Shown here: positions 1 to 64,000 of the stretch, piece after piece
Position numbering within the stretch: position 1 is the first letter of the stretch
Layout: every line of letters begins with the position of its first letter
Source of the DNA: Bacteroidota bacterium
GTDB lineage: Bacteria > Bacteroidota > Bacteroidia > UKL13-3
DNA: 64,000 nucleotides
Assembly (NCBI GenBank): GCA_027487835.1
Contig: JAIYCU010000037.1
Location: 98,712-162,711, forward strand
Direction of reading: 5' to 3'
The notes under the pieces: model-generated
The model's input: only the letters and a program-made list of their open reading frames with translations
What the model was told of the DNA's origin: nothing
The model's database searches: none
Made by a program: the position numbers and the translations under genes

Positions 1-2
1 AT

Positions 3-2963
3 AATGGCAATTGGGTACAAGGCAATAGTGCCAATAAACCACCCGCAATTGGGCCTTATGATTGCATAATGGGCGGCCCTTCAAATGCAAAGAATGTGAT
101 GACCATTGGTGCTGTAAATAAAATTGTGAGTGGCTGGTCAAAATCTTCTGATGTAGTCATGAGCTCCTTCAGCGGTTGGGGCCCTACAGATGATGGTAGA
201 ATTAAGCCCGATGTAGTGGCAAATGGGGTGTCGGTTTATTCTAGCACCAGCACCAGTAATACCGCTTATGCCAATTTAAATGGTACTTCAATGGCCACGC
301 CAAATGCAAGTGGCTCTGCTTTGCTAATACAACAACACTATAATAACTTAAAGAGCGCTTACATGCGCGCCTCCACTTTAAAGGGACTCATTATCCATAC
401 GGCAGACGAGGCAGGCGCAAATCCTGGTCCTGATTACACCTTTGGCTGGGGATTAATGAATACTGATAAGGCTATTTCTGTTGTTTCGGATTCCCTTAAA
501 AATAGCCTTCAACAACTTAGCTTGTCGCCGAATGCAACCTATACCTATTCGTTTTTTGCAGATGGAACTTCGCCCATTCGTGCCACCATCTGCTGGACAG
601 ATAGACCTGCAAATCCTTTGTCGGCTGCCTTAGATGCACCCACCAAAATGTTGGTAAACGACTTAGACATTCGCTTGCGTAGAAATTCAGACAATACCAA
701 TTTCTTGCCTTATATATTAAATCCGGCTTCGCCTGCAAGTGCGGCAACTACTGGTGATAATAATACAGACAATACAGAAATGATTCACCTGGGCACCCCA
801 ACCGCGGGCCTTTATACTATTACCATTACGCATAAAGGGGCTTTAACAGGTGGTGCGCAGCCATATGCCTTACTTGTTTCGGGCATTACCCCTAAGCCAA
901 CTGCTGGTTTTACAAGCAATGTTAGAACTGTTTGCATGAACCAAAATGTTAGCTTTACCAATTTATCTGTTGGAGGAGCTTCAAGAATGTGGTATTTCCC
1001 AGGCGGAAACCCTGCTACTACTAGTGCCTTAAATCCAACTGTTTCTTATCCTGCCCCTGGCAGTTATCCAGTGGCCTTGCGCATTAGCTCAGCCAATGGG
1101 TATGATTCAATTTATGTAACAGATTATATCTCGGTAGGTGGTATTAGCCTTCCAATAGATGAAACGTTTGAAAGCAATTCAGCTACTAGAAGTTTATGGA
1201 CCATTGATAATTTACAAAATGATAGCACTTGGCGCTTATGGAACATTGCAGGCACTAGCCCTGGGAATACGGCTATGGGCATTAATAATTATGATGTAAC
1301 TACGCAGTTTTATACCGATAGAATTGTTTCCCCTGTGCTCGACTTTAGAGGCTTAAGCAGTGCGAGCTTGCAATTTCAGCATGCTTATACGCGCTATGAC
1401 AATACAACTACCGATTCATTAATAGTATTAATAAGCACAAACTGCGGTACTACCTATACTCGCTTAGGCGCTTATGGCGAGAATGGTAATGGCACCTTTG
1501 CCACTGGACCAGATAATACGTTTACTGCAGTTAATGCTTTTATTCCTTCAAAGCCTGCAGATTGGTGTGGTGGTGGTTTAGGAGCGGCATGCAATAGCTA
1601 CGACCTTTCATCCTTTGTAGGTAATGCGAATGTGCGTATTCGGTTCGAACAAAAAACCAATAATGGAGGTAACAATTTATTCATTGATAATATCAAAATC
1701 TTAGGAACACCCTTAACACCTGTAGCCAGATTTTATACCTTAACCCCAACCGTATGTGTGGGCGATGAAGTACAATTATTAGATTCCTCTTATAATCAAC
1801 CTAAAGAATGGACATGGTATGTGAGTGATGCAGATACCCTCATTTATAAAGTTCGTAGTCCACGCGTTAAGTTCTTAAGTTCAGGTGCAAAAACCATTTC
1901 ATTAGTTGTTAAAAATGCAACAGGGCAAGATAGCTTGGCAAGAGTTTCTTATATCAATGTGTTGCCATCGCCAGCGGCACCTTCGTTAACGTCTTCAAAA
2001 GGCAGTGCAGTTTGTGATGGAGATAGCACCCTTCTTGCAACCAATGCAAGTTCTAATTTTATTTGGTATAAAAACAACTTGGCGCAATCAGGCTTAGGTA
2101 CTTCGTTTACAACCAAAGAAGAAGGGGTTTATTTTGTAAGAACTAGGGGTACAAATGGCTGTTGGTCTAAGAGTGATGAATTAAATTTACAAGCAGCAAG
2201 CACCCCAGCCAAACCTTCTATTACAAAAGATTTAACCGGTACGCAGTTTTGTGAAGGAGGTAGTTTTAATCTTACCTCTAGCGCCCTCACAGGCAATCAA
2301 TGGTTAGTAAATGATACTATTTTTAGCACAGCAACAAATAGAATTTTGAACTTTAATGCGGCAGGTAAATTCAAGGTAATGGTAAGCAATAAAGGCTGTA
2401 CAAATACTTCTGATTCAATTATTATAGCCATGTTACCTCGCCCACAAACAGGAGAATTGAGCGGTAAAACTTGGGCTGTAAAGGGTGATACTGCGAGGTT
2501 TAGTGTGATGCCAGGCATAACCGGTTCTGTATTTAATTGGACCCTTACTGGAGGAACAATAGAGGCAGGAGCTACCACGCCTGAAGTATTAATTCGATTT
2601 GGTTCAACCAATGCTGCCACTGTAAATGTGCAAGAAAATGGCAGCAATGGTTGTAAAGGCATTACTAAAACAATCAATGTAAACTTAGTAACAACAGCCT
2701 TGGCCTCTTACCAAATGAATGAGTTTAAATTATTTCCAAATCCTGCTAGCAATGTGTTAAACATACAAGTGAGTGGACTAGCAGCCAATGCAGAAATTAA
2801 GATTAGTTTATATAATGTGTTGGGTCAAGAAGTGAAACATGAACAAGTAAAATATAATGTTCAGGGTTTCGGTTTGAACCTAAATGATTTGACACCGGGT
2901 GTTTATGTGATTAAAGCAGAGGTAGGCGGAAAAGTATTCACTAGAAACTTTGTAAAGCAATAG
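3..2963 (+). CDS. S8 (subtilisin-like) serine peptidase with PKD-like domains and C-terminal T9SS sorting domain; 5' end lies outside window
   Basis: Frame open to window start; NGTSMATPNASG active-site Ser motif; PKD-like segments (VSFTNLSVGG...); C-terminal 'FKLFPNPASNVLNIQV...GVYVIKAEVGGKVFTRNFVKQ' typical of type A T9SS CTD. Confidence 0.9.
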   Translation, partial: NGNWVQGNSANKPPAIGPYDCIMGGPSNAKNVMTIGAVNKIVSGWSKSSDVVMSSFSGWGPTDDGRIKPDVVANGVSVYSSTSTSNTAYANLNGTSMATPNASGSALLIQQHYNNLKSAYMRASTLKGLIIHTADEAGANPGPDYTFGWGLMNTDKAISVVSDSLKNSLQQLSLSPNATYTYSFFADGTSPIRATICWTDRPANPLSAALDAPTKMLVNDLDIRLRRNSDNTNFLPYILNPASPASAATTGDNNTDNTEMIHLGTPTAGLYTITITHKGALTGGAQPYALLVSGITPKPTAGFTSNVRTVCMNQNVSFTNLSVGGASRMWYFPGGNPATTSALNPTVSYPAPGSYPVALRISSANGYDSIYVTDYISVGGISLPIDETFESNSATRSLWTIDNLQNDSTWRLWNIAGTSPGNTAMGINNYDVTTQFYTDRIVSPVLDFRGLSSASLQFQHAYTRYDNTTTDSLIVLISTNCGTTYTRLGAYGENGNGTFATGPDNTFTAVNAFIPSKPADWCGGGLGAACNSYDLSSFVGNANVRIRFEQKTNNGGNNLFIDNIKILGTPLTPVARFYTLTPTVCVGDEVQLLDSSYNQPKEWTWYVSDADTLIYKVRSPRVKFLSSGAKTISLVVKNATGQDSLARVSYINVLPSPAAPSLTSSKGSAVCDGDSTLLATNASSNFIWYKNNLAQSGLGTSFTTKEEGVYFVRTRGTNGCWSKSDELNLQAASTPAKPSITKDLTGTQFCEGGSFNLTSSALTGNQWLVNDTIFSTATNRILNFNAAGKFKVMVSNKGCTNTSDSIIIAMLPRPQTGELSGKTWAVKGDTARFSVMPGITGSVFNWTLTGGTIEAGATTPEVLIRFGSTNAATVNVQENGSNGCKGITKTINVNLVTTALASYQMNEFKLFPNPASNVLNIQVSGLAANAEIKISLYNVLGQEVKHEQVKYNVQGFGLNLNDLTPGVYVIKAEVGGKVFTRNFVKQ

Positions 2964-2978
2964 CTTTACAAAGTTTCT
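2943..2978. terminator. 16-bp perfect inverted repeat (loop AATA) spanning the stop codon of the peptidase gene
   Basis: AGAAACTTTGTAAAGC aata GCTTTACAAAGTTTCT read directly; no T-run directly after it, so terminator role uncertain. Confidence 0.5.
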
Positions 2979-2981
2979 GAG

Positions 2982-3020
2982 ATAGGGAAATACCTTAACA
3001 AGTATTTCCCTATTTTTTTT
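2982..3020. terminator. Rho-independent terminator between convergent genes
   Basis: ATAGGGAAATAC-loop-GTATTTCCCTAT followed by T8. Confidence 0.85.
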
Positions 3021-3991
3021 TAATGGTTCCTATCAATAATAAAGTCAACCAAAGCATGTAAAGAAGGCTTTACGGCACTGTCTGGCATTTGGTTCAAAAT
3101 GTCTAATGCTTCTTGCTTTATGATATTCATTTTATCGCGGGTGTAAGCAATTCCGTTGTGGCTATTAACGTAATTAACCACTTCAATTACTTTGGCCTTT
3201 TTGTGGTGTTCGTTTTTGATGATATTGATAATGCGTTTTCGGGTGGCTTTATCTGCATTATTTAAAGTATAAATGATGGGCAAGGTGAGTTTCTTTTCTT
3301 TAAGGTCGATGCCAGTTGGTTTGCCAATATCTTCATCGCCATAATCCAACAAATCATCTTTCATTTGAAAAGCAATTCCTGCTTTTTCACCAAACAAACG
3401 CATTTGTTCCACTTGCTCTGGCGTGGCGCCAGCAGAGGCTGCACCAATGGCACAGCAACTTGCAATTAGGGATGCCGTTTTTTTCCGAATGATGTCAAAA
3501 TATACTTCTTCGGATAAGTTAAGGTTACGTGTTTTTTCTATTTGCAACAATTCACCTTCACTCATTTCTTTAACTGCTGTGCTTACAATTTCTAATAAAT
3601 GATAATCTTTATTTTCTACCGAAAGCAATAGCCCACGTGAGAGTAAATAATCGCCCACCAATACTGCAATTTTATTTTTCCATAGGGCATTGATAGAAAA
3701 GAAGCCACGGCGTTCATCGCTATCATCTACTACATCGTCGTGAACCAAAGTAGCTGTATGCAATAGCTCTACTAAACTAGCCGCGCGGTAAGTAGATTCA
3801 TTTACTCCGTTGAACAAACTGGCAGAAAAAAATACAAAAATAGGACGTATCTGCTTGCCTTTGCGCTTTACGATATAGGTCATGATGGTATCCAGCAAAG
3901 GAACCGAGCTGCGCATGGCGTCTCTGAATTTACTTTCAAAAGCTTTCAGGTGCTCGTCTATCGGAGCTTTAATTTGATCCAGGTTATTCAC
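3020..3991 (-). CDS. Polyprenyl synthetase family protein (trans-isoprenyl diphosphate synthase)
   Basis: LLHTATLVHDDVVDDSDERRG (first Asp-rich motif) and QMKDDLLDYGDEDIGKPTGIDLKEKKLTLP (second). Confidence 0.93.
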   Translation of the reverse strand: MNNLDQIKAPIDEHLKAFESKFRDAMRSSVPLLDTIMTYIVKRKGKQIRPIFVFFSASLFNGVNESTYRAASLVELLHTATLVHDDVVDDSDERRGFFSINALWKNKIAVLVGDYLLSRGLLLSVENKDYHLLEIVSTAVKEMSEGELLQIEKTRNLNLSEEVYFDIIRKKTASLIASCCAIGAASAGATPEQVEQMRLFGEKAGIAFQMKDDLLDYGDEDIGKPTGIDLKEKKLTLPIIYTLNNADKATRKRIINIIKNEHHKKAKVIEVVNYVNSHNGIAYTRDKMNIIKQEALDILNQMPDSAVKPSLHALVDFIIDRNH

Positions 3992-4057
3992 TCACCCGCA
4001 AAGAAAGCAATTTTATTACGTAATTGCAGCAATAAACAAAAGCAGTTAATTTGCAGT

Positions 4058-5425
4058 ATGGCCAAGGTTCAAACAACATTCTTCTGCCGCAATTGCGGAG
4101 CCTCTTCGGCAAAATGGGTAGGTAAATGCCCAGCATGCAACGAATGGAATACCTTTGTAGAAGAGGTAATACACAAAGAAAAGGCTGATTATAAGAGCAC
4201 TTGGAAAAAGGAGAACAATGGAATTTCAAAGAAACCCATCCTCATCAACGAGATAGAAAAGGGTAATGAAATGCGCATTGTGCTTAAAGATTTGGAGCTC
4301 AACCGCGTGTTGGGAGGTGGTTTGGTGCCAGGTTCTGTCATTTTAATTGGGGGTGAACCTGGTATTGGTAAATCTACCTTATTGCTGCAAGTGGCTTTGC
4401 AGTTTCAAAAGCATAAAGTTTTATACATTAGCGGAGAAGAAAGTGAATCGCAAATAAAAATGCGAGCTGAGCGCATTCCGTTTGCCAATGAAAATTGTTT
4501 TTTGTTTACCGAAACCAGCACCCAAAAAATAGGTAAGGCATTTAAGGACTTAGAACCAGATTTGGTGGTGGTAGATTCTATTCAAACCTTGCAAAGCGAT
4601 TTAATTGATAGCACACCTGGGAGTATTTCTCAAATTAAGGAAACAGCAGGAGAGATGATACGCTTTGCCAAAGAAACAGGTACGCCAGTTTTTCTAATAG
4701 GCCATATCACCAAGGATGGCACCTTGGCGGGTCCAAAATTGCTCGAACACATGGTGGATACGGTATTGCAATTTGAAGGAGATAGGCATCATGTTTATCG
4801 CATCTTGCGAAGCACTAAAAATAGGTTTGGGTCAACCAATGAAATTGGTATTTATGAAATGCAAGGCGGCGGTTTAAGAGAAGTAAGTAACCCCTCAGAA
4901 ATTTTGATTACCCAGAGGGATGAAAGTTTAAGTGGGGTTTCTATCTCTGCTACCTTAGAAGGGATGCGGCCTTTGTTGATAGAAACCCAAGCCTTGGTGA
5001 GTACGGCAGTATATGGCACGCCTCAGCGCAACTCCAATGGTTATGATGCCAAGAGACTAAACATGTTGTTGGCGATATTAGAAAAGAAATGCGGACTAAG
5101 AATGGGATTGCAAGACGTGTTTGTGAACATAGCAGGCGGACTAAGAATTGAGGATCCGGGTATTGACTTAGGCATTATTGCCGCCATAGTAAGCAGTTAT
5201 GAAAGCATGCCTATAAGCAATAAAATTGCCTTTATAGGAGAGGTTGGACTCAGTGGGGAAGTGCGCGCAGTAAGTAGAATAGAGCAACGCATCAGCGAAG
5301 CCGAAAAGCTAGGTTTTGAAACCGTTTATTTGAGTAAGTTTAATAAACTTCCAGCCCATAATTTTAAGATAAAATTGGTTGAAATTACAAAGCTAGAAGA
5401 GTTGCTGAACCTACTTTTTGGTTAA
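4058..5425 (+). CDS. radA: DNA repair protein RadA
   Basis: MAKVQTTFFCRNCGASSAKWVGKCPACNEWNTF zinc finger; GGEPGIGKSTLLLQ Walker A; KNRFGSTNEIGIYEM motif. Start set to ATG 4058. Confidence 0.96.
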   Translation: MAKVQTTFFCRNCGASSAKWVGKCPACNEWNTFVEEVIHKEKADYKSTWKKENNGISKKPILINEIEKGNEMRIVLKDLELNRVLGGGLVPGSVILIGGEPGIGKSTLLLQVALQFQKHKVLYISGEESESQIKMRAERIPFANENCFLFTETSTQKIGKAFKDLEPDLVVVDSIQTLQSDLIDSTPGSISQIKETAGEMIRFAKETGTPVFLIGHITKDGTLAGPKLLEHMVDTVLQFEGDRHHVYRILRSTKNRFGSTNEIGIYEMQGGGLREVSNPSEILITQRDESLSGVSISATLEGMRPLLIETQALVSTAVYGTPQRNSNGYDAKRLNMLLAILEKKCGLRMGLQDVFVNIAGGLRIEDPGIDLGIIAAIVSSYESMPISNKIAFIGEVGLSGEVRAVSRIEQRISEAEKLGFETVYLSKFNKLPAHNFKIKLVEITKLEELLNLLFG

Positions 5426-6043
5426 TTAATTTTGAGAGGCAACTTCTAGTTTTTTGAGTTCTGCACCAAGCCATTTTCCAATTGGTTCGTGCGCCAGAAT
5501 GGTATTTAAACCTGCTTGTGCAGCACCTTTGATATTTATTCTGCTATCGTCGATAAATACACTTTCAGTGGCTTTTAATTCGGCTTGATCCAATACCTGT
5601 TGGTAGCAAGCAAGCATAGGTTTACGGGAGCCCATTTCAAAACTTAGGAATTGAATCTCAAACAATTCATTAAAGATATCTTTTCCATGTGCCCTATACA
5701 CTTCTTCGATATGGGTATGATTGGTATTGCTTAATAGAAATAATCGATAGTGTTTTTTAAGGTGTCTTAATAACTCAATTCTTTCATCAGGGAGGTCTAA
5801 TAGCATTGCGTTCCAGGCTGTTTTTATTTGTTCTCTTGAGGCATTACCTTTAAGGATGGTAAATAAATTTTGGAGGAAAAACTCTTCATCTATTTTGCCT
5901 AGTTCATAGTCAATAAAAACAGAATCTTCGTGGTTAATTTCATCTAAATCTGCGCCCATTCTTTTAAAGGCCCGTAATGTTTTTCCTTGGTCGAGGTCTA
6001 AAACTACCCCACCTAAATCAAATATTATATTTTTAATTCTCAT
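5426..6043 (-). CDS. HAD family hydrolase/phosphatase
   Basis: IIFDLGGVVLDLD motif I; LLSNTN; FIDDSRINIKGA. Confidence 0.9.
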   Translation of the reverse strand: MRIKNIIFDLGGVVLDLDQGKTLRAFKRMGADLDEINHEDSVFIDYELGKIDEEFFLQNLFTILKGNASREQIKTAWNAMLLDLPDERIELLRHLKKHYRLFLLSNTNHTHIEEVYRAHGKDIFNELFEIQFLSFEMGSRKPMLACYQQVLDQAELKATESVFIDDSRINIKGAAQAGLNTILAHEPIGKWLGAELKKLEVASQN

Positions 6044-6090
6044 ACTTCACTTATCTACAGCTTAACAACATTGAAAAAATCAAAAAGGTT

Positions 6091-6861
6091 TTATTTATTC
6101 AGGGTATGCACCGCATTAGTAAGGGAGAAAATCAATTCTGGATTTTTTTCAAAAGCATTACCTATCACAACTACATCGGCGCCGGCTTCGCAGCTTGCGA
6201 TTGCTTGTGCCTCTGTGCGTATCCCGCCACCAATAAAAAGGGGTCCATTTATTTGGTTTTTTACTTCCGTAATCATGCTTGCACTGATAGGATTTAAGGC
6301 ACCGCTCCCTGCATCCATATAGGTAATTTTTAAACCCAACATGTCACCAGCCATTGCTGTACAAGCGGCAATATTGTTTTTATCGTAAGGCAAAGGAGTG
6401 GTATTGCTCATATACATCACACTAGTGAGATTTCCACCATCTACAATCATGTAAGCAGTAGGTATTACCTCAATGCCTGATTTTTTAAGTAAAGGGGCTG
6501 CCAATACGTGTTTACCAATGAGTAGGTCGGGGTTTCTGCCACTTATCATGCTCAAAAAGAGAATGGCATCTGCTGAGGGATGCGTTTGCATGATATTGCC
6601 TGGAAATAATAGTAGCGGAATTTGCGAATGTGTTTTTATGATTTCAATACAACGGTCCCAAAAACCATTGGTGATAAGGCTGCCGCCTACAAGAATTAAA
6701 TCTACCTTGGCAATATTGCAAAGGGTTAGTGTTTTTATTAACTCTTCTTCAGAAGCTAGGCTATCTGGGTCTATAAGCACAGCAAGTTGCTTTAGGCTTT
6801 GTAATTGCTTAAGCTGAATTTGCTGGTAGATATTTGTTTTTTTGATAGTAGACATGAACAA
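6091..6861 (-). CDS. Geranylgeranylglyceryl phosphate synthase family (PcrB/GGGPS-like)
   Basis: LAVLIDPDS..., LILVGGSLITNGF, LLFPGNIMQ, GGGIRTEAQAIASCEAGADVVVIGNAFEKN. Confidence 0.88.
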   Translation of the reverse strand: MFMSTIKKTNIYQQIQLKQLQSLKQLAVLIDPDSLASEEELIKTLTLCNIAKVDLILVGGSLITNGFWDRCIEIIKTHSQIPLLLFPGNIMQTHPSADAILFLSMISGRNPDLLIGKHVLAAPLLKKSGIEVIPTAYMIVDGGNLTSVMYMSNTTPLPYDKNNIAACTAMAGDMLGLKITYMDAGSGALNPISASMITEVKNQINGPLFIGGGIRTEAQAIASCEAGADVVVIGNAFEKNPELIFSLTNAVHTLNK

Positions 6862-7063
6862 TAGACAACAAATAAAAGCTTTTTAATCTTAATTATTGAA
6901 TTTTGGTCTTCTAAAAATTTACAATAAAAGAAAAAAAATCATAAAACAAAGTAAAGATTTGTGGGATGAGGAGCTAAAGCATCAAAACGTATGCATTTTA
7001 GGACAAGCACCTGACTATTAAATAATTGTTATCTTATCTGAACCCAATGCTAATAAGGCAAGC

Positions 7064-7091
7064 GGTGTGCATAACTTATGTTATAAACACC
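7064..7091. other. Imperfect inverted repeat in the leader region of the class II RNR gene
   Basis: GGTGT-gc-ATAAC-ttat-GTTAT-aa-ACACC. Confidence 0.4.
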
Positions 7092-7259
7092 CTACAAGCA
7101 ACGTTCATATAAGGAAATAGAAATTCACAGGGTATAGTGTTGAAATTACCTTTTGATAAAAAATCTTGAAAGTAGGAGTTTTGGATAAAAAACCCCCTAA
7201 CTTTTTTGGTGGTTAATAAGAACAAAATATTAAGAAAGAATTATACCTGAATTAAGAAA

Positions 7260-10200
7260 ATGAGCCGCACGAAGAAAAACAATGAGCAGAAGGGCCTCCG
7301 GGTTGAGCGCCACTTCACCAAGGATGGAGTGAACGTGTATGACATGTTCACCTATGATTACCGCACCTCTGTGATTAAAAATCCAAATGGGAGTGTAGTA
7401 TTTGAAATGAACAATGTAGAAGTACCTAATTTCTGGAGTCAGGTGGCTACAGATGTGTTGGCACAAAAGTATTTCCGCAAAGCGGGCGTTCCACAAGCAG
7501 ATGGAAGCAGCGGCAGAGAGACGAGCATTAAGCAGGTTGCCCATCGTATGGCGCATTGTTGGATGAAGTGGGGCCAAGACTATGGTTATTTTGACACTAC
7601 AGACGATGCTCAGGTTTTTTATGATGAATTAGCTTACATGGTTGTAGGTCAGTATGCTGCGCCAAACTCACCACAGTGGTTTAATACAGGATTGCACTCT
7701 TCTTATGGCATTACTGGTAAACCTCAAGGACATTACTTCGTAAACCCTAAAACAGGTAATTTAGAAAAATCAACTTCTGCTTATGAGCGTCCTCAACCCC
7801 ACGCTTGTTTCATTTTATCAGTTGATGATGATTTAGTAAATGAAGGCGGCATCATGGATTTATGGGTACGTGAGGCTCGTATCTTTAAATATGGTTCAGG
7901 TGTAGGAACAAATTTTTCTAAAATTCGTGGTGCGCAAGAAAAACTTTCAGGTGGCGGTTCATCATCAGGCTTAATGAGCTTTTTGAAAATTGGTGACCGT
8001 GCAGCGGGAGCGATTAAATCTGGCGGAACTACCAGACGTGCGGCTAAAATGGTGTGTTTGGATTTGGATCACCCAGAAATTGTAGAATTTATAAATTGGA
8101 AAAAGGCAGAAGAAAAGAAAGTAGCCGCATTAATTGCAGCTGGCTATCCTAGCGATTATGAAGGAGAGGCATATGCCACTGTTTCAGGTCAGAATAGTAA
8201 TAACTCTGTGCGCATACCTAATGCCTTTTTTGAAGCCCTTAAAGAAGGTAAAGATTGGGAATTAAAAGCCCGCACAGATGGCAGAGTAATGACCACTATT
8301 CCTGCTAAAGATTTGTGGGATATGATTGGCGATGCCGCTTGGGCATGCGCAGATCCGGGAGTTCAGTATGATTCTACCATTAATGAATGGCATACATGTC
8401 CAGAAGGTGGTCGCATTAATGCGTCTAACCCATGCAGCGAATACATGTTCTTAGACAATACCGCTTGTAATTTGGCGAGCTTAAACCTTATGCGTTTCTT
8501 TAACACAGAAACATTGGCATTTGATGTAAAAGCTTATGAGCATGCAGCGCGTTTATGGACTATGGTGCTTGAAATCTCTGTTTTAATGGCACAGTTTCCT
8601 TCGCCAGAAGTGGCGCAATTAAGCTATGAATACAGAACTTTGGGTTTAGGATATGCAAATCTAGGTAGTGTACTTATGGTAGCTGGTATACCTTATGATA
8701 GTCCGAAAGCCTTTGCATGGTGCGGCGCACTAACCGCTATATTAAATGGTGTGGCTTACCAAACATCAGCAGAAATGGCTAAGTACCTTGGTGCCTTCCC
8801 TAAATTTGAAGATAATAAAGAGCATATGATGCGTGTAATGCGTAATCATCGCTATGCTGCTTATAATGCTACGGATGCCTATGAAGAATTAACCATTAAA
8901 CCAGTAGGGATTGACCCTAAATATTGCCCAGATTATTTGTTAACTTCTGCATGCAATAATTGGGATTTGGCAGTTCAAATGGGAGAGGCGCATGGTTACA
9001 GAAATGCCCAAGCTACTGTGATTGCTCCAACCGGTACCATAGGATTAGTTATGGATTGCGATACCACTGGTATTGAGCCTGATTTCGCCTTGGTTAAATT
9101 TAAGAAATTATCTGGTGGAGGGTATTTTAAAATCATTAACTCAAGCGTACCAGCAGCCTTGAAAAATTTAGGGTATTCTCCAGTTGAGATTGATGCCATT
9201 ATAAAATATGCTACAGGTTCGGCTTCTCTACATGGTGCCCCTTTCATTAATCCAGAGTCGCTAAAATTCCGTGGCTTTACTGATGAGGAAATTGCTAAGT
9301 TAGACAAAGCAGCTGCGGGAGCTTTTGAAATTGGTTTTGCTTTCAACGTGTGGACACTTGGCGAGGCTTGCTTGCAGCGACTTGGGTTCAAACCGGAAGA
9401 ATACAATAGCCATAGCTTTAACTTGCTAAGAAAACTAGGGTTTACCCGTCAAGAAATTGAAGCAGCTAATGATTTTATCTGTGGAACCATGACGGTTGAG
9501 GGAGCGCCTTTATTGAAAGACGAACATTTGCCTGTTTTTGATTGTGCAAACAAATGTGGTAACAAAGGCGAGCGATATATTGCAGCTACAGGCCATATCC
9601 GTATGATGGCGGCAGCACAACCATTCTTAAGTGGTGCAATTTCTAAAACCATTAACCTACCAAATGAAGCTACTGTTGACAACATTAAGGAGTGTTATCA
9701 AATGAGCTGGGAATTAGGCCTAAAAGCCAATGCCCTATACAGAGATGGATGTAAGTTGAGCCAGCCTTTGAGCAATAAATCAGATGTAAAAGACGAAGAA
9801 GAAATTCAAGATGCAGTAGAGCAAGTGCTAGGAGAAGCCGCCCACAAACCAGTTGGTGAGTTAAGTCCAGAGCAAGTTTTAGAAGCCGCAACTGCCATCC
9901 TTAATAGAACACACGATACCGCTTTCAAGCATAAATTAGCAGGTGTTGTAGCACGTAAGACCTTGCCAGGAAAACGTGCTGGATTTACCCAAAAGGCAAC
10001 GGTTGGTGGTCAAACTATCTTTGTGAGAACAGGTGAATATGAAGATGGAACTTTAGGAGAAATCTTTGTTGATCTGCACAAAGAAGGCGCTACTTTACGC
10101 TCTTTAATGAACTGTTTCTCTATTGCAGTTTCTTTAGGCTTACAATATGGTGTGCCATTAGAAGAATACGTTGACAAGTTTACCTTTACCCGTTTTGAAC

Positions 10201-10643
10201 CAGCAGGTATGGTTACAGGTCATGATAATATCAAGCAATCTACTTCTATCATCGATTATATGTTCAGAATGTTAGGTTTTGAATATTTAGGTAGAGAAGA
10301 TTTTGTTCAGGTTGAACCAAATGATACGCAAAGAGCAAGTTTGGCAGTAAATGTGCACAAGTCGAATAACTTAAATTTGAACCCAATGGCTAAGCCTGAT
10401 GCAGAAGTAGGGGCAAGTTTAAGTGCGCAACCGATTGGATTTTACAAGCCAATTGAAACCAAAGCAGAGGCAATTGCCACCGTAGCGGTTGCCAGTGGCT
10501 TAGAAGGACCAATGGACCAAGTGAGTGAAATGAACAAGCGTATGGGTGATAGCCCTGCTTGTCCAACATGCGGACACATAACCATTCGCAGTGGCGCTTG
10601 TTATAAGTGCTTAAACTGCGGAACCCAAACAGGTTGTAGTTAA
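7260..10643 (+). CDS. nrdJ: Adenosylcobalamin-dependent (class II) ribonucleoside-diphosphate reductase
   Basis: 1127 aa; [53 protein letters not shown], C-terminal CPTCGH...[14 protein letters not shown]. Confidence 0.95.
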   Translation: [1127 protein letters not shown]

Positions 10644-10667
10644 TTCAGCATTTTGAATGATACCAAG

Positions 10668-10702
10668 AAAAGAGCTGCCAGTAATACTGAGCAGCTCTTT
10701 TT
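10668..10702. terminator. Rho-independent terminator downstream of nrdJ
   Basis: AAAAGAGCTGC-loop-GCAGCTCTTTTT. Confidence 0.85.
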
Positions 10703-10789
10703 GTATTAAATGTTAAGCAATTGTGCCTTGGCAATTCTTTTTGTTTAAATACGTTTTGAAGCTATATTTGAAACCTATATATCCTTAGA

Positions 10790-13222
10790 ATGAATTCGTC
10801 TTTAACTAAAAAAGCCCTTCCACATTTGCTTGCCTTAGGCATTATCCTATTGGTAATTTTTGCTTATTTCTCGCCTATTTTTGGCGGCAAACAGCTTAAG
10901 CAATACGATGTAATGCAATGGAAAGCCACCTACCAGGAGATTGCTAAGTTTGAGAAAGAAAGTGGTGAAAGAACTTTCTGGACCAACAGTATTTTTGGTG
11001 GTATGCCAAGCTATTTAATTGGCGCCTCGTATAAAGGTAATTTTACCAATACCATTCTTTTTAACATGCAATTGGTGTTTAAGCACCCAGCAGATACCTT
11101 GTTTTTGCTGTTTGTTTGCTTTTATGCCTTGTTGATTGCTTTTGAAGTTTCACCCTGGTTGGCCATTATTGGTTCACTCGCTTTTGCGTTTTCGTCCTTT
11201 AACTTCATAAACATAGACGCAGGCCATGTTACCAAAGGGAATGCAATTGCCTTTATTCCATTAGTTTTGGCTGGAATTAGAGTAGCCTTATATAAAAACA
11301 AATGGATAGGCGCAATTTTGACGGGCGTTGCCCTTTCTTTTGAATTGGCAGCAGGACATTTACAAATTACCTATTATCTCATATTTGTGATAATGGCGTG
11401 GATGATTTATGAATTGGTTCAAGCCATTAGAAACAAAACCATTCCTGCCTTTTTACTAACGGGTGCATTATTATTAGTAGCTTCAGGCATAGGCATTGGA
11501 ACAAATATTACAGGATTATTAGCTACTGAAGAATATGGAAAATACAGTATTCGTTCAGCCTCTGAATTAACCAAAACAGCCCAAGGCGCATCAAATGAAG
11601 CAAATGCTACCAGTGGCCTTGATAAAGATTATGCTTTGGCCTGGAGTAATGGGGTTTCAGAGCCTTTTACTTTACTTATACCTAATTTCTTAGGAGGCGC
11701 AAGTAATGGAGAATTAAGCACCTCTAGTAACACTTATAAAGAACTACAAGCAAAAGGAATTCCTAATGCTAAAGAGGTTGTTAAGCAAATGCCAATTTAT
11801 TGGGGCGATCAACCCTTTACTGCAGGTCCAATTTATTATGGCGCCATTATCGTTTTCTTATTTGTGTTTGGCATGTTTCTAATTAAAGGAGCTGAAAAAT
11901 GGTGGATTTTTGCAGCCGCCATGCTTTCAATTTTTCTATCGATGGGCAAGAATTTTCCCTTGCTTACCGATGTGTTTTTTGAATACTTTCCTTTATATAA
12001 TAAATTTCGCTCTGTAACATTTGTGCTTTGCGTTGCTCAAGCTATGTTTCCATTTCTAGCTATGTTAGCACTTAAAGAATTTTTACAAGGGAAGGTTAGC
12101 AAGCCTGATTTTACAAAAGCCCTAAAATTTAGTTTAGGAATTGTAGGTGGTATATGCTTGTTTTTTGTGCTATTACCTGGAGCCATTTTTGATTTTAGCA
12201 GTGAGGCAGATGCCAGAATGGGCTTCCCAGATTGGTTAAAAGATGCACTGGTTTTAGATAGAGAAAGCTTAATGCGAATGGACGCCTTGCGTTCATTGGG
12301 GTTTATACTTGCAGCGGCTGCCTTATTATGGTTTAGCTTTGTGGGTAAAATTAAACAGCAAATATTTTTGGTGGCGATGGGTTTGTTAGTTTTAGTAGAC
12401 TTGTGGGGCGTTGATAAACGGTATCTTAATGACAAGGATTTTGAACGCAAAAAATCAGAAGCAGCCATTGAGAAAACTACCCTTGATGAGCAAATATTAG
12501 CCGATCCAGATCCTCATTATCGAGTATATAACAATACAACAGATTTTGATAAAGATGCTTTAACTGCATATTATCATAAAACTTTAGGAGGATACCATGG
12601 CGCAAAAATGAGAAGATACCAAGAATTAATTGAGTGGCAGCTTTCTAAAAATAATATGGAATGCTACAATATGTTAAACGCTAAGTATTTTATTGTGCCT
12701 GATTCGAGCGGCAATAAATTTGTGCAAAGAAATCCTTATAATAACGGCAATGCGTGGTTTGTTGGTGATTTAAAATGGGTAAATACAGCAGATGAAGAAA
12801 TGACGGCATTAAGCAGTTTTAAATCGAAAGAAACTGCCGTTATAAATAAACAATTTGAAAAGGATTTGCTTGGTTTTTCACCTGTAAAGGATTCAAATGC
12901 CACGATAGTTCTAACAAAATACCAACCTAATAAATTAGTTTATGAAAGCAATGTAAGCGCATCACAATATGCAGTGTTTTCAGAAATTTATTATGACAAA
13001 GGTTGGAATGCATACCTAGATGGCAATTTGGTGCCGCACCAACAAGTAGATTATTTATTGCGTGGCATGCAAGTACCGGCAGGCAAGCATAACATAGAGT
13101 TTAGGTTTGAACCAAAAGTGATTGAGACAGGGGAGACTATCGCTTTGGCTTCTTCTATAACCTTGTATGGCTTATTGCTACTTGGATTGGGATTAGGGTT
13201 CAAAAAAGCCAAAGAAGACTAA
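10790..13222 (+). CDS. YfhO-like polytopic membrane protein
   Basis: Many TM helices; C-terminal YDKGWNAYLDGNLVPHQQVDYLLRGMQVPAGKHNIEFRFEP characteristic of YfhO-type proteins. Confidence 0.8.
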   Translation: MNSSLTKKALPHLLALGIILLVIFAYFSPIFGGKQLKQYDVMQWKATYQEIAKFEKESGERTFWTNSIFGGMPSYLIGASYKGNFTNTILFNMQLVFKHPADTLFLLFVCFYALLIAFEVSPWLAIIGSLAFAFSSFNFINIDAGHVTKGNAIAFIPLVLAGIRVALYKNKWIGAILTGVALSFELAAGHLQITYYLIFVIMAWMIYELVQAIRNKTIPAFLLTGALLLVASGIGIGTNITGLLATEEYGKYSIRSASELTKTAQGASNEANATSGLDKDYALAWSNGVSEPFTLLIPNFLGGASNGELSTSSNTYKELQAKGIPNAKEVVKQMPIYWGDQPFTAGPIYYGAIIVFLFVFGMFLIKGAEKWWIFAAAMLSIFLSMGKNFPLLTDVFFEYFPLYNKFRSVTFVLCVAQAMFPFLAMLALKEFLQGKVSKPDFTKALKFSLGIVGGICLFFVLLPGAIFDFSSEADARMGFPDWLKDALVLDRESLMRMDALRSLGFILAAAALLWFSFVGKIKQQIFLVAMGLLVLVDLWGVDKRYLNDKDFERKKSEAAIEKTTLDEQILADPDPHYRVYNNTTDFDKDALTAYYHKTLGGYHGAKMRRYQELIEWQLSKNNMECYNMLNAKYFIVPDSSGNKFVQRNPYNNGNAWFVGDLKWVNTADEEMTALSSFKSKETAVINKQFEKDLLGFSPVKDSNATIVLTKYQPNKLVYESNVSASQYAVFSEIYYDKGWNAYLDGNLVPHQQVDYLLRGMQVPAGKHNIEFRFEPKVIETGETIALASSITLYGLLLLGLGLGFKKAKED

Positions 13223-13225
13223 TCA

Positions 13226-13387
13226 ATGACAAACTCCTTGCAATGGGTTGTTATCGCAATATTGTTTATTGCGGCTGTTATTTATTTGATTAATCGAATC
13301 AATAAAAGCAGTAAAGGGCACGCTTGTGAAGGAGCATCCTGTAACTGCGGTCCAAAATTAGGGACCAAGAAAGCAAGTATACTTTAA
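13226..13387 (+). CDS. Small single-TM Cys-rich protein (FeoB-associated Cys-rich membrane protein-like), 53 aa
   Basis: Below ORF-track cutoff; translated by hand: MTNSLQWVVIAILFIAAVIYLINRINKSSKGHACEGASCNCGPKLGTKKASIL. Confidence 0.65.
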   Translation: MTNSLQWVVIAILFIAAVIYLINRINKSSKGHACEGASCNCGPKLGTKKASIL

Positions 13388-13410
13388 ACTACCTCCAAAA
13401 TTTATAATTT

Positions 13411-14622
13411 ATGAAAACAGTAGATACAATCAATTTCGCCGGCAAAAGAGCTTTGGTGCGTGTAGATTTTAATGTCCCTTTGGACAAGAAGACGCTTGAG
13501 ATTACTGATGATGCTAGAATTAGAGCAACCATACCCACTTTAAAGAAAATACTTTCAGATAGTGGATCATGTATTTTAATGAGTCATTTAGGCAGGCCAC
13601 TAAAAAAATTGAAAGAAGATGGTACGGTAGATTTTGAAAAGCATACCCTAAAAAACGCCCTAGCTAAAACATCAGAATTATTAGGTGTTGAGGTGAAGTT
13701 TGGTGGTGATTGTATAGGGTCTGAAGCCGCTGAAATGGCTAAGAATTTAAAACCAGGTGAGGTAATGTTATTAGAGAACCTCCGTTTTTATAAGGAAGAA
13801 GAAAAAGGCGATGAAGCCTTTGCCCAGAAATTAGCTTCTTTGGGTGATGTTTATGTAAATGATGCATTTGGAACAGCGCACCGTGCACATGCTTCGACAG
13901 CAATTATAGCTAAGTTTTTTACAGATAAGTGTTTTGGATATGTGATGGCAAGAGAGGTAGCTAATGCAGAAAAGGTTATTCATAATGCCGAGCGCCCATT
14001 CACTGCTATAACGGGTGGTGCTAAGGTATCAGATAAATTATTAATTTTAGAAAATCTAATTGATAAAGTAGATAATCTTATCATTGGCGGAGGTATGGCT
14101 TATACCTTTTTAAAAGCAATGGGATATGAAATTGGATCAAGTCTTTGTGAAGACGATAGGCTTGAACTATGTTTGGCCTTAATGAAAAAGGCAGAAGAGA
14201 AGGGGGTTAAATTATTACTTCCAGAAGATTCTATTGTGGCAGATGCTTTTTCTAATGAAGCCAATTATAAAACCTGCGATAATAAGCACATTGAAAAGGG
14301 TTGGATGGGTTTAGATATTGGTCCAAAAGCTTCAGCGCACTTTGCAGAAGTAATAAAGAATTCAAGAACAATATTATGGAACGGCCCAATGGGCGTTTTT
14401 GAAATGTCACATTTTGAAAATGGAACAAAAACGGCTGCCATTGCAGTAGCTGCTGCCACCCAAACTGGTGCATTTAGTTTAATAGGAGGAGGAGATAGCG
14501 CAGCAGCTGTAGCTAAGTTTGGCTTTGAAGATCAAGTGAGTTATATAAGCACAGGCGGTGGAGCTTTATTAGAGTATTTTGAAGGCAAAGTTTTGCCAGG
14601 CATTGCTGCCATAAACGAATGA
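13411..14622 (+). CDS. pgk: Phosphoglycerate kinase
   Basis: [64 protein letters not shown]. Confidence 0.98.
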
Positions 14623-14969
14623 GATTTTTAACTGTATATTGGAAAGCCCTTTTATGGGCTTTTCTAATATTAGTTGCTTGTGGTATGAATGGAAACAGCT
14701 TGCCAAAATTATCTTTTGATTTTGGGATTGATAAAATTGTTCATTTTTTTCTTTTTTTCATACAAGCCATGCTCATTTACTTGCCCAATAAAAAACAGCT
14801 TTGGGTGGCGATTTTATTGTCGAGTTGCTACGGGGCATTGATTGAGTTATTGCAAATGACAGTTTTTATAAATAGGTCGTTCGACTTTGCAGACATGCTT
14901 GCAGATGTCATTGGTGCTTTGCTATGTCTGCCTATTTTAAAACTATGGGAACGCTTTAGCAGAAGGTAA
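14619..14969 (+). CDS. VanZ-like family membrane protein
   Basis: Short polytopic protein; [18 protein letters not shown]...[31 protein letters not shown]. Confidence 0.8.
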
Positions 14970-15004
14970 TAAAAGTACCTCTTTAATTATGGGACTTTTA
15001 AAAC

Positions 15005-17911
15005 TTATAGTAGACTTCCTAAATCGCCGCTTATGGGTTTCTTTGTGGTTGGATTTGAACTGGAATTTCTTACACTAGAAAGTTTTATGAAAAGATCTGT
15101 AGGATTAAAAGGCTTGCTGATATAATCATTCATGCCTCTTTCTAAAACCTTATTTTTTGCCTCTTCATTTACATTGGCAGTGAGGGCAAAAATGGGTATT
15201 TGTGAATTGAAAGTTCGGATCGTTTTAGCAGCCTCAAAACCATCCATTTCTGGCATTTGAAGGTCCATTAGGATTAAGTCAAATGTCATCTTTTTGGCAC
15301 ATGCAACCGCCTCAAGTCCATTGGAAGCAACGGTTGTATTCGCATTCCACTTTTGCAAGAATTTGCGCGCTACAAATACATTCATAGCATTATCTTCAAC
15401 CAATAAAATTTCCATGCCAGCCAATTGATTTCCATCTGTATCATCTAACACTAGCTTAGGGATTTGTGTTGAATTTGCAATTTTAAGGTTTAGTTTGAAC
15501 CAAAAGGTCGACCCTTTGCCAATTTCACTTTTAACTGCAAGTTGTCCGCCCATTATCTCAATGAGCCTTTTAGTTATTGCGAGTCCAAGTCCAGTACCCC
15601 CATATTTGCGCGTGGTTTCACTAGAAGCTTGCGTAAATTCATCAAAAATGAAATTTAGATGCTGTTCTTCAATTCCAATACCTGTATCTGCGATGCTAAA
15701 TAAAATTTCAACTTCATCTTCATTTAAGGATTGTTTTTGTAAAGAAACTACAACACTACCTGTATTTGTAAATTTAATGGCATTAGAAATTAGGTTACTC
15801 AATATTTGGTTTATGCGCAAAGGGTCTCCTAATATTCCTATTGGTAAATCATTACTTGATTTAAGTTGAAGTCGAATTCCTTTCTCATTGGCTTTGCCAA
15901 TAAAAGCCTTCATGTTGTTTTGAACTAGCTCTAATAGGTCGATAGCACTCGTTTCTAAGTCCATTTTACCAGCGTCTATTTTGCTGAAATCAAGGATATC
16001 GTTTAGTAAGAAAAGTAGGTTATCAGCTGAATATTTGAGTGCTTTTAGGTTTTCCAATTGTTCAGGATTAGGCTTCTCAATTAGCAACAAATTAATAATT
16101 CCTATAACCCCATTCATAGGGGTGCGAATTTCATGACTCATAGTAGCTAGAAAAAGGCTCCTTGCCTTGCTTGCTTCTTGTGCTTTTTCGAGGGCTACTT
16201 TATATTCTTCTTCTAATTTTTTGCGGTAATCAATATTACTAAAAGTTCCAATAGCCCTAGTTGGGTTGCCCTCAGCGTCTGTTTCTGCAATCTTACCACG
16301 GTCTAGAACCCAAATATAGGAACCATCTTCTTTGCGCATTCTGTATTCTTGTTCATAAAAATGAGTTTTGCCTTCTAGGTGATCTACAAACGTATTCCAA
16401 GCGCGTGGAAGGTCTTCGGGATGTACCATTTCTTCCCATGATAACGGTAACTTTTCGAAACTTTTATAACCAAGCATTTCATTTAGAACAGAAGAGAAGA
16501 AACTTTCGTCTGTACTTAAATTAACATCCCAAACGGCATCTCTGCTGCCTGAAAGGGCGTAATTCCACCTTTTTTCTGCTGTTTCTAATTCTAATTGTTG
16601 TTTTACATTTTCTGTAATATTCTCAACAATGCCAAGAATTAATTCAACTTCATTATGGTTATCTAGGATTGGGATTTTAAAAGTACGTGCATAGATAAAA
16701 TCATCTCCCACATCAACGCGCAACTTTTGAATAAGCAGGGGTTCCTTGTCGGCAATTACCATTTCGTCCGTTTGCGTATACAGTTGGATTTCGCCAGAAT
16801 CTTTAAAAATATCTTCATCAGTTTTTCCAATAACCATGGCCTCCGAAATGCCAAAAATGGTTTCAAGTTCTTTGTTCCAAAGGGTATAAACAGCGCCTTG
16901 TTTCACACTTTTTACGAAAACTCCAAGGGGCAAATGTGAAATTAATTTATTAAGAAAAATGCTTTGCTGTTCATGTTTAATGGATTCTTCTTTTCTGGTA
17001 GTGATGTCTTCAATTACAATGGAGACCCTTGGTGGTTGGCTATTTTGAATTTTCCTTAGTTTGGCAGCATAGTGATGTATTCCATCTGCTAGATTGTATT
17101 GATATTCGGCATCAATTGGAATTCCAGTTTGTTTAACTTGTTCAAAATAACTGCTAAGGTTCAATTGAAATGGTTTGTCGAACAGCTCTTCTACTGTTTT
17201 TTCTTTAAAATAGGATTCCTCATAAAACAGCGGAACATTTTCACTCCTCCATACCTTCGTACATTGATCGTTTTCATCCATTTCAAAGATAATTTCCTGG
17301 GTAGAATTGAGCATAAGTTGTAAATTCTCTGTAAGCAGTTGTTGCTCTTGAAAGGCTTTTTTTCTTTGGGTGATATCAATAGCTTTTACTACAATTCCGG
17401 CGGATTGTTCTAGTAACTTTATGGGTGTAATGGTAACTTCAAAATAGCGAAACCCATCCCTGAATTTATATTCAAAATCAAAAGTAAATTGCTCTCCATG
17501 TAAAGCTCTTTTATACCAGCTATTCCAAAGTCTATAGACCGCATGTTTGCCTTCTGGAAATAAAATGCTAACACCTGTTTGCGGGGCTCTTTGCCAAAAG
17601 CCTTTGAAGAGATGGGAAAACACTTCATTAAACGAAATGAGTTTAAAATTGGCATCCACGCACCAAATAGCATCTTTATCATTTTGCATTAAGGCTTGCA
17701 GATTTGCATCCATAAAGCCTGGGTTGTTAGATTTTCCTTCATCCTTTTGGTTCAAACCGAAATACACTGCTAAAAACATTGTAATAATTCCCAATAGCAT
17801 TAAGCTGCCTGAAAACACGTCGCCAGCAACATAGTTTCTTATGGTCGCTAATAAAAGAAACAATAGCGCAAGGGCAGCAGCTAAAAATATGGGTTGTTTA
17901 TGAGCTTGCAT
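15005..17911 (-). CDS. Multi-PAS hybrid sensor histidine kinase with C-terminal receiver domain
   Basis: PAS repeats; MSHEIRTPMNGVIG H-box; NLISNAIKFT; ADTGIGI; GGTGLGLAI; receiver LILMDLQMPEMDGFEAA. Start chosen at MQAHKQPIF (overlaps end of menC). Confidence 0.94.
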   Translation of the reverse strand: MQAHKQPIFLAAALALLFLLLATIRNYVAGDVFSGSLMLLGIITMFLAVYFGLNQKDEGKSNNPGFMDANLQALMQNDKDAIWCVDANFKLISFNEVFSHLFKGFWQRAPQTGVSILFPEGKHAVYRLWNSWYKRALHGEQFTFDFEYKFRDGFRYFEVTITPIKLLEQSAGIVVKAIDITQRKKAFQEQQLLTENLQLMLNSTQEIIFEMDENDQCTKVWRSENVPLFYEESYFKEKTVEELFDKPFQLNLSSYFEQVKQTGIPIDAEYQYNLADGIHHYAAKLRKIQNSQPPRVSIVIEDITTRKEESIKHEQQSIFLNKLISHLPLGVFVKSVKQGAVYTLWNKELETIFGISEAMVIGKTDEDIFKDSGEIQLYTQTDEMVIADKEPLLIQKLRVDVGDDFIYARTFKIPILDNHNEVELILGIVENITENVKQQLELETAEKRWNYALSGSRDAVWDVNLSTDESFFSSVLNEMLGYKSFEKLPLSWEEMVHPEDLPRAWNTFVDHLEGKTHFYEQEYRMRKEDGSYIWVLDRGKIAETDAEGNPTRAIGTFSNIDYRKKLEEEYKVALEKAQEASKARSLFLATMSHEIRTPMNGVIGIINLLLIEKPNPEQLENLKALKYSADNLLFLLNDILDFSKIDAGKMDLETSAIDLLELVQNNMKAFIGKANEKGIRLQLKSSNDLPIGILGDPLRINQILSNLISNAIKFTNTGSVVVSLQKQSLNEDEVEILFSIADTGIGIEEQHLNFIFDEFTQASSETTRKYGGTGLGLAITKRLIEIMGGQLAVKSEIGKGSTFWFKLNLKIANSTQIPKLVLDDTDGNQLAGMEILLVEDNAMNVFVARKFLQKWNANTTVASNGLEAVACAKKMTFDLILMDLQMPEMDGFEAAKTIRTFNSQIPIFALTANVNEEAKNKVLERGMNDYISKPFNPTDLFIKLSSVRNSSSNPTTKKPISGDLGSLL

Positions 17912-18950
17912 TAGGTAGTTTCCAAACGTGTGTGGCAAGATAAAACAAGTGCTCCCCTTTCACTAATAAAGGTGATGGAAAGTTATTCTCATACAACATA
18001 CCAGTGCCTAAACCTTGTGGAATAATAGGATGTTTTGTGGCTACCCATTGGGCAATTGCGTTGAGACCAATGTTAGATTCTAAGGCAGAGGTGGCCCACC
18101 AGTTTATGTTTAAATTATCTGCTATTTTAATCCAATGGTTTGCATTTTTGACGCCCCCAATTAAGGTAGGTTTTAAAATAAGATAGCTTGGCGAAATTTG
18201 CCTAAGCCATTTTTCTGATTCAACATTAGGTATTTTGCCAATTAGTTCCTCATCTAATGCGATGGCAATTGGGCTTGTTTTGCATAATTTTTCCAAGGCA
18301 TCAGGTTGCTGAGTAGCAATAGGTTGTTCAATGGAATGAATGTCAAATCGGTTTAATTCTTTTAATTTTATTGCGGCATCCCCTGTTTCAAAAGCACCAT
18401 TGGCATCTAGTCTAATTTGCACCTTTGAGGCAAGATGTTTTTTTCTAAATTGCTCTAGCATGCTGCATTCTGCATCAAAATCATGTGCCCCTACTTTAAA
18501 TTTAATACAACTAAAGCCAGATTCAACCTTTTTGGTAGCTTCAGCTAGCATGAGTGGAATTTGAGACATCCAAACTAAGCCGTTTATCCAAATAGGTGCT
18601 TGCTGTAAAAATGTGGATTCAAAAATCACGCGTCTGCCACCATTTTCTAAATCGAGATGTGCTGTTTCAAGTGCAAAATTAATTGCAGGGTATGTTTCTA
18701 ATTCTTCTGGTGGTATTTGTTCACCTTGGTTTAACCTAGATAAAAATGACTGCAGTATGCTTGGAAAATTATCAAGTGCATCTATGCTTAATCCTTTTAA
18801 TGGTGAAGCTTCACCGAAGCCTACTAGGCCAGGTACTTTGCTGTCACTTACTTTGATAAGATGGGCTACATGTGAATCAATTTTACCGCGAGAGGTTCTG
18901 GCCTCGAAACTAAACTTTAACTCGTGATTTAAATATTCATAAATTCTCAT
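17898..18950 (-). CDS. menC: o-succinylbenzoate synthase-like enolase-superfamily enzyme
   Basis: IKFKVGA, RLDANGAF, IEQPI, ALDEE, LKPTLIGG; adjacent to menA. Confidence 0.85.
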   Translation of the reverse strand: MRIYEYLNHELKFSFEARTSRGKIDSHVAHLIKVSDSKVPGLVGFGEASPLKGLSIDALDNFPSILQSFLSRLNQGEQIPPEELETYPAINFALETAHLDLENGGRRVIFESTFLQQAPIWINGLVWMSQIPLMLAEATKKVESGFSCIKFKVGAHDFDAECSMLEQFRKKHLASKVQIRLDANGAFETGDAAIKLKELNRFDIHSIEQPIATQQPDALEKLCKTSPIAIALDEELIGKIPNVESEKWLRQISPSYLILKPTLIGGVKNANHWIKIADNLNINWWATSALESNIGLNAIAQWVATKHPIIPQGLGTGMLYENNFPSPLLVKGEHLFYLATHVWKLPNASS

Positions 18951-19861
18951 GTAATACTAAAAAAAAGCTGAAGGTTAGCACTAATTAAAAAACATGTCAA
19001 GGACAAGTATTTAAGCAAAGGGTCGAAATCTTCTTGCTTTTGAATTCGCCAAGCTACCATCAAATTTAGCATAATTAGCATGGTAATACTAAAGGCTAGA
19101 AAAGGACCGAAATTTTCTTTAATGATAAACAGGGTAAAGCAAGCAATGGGTAAAAGAAGCAAAAGGCTATAATAAATTTTAGCGCCAAATAGACCCAACC
19201 TTACGGCAATGCTATTTTTACCTGCAACCTTATCAGAGTCTATGTCTCTCATATTGTTGAGGTGTAAAACCCCAGTAGACAGTGCGCCAAAAGCCACAGC
19301 CAAAAGCCATGTACTTTGGCTTATGCTAGCGGTTTGTAAATATTGGGTACCTGCCACAGCGGTGAGTCCGAAGAAAATAAATACAGCCACATCTCCAAGT
19401 CCCCTATAACCGTAAGGTCGCTTCCCATTTGTATAGGCAATGGCTGCAATAATTCCAATAATTCCTATAGACAGTAAAACCAAAACACCCACCCATCCAA
19501 TTACTTTGTAAGAAAAGAAAAGTAGAATGCAACCGCTAACAAAAGCTAGGACGGCACTCAGTTTCATGGCATTTTTCATTTCATTCGCACTTATGGTTCC
19601 GGTTTGAACCGAGCGTTTAGGACCCTTTCTTCCGTCGTGGTCTGCGCCATGCACCGAATCGCCGTAGTCATTGGCAAAATTTGAAAGGATTTGAAGGAAA
19701 AGAGCAGTAAGTAATGTAAAAATACTTGTACCTAAAGTTAGTTTTTGTTGTATTTGAACCGCAAAAAGCCCCGCCCAGATGCAAGACATTGATAGAAAAA
19801 GGGTACGGAGGCGCATAGCTTGTAGCCATGCCGAAAATTTGCTTACTTTTGTTTGCTTCAT
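18947..19861 (-). CDS. menA: 1,4-dihydroxy-2-naphthoate polyprenyltransferase
   Basis: UbiA fold: NFANDYGDSVHGADHDGRKGPKRSVQTG; NNMRDIDSDKVAGKNSIAVRLG. Confidence 0.92.
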   Translation of the reverse strand: MKQTKVSKFSAWLQAMRLRTLFLSMSCIWAGLFAVQIQQKLTLGTSIFTLLTALFLQILSNFANDYGDSVHGADHDGRKGPKRSVQTGTISANEMKNAMKLSAVLAFVSGCILLFFSYKVIGWVGVLVLLSIGIIGIIAAIAYTNGKRPYGYRGLGDVAVFIFFGLTAVAGTQYLQTASISQSTWLLAVAFGALSTGVLHLNNMRDIDSDKVAGKNSIAVRLGLFGAKIYYSLLLLLPIACFTLFIIKENFGPFLAFSITMLIMLNLMVAWRIQKQEDFDPLLKYLSLTCFLISANLQLFFSIT

Positions 19862-21671
19862 GAGTCGGCAATTTAAATACATTCGCTTCTTGCTTAAGTA
19901 TCCTGTTTATAAAATTTTTAAACAGCGTACGCAATACATTAGCAACCAGCACTTTCTTATTATTGCTTCGGTATTTGTTTCAATTGTGGTAAGTATTGCT
20001 GCTATTTTACTAAAGTGGTTCATTCATTTTATCGAATCCCTATTACTAAACACAAATATATTGGAGCTAAGTTTGGCTAACTTGTTTTTGCCATTGCTGG
20101 GAATATTACTCTCCTTAACCTTTATTAAGTATTTTTTGAAGGGCAAGAATTTTGAGAAGGGGCTTGCGAGTATTATTTATAAAGTTACCTATAAAAAGGG
20201 AAGAATAGAGCTATATCATACTTATGCCCATTTGGTAACTAGTGCGTTTACAGTTAGTTTAGGAGGGTCTGCAGGTGTTGAGGCTCCAATAGCAGCAACG
20301 GGTTCAGCTATAGGTTCAAACCTTGCCTCTCGTTTTTTTTTAAATGATAATGACAGGAATTTATTATTGGCTTGTGGTGCAAGTGCAGGCATATCTGCAA
20401 TTTTTAATTGCCCAATTGGAGCCGTAATTTTTGCTTTAGAGGTTTTATTGAGAAAGGTTACTGTGCCAGCATTTGTTCCCTTATTAATTGCCTCAGCTAC
20501 TGCCTCTGTTATCAGTAATTTTTTTTACAAGTCGCAAATAATCAGTTTTAGCGCAGCAATTTGGCAATTAAATGATATTCCTTATTACATTTTATTGGCA
20601 ATGCTTTGTGGTGTTTTTTCAATTTATACAATCCGAGTTATTTATGGATTAGAAACTAGATTTAACAATATAAAGCTGAAATATAATAAAGCCATTTTTC
20701 AAGGATTAATTGTAGGTGGATTAATTATGTTTTCACCTTTGCTTTATGGAGAAGGTTATTTTGTAATCAATCAAATTTTGCATAATAAATTTGATGATTT
20801 TATGCAAACTATTTCCCTTCAAAGTAATTTTGGTTTCAATACAGTTTTCCTTTCATTTGTATTAGTTACCATACTATTAAAGCCAGTTGCTGCTGCATTT
20901 ACAGTGAGTGCGGGTGGGAATGGTGGAATTTTTGCACCCTCACTTTTTATTGGCGCCTTAAGTGGTTTGTTTTTTTCTAGAATTGTTAATTTATTAGGTC
21001 TTACAGATGTAAATGAATTAAACTTTGTGGTGGCAGGAATGGCCGGTTTGTTAAGTGGTGTATTAAGTGCGCCATTAACTGGTATTTTTATGATTGCTGA
21101 AATAGCAGGAGGGTATACATTATTGGTGCCATTAATGATAGTTTCAGCAGGTAGTTTTTTTGTTACACGTTTGTTTGAACCGAACTCTATTTATACAAAA
21201 AAATTGGTTCAAAGCGGTTTATTACAAAAGGCGCCTGAATTGGAACTGTTGAAAACAGTGAATGCAGAATCTGTTTTAGAAACTAATTTTCCAACACTTG
21301 ATGTTGATGTAAATTTAAGAAGCGTAACGCAATTAATCAGTGGAACTCGAAGAAATGTTTTTCCTGTAATTAGAAAAAATGGGCGTTTAGCCGGTATTGT
21401 AAGTATGGGAGATTTACGTCCTTATCTTTTTAGAACTGATTTGTATGATAAATTAACCGTAAAAGAGTTGATGCATACAGACGTAATAAAGGTGAATCAA
21501 ACAGATTCTTTGCACCATGTTTTACAAGTACTCGAGGAAAATCCAGGTGTGTTTTATATCCCTGTTCTCCATCAAGAAAAGTATGTTGGTTGTATATCTA
21601 AAAGTGTACTCCTTAATAAGTATAAAGAATTAATGCAGGAATGGATGGCACAGAACCAAGATTTATCCTAG
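19860..21671 (+). CDS. ClC-family chloride channel/transporter with CBS domains
   Basis: GGSAGVEAPIAATGSAIGS; GASAGISAIFNCPIGAVIFALEVL; GGNGGIFAPSLFIGA; C-terminal CBS pair. Confidence 0.93.
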   Translation: MSRQFKYIRFLLKYPVYKIFKQRTQYISNQHFLIIASVFVSIVVSIAAILLKWFIHFIESLLLNTNILELSLANLFLPLLGILLSLTFIKYFLKGKNFEKGLASIIYKVTYKKGRIELYHTYAHLVTSAFTVSLGGSAGVEAPIAATGSAIGSNLASRFFLNDNDRNLLLACGASAGISAIFNCPIGAVIFALEVLLRKVTVPAFVPLLIASATASVISNFFYKSQIISFSAAIWQLNDIPYYILLAMLCGVFSIYTIRVIYGLETRFNNIKLKYNKAIFQGLIVGGLIMFSPLLYGEGYFVINQILHNKFDDFMQTISLQSNFGFNTVFLSFVLVTILLKPVAAAFTVSAGGNGGIFAPSLFIGALSGLFFSRIVNLLGLTDVNELNFVVAGMAGLLSGVLSAPLTGIFMIAEIAGGYTLLVPLMIVSAGSFFVTRLFEPNSIYTKKLVQSGLLQKAPELELLKTVNAESVLETNFPTLDVDVNLRSVTQLISGTRRNVFPVIRKNGRLAGIVSMGDLRPYLFRTDLYDKLTVKELMHTDVIKVNQTDSLHHVLQVLEENPGVFYIPVLHQEKYVGCISKSVLLNKYKELMQEWMAQNQDLS

Positions 21672-22052
21672 TTCCATGCTATAGCCTTTGGTATGGTTTG
21701 TAAGAATTTCTTGCAATAAATCCTTTGAAAGCGGTTTTACATAGAAACCAGAAAGCAGTTCGGCAGCATTAGCTCGTTTTTGATCATTTGGGTCAAGAGA
21801 GCTGGTTAGCATAACAATAGGTGTTTCTCTTTTAATAGGTTCATATCTATCTAAAAATTCCCAACCATTTAGGCGTGGCATATTTATGTCTAATAGAATT
21901 AAGTCAAAGTTTTCCTGAGTTTTTGCAAGAAAATCTAAAGCCTCAGTGGGGTCTAAGAAATTTAGCACCTCATGTGGTATATTCAATTTTCTAAGCAGGC
22001 GTTCATTGGCCATGTTGTTGATGAAGTCGTCATCGATTTGAATAATTCTCAT
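21663..22052 (-). CDS. Single-domain response regulator (CheY-like receiver)
   Basis: IIQIDDDFINN; LILLDINMPRLNGWEFL; VMLTSS; YVKPL. Confidence 0.92.
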   Translation of the reverse strand: MRIIQIDDDFINNMANERLLRKLNIPHEVLNFLDPTEALDFLAKTQENFDLILLDINMPRLNGWEFLDRYEPIKRETPIVMLTSSLDPNDQKRANAAELLSGFYVKPLSKDLLQEILTNHTKGYSMELG

Positions 22053-22056
22053 AGTC

Positions 22057-23565
22057 TTAAATAATAAAATGTTGTGAAGCAGTTAAATTTTTATTTAGGT
22101 TTTTTATGATGTCGTCTAATTGTTTAACAGATTCGTGAATGTGGTTTAAAGTTGTTTGGTCTGCCTCGTCTGTATAGGCATACTCTTTTAAAAGTGCAGA
22201 CAAGGAAATTATATTAGCAACAGGTCTACGGATAATATGGGATAGGGTAAAGCTGTATTCTTCAAAGCGTTTATTTTGTTCAATTAAAGTTCTTTCATGA
22301 CGCTTTCTAGTAGTTATGTCATTGGTAAGTAAAACCATTCTTCCTTCATTGTATTGGTTCGGACTTAACCTAAAGAAAATAAATTCAAACCATGATTTTT
22401 CTAACTCCTCTGCGCAAGGGCTTTCTAAAAGGCTAAAATCAATTTCCATTTCAAATTCTATAATTCCAAATCCATTTAATGCTTCTTCATATTTTTCGCT
22501 TAGGCCAATTTTTTGAAGAAATGGATGTGTATGAATATTTACTTTACCACTTAATTCATTTTCGTTGGTTAGGTTTAGGTATTCTGTAAACCTTTCATTG
22601 ACCATTATTAGGTTACCAGCTGCATCAAACATTTGGAAACCAATTGGCATTTTATTTATAACTAGGTTAAGGAGTTCCTGATTTTTTCTTCTTTCCTGTT
22701 CATAGCTTCTTTTTTTAGTTATGTTTTTGCTAACGAAAGTTACGCCACAAATTTGTTGTTTATCGTCTAACATAGGGTAGGCGGTATGTTCAAAAAATAA
22801 ACTTCCTTTTTTATTGGTAACTTCTTTTTCATTACTTGCTGTTTCTCCTTTTAAAGCTTTTTCAAATAGAGTGCGCCAATAGTCTATTTCTTCTGCGCTC
22901 ATTGGGAGTTCAAAAAATGAGGATTGTAGATTTATTCTTTGGTTGAAAATCATGAAGACAAGCTTCTCAAATTTTGAGTTACCTAAAGCATAAAGGCCTT
23001 GTTCATTTAAACACCAGATGGCAGTATGCGTGCTTTCTAGTAAGGTATTTAAACTTAAGTTTGTGATGTGGAGGTCTAAGTTTCTTTTAATTAATTTTTG
23101 TTGGGCCATTTCTAACTGCTGATGAGCAGTTATAAAGAGACTAGCTAATCCAATACCTGGAATTAAGAACATGAAAATATGATGCAAAGCGATGCCTTTT
23201 AAACTTTCAATGAATGATATACCTGCTACGAAACAAATGGTATAGATGTATTTGATTTGTGTATTTTTTACCATAAAAAACGTAAAAAACACTAATGAAA
23301 CAATATATCCCGCAAAAGAGATGTGAATTGAATTGATAAAATCAAAATATAAAATCAGTAAAAAGGAAAGAGGCAAAATATACAAATAAATATTTGGTTG
23401 AGTCCATTTTCCTGCAGCATACAATCCGGCGTGAATGCTTGATATTAATAGGCACATGAACATTACATTGATGGCAAAGTTTGACTGTACACTTATAAAA
23501 ATAAATGTGGCCAATTCAAGCAAAATTATAATTCTCCTTGTAGACGCAATCAGTGGGGTATTCAT
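22057..23565 (-). CDS. Membrane PAS sensor protein ending after an H-box/DHp-like region; no recognisable HATPase_c domain
   Basis: N-terminal TM helices; two PAS-like segments; FTLSHIIRRPVANIISLSALL near C-terminus then stop; no N/G1/G2 boxes. Confidence 0.8.
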   Translation of the reverse strand: MNTPLIASTRRIIILLELATFIFISVQSNFAINVMFMCLLISSIHAGLYAAGKWTQPNIYLYILPLSFLLILYFDFINSIHISFAGYIVSLVFFTFFMVKNTQIKYIYTICFVAGISFIESLKGIALHHIFMFLIPGIGLASLFITAHQQLEMAQQKLIKRNLDLHITNLSLNTLLESTHTAIWCLNEQGLYALGNSKFEKLVFMIFNQRINLQSSFFELPMSAEEIDYWRTLFEKALKGETASNEKEVTNKKGSLFFEHTAYPMLDDKQQICGVTFVSKNITKKRSYEQERRKNQELLNLVINKMPIGFQMFDAAGNLIMVNERFTEYLNLTNENELSGKVNIHTHPFLQKIGLSEKYEEALNGFGIIEFEMEIDFSLLESPCAEELEKSWFEFIFFRLSPNQYNEGRMVLLTNDITTRKRHERTLIEQNKRFEEYSFTLSHIIRRPVANIISLSALLKEYAYTDEADQTTLNHIHESVKQLDDIIKNLNKNLTASQHFII

Positions 23566-23734
23566 GATTTCAGCGAATTCTTGTTTTTAAGCTATTCAAA
23601 CAAATATATCACTTTTTAAATAAATAAAAAGACTATTAAACCTGTATAATAAGCATTAGGAGATAAAAATTAGGTAATCCTTAGACTTAGAAATAGTTGC
23701 TTAATAATTTTATTTGTGGTTTGAGAAAAATGTT

Positions 23735-23742
23735 TAGTTTTG
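23735..23742 (+). promoter_or_regulatory. Bacteroidota-type -7 box (TAnnTTTG) for tRNA-CAU
   Basis: TAGTTTTG, with TTTG at 23713-23716 as candidate -33 element; 20 nt before tRNA. Confidence 0.6.
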
Positions 23743-23761
23743 CAACCTGCTTTATTAAGCA

Positions 23762-23838
23762 GGGCCTATAGCTCATTCGGTTAGAGCAACTGACTCATAA
23801 TCAGTAGGTGCCTGGTTCGATCCCAGGTGGGCCCACCA
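23762..23838 (+). tRNA. tRNA with CAU anticodon (Met, or Ile2 if lysidine-modified); encoded CCA
   Basis: Cloverleaf: GGGCCTA TA GCTC ATTCGGTTA GAGC A ACTGA CTCATAA TCAGT AGGTG CCTGG TTCGATC CCAGG TGGGCCC ACCA. Confidence 0.93.
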
Positions 23839-23901
23839 AAGAAAATAATTAAGGAGTTTTGATATTTATCAAAACTCTTTTTTTTTAACTTCCGACACCT
23901 A

Positions 23902-25044
23902 ATGCATCATATGTTTCCATTTAATATTGGAATAGATAATTTTACGCGGCATATTTTATTGGCAGCCTTATGTTTAGACAAGGAAAAAGCGTTATCTCAC
24001 TTTGAAAAGGTTAAGCTAGCCCTAGCCAAAATTGATACAGAAACTAATAGAGCAATTTTAAACCTGGAAGATGATACTAAAAAATTATTGGCTCAAGTTT
24101 ATTTCAATTTAAAGGATGTTGATGATAGTCTACTAGAACAATTTAAATTAGATTATAAGGCTAATACACTTAATGGGAAGTATTATTTAAACATTGCCGC
24201 TCAAATTGCAAGGGTTTTTGAGAGTAATAGAATACCCTATATGTTTTTAAAAGGTATCCCGATTGTTTTGCAGACCCACCAAAATTTTGGTGTTCGGCCT
24301 ATGACTGATATTGATGTTTTGGTGCCGCCTGAAAAATTAGAAATGGCAATGCAGATATTGGTAGAGCAATTCAGTATGAAAATTAGAAATTATGACTTGG
24401 CGTTTTATCATAATAACATCATCCATGCAATAACGTTAAGGCGTGCAGCCAATTTGCAAGTTGATTTGCATTTTTATTTCCATGATTTTGCTTACCATAC
24501 AATACATGACAATCAATTATGGGCTACTTGCCAAAAGGTTCAATTATCTTCCTCTCAATTAGGTTTTATACCCTCACCAAGCTTTTTGTTGTATAGGACT
24601 CTAATTCATGGACTAGATGGCAAAGCACACCGTTGGGTTACGGATTGTGTTGCTTTAGTTGATTTTCATGGAAAGACAATTAATTGGAAAGAAATATTTG
24701 AACTGGCAAAGAAGCAAAAAATGCTTTGGCCAGTTATTAATCGACTAAAATTTCTAAAGGAAGAATTTTCTATTCCTTTGCCAAATGAAGTTGAACTTTC
24801 AATAGCAAATGAGAAAGTTTCTATTCTTGAGCAAATTTATTTTTTTTACTATTCTAATCGCCGTGAGGTAAAATCGAGTCAATCTTACTTATTGAAATTA
24901 GTAGCTAGAACTTTTTTATTCTTAGACTTTCATTTGTATAAACGAATTAGTGAAAAAGGAAGTTTATTTAGGTATTATAATAAACGAAAGCGTGTAATTA
25001 CTTACACAAAGAAAAATTTTAGTAATAAAAGTCCATACGAATAA
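23902..25044 (+). CDS. Nucleotidyltransferase family protein (PF14907-like)
   Basis: NRIPYMFLKGIPIVLQTHQNFGVRPMTDIDVLVPPEKLEMAMQIL. Confidence 0.82.
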   Translation: MHHMFPFNIGIDNFTRHILLAALCLDKEKALSHFEKVKLALAKIDTETNRAILNLEDDTKKLLAQVYFNLKDVDDSLLEQFKLDYKANTLNGKYYLNIAAQIARVFESNRIPYMFLKGIPIVLQTHQNFGVRPMTDIDVLVPPEKLEMAMQILVEQFSMKIRNYDLAFYHNNIIHAITLRRAANLQVDLHFYFHDFAYHTIHDNQLWATCQKVQLSSSQLGFIPSPSFLLYRTLIHGLDGKAHRWVTDCVALVDFHGKTINWKEIFELAKKQKMLWPVINRLKFLKEEFSIPLPNEVELSIANEKVSILEQIYFFYYSNRREVKSSQSYLLKLVARTFLFLDFHLYKRISEKGSLFRYYNKRKRVITYTKKNFSNKSPYE

Positions 25045-25181
25045 ATAATTATTTATTGTTCGATTTCTTTCGACCACTTTTACAAAGTTTAATTAATATT
25101 TGAATAGTGATTTTAGTTATTTTTATGACATTATTTCATTTTTAAATGGAAATATTTCATTTTTTAAATAAATAAAATTCA

Positions 25182-25189
25182 TAGTTTTG
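25182..25189 (+). promoter_or_regulatory. TAnnTTTG -7 box upstream of the PqqD-like gene
   Basis: TAGTTTTG in very AT-rich spacer, about 23 nt before ATG 25212. Confidence 0.5.
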
Positions 25190-25211
25190 TTTAATACATT
25201 CTAAATTAATT

Positions 25212-25634
25212 ATGACATCAGAAGTGTTTTATAGCATTGATACCACAAAAGTTGTTTTTGAAAAGTTTGAGGACGAAACTGTATTAATCAACCTTGAGAA
25301 TGGCAATTATTATGGAATTATGAAAGTAGGTAAGGATATTTTAACATTGATGGAGCAAGGAATTTCTAAACAAAATCTTGTCAGTGCTATAGCAGCCTCC
25401 TATAGTCAAGAGATAAACAAAGTTGAAGATGATATTCAATTATTCTTATCTGCCTTGTTAACGGAAGGTATAATTCAAACTTCGGAGTATGGTTCCAATA
25501 ACATCACATTTTTAGATAATAATGAGATTTATGAAATACCTGTATTAGAAAAATATTCAGATATGCAGGATTTAATTTTATTGGATCCTATTCATGATGT
25601 GAGTGCTAAAGGTTGGCCAAATAAAAATCAATAA
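25212..25634 (+). CDS. PqqD family (peptide-chaperone-like) protein
   Basis: ETVLINLENGNYYGIMKVGKDILTLMEQGISKQNLVSAI...VEDDIQLFLSALLTEGII. Confidence 0.8.
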   Translation: MTSEVFYSIDTTKVVFEKFEDETVLINLENGNYYGIMKVGKDILTLMEQGISKQNLVSAIAASYSQEINKVEDDIQLFLSALLTEGIIQTSEYGSNNITFLDNNEIYEIPVLEKYSDMQDLILLDPIHDVSAKGWPNKNQ

Positions 25635-25663
25635 TCGAATAATTCACCCCACATATAATTTTA

Positions 25664-26716
25664 TTGAATACCATTATTAATCTGATAGATTATTTTGAGA
25701 ATAGTCTAAAACTTATTCAGTTAAAATTTGAGGAGTTTTCAGTTAGGCATTCGCTAACATTTATTGCAGATGAAAAACAAGTTAATCTGTATTTTTCAAA
25801 TGATATTTTATTTTCAAAATTGACACCAGCATTTGGGCATTTAGAAAGTAGTCTATGTATAGAATCTAAGTTAGATGTTTATGTTTTAGACGAAAAATGT
25901 GTGCCAATTTCCTTTTTATCACCACCTTGGATTTATGACGTATCTGAGGGTATTAATGATGTTTGGATAAACGATGATAGTAAGCTAAAAATTCTCCATC
26001 AACCTGCTAAAAATACTTTAATAATGCTTAACCTACTCAGCAATAAAGCTATTTATTGGGTAAAATCTGGGCATCAAATTCCTTATTATGAAAGCAGCGC
26101 TCCTCTTAGACCAATTTTACATTGGTGGATGAGTTCAATGGGCTCGCAACTTTTACATGCAGCAGCGGTTGGACTTAATAACACGGGGATACTATTGGTT
26201 GGAAAGGGTGGGTCTGGAAAATCTAATACAGCAATTTCTTGCCTCAATTCAAATTTGTATTATACAGCTGACGATTATTCTTTATTATCATTTAATCCAT
26301 ATCCAACTGCTTTTAGTTTGTATGCAACAGGAAAGTTGCTTTTCGAGGATGTGCATCGGTATCCATTTCTAAACGATGTTCAATCCAAAGAAGCAGATGA
26401 TGGTTTACAAGATGAAAAGGCATTGTTTTTTTTGTACCCAAAATTACAAGAAAAGTTACTTAAATCATTTTTAATCAAAGCAGTTTTTATACCAAAGGTT
26501 ACGCGAAGTGAATTTCCTAAAATTACCCCAATATCATCTTCCAAAGCTTATTTAGCGCTTGCACCTTCAACTATTTTTCAGATGCATGGTGAAAAGGAAC
26601 GAACCCATGATAATATTGTTAAATTATTAAAAGAGGTTCCTAGTTTTTTGTTTGAGTTAAGCGAAGAACCTATAAAAAATACGGATGCAATTTTTAAATT
26701 CTTGACTGGGAAATAA
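25664..26716 (+). CDS. HPr kinase-like P-loop protein
   Basis: LLHAAAVGLNNTGILLVGKGGSGKSNTAISCL (Walker A) and YYTADDYSLLSF; TTG start codon at 25664. Confidence 0.78.
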   Translation: MNTIINLIDYFENSLKLIQLKFEEFSVRHSLTFIADEKQVNLYFSNDILFSKLTPAFGHLESSLCIESKLDVYVLDEKCVPISFLSPPWIYDVSEGINDVWINDDSKLKILHQPAKNTLIMLNLLSNKAIYWVKSGHQIPYYESSAPLRPILHWWMSSMGSQLLHAAAVGLNNTGILLVGKGGSGKSNTAISCLNSNLYYTADDYSLLSFNPYPTAFSLYATGKLLFEDVHRYPFLNDVQSKEADDGLQDEKALFFLYPKLQEKLLKSFLIKAVFIPKVTRSEFPKITPISSSKAYLALAPSTIFQMHGEKERTHDNIVKLLKEVPSFLFELSEEPIKNTDAIFKFLTGK

Positions 26717-26731
26717 CTCATTTCAAAGGTT

Positions 26732-27673
26732 ATGAAACAAATAATTTACATCGGGTTACATTCTCAAACGTTGAATAATTCAGGTGGAATAATTTCTGGT
26801 TCTGAAATTACCACTAATGGTATCTATAATGCTTTTTTAAAATATCAAGACGAGTTTCAGGTGCTTAGATTTGCCCCAGGGAACTACGAAAATATTTCTG
26901 CAAGTATTCTTGATCTAGTTATTATTGAAGGTTGGCATCCAAGTCTACCAGAATTCATTTCTGTTGTTAGAAAGTTTAATGCTAAGGTTAAAATCTTGTT
27001 TTGGAACCTATCTTTCTATGGGTTTAATGGCGTAGTAAAGTTGGATGTAGATGGTTTTCTTTCAAATTCAAGAAAGAATACACATTTACTAAATCGAATC
27101 AAACCTGCTAAATATTTAATGTTGGCGGCTGATGTCGATACCTTTAAATTAATTAATTCGCCCAAAACAGTTGAAAGAGAAGTTGTTTATCTTGGCATGT
27201 ATCATCCAAGTAAAAGTGAAGCTGTAGAGAAGCTCATTCTACATGAAGCAAGTGATTTTAATTTAGAAATTTATGGTCATGGTTGGGAAACTAATCCAAT
27301 TTTAAATAGCTACTCGAAAGGAGTGTTACCTTATCATAAAATGGTAAGTTTGTATAATAGTTCAAAAGTGGTTTTGGGAGTTACCGAGGATAGACAACGG
27401 AAGTTTGGAATGATAAATAATCGTGTTTTTGAAGCATTGGCTTGCGGCGCTTTTTTTGTATCTGAGCACTTTATTGAATTGGAACAAACTTTTGGAGATT
27501 TAATATTTTACTCAAAGAATATAGGTGATACGCGCAAGTCAATTAAAATAATATTAGATAACTATGAACAATTTAATTCGCAAAGGTTTAATATTATTTC
27601 TTTTATAAGAAATAATCATTCTTATGAGCATCGAACGCACGAATTTATAAGTTTTTATCATGATTTATTATGA
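26732..27673 (+). CDS. Glycosyltransferase (CgeB/GT1-like)
   Basis: GVLPYHKMVSLYNSSKVVLGVTEDRQRKFGMINNRVFEALACGAFFVSEHFIELEQTFGD. Confidence 0.78.
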   Translation: MKQIIYIGLHSQTLNNSGGIISGSEITTNGIYNAFLKYQDEFQVLRFAPGNYENISASILDLVIIEGWHPSLPEFISVVRKFNAKVKILFWNLSFYGFNGVVKLDVDGFLSNSRKNTHLLNRIKPAKYLMLAADVDTFKLINSPKTVEREVVYLGMYHPSKSEAVEKLILHEASDFNLEIYGHGWETNPILNSYSKGVLPYHKMVSLYNSSKVVLGVTEDRQRKFGMINNRVFEALACGAFFVSEHFIELEQTFGDLIFYSKNIGDTRKSIKIILDNYEQFNSQRFNIISFIRNNHSYEHRTHEFISFYHDLL

Positions 27674-27704
27674 GCGTTTGTTATATTAAAGTGTTTTAAT
27701 TTTT

Positions 27705-28382
27705 ATGGATTTAGTAAGTGTAATTATCCCAGTATATAATGGTGCGCGATTCATAGCACAAGCTATAGAAAGTGTGCAGAATCAAAACCATACTAATTTA
27801 GAAATTATAATAGTAGATGATGGTTCAACCGATAACACAAAAGAAATTGTTACATCTTTTGGTACTGTACAATATCTGTATCAGAATAATAAAGGTGTTG
27901 CAAGTGCTCGTAATTTGGCAATTCAGAAGGCTAAGGGGGATTATATTACATTCTTGGATTCTGATGATTTATTATTAGAAAACAAAATATCTTTACAATT
28001 GATTTGTCTTCAACAAAACCTAACAATTGATGTCTGTATGTGTCACCAAGAAAATTTTATTCAGGAAGAATATGCACATTTAAAAGATGAACATGAGCAT
28101 TTTTTAAATTATGAAAAAATTAGTTTAATGACAATGTTTGTTAGAAGGGGTGTTTTTGAAAAAGTAGGTTTATTTAATGTGGAATATAAGCACTCGAGTG
28201 ACTTTGAATGGATTACTAGGGCTAAAGATTTATCATGTAAAGTTGAAATTATTCCTGATATTCTTCAAAAGAGGAGATTGCATGACAAGAATATATCGGT
28301 AAAAGCGCTTAAAGATAATGACGTACTAAGGTTTAAGATCTTAAAGGAATCACTTCAAAGAAGAAGAAATAAATCAATATGA
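27705..28382 (+). CDS. Glycosyltransferase family 2
   Basis: VSVIIPVYNGARFIAQAIESVQNQNHTNLEIIIVDDGSTDNT; FLDSDD. Confidence 0.93.
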   Translation: MDLVSVIIPVYNGARFIAQAIESVQNQNHTNLEIIIVDDGSTDNTKEIVTSFGTVQYLYQNNKGVASARNLAIQKAKGDYITFLDSDDLLLENKISLQLICLQQNLTIDVCMCHQENFIQEEYAHLKDEHEHFLNYEKISLMTMFVRRGVFEKVGLFNVEYKHSSDFEWITRAKDLSCKVEIIPDILQKRRLHDKNISVKALKDNDVLRFKILKESLQRRRNKSI

Positions 28383-29065
28383 ATGGAGCTCCTAAAATAA
28401 GTGTGATTATTCCTGTATACAATGGAGAGAAATTTATTTCTGAGGCTATTCAAAGTGTCGTAAATCAAACTTTAAAGCCTTTTGAAATTATAATAGTAGA
28501 TGATGGATCAACGGATAGCTCATCAAAAATCATCAACGCATTTCCTGAGGTTAGTTATTATTTTAAACCCAATACTGGATTGGCTTCGACCTTGAATTTT
28601 GGATTACAAAAAGTTAAGGGTGATTACATCGCATTTTTAGACGCAGATGATTACTGGAGTATTGATAAACTTGAAAAGCAGTTTATATTATTTGAAACTG
28701 ATTCAGATTTGGACCTAGTTTTTGGATGTCACCAGAGGTTTTATTCTAAGCCATCCAATGAAATCACTGCTGAGGAAAGATTGGATATGACAAGAGTTTT
28801 GCCAGGTTATTTTAAAGCTGCATTATTGGTGAAAAAGAAAGCTTTCTTTAAAGTTGGTTTATTTGATGAAACCATAGTGATGGGGGATTTTTTGGATTGG
28901 TACAGTCGTGCAGTTGATATGAATTTGAGAATGAAAATGATTTCAGATGTTGTATTGTTCCGACGTATTCATGAGGATAATATGTCAACTAGAAATAAAT
29001 CGCAGATATTAGACTATGTTAAAATTATGAAGGCTTCTATGGATAGAAGGCGTTCAAACAAATAA
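28379..29065 (+). CDS. Glycosyltransferase family 2 (tandem paralogue)
   Basis: ISVIIPVYNGEKFISEAIQSVVNQTLKPFEIIIVDDGSTDSS; FLDADDYW; 4-nt overlap with previous gene. Confidence 0.93.
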   Translation: MNGAPKISVIIPVYNGEKFISEAIQSVVNQTLKPFEIIIVDDGSTDSSSKIINAFPEVSYYFKPNTGLASTLNFGLQKVKGDYIAFLDADDYWSIDKLEKQFILFETDSDLDLVFGCHQRFYSKPSNEITAEERLDMTRVLPGYFKAALLVKKKAFFKVGLFDETIVMGDFLDWYSRAVDMNLRMKMISDVVLFRRIHEDNMSTRNKSQILDYVKIMKASMDRRRSNK

Positions 29066-30058
29066 ACTTTCGTTTTTAATCACCCCTTTTAAAATCTTGT
29101 ACCAAGCGATTAAATTAAATATTTTTTGATTTAATACACCTTCATTATTGGCTTGTAAGGCCAATCTTCCGGCAATAGATTTTGTCTGATAATCCAAATT
29201 ATTTTTTAGAAGAAACTTGCTAAAAGTAAAAGTATTTTTTTCTTTATTTAGTTTTGGTTCTAGTTGTTTAAATATTTCGATTGACGCTTCTTTTACAGTT
29301 TCTTTGTAGGCTTGTTTAATTCCTGCAGACGTTAAAAAGGGTTCTATTTGTTCAATAGTTAGTTGGTATTTGTTTATTAATAATAAGCAATCTACCATCG
29401 GGTACCATTGTGTTTCAATAACTATATTCATTGCCTTTTGAATAAACATTTTTTCAGCACTAGGATGATTATATAAATTGATTTCTGGTGTTGCCAAATA
29501 CCATTTCTTATTTATTGTTTTATTGTGAAATTTTATTGGTCTTAAATAAATAGTTATTTTTGGGTAGCTTACATGCGAGAGATTTATTTGAAAAATTGTC
29601 TTTCTTGGATTTTTTTCATTTAGTTCATATCCTAGCCCTTGTAAAAATTCAGTGCAAGATTTTATTTTATTTGACTCTATTAAACATTCTATGTTGTTTA
29701 GCCTTCTAATATTATTTTCCCAGTTGAGAAGTTTAGATATAGCTAAACTACCCAAGAATGAATGCTGAATATGATGTTGTCTTAGATGGTTTGAAAATTG
29801 TTTCACAATTTCAAAGGCCATTGAATTAATCAGAATGTTTTTTTTATATATGCCTTCATATAGATTTTGGTAAGGATTTTCTTTTAGTTCTTTTTTAAAA
29901 CGTTGATATAAGAATGGGAGATATATTGTAATGGAATTAGATAAATTATCCTTAAAATTTGTTCTGTTTTGCCAGTTTAAAAAGTGCACATAGGCACTTG
30001 TAACATCTTCTATAATTATGCTTTTTATAAATTCCTTTTCTACTGAAGTAACTTCCAT
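29054..30058 (-). CDS. Nucleotidyltransferase-like protein, apparently catalytic-motif-degenerate
   Basis: HIQHSFLGSLAISKLLNWENNIRRLNNIECLIESNKI aligns by eye with IPYMFLKGIPIVLQ...VRPMTDIDVLVPPEKL of the 23902 gene. Confidence 0.6.
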   Translation of the reverse strand: MEVTSVEKEFIKSIIIEDVTSAYVHFLNWQNRTNFKDNLSNSITIYLPFLYQRFKKELKENPYQNLYEGIYKKNILINSMAFEIVKQFSNHLRQHHIQHSFLGSLAISKLLNWENNIRRLNNIECLIESNKIKSCTEFLQGLGYELNEKNPRKTIFQINLSHVSYPKITIYLRPIKFHNKTINKKWYLATPEINLYNHPSAEKMFIQKAMNIVIETQWYPMVDCLLLINKYQLTIEQIEPFLTSAGIKQAYKETVKEASIEIFKQLEPKLNKEKNTFTFSKFLLKNNLDYQTKSIAGRLALQANNEGVLNQKIFNLIAWYKILKGVIKNESLFV

Positions 30059-30254
30059 TAGCTAGTTTTTGAATTTTAAGGGTGGCTCAAATTACGTTTT
30101 ATTGTTGTGGTTTAAATCATCTAACTTCTATTTATGTATTTTGAAGGTTAGACTTTATATTTGATTTCATAATTTAGTTTCTAAAACATAAACAATATTG
30201 GTATTCATTGATTTATTCGTTTAGATTTGAAATACACTTTTAATTAGTTAAGCA

Positions 30255-30599
30255 ATGATTTCTTGGTTCGAAATTCCTGTTAGTGACATGGCTAGGGCCA
30301 TTTTCTTTTACGAGAACTTATTTGATACTAAAATTCATCTTCAAGATTTGGGTGATTTTAAATTGGCAATTATTAAAGGTCAAATGGGTAGTTTGGTTCA
30401 ACACGCCGCCTATGCACCTTCCCATGCTGGAATTTTGGTTTATTTAAATGCCACGATTCCCATTGAAGATTTACTTGCAAAAGTTGAAAAACTTGGTGGC
30501 AGAGTGTTAAGGCCTTCTTCACTTATTAGCGAAGAGTTTGGATACACAGGTATTTTTGAAGATTCTGAAGGAAATAGGATTGGTTTACATGCTCGTTAA
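30255..30599 (+). CDS. VOC (glyoxalase/bleomycin-resistance) family protein
   Basis: ISWFEIPVSDMARAIFFYENLF...EEFGYTGIFEDSEGNRIGLHAR. Confidence 0.9.
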   Translation: MISWFEIPVSDMARAIFFYENLFDTKIHLQDLGDFKLAIIKGQMGSLVQHAAYAPSHAGILVYLNATIPIEDLLAKVEKLGGRVLRPSSLISEEFGYTGIFEDSEGNRIGLHAR

Positions 30600-30604
30600 T
30601 TTTT

Positions 30605-31480
30605 ATGGCTCCAAAGTTTAAATGGTATTACCTGGTATTTGCTTTACCTCTTTATGTGATTGCTATTTTACCTGGTTTCATTCTATATGGATTGTCAGAC
30701 CTATTACGCTTAATTGTATATACGCTAATTGGCTATCGCAAAGAGGTTGTATATACCAATTTAAGGAAATCATTTCCAAATCAATCACAGGATTGGATTG
30801 CTAAAACTGCCTTCGACTTTTACCGCAATCTTTTTGATGTTACCCTTGAAACCATTCAAATTGCTGTTCTTCCTAAACGCTTTTATAAAAAACATTTAAT
30901 ACTAGAAGGCCATGAGGTTTTTGAGCCCTATCATATAGCTGGTAAACCTTGCATCCTTGTTTGTGGTCATTTAGCAAATTGGGAATGGGCAGGTCAATCT
31001 TTGCATGCATCTGGTGTGCAGGTAGACGTTTTATATCACCCCTTGTCAAGTAAATGGTTTGATTGGTTTCTTTATCATATAAGGAGTAGACATGGTATTA
31101 AACCAATTGCAATGCAAAGTGCTCTAAGAGATATGCTAGCCAGAAAAAATATTCCTACTGCCACTACCTTTATAGCCGACCAAAGTCCGAGTCCTGAAGG
31201 ATGCCACTGGCTTACTTTTCTGAATCAAGATACACCCGTTTTTTTAGGAACAGAAAAACTAGCTAAGAAATTTAATTATCCTGTAATTTATGGTGATATT
31301 ATTAGACTTAAAAGAGGGTATTATAAATTAAGGTTTTCTTTAATTACGGATACACCTAATCAGACCCCAAATTATTGGATAACAGAAGAACATACACGCT
31401 TACTTGAACAAAGTATTTTAGTACAGCCAGAAAATTGGTTATGGAGTCACAAACGTTGGAAACATAAGAGAAGTTTATGA
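30605..31480 (+). CDS. LpxL/HtrB-like lipid A acyltransferase
   Basis: LVCGHLANWEWAGQSL; TTFIADQSPSPEG...TPVFLGTEKLAKKFNYPVIYG. Confidence 0.88.
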   Translation: MAPKFKWYYLVFALPLYVIAILPGFILYGLSDLLRLIVYTLIGYRKEVVYTNLRKSFPNQSQDWIAKTAFDFYRNLFDVTLETIQIAVLPKRFYKKHLILEGHEVFEPYHIAGKPCILVCGHLANWEWAGQSLHASGVQVDVLYHPLSSKWFDWFLYHIRSRHGIKPIAMQSALRDMLARKNIPTATTFIADQSPSPEGCHWLTFLNQDTPVFLGTEKLAKKFNYPVIYGDIIRLKRGYYKLRFSLITDTPNQTPNYWITEEHTRLLEQSILVQPENWLWSHKRWKHKRSL

Positions 31481-33114
31481 AATTGAAAATCCTATTATTT
31501 GTTTGCACAAGCTTGCTCTTTATTGCTTGTTCTCAAAAAGACCAAGTGGATTTATTGGTAACGGGTGCTACTATAAAAACTGTTGATTCTTCATTTACCA
31601 ATGCTGAAGCCATGGTTATTAAACAGGGTAAAATTATAGCAGTTGGTTCACAAGAAAGTTTATTGTCTCGGTTTGAACCAAAAAATGTACAAAATTTTAA
31701 GGGAGGCTTTATTTATCCTGGTATCATGGATGCGCATTGCCATTTTTATGGCTTAGGGATGTTTATGCAAATGGTAGACCTTACAGGTTGCACCAGCTTT
31801 GAAGAAGTAGTTAAGCGATGCAAAGAATTTCAAGCAAAAAAGCCGGGTCAAGTATTGCTCGGACGTGGCTGGGATCAAACCAAATGGAAAGAAAACGAGT
31901 TTCCCAATAATCAGTTTTTGAATGAGGCCTTTCCAACAACTCCTGTAATGCTTAAGCGGGTAGACGGACATGCGGCCATTGCCAATAATGCGGCACTTAG
32001 TTTGGCGGGCCTGAGTATAAAAACGCAAGTTTCTGGTGGAGAATTACTATTATTCAAGGGTAAATTAAGCGGCGTATTAATTGATAATGCAGTTGATTTG
32101 CTTGAGCAAAAGTTGCCAAAACCAAGCAGACAAACACAAATTAATGCCTTGTTGGATGCACAGAAAGAATGTTTTAAATATGGTATTACCTCTGTTACAG
32201 ATGCAGGATTAGATTTTGAGGTGGTTAAATTAATTGATTCTTTGCAAATGAATGGTTTGCTGACCATCTATATGAATATCATGTTGTCTTTAAGTAAATC
32301 TAATTTTGATTGGTTAAACCAACAAGGAGGGCCCATTCGTAAGCAGAACCTTCAAGTAATTGGATTTAAAATGTATGCCGATGGCGCCTTGGGTTCTCGT
32401 GGTGCCTGCTTGGTGGATGCGTATCATGATAGACCCATGCACAAGGGCCTTTTGCTAACCTCTTTGGTTGAGATGGAAAATTGGGTTAAAACTTTAGCAG
32501 AAAGTAAGTATGAATACCAATTAAACACCCATGCTATTGGAGATTCTAGTAATAGAATTATATTGAATTTATACGGAAAATACTTGGGCAAAGAGAATAA
32601 GAGACGCTGGCGCATTGAGCATGCACAAGTGCTACAGCCAAGTGATTTTCATTTATTTAAAGATTATAAAATTATTCCCTCTGTTCAGCCTACGCACGCA
32701 ACAAGTGATATGTATTGGGCAGCGCAAAGGCTTGGTTCAGAAAGAGTAAAATACGCCTATGCTTATCAAACCCTGTTAGGGCAACTTGGATGGTTGCCCT
32801 TGGGAACAGATTTCCCAGTAGAGTATGTTTCGCCTTTTTATACCTTTTATGCGGCAGTTGCACGCAAAGACGCAAGCGGATTCCCTGAGAATGGTTTTTT
32901 TGCTGAGCAAGCTTTAAGCAGGCAAGAAGCCTTGCAAGGGATAACAATTTGGCCAGCACAAGCGGCATTTATTGAAGCCACTCATGGTTCTATTGAGGTT
33001 GGGAAGAGAGCCGATTTTATTTGGCTTCCCAATAACTTGCTTTCGGATAGCCTACTTGGCGTGCGAAATATTAGTTCCGTAAGCACATTTATTTTAGGAA
33101 AACCAGCTAAGTGA
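31477..33114 (+). CDS. Amidohydrolase family lipoprotein (YtcJ-like)
   Basis: Lipobox LLFIACSQ; GKIIAVG; YPGIMDAHCHF; ADGALGSRGA; NTHAIGD; LPLGTDFPVE; GKRADF. Confidence 0.92.
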   Translation: MKLKILLFVCTSLLFIACSQKDQVDLLVTGATIKTVDSSFTNAEAMVIKQGKIIAVGSQESLLSRFEPKNVQNFKGGFIYPGIMDAHCHFYGLGMFMQMVDLTGCTSFEEVVKRCKEFQAKKPGQVLLGRGWDQTKWKENEFPNNQFLNEAFPTTPVMLKRVDGHAAIANNAALSLAGLSIKTQVSGGELLLFKGKLSGVLIDNAVDLLEQKLPKPSRQTQINALLDAQKECFKYGITSVTDAGLDFEVVKLIDSLQMNGLLTIYMNIMLSLSKSNFDWLNQQGGPIRKQNLQVIGFKMYADGALGSRGACLVDAYHDRPMHKGLLLTSLVEMENWVKTLAESKYEYQLNTHAIGDSSNRIILNLYGKYLGKENKRRWRIEHAQVLQPSDFHLFKDYKIIPSVQPTHATSDMYWAAQRLGSERVKYAYAYQTLLGQLGWLPLGTDFPVEYVSPFYTFYAAVARKDASGFPENGFFAEQALSRQEALQGITIWPAQAAFIEATHGSIEVGKRADFIWLPNNLLSDSLLGVRNISSVSTFILGKPAK

Positions 33115-33149
33115 AATTTTAAATAGCTGTAAAGCATTAGATTAAGTCG

Positions 33150-33165
33150 GACATGAAAATATGTC
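33150..33165. promoter_or_regulatory. Inverted repeat GACAT-N6-ATGTC upstream of MarR gene
   Basis: Read directly: GACATgaaaatATGTC. Confidence 0.35.
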
Positions 33166-33172
33166 AATACAT

Positions 33173-33190
33173 TATATGTATATACATATA
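33173..33190. promoter_or_regulatory. 18-bp perfect palindrome, candidate MarR operator
   Basis: TATATGTATATACATATA, overlapping a TATATTTG (TAnnTTTG) -7 box at 33189-33196, 15 nt before the MarR ATG. Confidence 0.55.
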
Positions 33191-33204
33191 TATTTGTTCT
33201 TGCA

Positions 33205-33654
33205 ATGCAGCTCGAAGAATCCATTAAGCAATCTAAATTTAAAAGTATCCATCATAAGATGTTGCTGAATGTTATTTACTCGGCTGGATTAATACAATCT
33301 GAGCAGGCTCGTTTTTTTAAGCAGTATGACTTGTCTCCTCAGCAGTATAACGTATTAAGGATATTAAGAGGTCAGCATCCAAATCCAGCTTCAGTAGGTT
33401 TATTGCAAGAGCGTATGTTGGATCAAATGAGCAATGCTTCTAGGTTAGTAGAGAAATTGAAGCAAAAAAATTTACTTACTAGAAATGCTTGCGAAAATGA
33501 TAGACGTCAAATGGATGTTTGCATTACGAAAGAAGGGTTGAATTTGCTTGCAGAAATAGATGGAAAGTTCGAAGATTTTGAAAAGAAACTTGCAGTATTA
33601 ACTCAGGACGAGGCCAAAACATTGAATCAACTTTTAGATAAATTAAATACATAA
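33205..33654 (+). CDS. MarR family transcriptional regulator
   Basis: LSPQQYNVLRILRGQHPNPASVGLLQERMLDQMSNASRLVEKLKQKNLLTRNACENDRRQMDVCITKEG. Confidence 0.92.
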   Translation: MQLEESIKQSKFKSIHHKMLLNVIYSAGLIQSEQARFFKQYDLSPQQYNVLRILRGQHPNPASVGLLQERMLDQMSNASRLVEKLKQKNLLTRNACENDRRQMDVCITKEGLNLLAEIDGKFEDFEKKLAVLTQDEAKTLNQLLDKLNT

Positions 33655-33671
33655 ACTTAAAAATTTTAAAC

Positions 33672-34286
33672 ATGAAAAAGTACATTTTAACATTAATGAT
33701 TGCTGGTCTAGGATTGGCAATTAACGCAGCACCTCCAGTAAAAACTGCTGGTGAAACTTCTTACAGTGTAGATGCAAAAACATCTACTTTCAAATGGCAT
33801 GCAACCAAGGTTACTGGCGAGCATTATGGGGTAGCTTCATTCAGCACAGGAACTGTTTTAACTAATGGCAAAGCATTGGTAGGTGGTGAAATCATTGTAG
33901 ATATGACAACTATCGACGCAACGGATTTAACGGGCGAATACCATGATAAATTGGTAGGTCATTTAAAAAGTGATGATTTCTTCTCAGTAGCTAAGTTTAA
34001 TACAGCAACTATTAAAGTAAAAACTGCAAAATCAATGAAAGCTGACAAGGCAGGTAACAACTATACCATCACTGCAGATTTAACCATCAAAGGCATTACA
34101 AAAGAGATTACTTTTCCAGCAATTGTTGTAGTAAATGATAAGCAAGTAATTGTAAATGCAAACTTTGATATCGATCGCACAAAGTATGATATCCGTTACG
34201 GTTCAAAAAGTTTCTTTGAAGGCATTGGTGACAAAGCCATCAGCGATTTATTCAATGTAAAAGTTCGCTTAGTAGCAACAAAATAA
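33672..34286 (+). CDS. YceI family secreted protein
   Basis: Signal peptide; SVDAKTSTFKWHATKVTGEHYG...HLKSDDFFSVAKFNTATI...LTIKGITKEI. Confidence 0.93.
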   Translation: MKKYILTLMIAGLGLAINAAPPVKTAGETSYSVDAKTSTFKWHATKVTGEHYGVASFSTGTVLTNGKALVGGEIIVDMTTIDATDLTGEYHDKLVGHLKSDDFFSVAKFNTATIKVKTAKSMKADKAGNNYTITADLTIKGITKEITFPAIVVVNDKQVIVNANFDIDRTKYDIRYGSKSFFEGIGDKAISDLFNVKVRLVATK

Positions 34287-34304
34287 TTTAGGGGTTTTAG
34301 CAAA

Positions 34305-34340
34305 AAAAAGGAGGCATTCTGTAAAGAGTGCCTCCTTTTT
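34305..34340. terminator. Bidirectional terminator between yceI-like gene and hutU
   Basis: AAAAAGGAGGCA-loop-TGCCTCCTTTTT. Confidence 0.9.
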
Positions 34341-34342
34341 AT

Positions 34343-34358
34343 TTTGGTTCGAACCAAA
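34343..34358. repeat. 16-bp perfect palindrome, member of the GGTT-N1-2-AACC motif family
   Basis: TTTGGTTCGAACCAAA between terminator and hutU stop codon. Confidence 0.7.
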
Positions 34359-36014
34359 TTATTTCAAGCGTTCCTTGATATCTAACCTATGTTTTCTTGC
34401 TGTATCAATGGCAATATCATAACCTGCATCTGCATGTCTAATGACACCCATGGCAGGGTCGTTGTGTAATACGCGTTTCAATCTTTTGGCTGCATCTTCG
34501 GTACCATCTGCTACAATTACCATTCCGGCATGAATGCTATAACCCATTCCCACGCCACCACCATGGTGTAAACTTACCCAACTGGCACCACCAGCGGTAT
34601 TTATTAAGGCATTAAGTATTGGCCAATCTGCCACGGCATCACTGCCATCCTTCATGGCTTCCGTTTCTCTATTTGGGGAGGCCACAGAACCTGTATCTAA
34701 GTGGTCGCGCCCAATTACAATGGGTCCTTTAACTTTGCCTGTTCTCACCAATTCGTTGAAAGCCAAAGCTGCTTTTTCTCTATCGCCTTGTCCAATCCAA
34801 CAAATTCTTGCAGGCAATCCTTGGAAGGCTATCCTCTCTTTTGCCATGTCTAGCCATCTGTGGAGGGAAGTATTTTCAGGAAACAAATCCTTCATTACTT
34901 GGTCAGTTACATAAATATCTTCTGGGTCGCCGCTCAGGGCTACCCATCTAAAAGGGCCTTTTCCTTCACAAAATAGAGGTCGAATATAGGCAGGTACAAA
35001 TCCTGGAAAGTTAAATGCATTTTCTACCTGACGTTGGTCTTTGGCCTGACCCCTTAAGTTATTACCATAATCAAAAGTAATAGCACCTCTTGCTTGCAAT
35101 TCAAGCATTAATTTTACATGATGTGCCATGGTATCTAAGCTTAACCTAACATATTTGTCTGGGTCTGTTTTGCGCATTCTATCACTCACTTCTTCTGCAA
35201 TATCTTCTGGATAATAGCCATTTAACGGGTCGTGTGCGCTGGTTTGATCTGTTAATAAATCAGGGGTTATATTTCTTTCAATCAAACGTTCAAGTAAGTC
35301 AATCACGTTACACACCACCCCAATGGAGAGCCTACGGCCTTCTGCCTTAGCAGAAAGTGCCATGTCAATTGCTTGGTCGATATCTCTGCTCATTACATCA
35401 AGGTAACGCGTTTCGAGGCGTTTCTTGATGCGCCATTCCACCATTTCGGCAGCTAAGCAAACGCCATCGCACATGGTAACTGCTAAAGGTTGCGCACCAC
35501 CCATGCCGCCTAGGCCTGCAGTAACGGTTAAAGTACCTTTAAGCGAGCCTCCAAAATGTTGGCGCGCAGCTTCAGCAAAAGTTTCATAGGTACCCTGAAC
35601 AATTCCTTGTGAGCCTATATAAATCCAACTGCCAGCGGTCATTTGGCCATACATCATCAGGCCTTTTTTGTCTAATTCATGAAAATGCTCCCATGTAGCC
35701 CATTTAGGAACCAACATAGAATTTGAGATAATAACCCTAGGCGCATCTTTATGGGTTGGCAAAATGGCTACTGGTTTTCCGCTTTGAACCAACAAAGTTT
35801 CATCTTCCTCTAGATCTTTCAATGCTTTTTCAATAAGTTCAAAACTTTCCCAATTTCTAGCGGCTTTACCTATCCCGCCATAAACTATTAAATCTTCTGG
35901 ACGTTCTGCTACGTCTGGATCTAGGTTATTATGTAACATGCGAAGTGCGGCTTCTTGAACCCAACCTTTGCAGCTTAGTTTGCTGCCAGTTTCTGCTTTT
36001 ATTACTCTACTCAT
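34359..36014 (-). CDS. hutU: Urocanate hydratase
   Basis: [61 protein letters not shown]. Confidence 0.97.
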
Positions 36015-36166
36015 AATTGAAAAATGTGCACGAAAATAGGAGTAATTAGGATTAAAAGAGGATAAAATCCAGAATTTTACTCAGTGGTTTTTTATGCCTA
36101 ACCAATATTAATTAAGAAGTTATATTAAGTTTTCCATGAATGGTTATTTGCTTTAGCCATAAGTTT

Positions 36167-36174
36167 TATCTTTG
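36167..36174 (+). promoter_or_regulatory. TAnnTTTG -7 box for the His-rich/TonB locus
   Basis: TATCTTTG with TTTG at 36147-36150. Confidence 0.5.
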
Positions 36175-36218
36175 CCCTCCTGAATAGTCTTAAAAAACAT
36201 ATTGCATTTTTCTTCTTA

Positions 36219-36575
36219 ATGGTATTGATATTTATTCAATTACCATTTAATGCCTTTCATTCGCATGAAACGGATGATCACTTTTATGCAAAAAATTCCC
36301 ATTCAGAATTCCAACACCATTGTGAGATAGACGATCTTTTTTGTGAAACAGGTTTTGATCATACCTGCGAGCATGGAGCCCATATTAAAAGTAAACATGC
36401 TGAATGTTTTTCTTGTTCCTATCAATTTGTAAAATATTTTATGGGTTCGGTTCAACCCGAAGCATTCATAGTCTTTGTAAGTTCTTTAAGTCTTTGTTCC
36501 TTTGAAATTAGCGACAGTAAAGGGGCTTTTGCTTTGCAAAGCTCTCGCGGCCCACCCGCTTTTTTAGCTATTTAA
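36219..36575 (+). CDS. Small His/Cys-rich secreted or membrane protein, metal-related; may start upstream at 36180
   Basis: FHSHETDDHFYAKNSHSEFQHHCEIDDLFCETGFDHTCEHGAHIKSKHAECFSCS. Confidence 0.65.
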   Translation: MVLIFIQLPFNAFHSHETDDHFYAKNSHSEFQHHCEIDDLFCETGFDHTCEHGAHIKSKHAECFSCSYQFVKYFMGSVQPEAFIVFVSSLSLCSFEISDSKGAFALQSSRGPPAFLAI

Positions 36576-36636
36576 ACCTAATTTTTTCAATTCAATTTTT
36601 TTAAACAATCAACAACTGGAAAAAGTAATTTTCAGA

Positions 36637-38943
36637 TTGTCACTTCTTATATGTTTTTGTAGTTTGGTTAGCACTACTTCTTGGGGTCAAACCACCTATA
36701 AACTGCATGTACAGGTTGTAGATAGTCTTTCAGATGAGCCATTACAGGGTGCTACCATTGCTCTCTCAAAACATAGGCATTTGTGTTTTACAGATGCTAG
36801 TGGAAAAACTGTGATAGATTCACTGTTACAGACTAGCTATTGGTTGCATGTAAGCTATATCGGCTATCATCATATTGATGTAAACATCACTTTGCCTTAT
36901 AAGGGAGAACTGAAAATCTATTTATGTCCAGAATCACACCACTTGCATGAAACTACCATTCATGGAAAAGAAAGCAATTCAAATTTTACTAAGCGAAATA
37001 GTATGTTGTTGAATGCAGAAGAAATAAGCAAACGACAAGACCAAAACTTGGCAGCTATGTTAAAGGGATTTAATGGCGTTACCATGCTTAGTTCTGCTGG
37101 CAACGCAGCGAAGCCAGTAGTTAGGGGAATGCATGGCATTCGATTGACAACCTTGCAAGGGAATGCTCGGCTTGAGGGCCAGCAATGGGGGGAAGACCAT
37201 GGCCTAGAAGTTGATCCCTTTGCAGTTTCTCAAGTTGAGTTAATAAAAGGTGCAGCCACAGTGGAATATGGCCCTGAGGCCATTGGCGGGGTTATAAAAT
37301 TGTTGCCAAAAGATTGGAGAGATAGTGCAGGATTTGGAGGTTCAATTTCTTTGCAATCTCATACCAACAATAAACAAGGCGCTGCCAATTTATCCTTAGA
37401 AGCTAGGAGAAATCTTAAAGAAGCTTGGTTTGCTATAAAAGGAAATACAAGTTTTAGGAAGGCAGGTGACAGCAAATCTCCAAGTTATAATATTAGTAAT
37501 ACTGGCTTTGAAGAGTTTGCTGGAAAAGTAGATATGGCTTATTTGCGTAAGCACTTATTTGTAGAATTTAGCTTTAGTAATTTTCAAACAATTCAAGGGA
37601 TTTTTGCTGGTGCGCATTTAGGAAATCTCAATGATTTAAATTTAGCATTAAATGCAGACAAGCCCTTAATTATTGAGCCATTTACCTATCATGTAAAAAG
37701 ACCCTTTCAAAGGGTCAATCATACCCTTTTAAATGGAAAAATCACTTATGTATTTAGCCCTCGTAAAAAGTATACCTTAAACTATACCCAACAAGTGAAT
37801 AGGCGACAAGAGTATGATGCTGAATTTATTTATAATTCTGCCTTAAGAGATAGGCCTGCTATGGATTTGGAGGTTCAAACTTTTCAGGTAGAGCAAGCAT
37901 TTGAGTTAAAATTAAAGCACCATTTGTTTATTAAAATTGGCTCGAGTTCTCAATGGAAAAAAAATACTGAGGAAGGTTTACAGTTTATCATTCCTGCTTT
38001 TAACGCTTTTTCTCAAGCTGCTTATGCTTTGCTTAAACAGGATTTACCCAATGGATCCCTTTCATTTGGCTTAAGGTATGATGCAAGGTGGATAGAGGTG
38101 CCCAATTATAGGCGTTTTTCAACCCTATTATCCCATTATAGAAATTTTGGCGGTACTACGTTTATTGCCTCATGGCAACAGCAATTACCCAAAGAAATTT
38201 TACTAAGGGTAAATTTAAGTTCAGGCTTTAGGCCGCCAGCAGTTAATGAGTTATATAGTTATGGCTTACATTATGGCATTGCAAGCTTTGAGATGGGTAA
38301 TAATTCTATTGAGCCCGAACGTACATGGTTGGGCGATGTCAGTTTTAGGAAGCAAAAAGGAAATTGGTTTGGAGAGTTAAATGCATTTGCTCAGTATTAT
38401 AATGGCTTTATTTATAAAAGTCCTTTGTCTGACCCAATCTTAACTATCAGAGGTGCTTTTCCAGCTTTTGAGTTTAAGCAAAGCAATGGATTGTTTGCTG
38501 GTTACGAGTTTAGTTTGGCCTATCAACCTACCACAGGCTGGCAAAGTGCTGTGCAAGCAAGTTACCTGTATGCGCAAAATTTAAGCCAAAACCAGGCTTT
38601 TATTTTTATGCCAGCCAACAGAGCTTCTTGGTCGTTTGGGTATAAGGCAAAAAATTGGAAATCTTTTTTAGAACCTTATCTGTCAATGGAAACTCAGTGG
38701 GTAGCCCAACAAAAGCGCGTGCCCCAAAATATTGATTTTGCAGACCCTCCAGCTGCTTATCACTTAATTCATTTATCTGGAGGAGCAGCCCTCAATCCTT
38801 GGAAAAATGTAAATCCATTATACCTTAATTTTACTATTAATAACCTCCTTAATCAATCATATAGGGATTATCAAAGCAGGTATAGGTATTTTACAGCAGA
38901 TCCAGGGTTGAATTTTATTATTCGAATCACAATTAAATTTTAA
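36637..38943 (+). CDS. TonB-dependent receptor with N-terminal carboxypeptidase-like domain; start possibly at 36616
   Basis: VVDSLSDEPLQGATIALSKHRHLCFTDASGKTVIDSL; plug FNGVTMLSSAGNAAKPVVRGMHG...VELIKGAATVEYGPEAIGGVI; C-terminal beta strand. Confidence 0.92.
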   Translation: MSLLICFCSLVSTTSWGQTTYKLHVQVVDSLSDEPLQGATIALSKHRHLCFTDASGKTVIDSLLQTSYWLHVSYIGYHHIDVNITLPYKGELKIYLCPESHHLHETTIHGKESNSNFTKRNSMLLNAEEISKRQDQNLAAMLKGFNGVTMLSSAGNAAKPVVRGMHGIRLTTLQGNARLEGQQWGEDHGLEVDPFAVSQVELIKGAATVEYGPEAIGGVIKLLPKDWRDSAGFGGSISLQSHTNNKQGAANLSLEARRNLKEAWFAIKGNTSFRKAGDSKSPSYNISNTGFEEFAGKVDMAYLRKHLFVEFSFSNFQTIQGIFAGAHLGNLNDLNLALNADKPLIIEPFTYHVKRPFQRVNHTLLNGKITYVFSPRKKYTLNYTQQVNRRQEYDAEFIYNSALRDRPAMDLEVQTFQVEQAFELKLKHHLFIKIGSSSQWKKNTEEGLQFIIPAFNAFSQAAYALLKQDLPNGSLSFGLRYDARWIEVPNYRRFSTLLSHYRNFGGTTFIASWQQQLPKEILLRVNLSSGFRPPAVNELYSYGLHYGIASFEMGNNSIEPERTWLGDVSFRKQKGNWFGELNAFAQYYNGFIYKSPLSDPILTIRGAFPAFEFKQSNGLFAGYEFSLAYQPTTGWQSAVQASYLYAQNLSQNQAFIFMPANRASWSFGYKAKNWKSFLEPYLSMETQWVAQQKRVPQNIDFADPPAAYHLIHLSGGAALNPWKNVNPLYLNFTINNLLNQSYRDYQSRYRYFTADPGLNFIIRITIKF

Positions 38944-38952
38944 AAAACAATC

Positions 38953-39513
38953 ATGAAAAAGTTCACAATTATTTTTGGTTTTATTACTTTATTGGCATTA
39001 AACGCATGCAAAAAACATGATGATCATGAGGATCAAAATCATGACCACGAAAATGAATTAATTACAACAGTAAAATTGCATTTCATTGAATCGGGAAGCA
39101 ATGATACTTTATCCTTTTCTTGGCGTCAGCCTGCCGGGCCTGGGACTGCTATAACTATTGATACCATTCAACTGGTAGCAGGAAAAAACTATGCAGGATT
39201 TATTGAGTTTTTAGATGAGAGCAAAAACCCAGTTGTAAATGTTACAGCAGAAATTAAAGAAACTGCAAATGAACATCGAGTGGTTTATACAAGCACTACC
39301 ACTAGGGTTCAAACTACTATTACAGATGTAGATACCAATGTTCCAGCGATAGAGTTAGGATTAAGGTTTAATGTAGCAACCACAAGTATGGGGGCAGAAC
39401 TTGGCAGCTATCAAGTTGTGCTGAGGCATTATACGACTTCTTCTCCCAAAACTGGGGGCTTACAAAATGGCACAACAGATGCCGAGGTTAGTTTTCCATT
39501 AGTTATAAAGTAA
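38953..39513 (+). CDS. His-rich lipoprotein
   Basis: Lipobox ALNACKK followed by HDDHEDQNHDHEN. Confidence 0.7.
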   Translation: MKKFTIIFGFITLLALNACKKHDDHEDQNHDHENELITTVKLHFIESGSNDTLSFSWRQPAGPGTAITIDTIQLVAGKNYAGFIEFLDESKNPVVNVTAEIKETANEHRVVYTSTTTRVQTTITDVDTNVPAIELGLRFNVATTSMGAELGSYQVVLRHYTTSSPKTGGLQNGTTDAEVSFPLVIK

Positions 39514-39527
39514 ATCTGTTTAGAAAT

Positions 39528-39563
39528 AAAGCCTGGTGCCATAAAAGGTGCCAGGCTTTTTTT
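39528..39563 (+). terminator. Rho-independent terminator
   Basis: AAAGCCTGGTGCC-ataaaa-GGTGCCAGGCTTTTTTT (two G-T wobbles). Confidence 0.85.
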
Positions 39564-39663
39564 GGGTTGAACCAACCTTCAATCCATGACATTTTCCCCT
39601 CATCAAATCGAGTTTGCCATTATTTGAGTTTGAATGTAATTTACGCCCTTAAAAAGATTTGAG

Positions 39664-41589
39664 ATGTTGAGAAATTTATTATTTTTATTTTCAGCCTTGG
39701 TGTTGATTAGTAGTTGCACAAACGATACAGAACAAACTGCAGCCCAAGCGCCCGTGATTCCCATGCAAGATTTTTTCCGTAATCCTACGAATGCCTATTT
39801 TGTGCTTTCACCCGATGGGAAAAAGATTGCCTTTACAAAGCCTGTAAACCAACGAATGAATATTTTTTGTACGGTAATTGGCTCTAAAGATACCATTCAG
39901 CTAACCAATTTTACCGATAGAGACGTGCAAGGATATTTTTGGAAAGGGGATAAAATAGTTTACATCAAAGACAAAGGGGGAGATGAAAATTTCCATTTAT
40001 ATGTAATTGGTTCAAACGGTTTGAACCAAAAGGATTTGACGCCGTTTGAAAAAGTAAATGTGCAAATTGTGGATGACTTGGTTGCACAAGAGAATGAATT
40101 GCTAATTGGCATGAATAAGGATAATCCTGAATTATTTGATGTCTATCATTTAGACCTACAATCAGGAAAAATAACACTTGAGGCACGTAACCCAGGTGGT
40201 GTTTCACAATGGCTTACCGACCATAATGGCAATTTACGCGTGGCGGTTCAAAGTGATGGTGTTAATAGTGTTATTTTATATCGAGAAAATAAGAATACGC
40301 CTTTTAAACAAGTGCTAAGAACAACTTTTAAGGAGGGTGTTCAGCCATTAATTTTCACTTTTGATAATAAAAATCTTTATGCCTTATCTAATCTTAACAG
40401 AGATAAATCTGCATTAATAAAATTTGATGTCGAAAACGGAAAGGAATTAGAAGTTCTATTCGAACATCCCGAAGTAGATATTGATGGAATTGAATATTCA
40501 AGACTTCGAAAGGTTTTAACAAGCGCAGATTATTCTACTTCAAAATCAGGACAACATTTCTTTGATCCAATTATTAAAGGTATTTATCAAGATTTAAAGA
40601 AAAAGTTGGGAGAGCAGGATGAAATTATATTAACAGGGCATAACCAAAATGAGGATTTATATTTAGTGAGAACCATGAGTGATAAAACACTTGGAACAAC
40701 CTATTTGTATAATACAAAGGATAAGTCGTTAATCAAAATTGCCGATCGCGCCCCTTGGCTCAAAAGAGAAGAAATGTGTGATATGAAACCAGTTTCCTAT
40801 AAGGCAAGTGATGGGCTTCAAATTAATGGCTACCTTACCATACCAAAAGGAGTTGATGCAAAAAATTTACCTGTAATAATTAATCCTCATGGCGGTCCTT
40901 GGGCTAGAGATGAGTGGGGATGGAATCCAGAAGTTCAATTTTTGGCCAATAGGGGATATGCGGTTTTACAAATAAATTTTAGGGGTTCTACGGGTTACGG
41001 AAGAAAGTTTTGGGAAGCAGGCTTTAAGCAATGGGGTAAAAAAATGCAAGACGATATAACTGATGGGGTAAATTGGTTAGTATCAGAAGGAATTGCTGAT
41101 CCTAAAAGAGTTGGCATTTATGGGGCAAGTTATGGCGGTTATGCCACACTTGCAGGAATTACCTATACGCCAAATTTATATGCCTGTGCGGTTGATTATG
41201 TGGGTGTAAGTAACCTATTTACTTTTATGAAAACTGTGCCACCTTATTGGCAACCCTTTATGCAAATGATGTACGAAATGGTTGGAGATCCTGTTAAAGA
41301 TTCTGTGCTTTTACATGAAGCTTCACCGGTATTTTTTGTAGATAAAATTAAGGTTCCTTTATTTATTGCACAAGGTGCAAATGACCCGCGTGTTAACAAA
41401 GCAGAAAGTGATCAGATTGTGGAAGCCTTAAAAAAGAGAGGCGTTAAAGTAGAATATATGGTTAAGGAAAATGAAGGTCACGGTTTTGGAAATGAAGAAA
41501 ATCAATTTGATTTTTATGGCGCAATGGAGAAGTTTTTAGCCAAACATTTAGGTGGCCGCATTACGCAATCCGCAACACAACCAGAATGA
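39664..41589 (+). CDS. S9 family prolyl oligopeptidase-type peptidase
   Basis: HGGPWARDEWGWNPEVQFLANRGYAVLQINFRGSTGYG; GIYGASYGGYATL; GANDPRV; ENEGHGF. Confidence 0.95.
   Translation: MLRNLLFLFSALVLISSCTNDTEQTAAQAPVIPMQDFFRNPTNAYFVLSPDGKKIAFTKPVNQRMNIFCTVIGSKDTIQLTNFTDRDVQGYFWKGDKIVYIKDKGGDENFHLYVIGSNGLNQKDLTPFEKVNVQIVDDLVAQENELLIGMNKDNPELFDVYHLDLQSGKITLEARNPGGVSQWLTDHNGNLRVAVQSDGVNSVILYRENKNTPFKQVLRTTFKEGVQPLIFTFDNKNLYALSNLNRDKSALIKFDVENGKELEVLFEHPEVDIDGIEYSRLRKVLTSADYSTSKSGQHFFDPIIKGIYQDLKKKLGEQDEIILTGHNQNEDLYLVRTMSDKTLGTTYLYNTKDKSLIKIADRAPWLKREEMCDMKPVSYKASDGLQINGYLTIPKGVDAKNLPVIINPHGGPWARDEWGWNPEVQFLANRGYAVLQINFRGSTGYGRKFWEAGFKQWGKKMQDDITDGVNWLVSEGIADPKRVGIYGASYGGYATLAGITYTPNLYACAVDYVGVSNLFTFMKTVPPYWQPFMQMMYEMVGDPVKDSVLLHEASPVFFVDKIKVPLFIAQGANDPRVNKAESDQIVEALKKRGVKVEYMVKENEGHGFGNEENQFDFYGAMEKFLAKHLGGRITQSATQPE
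40009..40027. repeat. 19-bp perfect dyad formed by overlapping copies of the GGTTTGAACC motif
   Basis: GGTTCAAAC-G-GTTTGAACC inside the S9 peptidase gene. Confidence 0.85.
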
Positions 41590-42248
41590 TATCCCTTAGA
41601 AATATCCACAAAAGTTATGCAATAGGGGAGGCCCAAATGCATGTGCTTAAAGGAATCAATGTTGAAATTGAATCGGGTGAAATGGTTTCTATCATGGGCT
41701 CAAGTGGAAGTGGCAAATCTACCCTATTAAATATTTTGGGTATATTAGATAGTTACGACCAAGGTGAATACAAACTAGCTGGTGAAACCATAAAAAGCTT
41801 AAATGAAACCCATGCTGCCAAATTGCGCAATCAATTGATTGGATTTGTTTTTCAAAGCTTTAATCTTATTTCCTTTAAGAATGCAATGGAGAATGTAGCA
41901 CTTCCACTTTATTACCAAGATGTGAGCAGGAAAAAGCGCAATGTAATTGCAATGGAATATCTAGAAAAAGTGGGATTAAAAGATTGGGCCAATCATATGC
42001 CAAATCAATTAAGTGGTGGGCAAAAACAGCGGGTGGCCATAGCTAGGGCGCTTATAACCAAACCTCGAATTATACTAGCAGATGAGCCTACAGGAGCGCT
42101 CGATTCTCAAACCAGCTTGGAGGTAATGGATTTGTTGAATGACATTAACCAACAAGGGATAACAGTGGTTATTGTTACCCATGAACATGATATAGCAGAA
42201 ATGACCCAAAGAACCATTCGTTTGAAAGATGGCTTAATTATAAATTGA
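41586..42248 (+). CDS. ABC transporter ATP-binding protein (MacB/LolD type)
   Basis: GSSGSGKSTLLNILG; LSGGQKQRVAIARAL; ILADEPTGALD. Confidence 0.96.
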   Translation: MISLRNIHKSYAIGEAQMHVLKGINVEIESGEMVSIMGSSGSGKSTLLNILGILDSYDQGEYKLAGETIKSLNETHAAKLRNQLIGFVFQSFNLISFKNAMENVALPLYYQDVSRKKRNVIAMEYLEKVGLKDWANHMPNQLSGGQKQRVAIARALITKPRIILADEPTGALDSQTSLEVMDLLNDINQQGITVVIVTHEHDIAEMTQRTIRLKDGLIIN

Positions 42249-42249
42249 C

Positions 42250-43482
42250 ATGTTTGAAATTGACAAATGGCAGGAAATCTTCGCTAACATAAGTAAGAAT
42301 AAACTTAGAACATTTCTTACAGGCTTTAGCGTGAGTTGGGGTATATTTATGCTAATTGTTTTATTGGGAGCTGGTAATGGTTTAAGAAATGGGGTAGAAG
42401 CACAATTTAGCAGAGATGCTACTAATAGTATGTGGGTTAATGCTGGAAAGACCTCTTTGGCATTTGAAGGCTATCAACCCGGAAGAGAGATTAAATTTAC
42501 TAACGAGGATTTTGAATTGGTTCAAACCACCTATAAAAATTACGAACATATTAGCGCTCGTATGCACATGTGGGATATTAACCTTATCAGTTATAAAAGC
42601 AGGTATGGTAATTTTAATATGAAAGGAGTGCATCCAGGCATGGTGTTTCCTGAAAAAATTGAAGTAGTAAAAGGTAGATTTATTAATGATTTGGATATTG
42701 CTGAAACCAGAAAGGTAGCCTGTATCAGTAAGAAAATTGTTGAAGAATTATTTAAACAAGAAGAGCCGATAGGGAAAGAAATTAATATCAATGGCGTTTT
42801 GTTTAAGGTTATAGGTATATTTCATGATGATGGAGGCGATCAAGATAATCGCCGCACTTATGTGCCAGTTTCTACTACTCAAAAGGCATTTACAGGCACC
42901 AATAGAATAGATCAAATTGTGATGACCGTTGCCCAAGAAGACATGGAAAAAACGGATGCCATTACTGAGGATTTGAGAAATATATTGGCTGCTAAGCATC
43001 ATTTTGACCCAAAAGATCAAAAGGCCGTATTTCTTTGGAATAACCTAAAAGAATATCGTAAAATTATGGGTTTGATGGATGGCATTTCTATATTTATTTG
43101 GATTATTGGAATAGGAACTCTCATTGCAGGAATTGTAGGGGTTAGCAATATCATGATGATTGTAGTTAAGGAAAGAACCAATGAAATTGGAATAAGGAAA
43201 GCACTAGGTGCAAGCCCTAGAAGCATTGTTGCGCTTATTCTTCAAGAATCAATCTTTATAACCTCATTATTTGGCTATACAGGTTTGATTGCAGGCGTAT
43301 TTTTAGTTGAAGCTTTTCAAAAATTTGTACCAGATTCTGATTTTTTTAGTAAGCCTGAAGTGGAATTAAATGTAGCCTTACAAGCCATGTTATTATTAGT
43401 ACTAGCTGGATTGTTAGCGGGTTATTTTCCAGCAAGAAAGGCCGCAAAAGTTGAACCCATAGAAGCGTTAAGGGCAGATTAA
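42250..43482 (+). CDS. MacB-like ABC transporter permease
   Basis: KNKLRTFLTGFSVSWGIFMLIVLLGAGNGL...GVSNIMMIVVKERTNEIGIRKALGA...YFPARKAAKVEPIEALR. Confidence 0.94.
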   Translation: MFEIDKWQEIFANISKNKLRTFLTGFSVSWGIFMLIVLLGAGNGLRNGVEAQFSRDATNSMWVNAGKTSLAFEGYQPGREIKFTNEDFELVQTTYKNYEHISARMHMWDINLISYKSRYGNFNMKGVHPGMVFPEKIEVVKGRFINDLDIAETRKVACISKKIVEELFKQEEPIGKEININGVLFKVIGIFHDDGGDQDNRRTYVPVSTTQKAFTGTNRIDQIVMTVAQEDMEKTDAITEDLRNILAAKHHFDPKDQKAVFLWNNLKEYRKIMGLMDGISIFIWIIGIGTLIAGIVGVSNIMMIVVKERTNEIGIRKALGASPRSIVALILQESIFITSLFGYTGLIAGVFLVEAFQKFVPDSDFFSKPEVELNVALQAMLLLVLAGLLAGYFPARKAAKVEPIEALRAD

Positions 43483-44741
43483 TGAGAATAGACGGAGATA
43501 GGTTAAATGAGATTTGGCAAACCCTAAGCAAAAATAAGCTAAGGACATTCTTAACCGCATTTGGTGTTTTTTGGGGTATTTTTATGCTTGTAATTATGCT
43601 TGGTTCAGGCCAAGGATTGCAAAATGGCGTTACAAAATCTTTCAGCGGTAACGCAGTTAATGCGGTTTATTTATGGACGCAATCAACTTCAATTCCTTAT
43701 AAAGGCTTGCCACGCGGACGAAGTTTTGATTTCCACCAAGACGATATTCAAGCCATAAAGGATAATGTTCCAGAAATTGATGTTTTGGCACCCTCTGCTC
43801 AATTAGGCGGATATAGGGGAGAAAATAATGTTAGTAGAGGGGTTAAAACAGGTCCATTTGTAGTTAGAGGTGATTATCCTGAAAATAAATTTATTCAAAA
43901 TTTGAGCGTTGTAAAAGGAAGATATATCAATGAATTGGATATTAAGGAAAAGCGAAAAATTTGTGTAATTGCAGGCAGGGTTCAAGAGATTTTATTTGAT
44001 AAATCTGAAGACCCAATTAACCAATATATCCTAGTAAATGGCACTTATTTTAAAGTTGTAGGTACCATTGGTATTAATAAAGATGGAGAGAATGCAGAAG
44101 AAAAACTACAAACCATTTATGTTCCATTTACTACTTTTCAGCAAGCTTTTAATTGGGGTGGGAGAATAGGTTGGTTTAGCATAACGGCCAAACCAGCGTA
44201 TGAAGCTAGCATGGTAGAAGCTAAAGTGAAAACTATTCTTGCACAAAGGCATAAAATATCACCAGACGATCCCTATGCAGTTGGAAGTTGGAATATGGAA
44301 AAAGAATTTAGTAAAATTCAAGGATTGTTTGCAGGCATCAGTATGTTGGTGTGGGTAGTAGGCATTGGTACTTTGCTAGCAGGTGTTATTGGCGTAAGTA
44401 ATATTATGCTAATTATAGTGAAAGAGCGAACCAAAGAAATAGGTGTAAGAAGGGCAATTGGCGCAACTCCAGCGTCTATTATATCTCAAATTGTAGCAGA
44501 AAGTATCTTGTTAACCTCTTTAGCAGGTTATTTGGGTTTGGTGGTTGGGGTATTCTTAATGGAAGGCATTAGCAAGGCAATTGAAGGCGAGGAAACCGGT
44601 ATGTTTTATCAGCCTGGAGTAGAATTGCATGTTGCTATAAAGGCATTGATAATAGTGGTAATTTGTGGCGCATTGGCAGGCATAATTCCGGCAAGAAAAG
44701 CAATTTCTATAAAACCTGTTGAGGCTTTGCGTTACGAGTAA
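43482..44741 (+). CDS. MacB-like ABC transporter permease (tandem paralogue)
   Basis: KNKLRTFLTAFGVFWGIFMLVIMLGSGQGL...GVSNIMLIIVKERTKEIGVRRAIGA...PARKAISIKPVEALRYE. Confidence 0.94.
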   Translation: MRIDGDRLNEIWQTLSKNKLRTFLTAFGVFWGIFMLVIMLGSGQGLQNGVTKSFSGNAVNAVYLWTQSTSIPYKGLPRGRSFDFHQDDIQAIKDNVPEIDVLAPSAQLGGYRGENNVSRGVKTGPFVVRGDYPENKFIQNLSVVKGRYINELDIKEKRKICVIAGRVQEILFDKSEDPINQYILVNGTYFKVVGTIGINKDGENAEEKLQTIYVPFTTFQQAFNWGGRIGWFSITAKPAYEASMVEAKVKTILAQRHKISPDDPYAVGSWNMEKEFSKIQGLFAGISMLVWVVGIGTLLAGVIGVSNIMLIIVKERTKEIGVRRAIGATPASIISQIVAESILLTSLAGYLGLVVGVFLMEGISKAIEGEETGMFYQPGVELHVAIKALIIVVICGALAGIIPARKAISIKPVEALRYE

Positions 44742-44764
44742 AATAGTAAGGAAAAAAATTATAT

Positions 44765-45853
44765 ATGAAAAGTATCATTAGAATAGTTGTATTGGTAGCA
44801 CTGGCAATTTTATTTATTTACACCATTTGGTTCCTATATCAGAAATCAGAGAAAAAGCCAATAATTTATAATACAATAGCCCCTTTTAAGGCAAATATTG
44901 TGAAGAAAACAGTGGCAACTGGTGCAGTTATGCCAAGGCGTGAAGTGAATATAAAACCTCAGGTTTCAGGTATTATAGAAAAGCTATTTGTTGTGGCAGG
45001 CGAAAAAGTAAAAAAGGGAGATATGATTGCCCGCATTAGGATAATTCCTAATATGTTAAACCTGGCCAACGCAGAAAGTAGGTTGAACCGAGCGAAATTA
45101 GCTTATGATAATGCTAAGATTGATTTGGAAAGAAATCAGAAATTGTTTGAAAGCAAAATGATTGCCTATGCAGATTTTCAACAAATTCAATTGGCTTTTA
45201 ATAATGCAAATGAAGAATTAGATGCTGCAGAGAATAATATTCAATTAATTAAAGAGGGTGTTAGCAAAAGTTCTGGAAAAGCAACCAATACGATTGTAAG
45301 AAGCACAATAGATGGAATGGTGTTGGATGTGCCATTAAAAGAAGGAAGCAGCGTCATTGAAAGCAATACTTTTAATGAAGGCACTACCATTGCAACTATT
45401 GCAGATATGGGTGAAATGATTTTTGAGGGAAAGGTTGATGAAAGTGAAGTGGGCAAAATTAAACCGGGGATGAATTTGATTTTGACGGTTGGTGCAATTG
45501 ATGCAGATAAGTTTGATGCCATTCTAGAATACATTGCACCAAAGGGAGTGAAAGAAAATGGGGCGATACAATTTTTAATCAAAGCCCGTGTGAATTTAAA
45601 ATCGGATTTGTTTTTGAGAGCAGGTTATAGTGCCAATGCAGACATTGTGTTGGCGCATAAAGACAGTGTTTTAAGTATTCCTGAATCTGTATTGCAGTTT
45701 GATAAAGAGCAATCGTTTGTGGAGGTTGAAATAACGCCGCAAGTATTTGAAAAACGTCTTATTAAATTGGGTTTAAGTGATGGTATTAATATTGAAATTC
45801 TAGAAGGAATACAAGCAAACGATAAAGTTAAAGATCCTAACGTTGCGCCATAA
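44765..45853 (+). CDS. MacA/HlyD-like periplasmic adaptor
   Basis: TGAVMPRREVNIKPQVSGIIEKLFVVAGEKVKKGDMIARI; lipoyl/coiled-coil hairpin. Confidence 0.92.
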   Translation: MKSIIRIVVLVALAILFIYTIWFLYQKSEKKPIIYNTIAPFKANIVKKTVATGAVMPRREVNIKPQVSGIIEKLFVVAGEKVKKGDMIARIRIIPNMLNLANAESRLNRAKLAYDNAKIDLERNQKLFESKMIAYADFQQIQLAFNNANEELDAAENNIQLIKEGVSKSSGKATNTIVRSTIDGMVLDVPLKEGSSVIESNTFNEGTTIATIADMGEMIFEGKVDESEVGKIKPGMNLILTVGAIDADKFDAILEYIAPKGVKENGAIQFLIKARVNLKSDLFLRAGYSANADIVLAHKDSVLSIPESVLQFDKEQSFVEVEITPQVFEKRLIKLGLSDGINIEILEGIQANDKVKDPNVAP

Positions 45854-45882
45854 ACCCTATATTTGGGTTAAGCAAAAACGCC

Positions 45883-47283
45883 ATGAAGTACCTTTGTCTT
45901 TTAATTATTTATTTTCTTTGTCTAGGTCCATTTGCCTCGGGGCAATCAAAATTAATTTGCACCCTATATTTTGAAAATGGTGAAAGTGTGGTTTTGGTTA
46001 ATGAAAAAACTAAACTCTTAAATTCCTTTGTTAAGTTAGATACTACACGGCGCTATAACTTAGAAATTGTTGCTTATGCAAATCCAATAGGAAACGAGAA
46101 GGCAAATTTAAAATTGGCAGAGAATAGGGCTAATTCGGTTCAAACCGTAATATTAAAACGTTTGCCAAATGCCAGTTTAACTATAAAGCCTATAGGCGAG
46201 ATAGGTTCAACCAATACAGATTCATTGAGGTTTTATAGAAAAGTTGATGTGTTTAGAAGTCCATATGTTAAACCCAAACGTAATTTGGCAAAAGACGATA
46301 TACTAATTGGAGAAAGTATAGTTATAAGTGGAATTTTATTTGTGGGTGGAAGTTCTGAGTTACTATCAAGTTCTTATAAACCACTCGATTCCTTGGTGAG
46401 TGTTTTAAAAGCCAGAGGAGAATATGTAGTATCTCTGTTAGGACATTTAAATCCCTATGGTGATGATTGGTATAAGATAAAAGGAAATGAGAATTTTGAT
46501 GCAGTTGATAATCGAACGGGTTTGAAAAATTTATCATTGGCAAGGGCAAATGTAGTTATGGACTACCTAATTGCACAAGGTATTGAAAGCAATAGAGTTG
46601 CTTGTTTTGGACTCAAAGGCACACAACCCATTAATAAAGTAGAGGTTGGTTTGAACCGAAGAGTTGAAGTAGTTTTACGAAGGGTACTGATAAAAGATAA
46701 ATCGAGTGATTGGGAGCAAGTGATTGAGCGTTCGAATAAAGAAAAGGCTTTGGTTGAAAGTGCATTTAACATGAAGGCCATTGCGGCGCTTGATACTATT
46801 TATTTTCGTGATCAAGCCTTAAGAAATGAATTATCTTCTATTGATAGGAAGGCAGCTGATAGTGAAGAAAAGAGTAAAAAAATTTGGGAAGTGCTTGCTA
46901 AATCTGACGAAGAAAACCTTATAGTGGTGGAGGATTTACTCAATAAATATGGTTGGCTTGGGAGATCTAGCATTGGGTATAGAGGAGAGATAACACTTTT
47001 TTTGGTTGTGCAACATGCACCTTTGGCTAAACAAAAAAAGTATGTTGAATTAATGAAAGCCGCTGTGGCCAAAAATGAAGCAAGTGCCATTAACCTTGCA
47101 TATTTGGAGGATAGAATTTTAGTTAATGAAGGAAAGAAGCAAGTTTATGGCACGCAAGTAATTTTTAATAAAAGTACTGCTAAATATGAAGTGTTGCCTG
47201 TTATAGATGAACGTAGGTTAAATGAAAGAAGACTAAAGTTGGGGCTTCAGCCAATTGAGGATTATCTCAAGAGTTTTGATTGA
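45883..47283 (+). CDS. OmpA-family C-terminal-like domain protein
   Basis: YNLEIVAYANPIGNEKANLKLAENRANSV; LARANVVMDYLIAQGIESNRVACFGLKGTQPINKVEVGLNRRVEVVLR. Confidence 0.7.
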   Translation: MKYLCLLIIYFLCLGPFASGQSKLICTLYFENGESVVLVNEKTKLLNSFVKLDTTRRYNLEIVAYANPIGNEKANLKLAENRANSVQTVILKRLPNASLTIKPIGEIGSTNTDSLRFYRKVDVFRSPYVKPKRNLAKDDILIGESIVISGILFVGGSSELLSSSYKPLDSLVSVLKARGEYVVSLLGHLNPYGDDWYKIKGNENFDAVDNRTGLKNLSLARANVVMDYLIAQGIESNRVACFGLKGTQPINKVEVGLNRRVEVVLRRVLIKDKSSDWEQVIERSNKEKALVESAFNMKAIAALDTIYFRDQALRNELSSIDRKAADSEEKSKKIWEVLAKSDEENLIVVEDLLNKYGWLGRSSIGYRGEITLFLVVQHAPLAKQKKYVELMKAAVAKNEASAINLAYLEDRILVNEGKKQVYGTQVIFNKSTAKYEVLPVIDERRLNERRLKLGLQPIEDYLKSFD

Positions 47284-47298
47284 GAATATTTCAAATAA

Positions 47299-47997
47299 TT
47301 ACCTTTTGCTAACAGTAATTTGCTCAATTCGCTTCTCGTAATTCTTGCCTTCAAAAATTCTATTGATGTAAATTCCTGGTGTATGAATCATATCTGGATC
47401 TAAAGTGCCAGCAGGCACCAATTCTTCTACTTCGGCAATGGTAATTTTGCCAGCCATTGCCATTAATGGATTAAAATTTCTTGAAGTTGCTCTAAAAATT
47501 AAGTTCCCATGCGTATCTCCTTTCCATGCTTTTACAATTGCAAAATCGCTGTTAAACGCATGCTCAAGAAGATAGGTTTTGCCATTAAATTCACGGGACT
47601 CTTTTCCAATTGCAACTTCTGTTCCCACCCCTGCAGGCGTATAAATTGCGGGCATTCCATAACCTGCAGCCATGCACCTGGTAGCTAAAGTGCCTTGCGG
47701 AATTAATTCTACTTCCAATTCACCACTCAATAATTGACGCTCAAATTCAGCATTTTCACCTACATAAGAGGAAATCATTTTCTTTACCTGCTTGGTTTTT
47801 AGCATGAGTCCTATTCCAAAATCATCTACTCCTGCATTATTAGAAATACAAGTAAGGTTTTTAGTTCCTTTTTGAACCAAGGCGCTTATGCAGTTTTCTG
47901 GAATGCCACAAAGGCCAAATCCCCCAAGCATAATAACTGCTCCATCTTCTATATCATGTATGGCCTCTTGGGCATTCTTTACAACTTTATTTAGCAT
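47299..47997 (-). CDS. 3-oxoacid CoA-transferase subunit A
   Basis: [46 protein letters not shown]. Confidence 0.95.
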
Positions 47998-48006
47998 ATT
48001 ACTTTA

Positions 48007-48288
48007 TTATGATTCTACAACCGCTGATAAATCTTTATCGCATAAGGCTGTACAAATATCTTGCATTTCGGTAAGTTCACCTGATTTTACAATTGCCTTT
48101 CCTTTAAAATGAACAAGCATTGCACATTGCTCCGCTTGTATGGCATCATGTCCACAAATTTCTATTAAACATTCAATTACCCAATCAAAAGTGTTAACGT
48201 CGTCGTTATACAAAACTACTTGATAACTTTCATCAACAGCTTCTAATAGGTCTACATCCTCTTGGGTTTTAGTAACTTCTTTTAGCAT
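48007..48288 (-). CDS. clpS: ATP-dependent Clp protease adaptor ClpS
   Basis: YQVVLYNDDVNTFDWVIECLIEICGHDAIQAEQCAMLVHFKGKAIVKSG. Confidence 0.93.
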   Translation of the reverse strand: MLKEVTKTQEDVDLLEAVDESYQVVLYNDDVNTFDWVIECLIEICGHDAIQAEQCAMLVHFKGKAIVKSGELTEMQDICTALCDKDLSAVVES

Positions 48289-48290
48289 GT

Positions 48291-48941
48291 TTATTTAATA
48301 CTTTCTATTTCTGGTTTTTTACTGAAAGAGAACCTTGTTTCCGTTCCAGCTTTTAACCGTTTTAAATTGCTTCTATGGGTGTAAATTACCAATAAGGCAA
48401 CAACACCACAAAAATAAATGAAAATGCTCTCATTTGCGCCATAAATAAGTCTTACTGCTAAAGGGCTCACAATACAGGCAATCATAGAACCTAAGGAGAT
48501 GTATTTTGAAATCCAAACAGTGAGTACAAAAACTACTGCACAGATAATTGCTATATACCAACTTATCCCTACTACCATACCAAGCAAAGTGGCAATGCCT
48601 TTGCCGCCTCTGAAGCCAGCGAAAACTGGGTACACATGTCCAATTACCGCTGTAATGCCAAATAGCATTTGGTAGTTTCTAAATTCTGATGTGCCAACTA
48701 TCAAGTCGTCTTGGAAAAATAAAAGTCCTGCCGAGGCCAAACCCTTTAAAAAATCTAAAAGGAGTACCAAAAAGCCAGCACGTTTTCCTAATACACGAAA
48801 GGTATTTGTGGCACCTGCATTTCCACTTCCATGTTCTCGTACATCAATTCCAAACATCAATTTGCCAATCCATAAGGCATTAGATATTGAACCTAATAAA
48901 TAGGCTAGGGTTAAACCGATTGCTAAATAACTTACTTCCAT
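48291..48941 (-). CDS. plsY: Glycerol-3-phosphate acyltransferase PlsY
   Basis: AYLLGSISNALWIGK; HGSGNAGATNTFRVLGKRAG; GHVYPVFAGFRGGKGIATLLG. Confidence 0.96.
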   Translation of the reverse strand: MEVSYLAIGLTLAYLLGSISNALWIGKLMFGIDVREHGSGNAGATNTFRVLGKRAGFLVLLLDFLKGLASAGLLFFQDDLIVGTSEFRNYQMLFGITAVIGHVYPVFAGFRGGKGIATLLGMVVGISWYIAIICAVVFVLTVWISKYISLGSMIACIVSPLAVRLIYGANESIFIYFCGVVALLVIYTHRSNLKRLKAGTETRFSFSKKPEIESIK

Positions 48942-48943
48942 GC

Positions 48944-51900
48944 TTATTTTTTTAATGCTTTTACAAATTTATTTCTATCTGAAATGTTCGCCTGTCTTAG
49001 GTCGTAATCATCGGCCTGTTTCGCAACCTTATCAATATTGTTTTTAAAAACTTCGTTGAAAACCTTGTCAGAACTAATGACAGCCATGATGCCTTTTTGG
49101 TACCTAAAATAATACCAAGATCCTGTATTAATATACAAGATAAATTCATCGCCTCCTCTTGTTCTTTTTATTTGAAGGTTTGCCTTTATTTTTCGTTCCA
49201 CCAAAGTTTTTTCAATGCTTCTTAAGCCTAAATCTCCTACATTATTAAAGGTTCTGGTAAATTGATTCCAAGCCAAAGGAACATCTGTGAAAAAGAAAGT
49301 TTTTTCTAAATCAACCATGTTCTTGCTGTTTAATTCATCACTTGCTTCTTCAGATAAACGTTTAAATACTTTGTCATCTACCAGTTCTGGAATACTAATG
49401 TTTACCACACGTTTATCGTAGTAGTCTATACCTGCGCCAGAAGTTTGTTCAATGATAGAATCGGTCATCATCTTAAGTGCTTGGGGAGGAATGATTAGGT
49501 TAATTAACATGCTTAATTTCATACCATAGCTCGTATCTGTGATGCCGTAAGTGCAGTATCCAGCGCTTGTCACATTAAATCCTTTGGTATTAAACCCAAG
49601 GTTAAATTTACCCTCGCCATAAATGAGCTTTTTACTTTCACTCATCACCATAAAGTTTCCTCTTTTTTCATTTCCGAAAACTTTGCCGTAGGGTCCAACC
49701 CTAAATTCATCCATTTTTTCGAAATAGGTAAAGGTGCCTTCGCATTTCATAAGTTCTAAATCAGTAGAGTTTCTTTTTCTGGAAAATAATGCAGCATATA
49801 CATGGGTGGAATCATTAGAAACATAGAATCCATTGGTGAGTGCCTGCTTATTCAAATTGGTTAAGGTAGTGGGCACATCAATATGCACAGAATCTGGATT
49901 AATGGTGGCTGCGGCCTTGAACCAATCTGTTTTAGGCGTAAATTGCTCGTGAATACCTTTGAAAAATCCGTTGTATTCTAAATTTTTATCATAGGAATGC
50001 AAAATTGCTTTACCTCTAAAACCAATTTTGGGTCCAACCATAAAATTGATGGAATCAGGAATTAGCGTTTTGCCTTCCAAAAATTTCTTTTCAACTACAT
50101 ATATTTCATCCAAGTAAAATTGTTGTGGTTTCTTTTTACTATCCAGATAGGTGTAGGTCCCTGCTCCAGTGCAATTGGTTCGGCCATTAATCTTAATTGA
50201 AACTTTTTCTATATCATGGTATTGGTTAACCGTGTCAGCTTTTATTTTAGCATTAAGTAATAAATCCATTTCAGCATTTTCCCTTACAACGGCGTTTCCA
50301 CTATCAGGAAAAACTTTACTATCTGCAATATTGATATAAGGAATTTTACCAATACGCATAACATAGTCGTCTAAGGTCATGAATACAGAACCTGCCGCAT
50401 ATTTTAGGCTATCCTGTGAAGGCCTATTGCTTATCAAATAAGAAGCAGCATCAATTTGCTTGGGATTAACGGGGCCTTTAAACTCCAGTGTTTTAGGCTC
50501 AATTTCCCAGCGAAGTTTCTCAAAGGCACCTGAATAATTATTAAGAATAAAAGTATTATTTATACCAGGGAAATTTTTATAGGTAAACTCGCCAAACTTC
50601 TTGCCCAAATGAACATATGCTTTTACTTTACCTGTTTCAAAAGCAACTTTAGTAGTATCTTTTGGGTGCATTTGTTTAAAAGTAGCGTCATCCGAGAAAA
50701 CTTCATCTTGTTTGAAATTAAAGAGCGAATTACCTGAGATTAGCTTTCCTCCTTCGATGTCCATTAAGCCTTTTGCATTCATAGCTTTTGGTGTTAGGAT
50801 AAGCGTTCCGTATAGTTTTGCTCCCTCGTAAGCTATTTTCATCGCCTCACCTTTATTGCTGATAAACATCGTATCCTGATAAGGAATCCAATGGGTGTAA
50901 ACATCTGGTGATTTGATTACGGTTGGGAATAGAGAGGTTCTATCATTTTCGAACATATAGCTATTAGAATTCACAGAATCAAGCATGAATTCGAAGCGGT
51001 GCGAGCTTGTTCTTGAAGATAGATAGGAAAGAGTTCCGTCTCCAATGAGCCCATCATTACTTAACCTGATATCAGTATTTGCAAAGCCCTTTCCACCATA
51101 TAAGGTATATTTTGTTGATTCATCAAATGGAATATAGAATCCAAGTGATTTATCTGGCTGCATACTTATAGCCTGGCGCATTTCTGGTAATATACCGCCT
51201 GAAACAAAGTTGCCAGCTAGGGCAAGTGTATATAGATTCAGGTCGGCCAAACTATCCAAGGTAAATGGGTCGGCTTCAAAATAGAATCTTTCTCTATCAT
51301 AGGAACCTTTCATAGTAGTGGGGTAATCATAGAATACTTTTGAACCTATTTCTGAAGTAAATACAGGATATTTTGGATAGCGTCTTCTGCCACTTTTATT
51401 GTAGGGGTAGTCTATTTCTAGTGTACCATAAATATTTTGAATTACACTTTTCAGGTGCATTTGCATGCCAACCGAATCGTCATAATAAAGAAATTTTAGC
51501 GAGTCAACATTGTTCAATCTAATCTTAAAAGAGTTGTAATCGAAGGCAAAATTATTTCCATAGAAATCTGCCATACCTGCCCTCAATTTGCCACTAAAAT
51601 CCATATTTCTATTCTTCTTGATGGTAACAACTTGGTCTCTTGGGAGGATGTAAACATTTTGGGAGTCACTAAAGTAAAATTTAGGAACACCCTGCACTAC
51701 TAAATCAAAATTTATGAGTGAAATATGCGCATTTGGGATTGCACTAATGGTTGAATTAAATGAAATAGCATCATAATCTGTTTTGCCATTATGTGCATTC
51801 ACATAGTCAATTAATTTGCGCTTAACATACACCATGTTTTTAGCTGCATCAAAATTTATAAAACCTTTGTCATTTAAATCAATCATTTGAATTCGGATAT

Positions 51901-53323
51901 CGGATACATTACTTTTGAATATTTTGGCATACGACTCAATATGAAAGCTGTTTACTTTATTGTCTTCACAGTATTTCTTTATCCTTTGCAGGGGGTTATA
52001 GGATAGAACACCTCCAATTTTTTCGTAAATGATATCTCTAAAATAATTATTAGATTGGAAGCGCGCTGATGCATCACCAGCAAGGTTGTCAAGTTCAATT
52101 TTAGGACTATTTAGGTCCCATCTAATTTCGTCTACAAAGAATTCTATGTTATGGTAATTATCCATAAAAGGGGCAGATGAAATACCCATCTTACTATCTC
52201 TGTAAAGTGATACTTTATCTTTATCGATTAAATAGGTAAAAGATAGTTGGGGATGGTAGATTGAATCTTTATCTAGGAATAAAGTAATCTCAGCTTTTTC
52301 CACTGAGATTTTATTATCGCGCACAAAGAACTCAGGCGATTGCACCCTAAGGAAAGGCTTATTTTTAAAGCTAAACCAAAGTTCTGCCTTTTGTTCTGAA
52401 TTGCCTTTGCCAATAACCAAGGCACCGCGCATGCCAAAACCACCTCTAAATTTTGCTTTGCCATAACTAGCACCCGTGAAGGTAGCAAAATAGCCTTCAA
52501 ACTGCGGATAAATAGATTTGTCACCCATAGATTTTCCCATAGGTTTATCTTTTACTTGGCCCAACATTGGTTTAGCCGAAAGTTCCAAATTATAAAAGTT
52601 ACTAGAGTCGGCTACCAACTCCCCATCATTAAGGTCAATTTTATAATTTTTTATAAGTGCATATACTTTGTTTGAATCTAGACCCACACGTGTCCAGTCG
52701 ATTCGGCCACCTTTACCCACCCACAAGTTTTTACTTGGATAAAATTTTCCGGAAGTGTTATATAGCTCGAAGGTATCGCCAGGTGTGTAACAAAATAGGT
52801 TTAAGTTTTTAAATAGGAACAGCGGTTCTTTTTCAATGATTAATTCTGCATTTGCGGTAGAGCTAACCCATGTAAACCCCCCCATTTGAAGTAATTTATT
52901 TTCTGCAAAAACATTTTTAGATACTAATAAAAATTTTTGGAAATCGTCTTTTGATTTAGCTAAGGCGGCAGAAAGAGTTTTGTGCCAACCATCAAATTTT
53001 CCTAAAAATTCATTGCTAACAAGCGAATTGATGGTAATAAGATAGTTTTCAAAATCGGGTTGTATTTGACAGTTTGCATTTAGCATTTCATTGCTAAGTC
53101 TGATGATTTGATTTTTTTGTGCACCACTAAACTTGCCACTTCTGTAATAGCCACTAAATTCTTCTCCTAAATCTTTTATTTCTCTTTTGCCAGAACTAGC
53201 AACAAATGCTTCAAATTCTTCTATAAAAACATTTTGCTCAAAGGAAAAACTGCTTGGTCTTTGTGCAATGCTGAATTGCCAAAGAAGAAGTAAAGGAAAT
53301 AAGAGAACGACTGCTTTTTTCAT
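48944..53323 (-). CDS. Large (1459 aa) exported protein of unknown function
   Basis: Signal peptide MKKAVVLLFPLLLLWQFSIAQ; no domain recognised. Confidence 0.85.
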   Translation of the reverse strand: MKKAVVLLFPLLLLWQFSIAQRPSSFSFEQNVFIEEFEAFVASSGKREIKDLGEEFSGYYRSGKFSGAQKNQIIRLSNEMLNANCQIQPDFENYLITINSLVSNEFLGKFDGWHKTLSAALAKSKDDFQKFLLVSKNVFAENKLLQMGGFTWVSSTANAELIIEKEPLFLFKNLNLFCYTPGDTFELYNTSGKFYPSKNLWVGKGGRIDWTRVGLDSNKVYALIKNYKIDLNDGELVADSSNFYNLELSAKPMLGQVKDKPMGKSMGDKSIYPQFEGYFATFTGASYGKAKFRGGFGMRGALVIGKGNSEQKAELWFSFKNKPFLRVQSPEFFVRDNKISVEKAEITLFLDKDSIYHPQLSFTYLIDKDKVSLYRDSKMGISSAPFMDNYHNIEFFVDEIRWDLNSPKIELDNLAGDASARFQSNNYFRDIIYEKIGGVLSYNPLQRIKKYCEDNKVNSFHIESYAKIFKSNVSDIRIQMIDLNDKGFINFDAAKNMVYVKRKLIDYVNAHNGKTDYDAISFNSTISAIPNAHISLINFDLVVQGVPKFYFSDSQNVYILPRDQVVTIKKNRNMDFSGKLRAGMADFYGNNFAFDYNSFKIRLNNVDSLKFLYYDDSVGMQMHLKSVIQNIYGTLEIDYPYNKSGRRRYPKYPVFTSEIGSKVFYDYPTTMKGSYDRERFYFEADPFTLDSLADLNLYTLALAGNFVSGGILPEMRQAISMQPDKSLGFYIPFDESTKYTLYGGKGFANTDIRLSNDGLIGDGTLSYLSSRTSSHRFEFMLDSVNSNSYMFENDRTSLFPTVIKSPDVYTHWIPYQDTMFISNKGEAMKIAYEGAKLYGTLILTPKAMNAKGLMDIEGGKLISGNSLFNFKQDEVFSDDATFKQMHPKDTTKVAFETGKVKAYVHLGKKFGEFTYKNFPGINNTFILNNYSGAFEKLRWEIEPKTLEFKGPVNPKQIDAASYLISNRPSQDSLKYAAGSVFMTLDDYVMRIGKIPYINIADSKVFPDSGNAVVRENAEMDLLLNAKIKADTVNQYHDIEKVSIKINGRTNCTGAGTYTYLDSKKKPQQFYLDEIYVVEKKFLEGKTLIPDSINFMVGPKIGFRGKAILHSYDKNLEYNGFFKGIHEQFTPKTDWFKAAATINPDSVHIDVPTTLTNLNKQALTNGFYVSNDSTHVYAALFSRKRNSTDLELMKCEGTFTYFEKMDEFRVGPYGKVFGNEKRGNFMVMSESKKLIYGEGKFNLGFNTKGFNVTSAGYCTYGITDTSYGMKLSMLINLIIPPQALKMMTDSIIEQTSGAGIDYYDKRVVNISIPELVDDKVFKRLSEEASDELNSKNMVDLEKTFFFTDVPLAWNQFTRTFNNVGDLGLRSIEKTLVERKIKANLQIKRTRGGDEFILYINTGSWYYFRYQKGIMAVISSDKVFNEVFKNNIDKVAKQADDYDLRQANISDRNKFVKALKK

Positions 53324-53368
53324 AATTATTAGGTATCCCTTTTCAAACGTGTTTTGGTTCGAAAAATT

Positions 53369-54133
53369 CTAAGGCATTGCTTTGATAATATCAACAAAAC
53401 TTCTGCTTTGTAAGGCTGCTCCACCCACTAATGCACCGTCAATGTCTGGGGCAGCAAATAATTCTGCAGCGTTCTCTGCTTTTACGCTTCCTCCATATTG
53501 AATGGTAATTTGTGCGGCAAGCTCATTGCCATATTTAGCACTTATAAGTCCTCTAATAAATGCATGAACTTCTTGTGCTTGAGCGGTACTTGCTGTTTTG
53601 CCTGTGCCAATGGCCCATACTGGCTCGTAAGCAATCACAACTTGTTTCATTTGATTGTCATCTAAATGAAATAAGCCGTCTTTAATTTGTGTTTCTAAAA
53701 TAGAAAAATGACTATTAGATTCGCGTTCTTCAAGGGTTTCGCCACAACAGTAAATTGGGTTCAAACCGGAACCCAACACTGCATTTACTTTTTGTGCTAA
53801 CCAATCATTATGCTCTCCAAAATATTGTCTGCGCTCACTATGGCCGATAATAACATAAGTTGCACCAATACTTTTTAGCATTTCTGTGCTAATTTCCCCT
53901 GTATAGGCTCCACTCGCATGATTGCTGCAGTTTTGTGCGCCTGAGCTTACATTTTGTGTGTCAGAAATTAATTTTGAAATAGCAGCAATATGCGTAAAAG
54001 GTGGAATTAAAACTACATGGGCACCTCCTTGGTATTCATCTTTAACCATGTTAACCACTTCAGAAGCAAGTGCTAAGCCTTCTTCAAAGTTCTTGTTCAT
54101 TTTCCAGTTACCAGCAATAATCTTCTTTCTCAT
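53369..54133 (-). CDS. tpiA: Triosephosphate isomerase
   Basis: KKIIAGNWKMNKN; IIGHSERRQYFGE; AYEPVWAIGTGKTA; QYGGSVK; GALVGGAALQ. Confidence 0.98.
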   Translation of the reverse strand: MRKKIIAGNWKMNKNFEEGLALASEVVNMVKDEYQGGAHVVLIPPFTHIAAISKLISDTQNVSSGAQNCSNHASGAYTGEISTEMLKSIGATYVIIGHSERRQYFGEHNDWLAQKVNAVLGSGLNPIYCCGETLEERESNSHFSILETQIKDGLFHLDDNQMKQVVIAYEPVWAIGTGKTASTAQAQEVHAFIRGLISAKYGNELAAQITIQYGGSVKAENAAELFAAPDIDGALVGGAALQSRSFVDIIKAMP

Positions 54134-54144
54134 AATTCTATGTA

Positions 54145-55374
54145 TTAGTTATTAGTATTTACTGGGGTTTCCCAGAATCTATATTTTTTACTTTGGTCAA
54201 AAATTTCTTTGAAAATAGCTTTATCAAGTTCAGAAAATTCAACATTTCTGCGCTTGCACATGGCTTCTGCGGTTTTATAAAATTTTGAAAGCGTGAAGGT
54301 ATCAAAACCTTGCGCCCCGCCCCAGCTAAAACTAGGAATAAAATTCCTAGGAAAGCCTGCCCCAAAAATATTTGCGCCTACACCCACCACAGTCCCAGTA
54401 TTAAACATAGTATTGATGCCGCATTTGGCATGGTCTGCCATCATAAGACCACAAAATGTCAAACCGGTTTTTTCAAACTTTTCAGTTTTATAGCTCCAAA
54501 GTTTTACTTCATCATAGGTGTTTTTAAGGTTAGAATTATTTGTATCAGCACCCATATTTACCCATTCTCCAATTACCGCATTCCCAACAAAACCATCATG
54601 GCCTTTGTTGCTGTAAGCATAAAATATAACATTATTTACTTCTCCGCCAACTTTACAATGTGGTCCTAAGGTTGTGGCCCCGTATATTTTTGCATCCATT
54701 TTTAACCCAGCTTCTTCGCACATGGCAAAAGGGCCTCTAATTTTGCATCCTTCCATTACCTCCGCATTTTTACCAATATAAATCGGTCCAGTACTTGCGT
54801 TTAAGATTGAAAATTGCACTTTGGCCCCTTCTTCAATGAAAATGTTATCAGGTGCAACAAATTGGTTTCCAGCAGGTATAGGTTGGGATTTTCTGCCTTT
54901 TGTTAAGAGTTCAAAATCTGACTGAATAGCGTCTGCATTTTTTGAAAATAAATCGTAGGTGAAATTTATTTGCAGGATGTTTTTTGATTCAATTTCTTGA
55001 CAATTATAAGCTTCCAGGCTAGATTCATCAAAGGCTTCAATTTGATTGGGGTCAAGCATTACAGCCACTATTTGATTATTCCAACTGAGGGCATCTCCAG
55101 GATTTTTGAGTTTAGCAATTTCAGCAGTTAAACTGGGGGTAGGGCAAATGCTGCCATTTATTAGGATGCTTCTTACAAAAAGATTCCCATAAAATTTTTC
55201 GCTTAGGTAGTTTTGGGTTAAATAGCCAATTGAACTACTATTTAAATACTTTCCCCACTTTTCATTTATGGTTAAAATGCCAATTCGGAGGTTTCCGACT
55301 GGGCGTGTAAAGGTAAAAGGCAAAAGATTTTGTCTTTGTTCCTTTGGGTCAAACAGCAAATAATTTGTGTGCAT
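54145..55374 (-). CDS. GlmU-family putative sugar nucleotidyltransferase
   Basis: FTFTRPVGNLRIGILTINEKW; left-handed beta-helix segment; ADHAKCGINTMFNTGTVVGVGANIFGAGFPRNFIPSFSWGG. Confidence 0.88.
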   Translation of the reverse strand: MHTNYLLFDPKEQRQNLLPFTFTRPVGNLRIGILTINEKWGKYLNSSSIGYLTQNYLSEKFYGNLFVRSILINGSICPTPSLTAEIAKLKNPGDALSWNNQIVAVMLDPNQIEAFDESSLEAYNCQEIESKNILQINFTYDLFSKNADAIQSDFELLTKGRKSQPIPAGNQFVAPDNIFIEEGAKVQFSILNASTGPIYIGKNAEVMEGCKIRGPFAMCEEAGLKMDAKIYGATTLGPHCKVGGEVNNVIFYAYSNKGHDGFVGNAVIGEWVNMGADTNNSNLKNTYDEVKLWSYKTEKFEKTGLTFCGLMMADHAKCGINTMFNTGTVVGVGANIFGAGFPRNFIPSFSWGGAQGFDTFTLSKFYKTAEAMCKRRNVEFSELDKAIFKEIFDQSKKYRFWETPVNTNN

Positions 55375-55423
55375 GCCTTATTTTAGATTAATATCTACTT
55401 GGCTGCAAAATACGCCGACTATG

Positions 55424-55457
55424 CCTAAAAAAAAAGCCTCCCAAACGGAAGGCTTTT
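55424..55457 (-). terminator. Rho-independent terminator for rpmE2 (minus strand)
   Basis: AAAAGCCT...AGGCTTTT with T-run on minus strand. Confidence 0.75.
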
Positions 55458-55473
55458 CGTAAAATAGAATATT

Positions 55474-55722
55474 TTATTTCTTTGCGTAACGCTTTTTGAA
55501 TTTATCAATACGTCCAGCTGTGTCAATGAACATATTTTGTCCAGTGAAGAATGGGTGAGATTTATGAGTAATCTCTAATTTAAATAGAGGATAATCATTT
55601 CCGTCTTCCCACTTAATTGTCTCTTTAGTGTCAACGGTGCTCTTAGTCATAAACATGTAATCATTAGACATGTCTTTGAAAATGACTGTTCTATAGTTTT
55701 TTGGGTGAATTCCTTCTTTCAT
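55474..55722 (-). CDS. rpmE2: 50S ribosomal protein L31 type B
   Basis: [36 protein letters not shown]...[20 protein letters not shown]. Confidence 0.96.
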
Positions 55723-55866
55723 TTTTTCAACAATTTTGGGAGGGCAAAAGTATCAAATATTTTTCAATATCAAAATTTATCAACAAATTTTTTTTATCTG
55801 TCGTTAAAACTTGCTGCAAACTTTTTGCAATAGGGCAAATAAGGTAAATTGCAGCACATTATAATT

Positions 55867-56361
55867 ATGAGAACTAAAATTGTAGATGCCGTTCAGGTAA
55901 AAAAGATCATTCGTAGAATGGCTTATCAGATTTTCGAACGAAATTTTGATGGGAAGGAGCTCGTTTTTGCTGCTATTTCTGGTCAAGGAAAAGAAGTAGC
56001 TAGGCAACTTGCAGAAGAGCTTTCGGCCATTAGCAAAATTAAAGTGCATTTATTAGAGGTTGAAATAGACAAATTGAATCCTTTGCCATCGGAGGTAATT
56101 CTTACACCTACTTCTAAGCTTTTAGGTAAAACAATTATTTTAGTTGATGATGTGCTCAATACAGGAAGAACATTAATTTATGCCATGTCGCCTTTTTTGG
56201 TTCAGCAAGTAAAATCTATTCAGGTTGCTGTTTTAGTAGATCGTAACCATCCAAGTTACCCCGTGAATGCAGATTTTAAGGGAATTTCATTGCAAACCAC
56301 TTTACAAGAACATGTCTCAGTTGAAATAGAGAAAAAGAAAATAAACATCTATTTGGCCTAA
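55867..56361 (+). CDS. Phosphoribosyltransferase (PyrR-like)
   Basis: ILVDDVLNTGRTLIYAM PRPP loop; ELVFAAISGQGKEVARQLAEEL. Confidence 0.9.
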   Translation: MRTKIVDAVQVKKIIRRMAYQIFERNFDGKELVFAAISGQGKEVARQLAEELSAISKIKVHLLEVEIDKLNPLPSEVILTPTSKLLGKTIILVDDVLNTGRTLIYAMSPFLVQQVKSIQVAVLVDRNHPSYPVNADFKGISLQTTLQEHVSVEIEKKKINIYLA

Positions 56362-56400
56362 ACAAAAAAGCCTGACCAATTGGTCAGGCTTTTTTGTTTA
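56359..56400. terminator. 42-bp perfect palindrome, bidirectional terminator
   Basis: TAAACAAAAAAGCCTGACCAATTGGTCAGGCTTTTTTGTTTA; starts in the stop codon of the PRTase gene. Confidence 0.88.
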
Positions 56401-56415
56401 GAAAGCTTTTGTTGA

Positions 56416-56688
56416 TTACTTAACTTTAGCTTGTAATCCAGCACCAGCTTTAAATTTAACAACCTTTTTTGCTGGGATGTTAATTTCTTTACCTGTTTGA
56501 GGATTGCGGCCTTTACGAGCTGCACGCTTAGTTACTGAGAAAGTACCAAAGCCTACTAAAATAACTTTGTCACCTTTCTTAAGTGCAGTTTGAGTTGATG
56601 CCATGAATGCATCTAATGCAGCTTGCGCTTGAACTTTAGTTACACCGGCAGCTTTTGCCATTGAATCGATTAAGTCTTGTTTGTTCAT
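56416..56688 (-). CDS. HU-family DNA-binding protein
   Basis: MNKQDLIDSMAKAAGVTKVQAQAALDAF...VGFGTFSVTKRAARKGRNPQTGKEINIPAKKVVKFKAG; start corrected from track. Confidence 0.97.
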   Translation of the reverse strand: MNKQDLIDSMAKAAGVTKVQAQAALDAFMASTQTALKKGDKVILVGFGTFSVTKRAARKGRNPQTGKEINIPAKKVVKFKAGAGLQAKVK

Positions 56689-56834
56689 ATTACGATATAA
56701 ATTAAGGGTTTTGCTTAACAAACTTATGCATCGAAATTGAAAAGTCAAGCGTTTTACCTACTTTTCGAATTTTTTCTTCAATTTTTTCTTTCACATGTTT
56801 TCAACATTTGAAGGTTTTTGCTAAAACTCGCTTG

Positions 56835-57368
56835 TTAATTCCCTTTAAAAACAGCTGTAAGTATTATATTTTTCAAGGGCTCTAAGGATTTTATTGGTAG
56901 TTTTACGCAGGCATGGGCTTGCTCGAAATACTTTGAACGTTGGTTCAATAAAATTTCCACTTTGATTCGTTTTTCTTCGCTTGTAAGACCCGCAAATAGG
57001 GGTCTAGTGGTATCTGCTGCCTCAATTCTGCTGAAAATAAATTTTGGGTCAGCCTTAATATAAACAACCAAACCATTTTTTTTCATCCATTCTAAATTGT
57101 CATAAAAGGCTGGGGTACCACCCCCGCATGCCACAATGATTTTTTCTTTTGGAAGTCTATTTTGAAGGATCTTAGTTTCTTGTTCTCTAAAATAATTTTC
57201 GCCTCCTTCTAAGAAAATTTGTGCAATAGAAATCTGCGTTTCGTCTTCAATTAATTCGTCTAGATCAATAAAACGGAAGTTAAATTCTTTGGCTAGCTTC
57301 TTGCCTAATGTGCTTTTCCCAACACCTGGCATTCCTATAAGAAAGACCGTTTCAATCTTAGGTTTCAA
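56835..57368 (-). CDS. aroK: Shikimate kinase
   Basis: IGMPGVGKSTLGKKLAKEFNFRFIDLDELIE; EGGENYFREQETKIL; VACGGGTPAF. Confidence 0.95.
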   Translation of the reverse strand: MKPKIETVFLIGMPGVGKSTLGKKLAKEFNFRFIDLDELIEDETQISIAQIFLEGGENYFREQETKILQNRLPKEKIIVACGGGTPAFYDNLEWMKKNGLVVYIKADPKFIFSRIEAADTTRPLFAGLTSEEKRIKVEILLNQRSKYFEQAHACVKLPIKSLEPLKNIILTAVFKGN

Positions 57369-57378
57369 TGGCGTGGCC

Positions 57379-58494
57379 TTAATTCATATGCTTTTTGAGG
57401 GTGCCAAAACTTGGTATGTTATAGGCCCCCCATTTTTTGATAACAACATTATTTTTCATCAACAGCAATCCTGGATTTGATCTTACCATTGATTTTAGCG
57501 GAATTGCATCCATGGTATAATATTGAAATGGCAATTGATTTTCTTTTACAAAATTAGCAGCATCTTCAGGGGTGGTAGCGGTAATTGCCCAAAAAGGTAT
57601 GCCAGCCTTAATACAATCATTGCTTAATTCTCTGATACCTATAATGGAAGCTAATCTGCTTTTTTCTGTTTTTGTTTGAACCAATAGAAGTTGATATCCT
57701 TTTACCGCAAATAAGCTATCTGTAAATTCTATTCCTGCTGCGTCTGTTAGTTTAAAATCATGGATAGGGGGTTTAAATCCTTCTTTTACAATTTTATCTT
57801 TTCTATCTACAAATTCATATGTGTCTATGTCTTCAGGCATCGCATCTGCTTTAAACTCAAATTGCTTTCCATCTTTTTGGTATATAAAAAGCATTTCAAC
57901 TTCATCTACAGGTGCACCTGGCGGTATTAAGGTTAATTCTTTAATATTATTACCAATTTTATAGGGAAGAAAATCCTTCACAGGCAAAAACATAAAAGTG
58001 TAAAAGGTGAAAAAAGTAGAAACGAGAACAGCTGTAAAAAGTGCAATATTTACAATTACCTTATTAAAAAGTGGTTTTACGTATTGTTGGCCAAAAAATA
58101 GAATGGCAATTAGTACCAATAAAACTACATCTTTTAAGAAACTTTCAACTGGTTTTAGTTTAATGGCATCACCAAAACAACCGCAATCTGTAACCTTTCC
58201 TGTAATTGCGCTATATCCTGTCAATAGTGTGAAGAATATTATCAATAATAACAATAGCCAAGAGTTTAGCCTAACAAAACTACCCAATAGTAAGGCAACG
58301 CCACTTGCAATTTCAAAAATGCAAATAAACATCGACATGCTTACAGCATAATCATTTAAGAATTCGGTGCCAAAGATTTCAAAATACTCGATGAGTTTAT
58401 AGCTAAAACCTAAGGTATCATTGGCCTTTATTAGGCCTGAAATGATAAACAATACCCCAACAAAAATTCTACTGAATTGAACTAAAAATTTCAT
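57379..58494 (-). CDS. DoxX/MauE-like membrane protein with C-terminal thioredoxin-like region
   Basis: ISGLIKANDTLGFSYKLIEYFEIF...SAITGKVTDCGCFGDAIKL. Confidence 0.85.
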   Translation of the reverse strand: MKFLVQFSRIFVGVLFIISGLIKANDTLGFSYKLIEYFEIFGTEFLNDYAVSMSMFICIFEIASGVALLLGSFVRLNSWLLLLLIIFFTLLTGYSAITGKVTDCGCFGDAIKLKPVESFLKDVVLLVLIAILFFGQQYVKPLFNKVIVNIALFTAVLVSTFFTFYTFMFLPVKDFLPYKIGNNIKELTLIPPGAPVDEVEMLFIYQKDGKQFEFKADAMPEDIDTYEFVDRKDKIVKEGFKPPIHDFKLTDAAGIEFTDSLFAVKGYQLLLVQTKTEKSRLASIIGIRELSNDCIKAGIPFWAITATTPEDAANFVKENQLPFQYYTMDAIPLKSMVRSNPGLLLMKNNVVIKKWGAYNIPSFGTLKKHMN

Positions 58495-58507
58495 TTTATT
58501 ATAAGTT

Positions 58508-59086
58508 TTAGGCGTGATTATTTGTTTTTTCTTGAAGTTGAATTAAGGCAAATACTGAATAATTAATCATATCCATTAAATTACTTTCAACCCCTTCACT
58601 GGCAATGGTTTTGCCTTCATTTAATATAATTTGTTTGATTCTTTGAACGCGCATTAATAGCATATCCGTAAATGTGCTTACCAACATTTGACGCCAAATT
58701 TCACCATAATCATGATTTTTGTCAAGCATCAACGATAAACATGCACTTGTTTGTGCGTCGTAATAATTACTTAGGACTTCGGTATTGGGATTTTCTTCGA
58801 AATTATTTGGCATGAGTTGAATTAATCCCATAATGCAATAATTAATAATGCCTTTAAATTCTGGTTCTATGCCTTCGTCTATCTTGGCTATTCCATTCTC
58901 TTCCAGGGTTCTAATTCGGTTCGCTTTAATTAATATTTGGTCAACTAAACTGCTCACACGCATGATGCGCCAACTGCTGCCGTAATCAAGGTTTTTTTTC
59001 AGAAAAATTTCTTTGCAAGAAGAAATTACTTGATTGTATTGTTGTATCGTTTGATTACTCAAGTGCTTTGCTTTATTTTGTTTCAA
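58508..59086 (-). CDS. DUF1599-like conserved protein
   Basis: Internal duplication: CKEIFLKKNLDYGSSWRIMRVSSLVDQILIKANRIRTLEENG / CLSLMLDKNHDYGEIWRQMLVSTFTDMLLMRVQRIKQIILNEG. Confidence 0.85.
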   Translation of the reverse strand: MKQNKAKHLSNQTIQQYNQVISSCKEIFLKKNLDYGSSWRIMRVSSLVDQILIKANRIRTLEENGIAKIDEGIEPEFKGIINYCIMGLIQLMPNNFEENPNTEVLSNYYDAQTSACLSLMLDKNHDYGEIWRQMLVSTFTDMLLMRVQRIKQIILNEGKTIASEGVESNLMDMINYSVFALIQLQEKTNNHA

Positions 59087-59111
59087 GGCAAAAATAGGGG
59101 AGGAGAAACAA

Positions 59112-59963
59112 TTGCAAGCTATATTAAGAAAAAATTCATTGAATTGCGGTGGGAAATTATTGGTTTTGGATCAACCCATAATCATGGGAATTTTAAATGC
59201 TACGCCTGATAGCTTCTATAGCGAAAGCCGATTAATAGAAGTAGAAAGCGCGATTGAAAGGGCTGGAATCATGCTGCAAGAAGGAGCCACTATAATAGAT
59301 ATTGGTGGTCAGTCTACTCGCCCAGGTGCCGACCTAATTTCGGAGCAGGAAGAAGCAGATCGTGTTCTGCCTGTTATTAATGCCATTCATCAGGCAATTC
59401 CAGAACTTATCATTTCAGTAGATACTTTTTATGCCTCAGTAGCTAAGGCTGCTGCTAAATTGGGTGCAGGGATTATTAATGATGTTTCTGGAGGCGAAGA
59501 CCCTGAGATGTTTGCTGCTGTAGGATTGTTAGGTTTGCCTTATGTCCTAATGCATCGCCCAGGTGATGCAAAAGAAATGCAGCAACTTACTCATTATGAA
59601 GATATTTTTTTAGATATTGGAAATTATTTTTCACAGAAAATTGGTACACTTCAACAACTAAATGTAAAGGATATTTTAATTGATCCTGGTTTTGGTTTTG
59701 GTAAAACCTTATCCCAAAATTATCAATTATTAGCTGGTTTGAACCAATTTAAAATATTTGAGTTGCCAATGATGGTGGGTGTCTCACGAAAAAAAATGAT
59801 TCAACAAGTTGTTGGTGCTGATGCAAATAACGCGCTCAATGGTACCACAGCCGTACACATGGCAGCGTTGCTGGCAGGTGCAAATATGCTGCGTGTGCAT
59901 GATGTAAAAGCGGCTAAACAATGCGTTGATATTTATGTGGCAATTGAGCAGCAAATTTCTTAG
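59112..59963 (+). CDS. folP: Dihydropteroate synthase
   Basis: IMGILNATPDSFYSES; IIDIGGQSTRPGA; GAGIINDVSGG; ILIDPGFGFGKTLSQNYQLL; TTG start. Confidence 0.97.
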   Translation: MQAILRKNSLNCGGKLLVLDQPIIMGILNATPDSFYSESRLIEVESAIERAGIMLQEGATIIDIGGQSTRPGADLISEQEEADRVLPVINAIHQAIPELIISVDTFYASVAKAAAKLGAGIINDVSGGEDPEMFAAVGLLGLPYVLMHRPGDAKEMQQLTHYEDIFLDIGNYFSQKIGTLQQLNVKDILIDPGFGFGKTLSQNYQLLAGLNQFKIFELPMMVGVSRKKMIQQVVGADANNALNGTTAVHMAALLAGANMLRVHDVKAAKQCVDIYVAIEQQIS

Positions 59964-59972
59964 TATCGTAAC

Positions 59973-60797
59973 ATGCTTAACGAGCCTTTCGAATTATTAA
60001 CTTATGAAGTTTCTATCATCAACATCATTGATTTGTTGTTGTTGGTCTTTATCTGTTATCAGCTTTTTAAGCTTTTGAAAGGTAGTTTGGCTTTTAATAT
60101 CCTAATAGGCCTACTTACTATTTATATCTTTTGGCTTTTGGTAAGGTATTTTCAAATGCCGCTAATGACGGATTTCTTAGGCCAATTTGCCAAAGTAGGA
60201 ATTATTACCGTTTTAGTTGTATTTCAGCAAGAAATTAGAAAATTTTTAATGGTTATTGGAAATAGTTCAATTCTTGGGGAAAAGAAAAAGTGGTGGAATA
60301 TTTTTCCATGGAAATGGAAGATTCAACAAACCTTTCAAACACCTTTCGATGAGATAATAGAAGCATGCAGAGAATTAGCCGCTCAAAGGGCGGGTGCTAT
60401 TTTGGTTTTCCCAATTACATCAGAAATGAAATTCATAGCTTCTTCTGGTGAAGCAATGGAGTCAATTATTTCTAAACGGCTATTACTTTCATTATTTAAT
60501 AAAACCAGTCCCTTGCATGATGGGGCTGTTATAATTTCAAACGGACGAATTAAAGCTGCAAATTGTGTTTTGCCAGTGAGCGAAAACCCAACATTTATTA
60601 ATAAATATGGACTTCGTCACCTTGCGGCAATTGGCATTACTGAACAAACGGATGCCATTTGTTTAGTGGTTAGTGAAGAACGTGGCGTACTTTCCTTTGT
60701 AAAGGAAGGCATTGTCGAGGAGGACCTTTTGGCAGAGGAAATCATTGATCGCTTAAACCAACAGTTTAGCAAAGAGATGGTAGCCTTAGGAGAATAA
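59973..60797 (+). CDS. cdaA: Diadenylate cyclase CdaA
   Basis: 3 TM helices then VVFQQEIRKFLMVIG; SPLHDGAVIISNGRIKAANCVLPVS; GLRHLAAIGITEQTDAICLVVSEERG. Confidence 0.96.
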   Translation: MLNEPFELLTYEVSIINIIDLLLLVFICYQLFKLLKGSLAFNILIGLLTIYIFWLLVRYFQMPLMTDFLGQFAKVGIITVLVVFQQEIRKFLMVIGNSSILGEKKKWWNIFPWKWKIQQTFQTPFDEIIEACRELAAQRAGAILVFPITSEMKFIASSGEAMESIISKRLLLSLFNKTSPLHDGAVIISNGRIKAANCVLPVSENPTFINKYGLRHLAAIGITEQTDAICLVVSEERGVLSFVKEGIVEEDLLAEEIIDRLNQQFSKEMVALGE

Positions 60798-60799
60798 AA

Positions 60800-61291
60800 T
60801 TAGCTCCTAAAATTTTCAAATTGGAGCGGCACTTCAAAATCTTGCGTTCTAAGTTGCGCAATTATTTCTTGCAAGTCATCAATCTTTTTACCAGTTACAC
60901 GAACTTGGTCGTCATTAACTGCTGCCTGAACCTTTGCACCTACTGTTTTGATGTATGCAATAACTTTTTTAGCTGTTTCTTTGTCTAAGCCTTCTTTAAT
61001 TTTTAATTCTTGCAAAACTATACGCCCGCTTGGGTTAGGTTCTTTGCTTAAATCTAAACTGCGCACATCTAAACCCTGTTTGCTAAATTTACTAAGAATA
61101 ATATCGATTAAGGTTTGCAGCGCCATTTCTTGTTTGGCTTCAAGCTTTACAGACTTATTTTTTTTATCAATTTCAATGCTGCAAAGCTCATCTTTCAAAT
61201 CATATCTGTTGAGTAATTCTTTTTTAGCTGTATTTACCGCATTATCAATTTTTTGCAGGTCAATTTTATTTACAATGTCAAAACTTGGCAT
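60800..61291 (-). CDS. YajQ family nucleotide-binding protein
   Basis: MPSFDIVNKIDLQKIDNAVNTAKKELLNRYDLK...VQAAVNDDQVRVTGKKIDDLQEIIAQLR. Confidence 0.95.
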   Translation of the reverse strand: MPSFDIVNKIDLQKIDNAVNTAKKELLNRYDLKDELCSIEIDKKNKSVKLEAKQEMALQTLIDIILSKFSKQGLDVRSLDLSKEPNPSGRIVLQELKIKEGLDKETAKKVIAYIKTVGAKVQAAVNDDQVRVTGKKIDDLQEIIAQLRTQDFEVPLQFENFRS

Positions 61292-61351
61292 ATTAAGGAA
61301 ACTTTAATAACGTCAAAAGTAAATTATAATTAAATTGCATTGCAAAATAAT

Positions 61352-62152
61352 ATGAAAATAGTGTCAATTAGTATTAAAAATATCAGTTTACTGGTGCTCT
61401 TTGCTGGCTTATTGCTTGTTTCTTGCAGAGATAAGGAATCGCCACCCCCTAGTCCTAGCATTAACAAATATGATACTATTTCAAACTTTCAAGGATTGTT
61501 AGTGCCTACTAATGGTAAATTAAAAGTTAAAGTTTCCTATGTATTTGGGAATAATCCAGTTGAATTGAATACCCAATTTTATAATACAATCGGGGGGGAT
61601 ACTTTTACAATTTCTTTAATTAGACATTATTTCTCTAACTTGACTTTAATTGGAGAGGAGAAAAGTATAAATTTAGGCAATTATCAACTAATTAATGCCG
61701 CAGAGGAGCCTGGTAAGTCTTTCGAAATTTCAGGAGTTCAAGCAGGCGTTTATAATCAACTTAGTTTGGTAATAGGGGTGGATAGCGTTCGAAACAGTTC
61801 TGGTTTGCAAGAAGGAGCGCTTGACCCTGCATATGGAATGTTTTGGACTTGGGCCACAGGATATATTTTTTTTAAATTGGAAGGAAGAACTACACAAAAT
61901 CAAACTTTTGGTTTGCATGTTGGAAGCAATACTATTATTCCAATTAATACAGCTAGCTTGTCTCAATTTAAAATAAAGTCAACTAGTCCAACTCTTACAA
62001 TCGCCATCGATCTTAAAGAGATGTTAGAAGGACCATATAACTACAGTTTGCCAAAAGATGGACACAATATTCATTCACCTTCAGATCCTTCAAATAATTT
62101 GATTTTAAATAATATGAAGGATATGATTAAAGTAATCTCAATTGAAGGATAA
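61352..62152 (+). CDS. MbnP-like lipoprotein
   Basis: Lipobox LLVSCRD; YFSNLTLIGEE...LVIGVDSVRNSSGLQEGALDPAYGMFWTWATGYIFFKLEG. Confidence 0.82.
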   Translation: MKIVSISIKNISLLVLFAGLLLVSCRDKESPPPSPSINKYDTISNFQGLLVPTNGKLKVKVSYVFGNNPVELNTQFYNTIGGDTFTISLIRHYFSNLTLIGEEKSINLGNYQLINAAEEPGKSFEISGVQAGVYNQLSLVIGVDSVRNSSGLQEGALDPAYGMFWTWATGYIFFKLEGRTTQNQTFGLHVGSNTIIPINTASLSQFKIKSTSPTLTIAIDLKEMLEGPYNYSLPKDGHNIHSPSDPSNNLILNNMKDMIKVISIEG

Positions 62153-62154
62153 GC

Positions 62155-63258
62155 ATGAAGAATAGCGTTGTTGTCATATTGTTTTTAAGCTTATTGGTTA
62201 GTTACTCGGCCTGTAAAAAGGAACCTGTAGAAACCAAGGAAGATAATTATGCGTATGACCCAACCCCATTTGATTTAAAGCTTCCTACAAACTTAGGTTG
62301 GACAAGTTTCCCAATTCCTTCAGATAATCCATTAACAAATGCAGGGGTTTCATTAGGTAGAAAATTGTTTTACGACCAAATTCTATCTTCAAATGGCACC
62401 CAAAGTTGCGCTACTTGCCATCAACAAGCATTTGGTTTTACAGACCCTAATCAATTTAGTTTGGGTGCTTTAGGACAAGTTGGTGAAAGGCACTCAATGC
62501 CACTTTTTAATCTTGCATGGGCAGAAAAATATAATCTATCAGGTCATCGTTTTTTCTGGGACGGAGGAGCAAACGATTTAGAAAGGCAAGCGCTAGGGCC
62601 AATCATAAATCCAATTGAAATGTCTAATCCTTCATTAGTACCAGTATTAGAAAGATTACAAGAACATTCAGAATATCCAAAATTGTTTAATAAAGCATTT
62701 GGTTCCGACTCCATTACCTCTGTAAAATTAGCCAAGGCATTGGCTCAATTCGAAAGAACATTAATAAGTTCAAATAGCCCGTGGGATAAGGCCGAAAGAC
62801 GCCAACGTCTTCGTACGCAAAGTGAAATTAATGGGATGCAAATTTTTGTGAGCGAAGAAAAAGGCGATTGCTTTCATTGCCATGGTAACTTGAGTTCCCC
62901 TTTTTTTACAGATTATCTTTTCCATAATAATGGATTAGATGCTAATCCAAAGGACCCAGGTCTTTTCAGAATAACTGGCAATCCTGCTGATTTTGGAAAG
63001 TTTAAAACCTCCTCGCTTAGAAATCTTGCCTTTACTGCACCTTACATGCATGATGGCAGGTTCAAAACGATTATGGAAGTTATCGAGTTTTATAATTCTG
63101 GGGCCAAAATTTCCCAAACCCTAGATCCCAATATTGCAAAACACCAAAAAGAAGGTGGTTTGAACCTAACACCGCAAGAGAAGATGGATTTACACAACTT
63201 TCTGCTTTCCCTTTCTGATAGCTCTTTTATTTCAAATCCTCAATTTTCTAAGCCTTAA
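62155..63258 (+). CDS. Di-haem cytochrome c peroxidase family (MbnH-like)
   Basis: Two CXXCH motifs: CATCHQ and CFHCHG; lipobox SYSACKKE; TSSLRNLAFTAPYMHDGRFKTIMEVIEFY. Confidence 0.92.
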   Translation: MKNSVVVILFLSLLVSYSACKKEPVETKEDNYAYDPTPFDLKLPTNLGWTSFPIPSDNPLTNAGVSLGRKLFYDQILSSNGTQSCATCHQQAFGFTDPNQFSLGALGQVGERHSMPLFNLAWAEKYNLSGHRFFWDGGANDLERQALGPIINPIEMSNPSLVPVLERLQEHSEYPKLFNKAFGSDSITSVKLAKALAQFERTLISSNSPWDKAERRQRLRTQSEINGMQIFVSEEKGDCFHCHGNLSSPFFTDYLFHNNGLDANPKDPGLFRITGNPADFGKFKTSSLRNLAFTAPYMHDGRFKTIMEVIEFYNSGAKISQTLDPNIAKHQKEGGLNLTPQEKMDLHNFLLSLSDSSFISNPQFSKP

Positions 63259-63326
63259 TTTGGAATTTAATGATGAAATTATAATTTTGATACCTATTGA
63301 TACAAAAACAATTATTTAAAATATAC

Positions 63327-64000
63327 ATGAAAAAACAATTACTTACTAGCTTTTTAATGTTGTTGGTCTTGCTATTTGCAGCCACTAATATTAATGCGCA
63401 GTATTGCACTTCAGGTGCAACATCTACTGCCGATGATGAGATAACAAAAGTGAGATTAATTGGTGCCTTTGGCACCCAAATTAATAATCTTACAACCTGT
63501 TATACAACCACTCCTCAATATGTAGATTTTACGGTGACATTGCCTTCTGTAACTTTGGTTCCAGGTAATACTTACACTATTGAGGTTGAGTTATCACAAT
63601 GTAGCGGCTTTTTCTACACTAATTCTTGTAATATTTGGATTGATTACAATAGAAATCAAACTTTTGATGCTGCAGAATTGGTTGGAAATTTAGTGGCTAC
63701 AAATCCTTTTCCTTCAACACATACTTTAAACTTTACTGTACCTACTACAGCTAGTTTAGGTATAACAAGAATGAGATTAGTTCAAGTTGAGGGAGGTACT
63801 GCAACTTCGATTCTTCCATGTGGCGCCTATACTTGGGGTGAAACGGAAGATTATGGCGTTAATGTGAGTAATGGCTCTGCAGGCGGTCCTATCCTACCAC
63901 CGATAGCTAACTTTTTCCCAAGCCAAGCAACCACTTCAACCGTTGCTACTGATACGGTATGGATTAATAGCCCTTATGATTTAGTAGCTACGAGTACAAA
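63327..64000 (+). CDS. Secreted GEVED-domain protein, truncated by window end
   Basis: Translated by hand: MKKQLLTSFLMLLVLLFAATNINAQYCTSGATSTADDEITKVRLIGAFG...CNIWIDYNRNQTFDAAELVG...CGAYTWGETEDYGVNVSN. Confidence 0.85.
   Translation, partial: MKKQLLTSFLMLLVLLFAATNINAQYCTSGATSTADDEITKVRLIGAFGTQINNLTTCYTTTPQYVDFTVTLPSVTLVPGNTYTIEVELSQCSGFFYTNSCNIWIDYNRNQTFDAAELVGNLVATNPFPSTHTLNFTVPTTASLGITRMRLVQVEGGTATSILPCGAYTWGETEDYGVNVSNGSAGGPILPPIANFFPSQATTSTVATDTVWINSPYDLVATST

What the first reader, a model, noticed from the sequence alone, without database searches (positions are those of the whole stretch)
2871..63166. Dispersed, strongly over-represented inverted-repeat decamer GGTTTGAACC
I count 14 exact copies (8 as GGTTTGAACC, 6 as GGTTCAAACC on the + strand; about one per 4.6 kb). 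A composition-only estimate, assuming about 37% GC, gives roughly 0.1 expected on both strands. All 14 fall inside unrelated genes (S8 peptidase, nrdJ, yfhO-like, hybrid kinase, menA, ClC, amidohydrolase, S9 peptidase, permease, OmpA-like twice, tpiA, folP, MbnH-like). They sit in different reading frames and encode different peptides: GGT-TTG-AAC = GLN; (G)G-TTT-GAA-CC = RFEP; GG-TTC-AAA-CC = GFKP; G-GTT-CAA-ACC = VQT; GGT-TCA-AAC = GSN. Codon or protein conservation therefore cannot explain it; selection or biased gain at the DNA level is implied. Form: half-sites GGTT / AACC with a 2-nt centre. The base before GGTTTGAACC, in motif orientation, is C or T in 12 of 14 and never G. Known analogues in other phyla are DUS/USS uptake sequences, Chi, KOPS, HIP1 and nucleoid-protein sites. 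I am not aware of this sequence being described for this phylum.
Basis: partly seen in the sequence, partly recalled or inferred. Interest (0 to 1): 0.9.

Follow-up and report, generated by a model that had tools for sequence, protein, structure and literature searches.

The report
Genus-specific dispersed DNA recognition sequence
One uncultured Bacteroidota genus carries up to about 1,300 copies per genome of a short near-symmetric DNA word, kept letter by letter inside unrelated genes while everything around it mutates, so some unidentified protein probably reads it, possibly to recognise the cell's own kind of DNA.

Summary
All 14 copies are present. The whole genome has 655 (20 for the reversed word). 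All 18 other genomes of the genus are enriched; 18 genomes from other genera of the family and 197 genomes across the phylum are not. Protein sequence and codon usage do not explain it: 74 copies in genes against 3.75 after synonymous shuffling (maximum 8 of 100). Between relatives at 79.5% nucleotide identity, 30 of 35 aligned copies are letter-perfect, against 15.7% of ordinary 10-mers. The unit is wider and less symmetric than the decamer: about TTYGGTTYGAACCNAA, one strict half-site (TTGAACCNA) facing a looser mirror half. The central base forms dialects that follow the genus tree. Copies fill permissive codon frames, are denser between genes, may be thinner in accessory DNA, and in one species form close inverted pairs. 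No strand skew, no shared DNA methyltransferase in three families tested, no full-length type IV pilus ATPase; comEC is intact. The best fit is a DNA-uptake-type self-recognition signal read by a protein not yet known; a chromosome-organising dimeric protein is the main rival. The reading protein was not found.

The parts
2871..2880 (+). motif copy in S8-type peptidase ORF 69-2963
   Evidence: exact match; identical in G007 and G009
9385..9394 (-). motif copy in nrdJ ORF 7260-10643
   Evidence: exact match; identical in G007, G009 only; absent in the other genomes at the same codons
13104..13113 (+). motif copy in YfhO-like membrane protein ORF 10790-13222
   Evidence: exact match; GGTTCGAACC in G012 and G008, TG form in G001, G004, G011, G017
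17749..17758 (-). motif copy in hybrid kinase ORF 15005-17938
   Evidence: exact match; identical in G007, G009
19601..19610 (+). motif copy in menA-like ORF 18947-19882
   Evidence: exact match; identical in G007, G009
20313..20322 (-). motif copy in ClC channel-like ORF 19779-21671
   Evidence: exact match; identical in G007, G009; CG form in G003
31670..31679 (+). motif copy in amidohydrolase ORF 31477-33114
   Evidence: exact match; identical in G009
40018..40027 (+). motif copy in S9 peptidase ORF 39664-41589, directly abutted by an inverted partial copy (TGGTTCAAAC)
   Evidence: exact match; identical in G009
42519..42528 (-). motif copy in ABC permease ORF 42250-43482
   Evidence: exact match; identical in G009
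46137..46146 (-). motif copy in OmpA-like ORF 45883-47283
   Evidence: exact match; identical in G009
46648..46657 (+). second motif copy in OmpA-like ORF 45883-47283, opposite orientation
   Evidence: exact match; identical in G009
53758..53767 (-). motif copy in tpiA ORF 53369-54133
   Evidence: exact match; identical in L009, absent in the other relatives that align
59736..59745 (+). motif copy in folP ORF 59112-59963
   Evidence: exact match; identical in L009
63157..63166 (+). motif copy in MauG/CCP-type di-haem protein ORF 62155-63258
   Evidence: exact match; PF03150; identical in L009 and L013

Best explanation
The motif is the genomic footprint of a sequence-specific DNA reader shared by this one genus. 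Most likely it works as a DNA-uptake-type self-recognition signal. A surface or periplasmic protein, probably dimeric, binds one strict half-site (TTGAACCNA) facing a looser mirror half; fragments carrying it are taken up and recombined more often; so copies accumulate and are repaired by homologous replacement wherever protein coding tolerates them. Shown here: genus-wide enrichment, DNA-level constraint limited to the motif, dialects by clade, use of permissive positions, absence of strand skew, intact comEC. Inferred: that a protein reads the motif, that it is dimeric, and that the benefit lies in uptake of kin DNA. Neither natural competence nor a receptor was demonstrated.
For: Enriched in all 19 genomes of the genus, near control level in 18 other-genus genomes of the family, 23 other families and 197 genomes of the phylum. 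30/35 and 36/49 sites letter-perfect at about 79% identity against 15-16% background, with conservation confined to offsets 0-11. Three of the five sites lost in the first direction changed to forms that are themselves enriched (AGTTTGAACC, GGGTTGAACC, GGTTCGAACC). Dialects follow the nrdJ tree: a TG clade, a CG clade, and a clade with a near-constant 2:1 ratio. Copies sit in permissive frames (GLN, VQT, GSN, FEP), are over-represented between genes (G000 14% against 5.4% noncoding; G013 41% against 10.5%) and form close inverted pairs between genes in G013. This matches the description of Neisseria DUS in PMC3630211: permissive core-genome regions, intergenic inverted pairs, dialects congruent with phylogeny. 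Lower density in accessory stretches: 39/160 kb against 4/32.7 kb and 51/179 kb against 13/69.6 kb. Intact ComEC (PF03772, E 1.3e-62), itself with two copies.
Against: The site is partly palindromic, unlike DUS or USS. The genus lacks a full-length type IV pilus ATPase PF00437, so the only established DUS receptor class (minor pilin) is unlikely. No uptake sequence in Bacteroidota was found in the papers searched. comEC is widespread and does not discriminate. The accessory depletion is modest (17 sites against about 27 expected).
Confidence: 0.45

Rival explanations
1. The motif is the binding site of an abundant homodimeric cytoplasmic DNA-binding protein that organises or segregates the chromosome (nucleoid-associated type). 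Each copy is held by purifying selection.
For: Half-sites TYGGKTY in dyad arrangement around a pyrimidine-purine step, allowed centres TG, CA and CG but not TA; no strand skew; dispersed about every 5 kb; strong site-by-site conservation; neighbouring copies tend to alternate in orientation (G000 55 against 24 pairs; G013 102 against 73).
Against: Spacing between copies looks random (CV 1.12, random 0.82-1.23). Distant species of the genus share few sites although both are enriched, odd for an architectural site. Intergenic excess and permissive codon frames suggest accumulation by tolerance, not placement.
Confidence: 0.3
2. HIP1-like: copies are created and kept by a methyltransferase and mismatch repair acting at the palindrome.
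For: Highly iterated, near-palindromic, intragenic, taxon-restricted, as HIP1 is described in PMC4390886.
Against: The 99.9% complete genome has no PF00145 or PF01555 methylase. PF02384 is missing from three genomes that carry the motif (G004, G008, G014). A 13-16 bp site is long for a methyltransferase. Other methylase families were not tested.
Confidence: 0.08
3. Chi- or KOPS-type site read as single-stranded DNA or by a translocase.
For: Density (one per 5.2 kb) resembles E. coli Chi (from general knowledge); accessory DNA somewhat poorer.
Against: No strong orientation bias inside long contigs; exact copies 13/15, 13/19 and 34/27, half-sites pooled against the G-rich strand 351 to 422, a slight excess at most. 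The partly palindromic form and clade dialects do not fit.
Confidence: 0.08
4. A small mobile palindromic element (REP or MITE type) that has spread through the genome.
For: In G013, inverted pairs 25-27 bp apart recur between genes, three with identical inner sequence.
Against: Those three are copies in a locally duplicated region. Elsewhere only the motif is shared, with no common flank, and most copies are inside ORFs.
Confidence: 0.04

Closest known systems
DNA uptake sequence (DUS) of Neisseriaceae (PMC3630211)
   Same: Hundreds to thousands of copies, taxon-restricted, dialects following phylogeny, permissive genic positions, intergenic enrichment, inverted pairs.
   Different: Here partly palindromic; no type IV pilus ATPase, so no ComP-type receptor is expected; uptake not shown; different phylum.
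Uptake signal sequence (USS) of Pasteurellaceae
   Same: Core with A/T-rich flanks; about 1,000 copies, mostly in genes (general knowledge).
   Different: USS is not dyad-symmetric and depends on type IV pilus proteins (general knowledge).
HIP1, highly iterated palindrome of cyanobacteria (PMC4390886)
   Same: Palindrome-like, very abundant, dispersed inside genes, taxon-restricted.
   Different: HIP1 goes with orphan methyltransferases; none of three methylase families is shared by the motif-bearing genomes here. This site is longer and asymmetric.
Chi and KOPS
   Same: Frequent short dispersed motif acting at DNA level.
   Different: Those are strongly strand-oriented (general knowledge); this one is not.

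Membership tests
DNA uptake sequence (DUS/USS) | Strong genome-wide over-representation of one short word, taxon-restricted | tested here: met
   655 against control 20; all 19 genomes of the genus, none outside
DNA uptake sequence (DUS/USS) | Dialects congruent with phylogeny | tested here: met
   TG, CG and 2:1 mixed clades on the nrdJ tree
DNA uptake sequence (DUS/USS) | Permissive genic positions, intergenic excess, inverted pairs | tested here: met
   inverted pairs mainly in G013
DNA uptake sequence (DUS/USS) | Type IV pilus machinery carrying the receptor | tested here: not met
   No full-length PF00437 match in any genome of the genus (one fragment over cut-off, G003); other families of the class do have it
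DNA uptake sequence (DUS/USS) | Motif increases DNA uptake or transformation | not testable with these tools
   needs a cultured competent strain
HIP1-type highly iterated palindrome | Perfect palindrome | tested here: not met
   TG centre, near-invariant A at +12 against looser T at -1; symmetric form dominant only in the CG clade
HIP1-type highly iterated palindrome | Matching DNA methyltransferase in all carriers | tested here: not met
   PF00145, PF01555, PF02384 each absent from some carriers; PF02086 and others not tested
Chi / KOPS | Orientation bias along replichores | tested here: not met
   close to balanced in all long contigs
Nucleoid-associated protein site | A specific chromosomal binding protein | not testable with these tools
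   no candidate protein identified
REP/MITE element | Shared sequence beyond the motif and mobility | tested here: not met
   flanks unrelated; only local duplications in G013

The most novel reading that the evidence does not exclude
A kin-DNA recognition system without type IV pili: Bacteroidota of this genus take up or recombine DNA marked with a near-palindromic dialect word, read by a new class of dimeric receptor, with neighbouring marks tending to alternate in orientation.
Probability: 0.35. Interest if true: 0.92.

Novelty: new variant of a known kind. Interest (0 to 1): 0.78.

Why it matters
Only a few kinds of hyper-abundant, individually conserved DNA words are understood (DUS/USS, Chi, KOPS, HIP1). 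I found no report of one in Bacteroidota in the papers searched. This one has clear dialects across 19 sequenced species, is kept at most sites between relatives at 79% nucleotide identity, and occurs where neither a type IV pilus ATPase nor a shared methylase (three families tested) is found. It therefore points to an unknown DNA-reading protein and makes its identification testable by dialect-swap experiments and gene-content comparison.

Tried and rejected
Codon or dicodon artefact: rejected by two shuffles. Protein conservation: rejected, five peptide frames and conservation limited to motif letters. Methylase link: three Pfam families searched, none shared by all carriers. Type IV pilus: no full-length ATPase. 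The Bacteroidota competence candidate DUF5689 (idea from Riemerella, PMC8459023) gives only weak, patchy hits and does not discriminate. Viral carriers: 86 stretches scattered through IMG/VR, none rich in the motif. Replication-strand bias: none of note. Regular or helical spacing: none convincing. De novo search for a comparable word in four other genera of the family: none. GGTTTAAACC: not enriched. Literature search for the sequence itself: only unrelated papers.

Full report
Check of the observation. The window holds 8 GGTTTGAACC and 6 GGTTCAAACC at the stated coordinates; it is the commonest 10-mer in the window, and all 14 lie in ORFs. The window is part of a 3.38 Mb draft genome (99.9% complete, 46 contigs) with 329 + 326 copies; the reversed word has 10 + 10. 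On 457 kb of this genome Markov models of order 3 to 5 expect 1.5 to 3.6 copies and 83 are found. Permuting synonymous codons inside each gene leaves on average 3.75 copies (maximum 8 in 100) against 74 observed in genes; keeping the neighbouring bases of each codon gives 4.7 (maximum 10).

What the unit is. Aligning 83 copies shows that the decamer is the middle of a longer, directional site. The base two after CC is A in 82 of 83; the base before GG is C or T in 76; T-rich bases precede and A-rich bases follow. In G013 the commonest 16-mer is TTCGGTTTGAACCAAA, 59 copies in 573 kb. Single-letter variants show that TTGA, CC and the distal A are nearly fixed, while the left GGT half tolerates change, notably GGG for GGT or its mirror ACCC for AACC. 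I read this as two half-sites TYGGKTY in mirror arrangement, one strict and one loose, around a TG, CA or CG centre. The TA centre is not enriched.

Distribution. All 18 other genomes of the genus are enriched (46 to 1,318 copies of the TG form). Eighteen genomes of 13 other genera in the family and 23 other families of the class sit near control level, and so do 197 genomes drawn across the phylum. Four other genera searched de novo show no comparable word. The symmetric form GGTTCGAACC dominates in G010, G012 and G016. On an nrdJ tree the forms follow clades: G000, G007, G009, G015, G017, G018 are TG; G010, G012, G016 are CG; G001, G004, G005, G006, G014 keep close to a 2:1 ratio, as if TG, CA and CG were equally accepted. 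G003 has a contig of exactly the length of NKJG01000001.1, 'Bacteroidetes bacterium B1(2017)'; the nearest named records are uncultured Bacteroidetes MAGs. That the lineage lives in fresh water is only a guess from these records and was not tested.

Conservation. Thirteen of 14 window copies are letter-perfect in G009 or L009, where flank identity predicts 1.4. On a larger set, 30 of 35 G000 copies are exact in G007/G009 at 79.5% identity (background 15.7%) and 36 of 49 in the reverse direction. In the first direction per-letter identity is 0.94 to 1.00 at offsets 0-9 and 1.00 at the distal A (offset 11), with flanks around 0.8. Between clades the sites are mostly not shared although each genome is enriched, so sites are gained and lost over long times and held firmly over shorter ones.

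Placement. Inside genes the copies use a few tolerable peptides (GLN, VQT, GSN, FEP, FKP). They are over-represented between genes, 14% against 5.4% noncoding in G000 and 41% against 10.5% in G013, and in G013 the pairs 25-27 bp apart are all in the same inverted order. These pairs lack a following T-run, so I do not call them intrinsic terminators. Stretches with no counterpart in the sister genome hold about 60% of the core density (17 against about 27 expected, both directions pooled). In the window none lies between 20.3 and 31.7 kb, which includes a glycosyltransferase and PqqD cluster after tRNA-Met. There is no marked strand bias within long contigs. Adjacent exact copies are in opposite orientation more often than not (G000 55 of 79; G013 102 of 175); G007 alone is not significant (54 of 100), and I have no firm explanation.

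Candidate readers. No methyltransferase of PF00145 or PF01555 is in G000, and PF02384 is absent from three carriers, so a common methylase in these families is unlikely; others remain untested. No full-length type IV pilus ATPase is in the genus (one fragment over the cut-off in G003), so a minor-pilin receptor is unlikely. Bacteroidota can be competent without known pilus genes: in Riemerella, ComEC, DprA, a helix-hairpin-helix protein and outer-membrane proteins are required (PMC8459023). G000 has an intact ComEC ORF, itself with two motif copies. The reading protein was not identified.

Judgement. The pattern (taxon restriction, dialects by clade, permissive and intergenic placement, inverted pairs) is what PMC3630211 describes for Neisseria DUS, so an uptake-type self-recognition signal is the best single explanation, at 0.45. 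The near-dyad form, absence of the known receptor machinery, and alternation of orientation keep a chromosome-organising dimeric protein as a serious rival at 0.3. It works like a DUS in its genomic footprint; I do not file it as one, because the pilus criterion failed and uptake is untested.

Noticed in passing
L305-L324, and window plus L089-L108: Neighbouring motif copies tend to lie in opposite orientation (G000 55 of 79 pairs; G013 102 of 175), strongest at 0.5-3 kb spacing in the pooled first set. No known motif system that I know of predicts this.
   Followed up: partly
window 23762-30058: Accessory-looking cluster directly after tRNA-Met: NTP_transf_5, PqqD, HPr-kinase-like ATPase, three glycosyltransferases and a second NTP_transf_5-like gene. 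PqqD plus kinase plus nucleotidyltransferase recalls peptide-modifying clusters. It carries no motif copy.
   Followed up: partly
L309:11369-11439, 12858-12928, 16206-16276: In G013 an inverted pair of motifs with identical inner sequence recurs three times within 5 kb in intergenic, locally duplicated DNA.
   Followed up: partly
L116-L122: G013 also carries other repeated words in the 93 kb first sampled, such as GTCGTGTCGAAG and GTGCCTGAGC; GCTTCGAC is clustered there and rare in sister genomes.
   Followed up: partly
L100:2-1726 and L099, G000:C3:39273-41726: Secreted-looking protein of about 818 aa with a weak six-frame DUF5689 match (family of a Riemerella competence protein), next to recA- and ssb-like genes, with two motif copies near its 3' end.
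   Followed up: partly
window 48944-53323: 1459-aa secreted-looking protein with no Pfam match at E 0.001.
   Followed up: no
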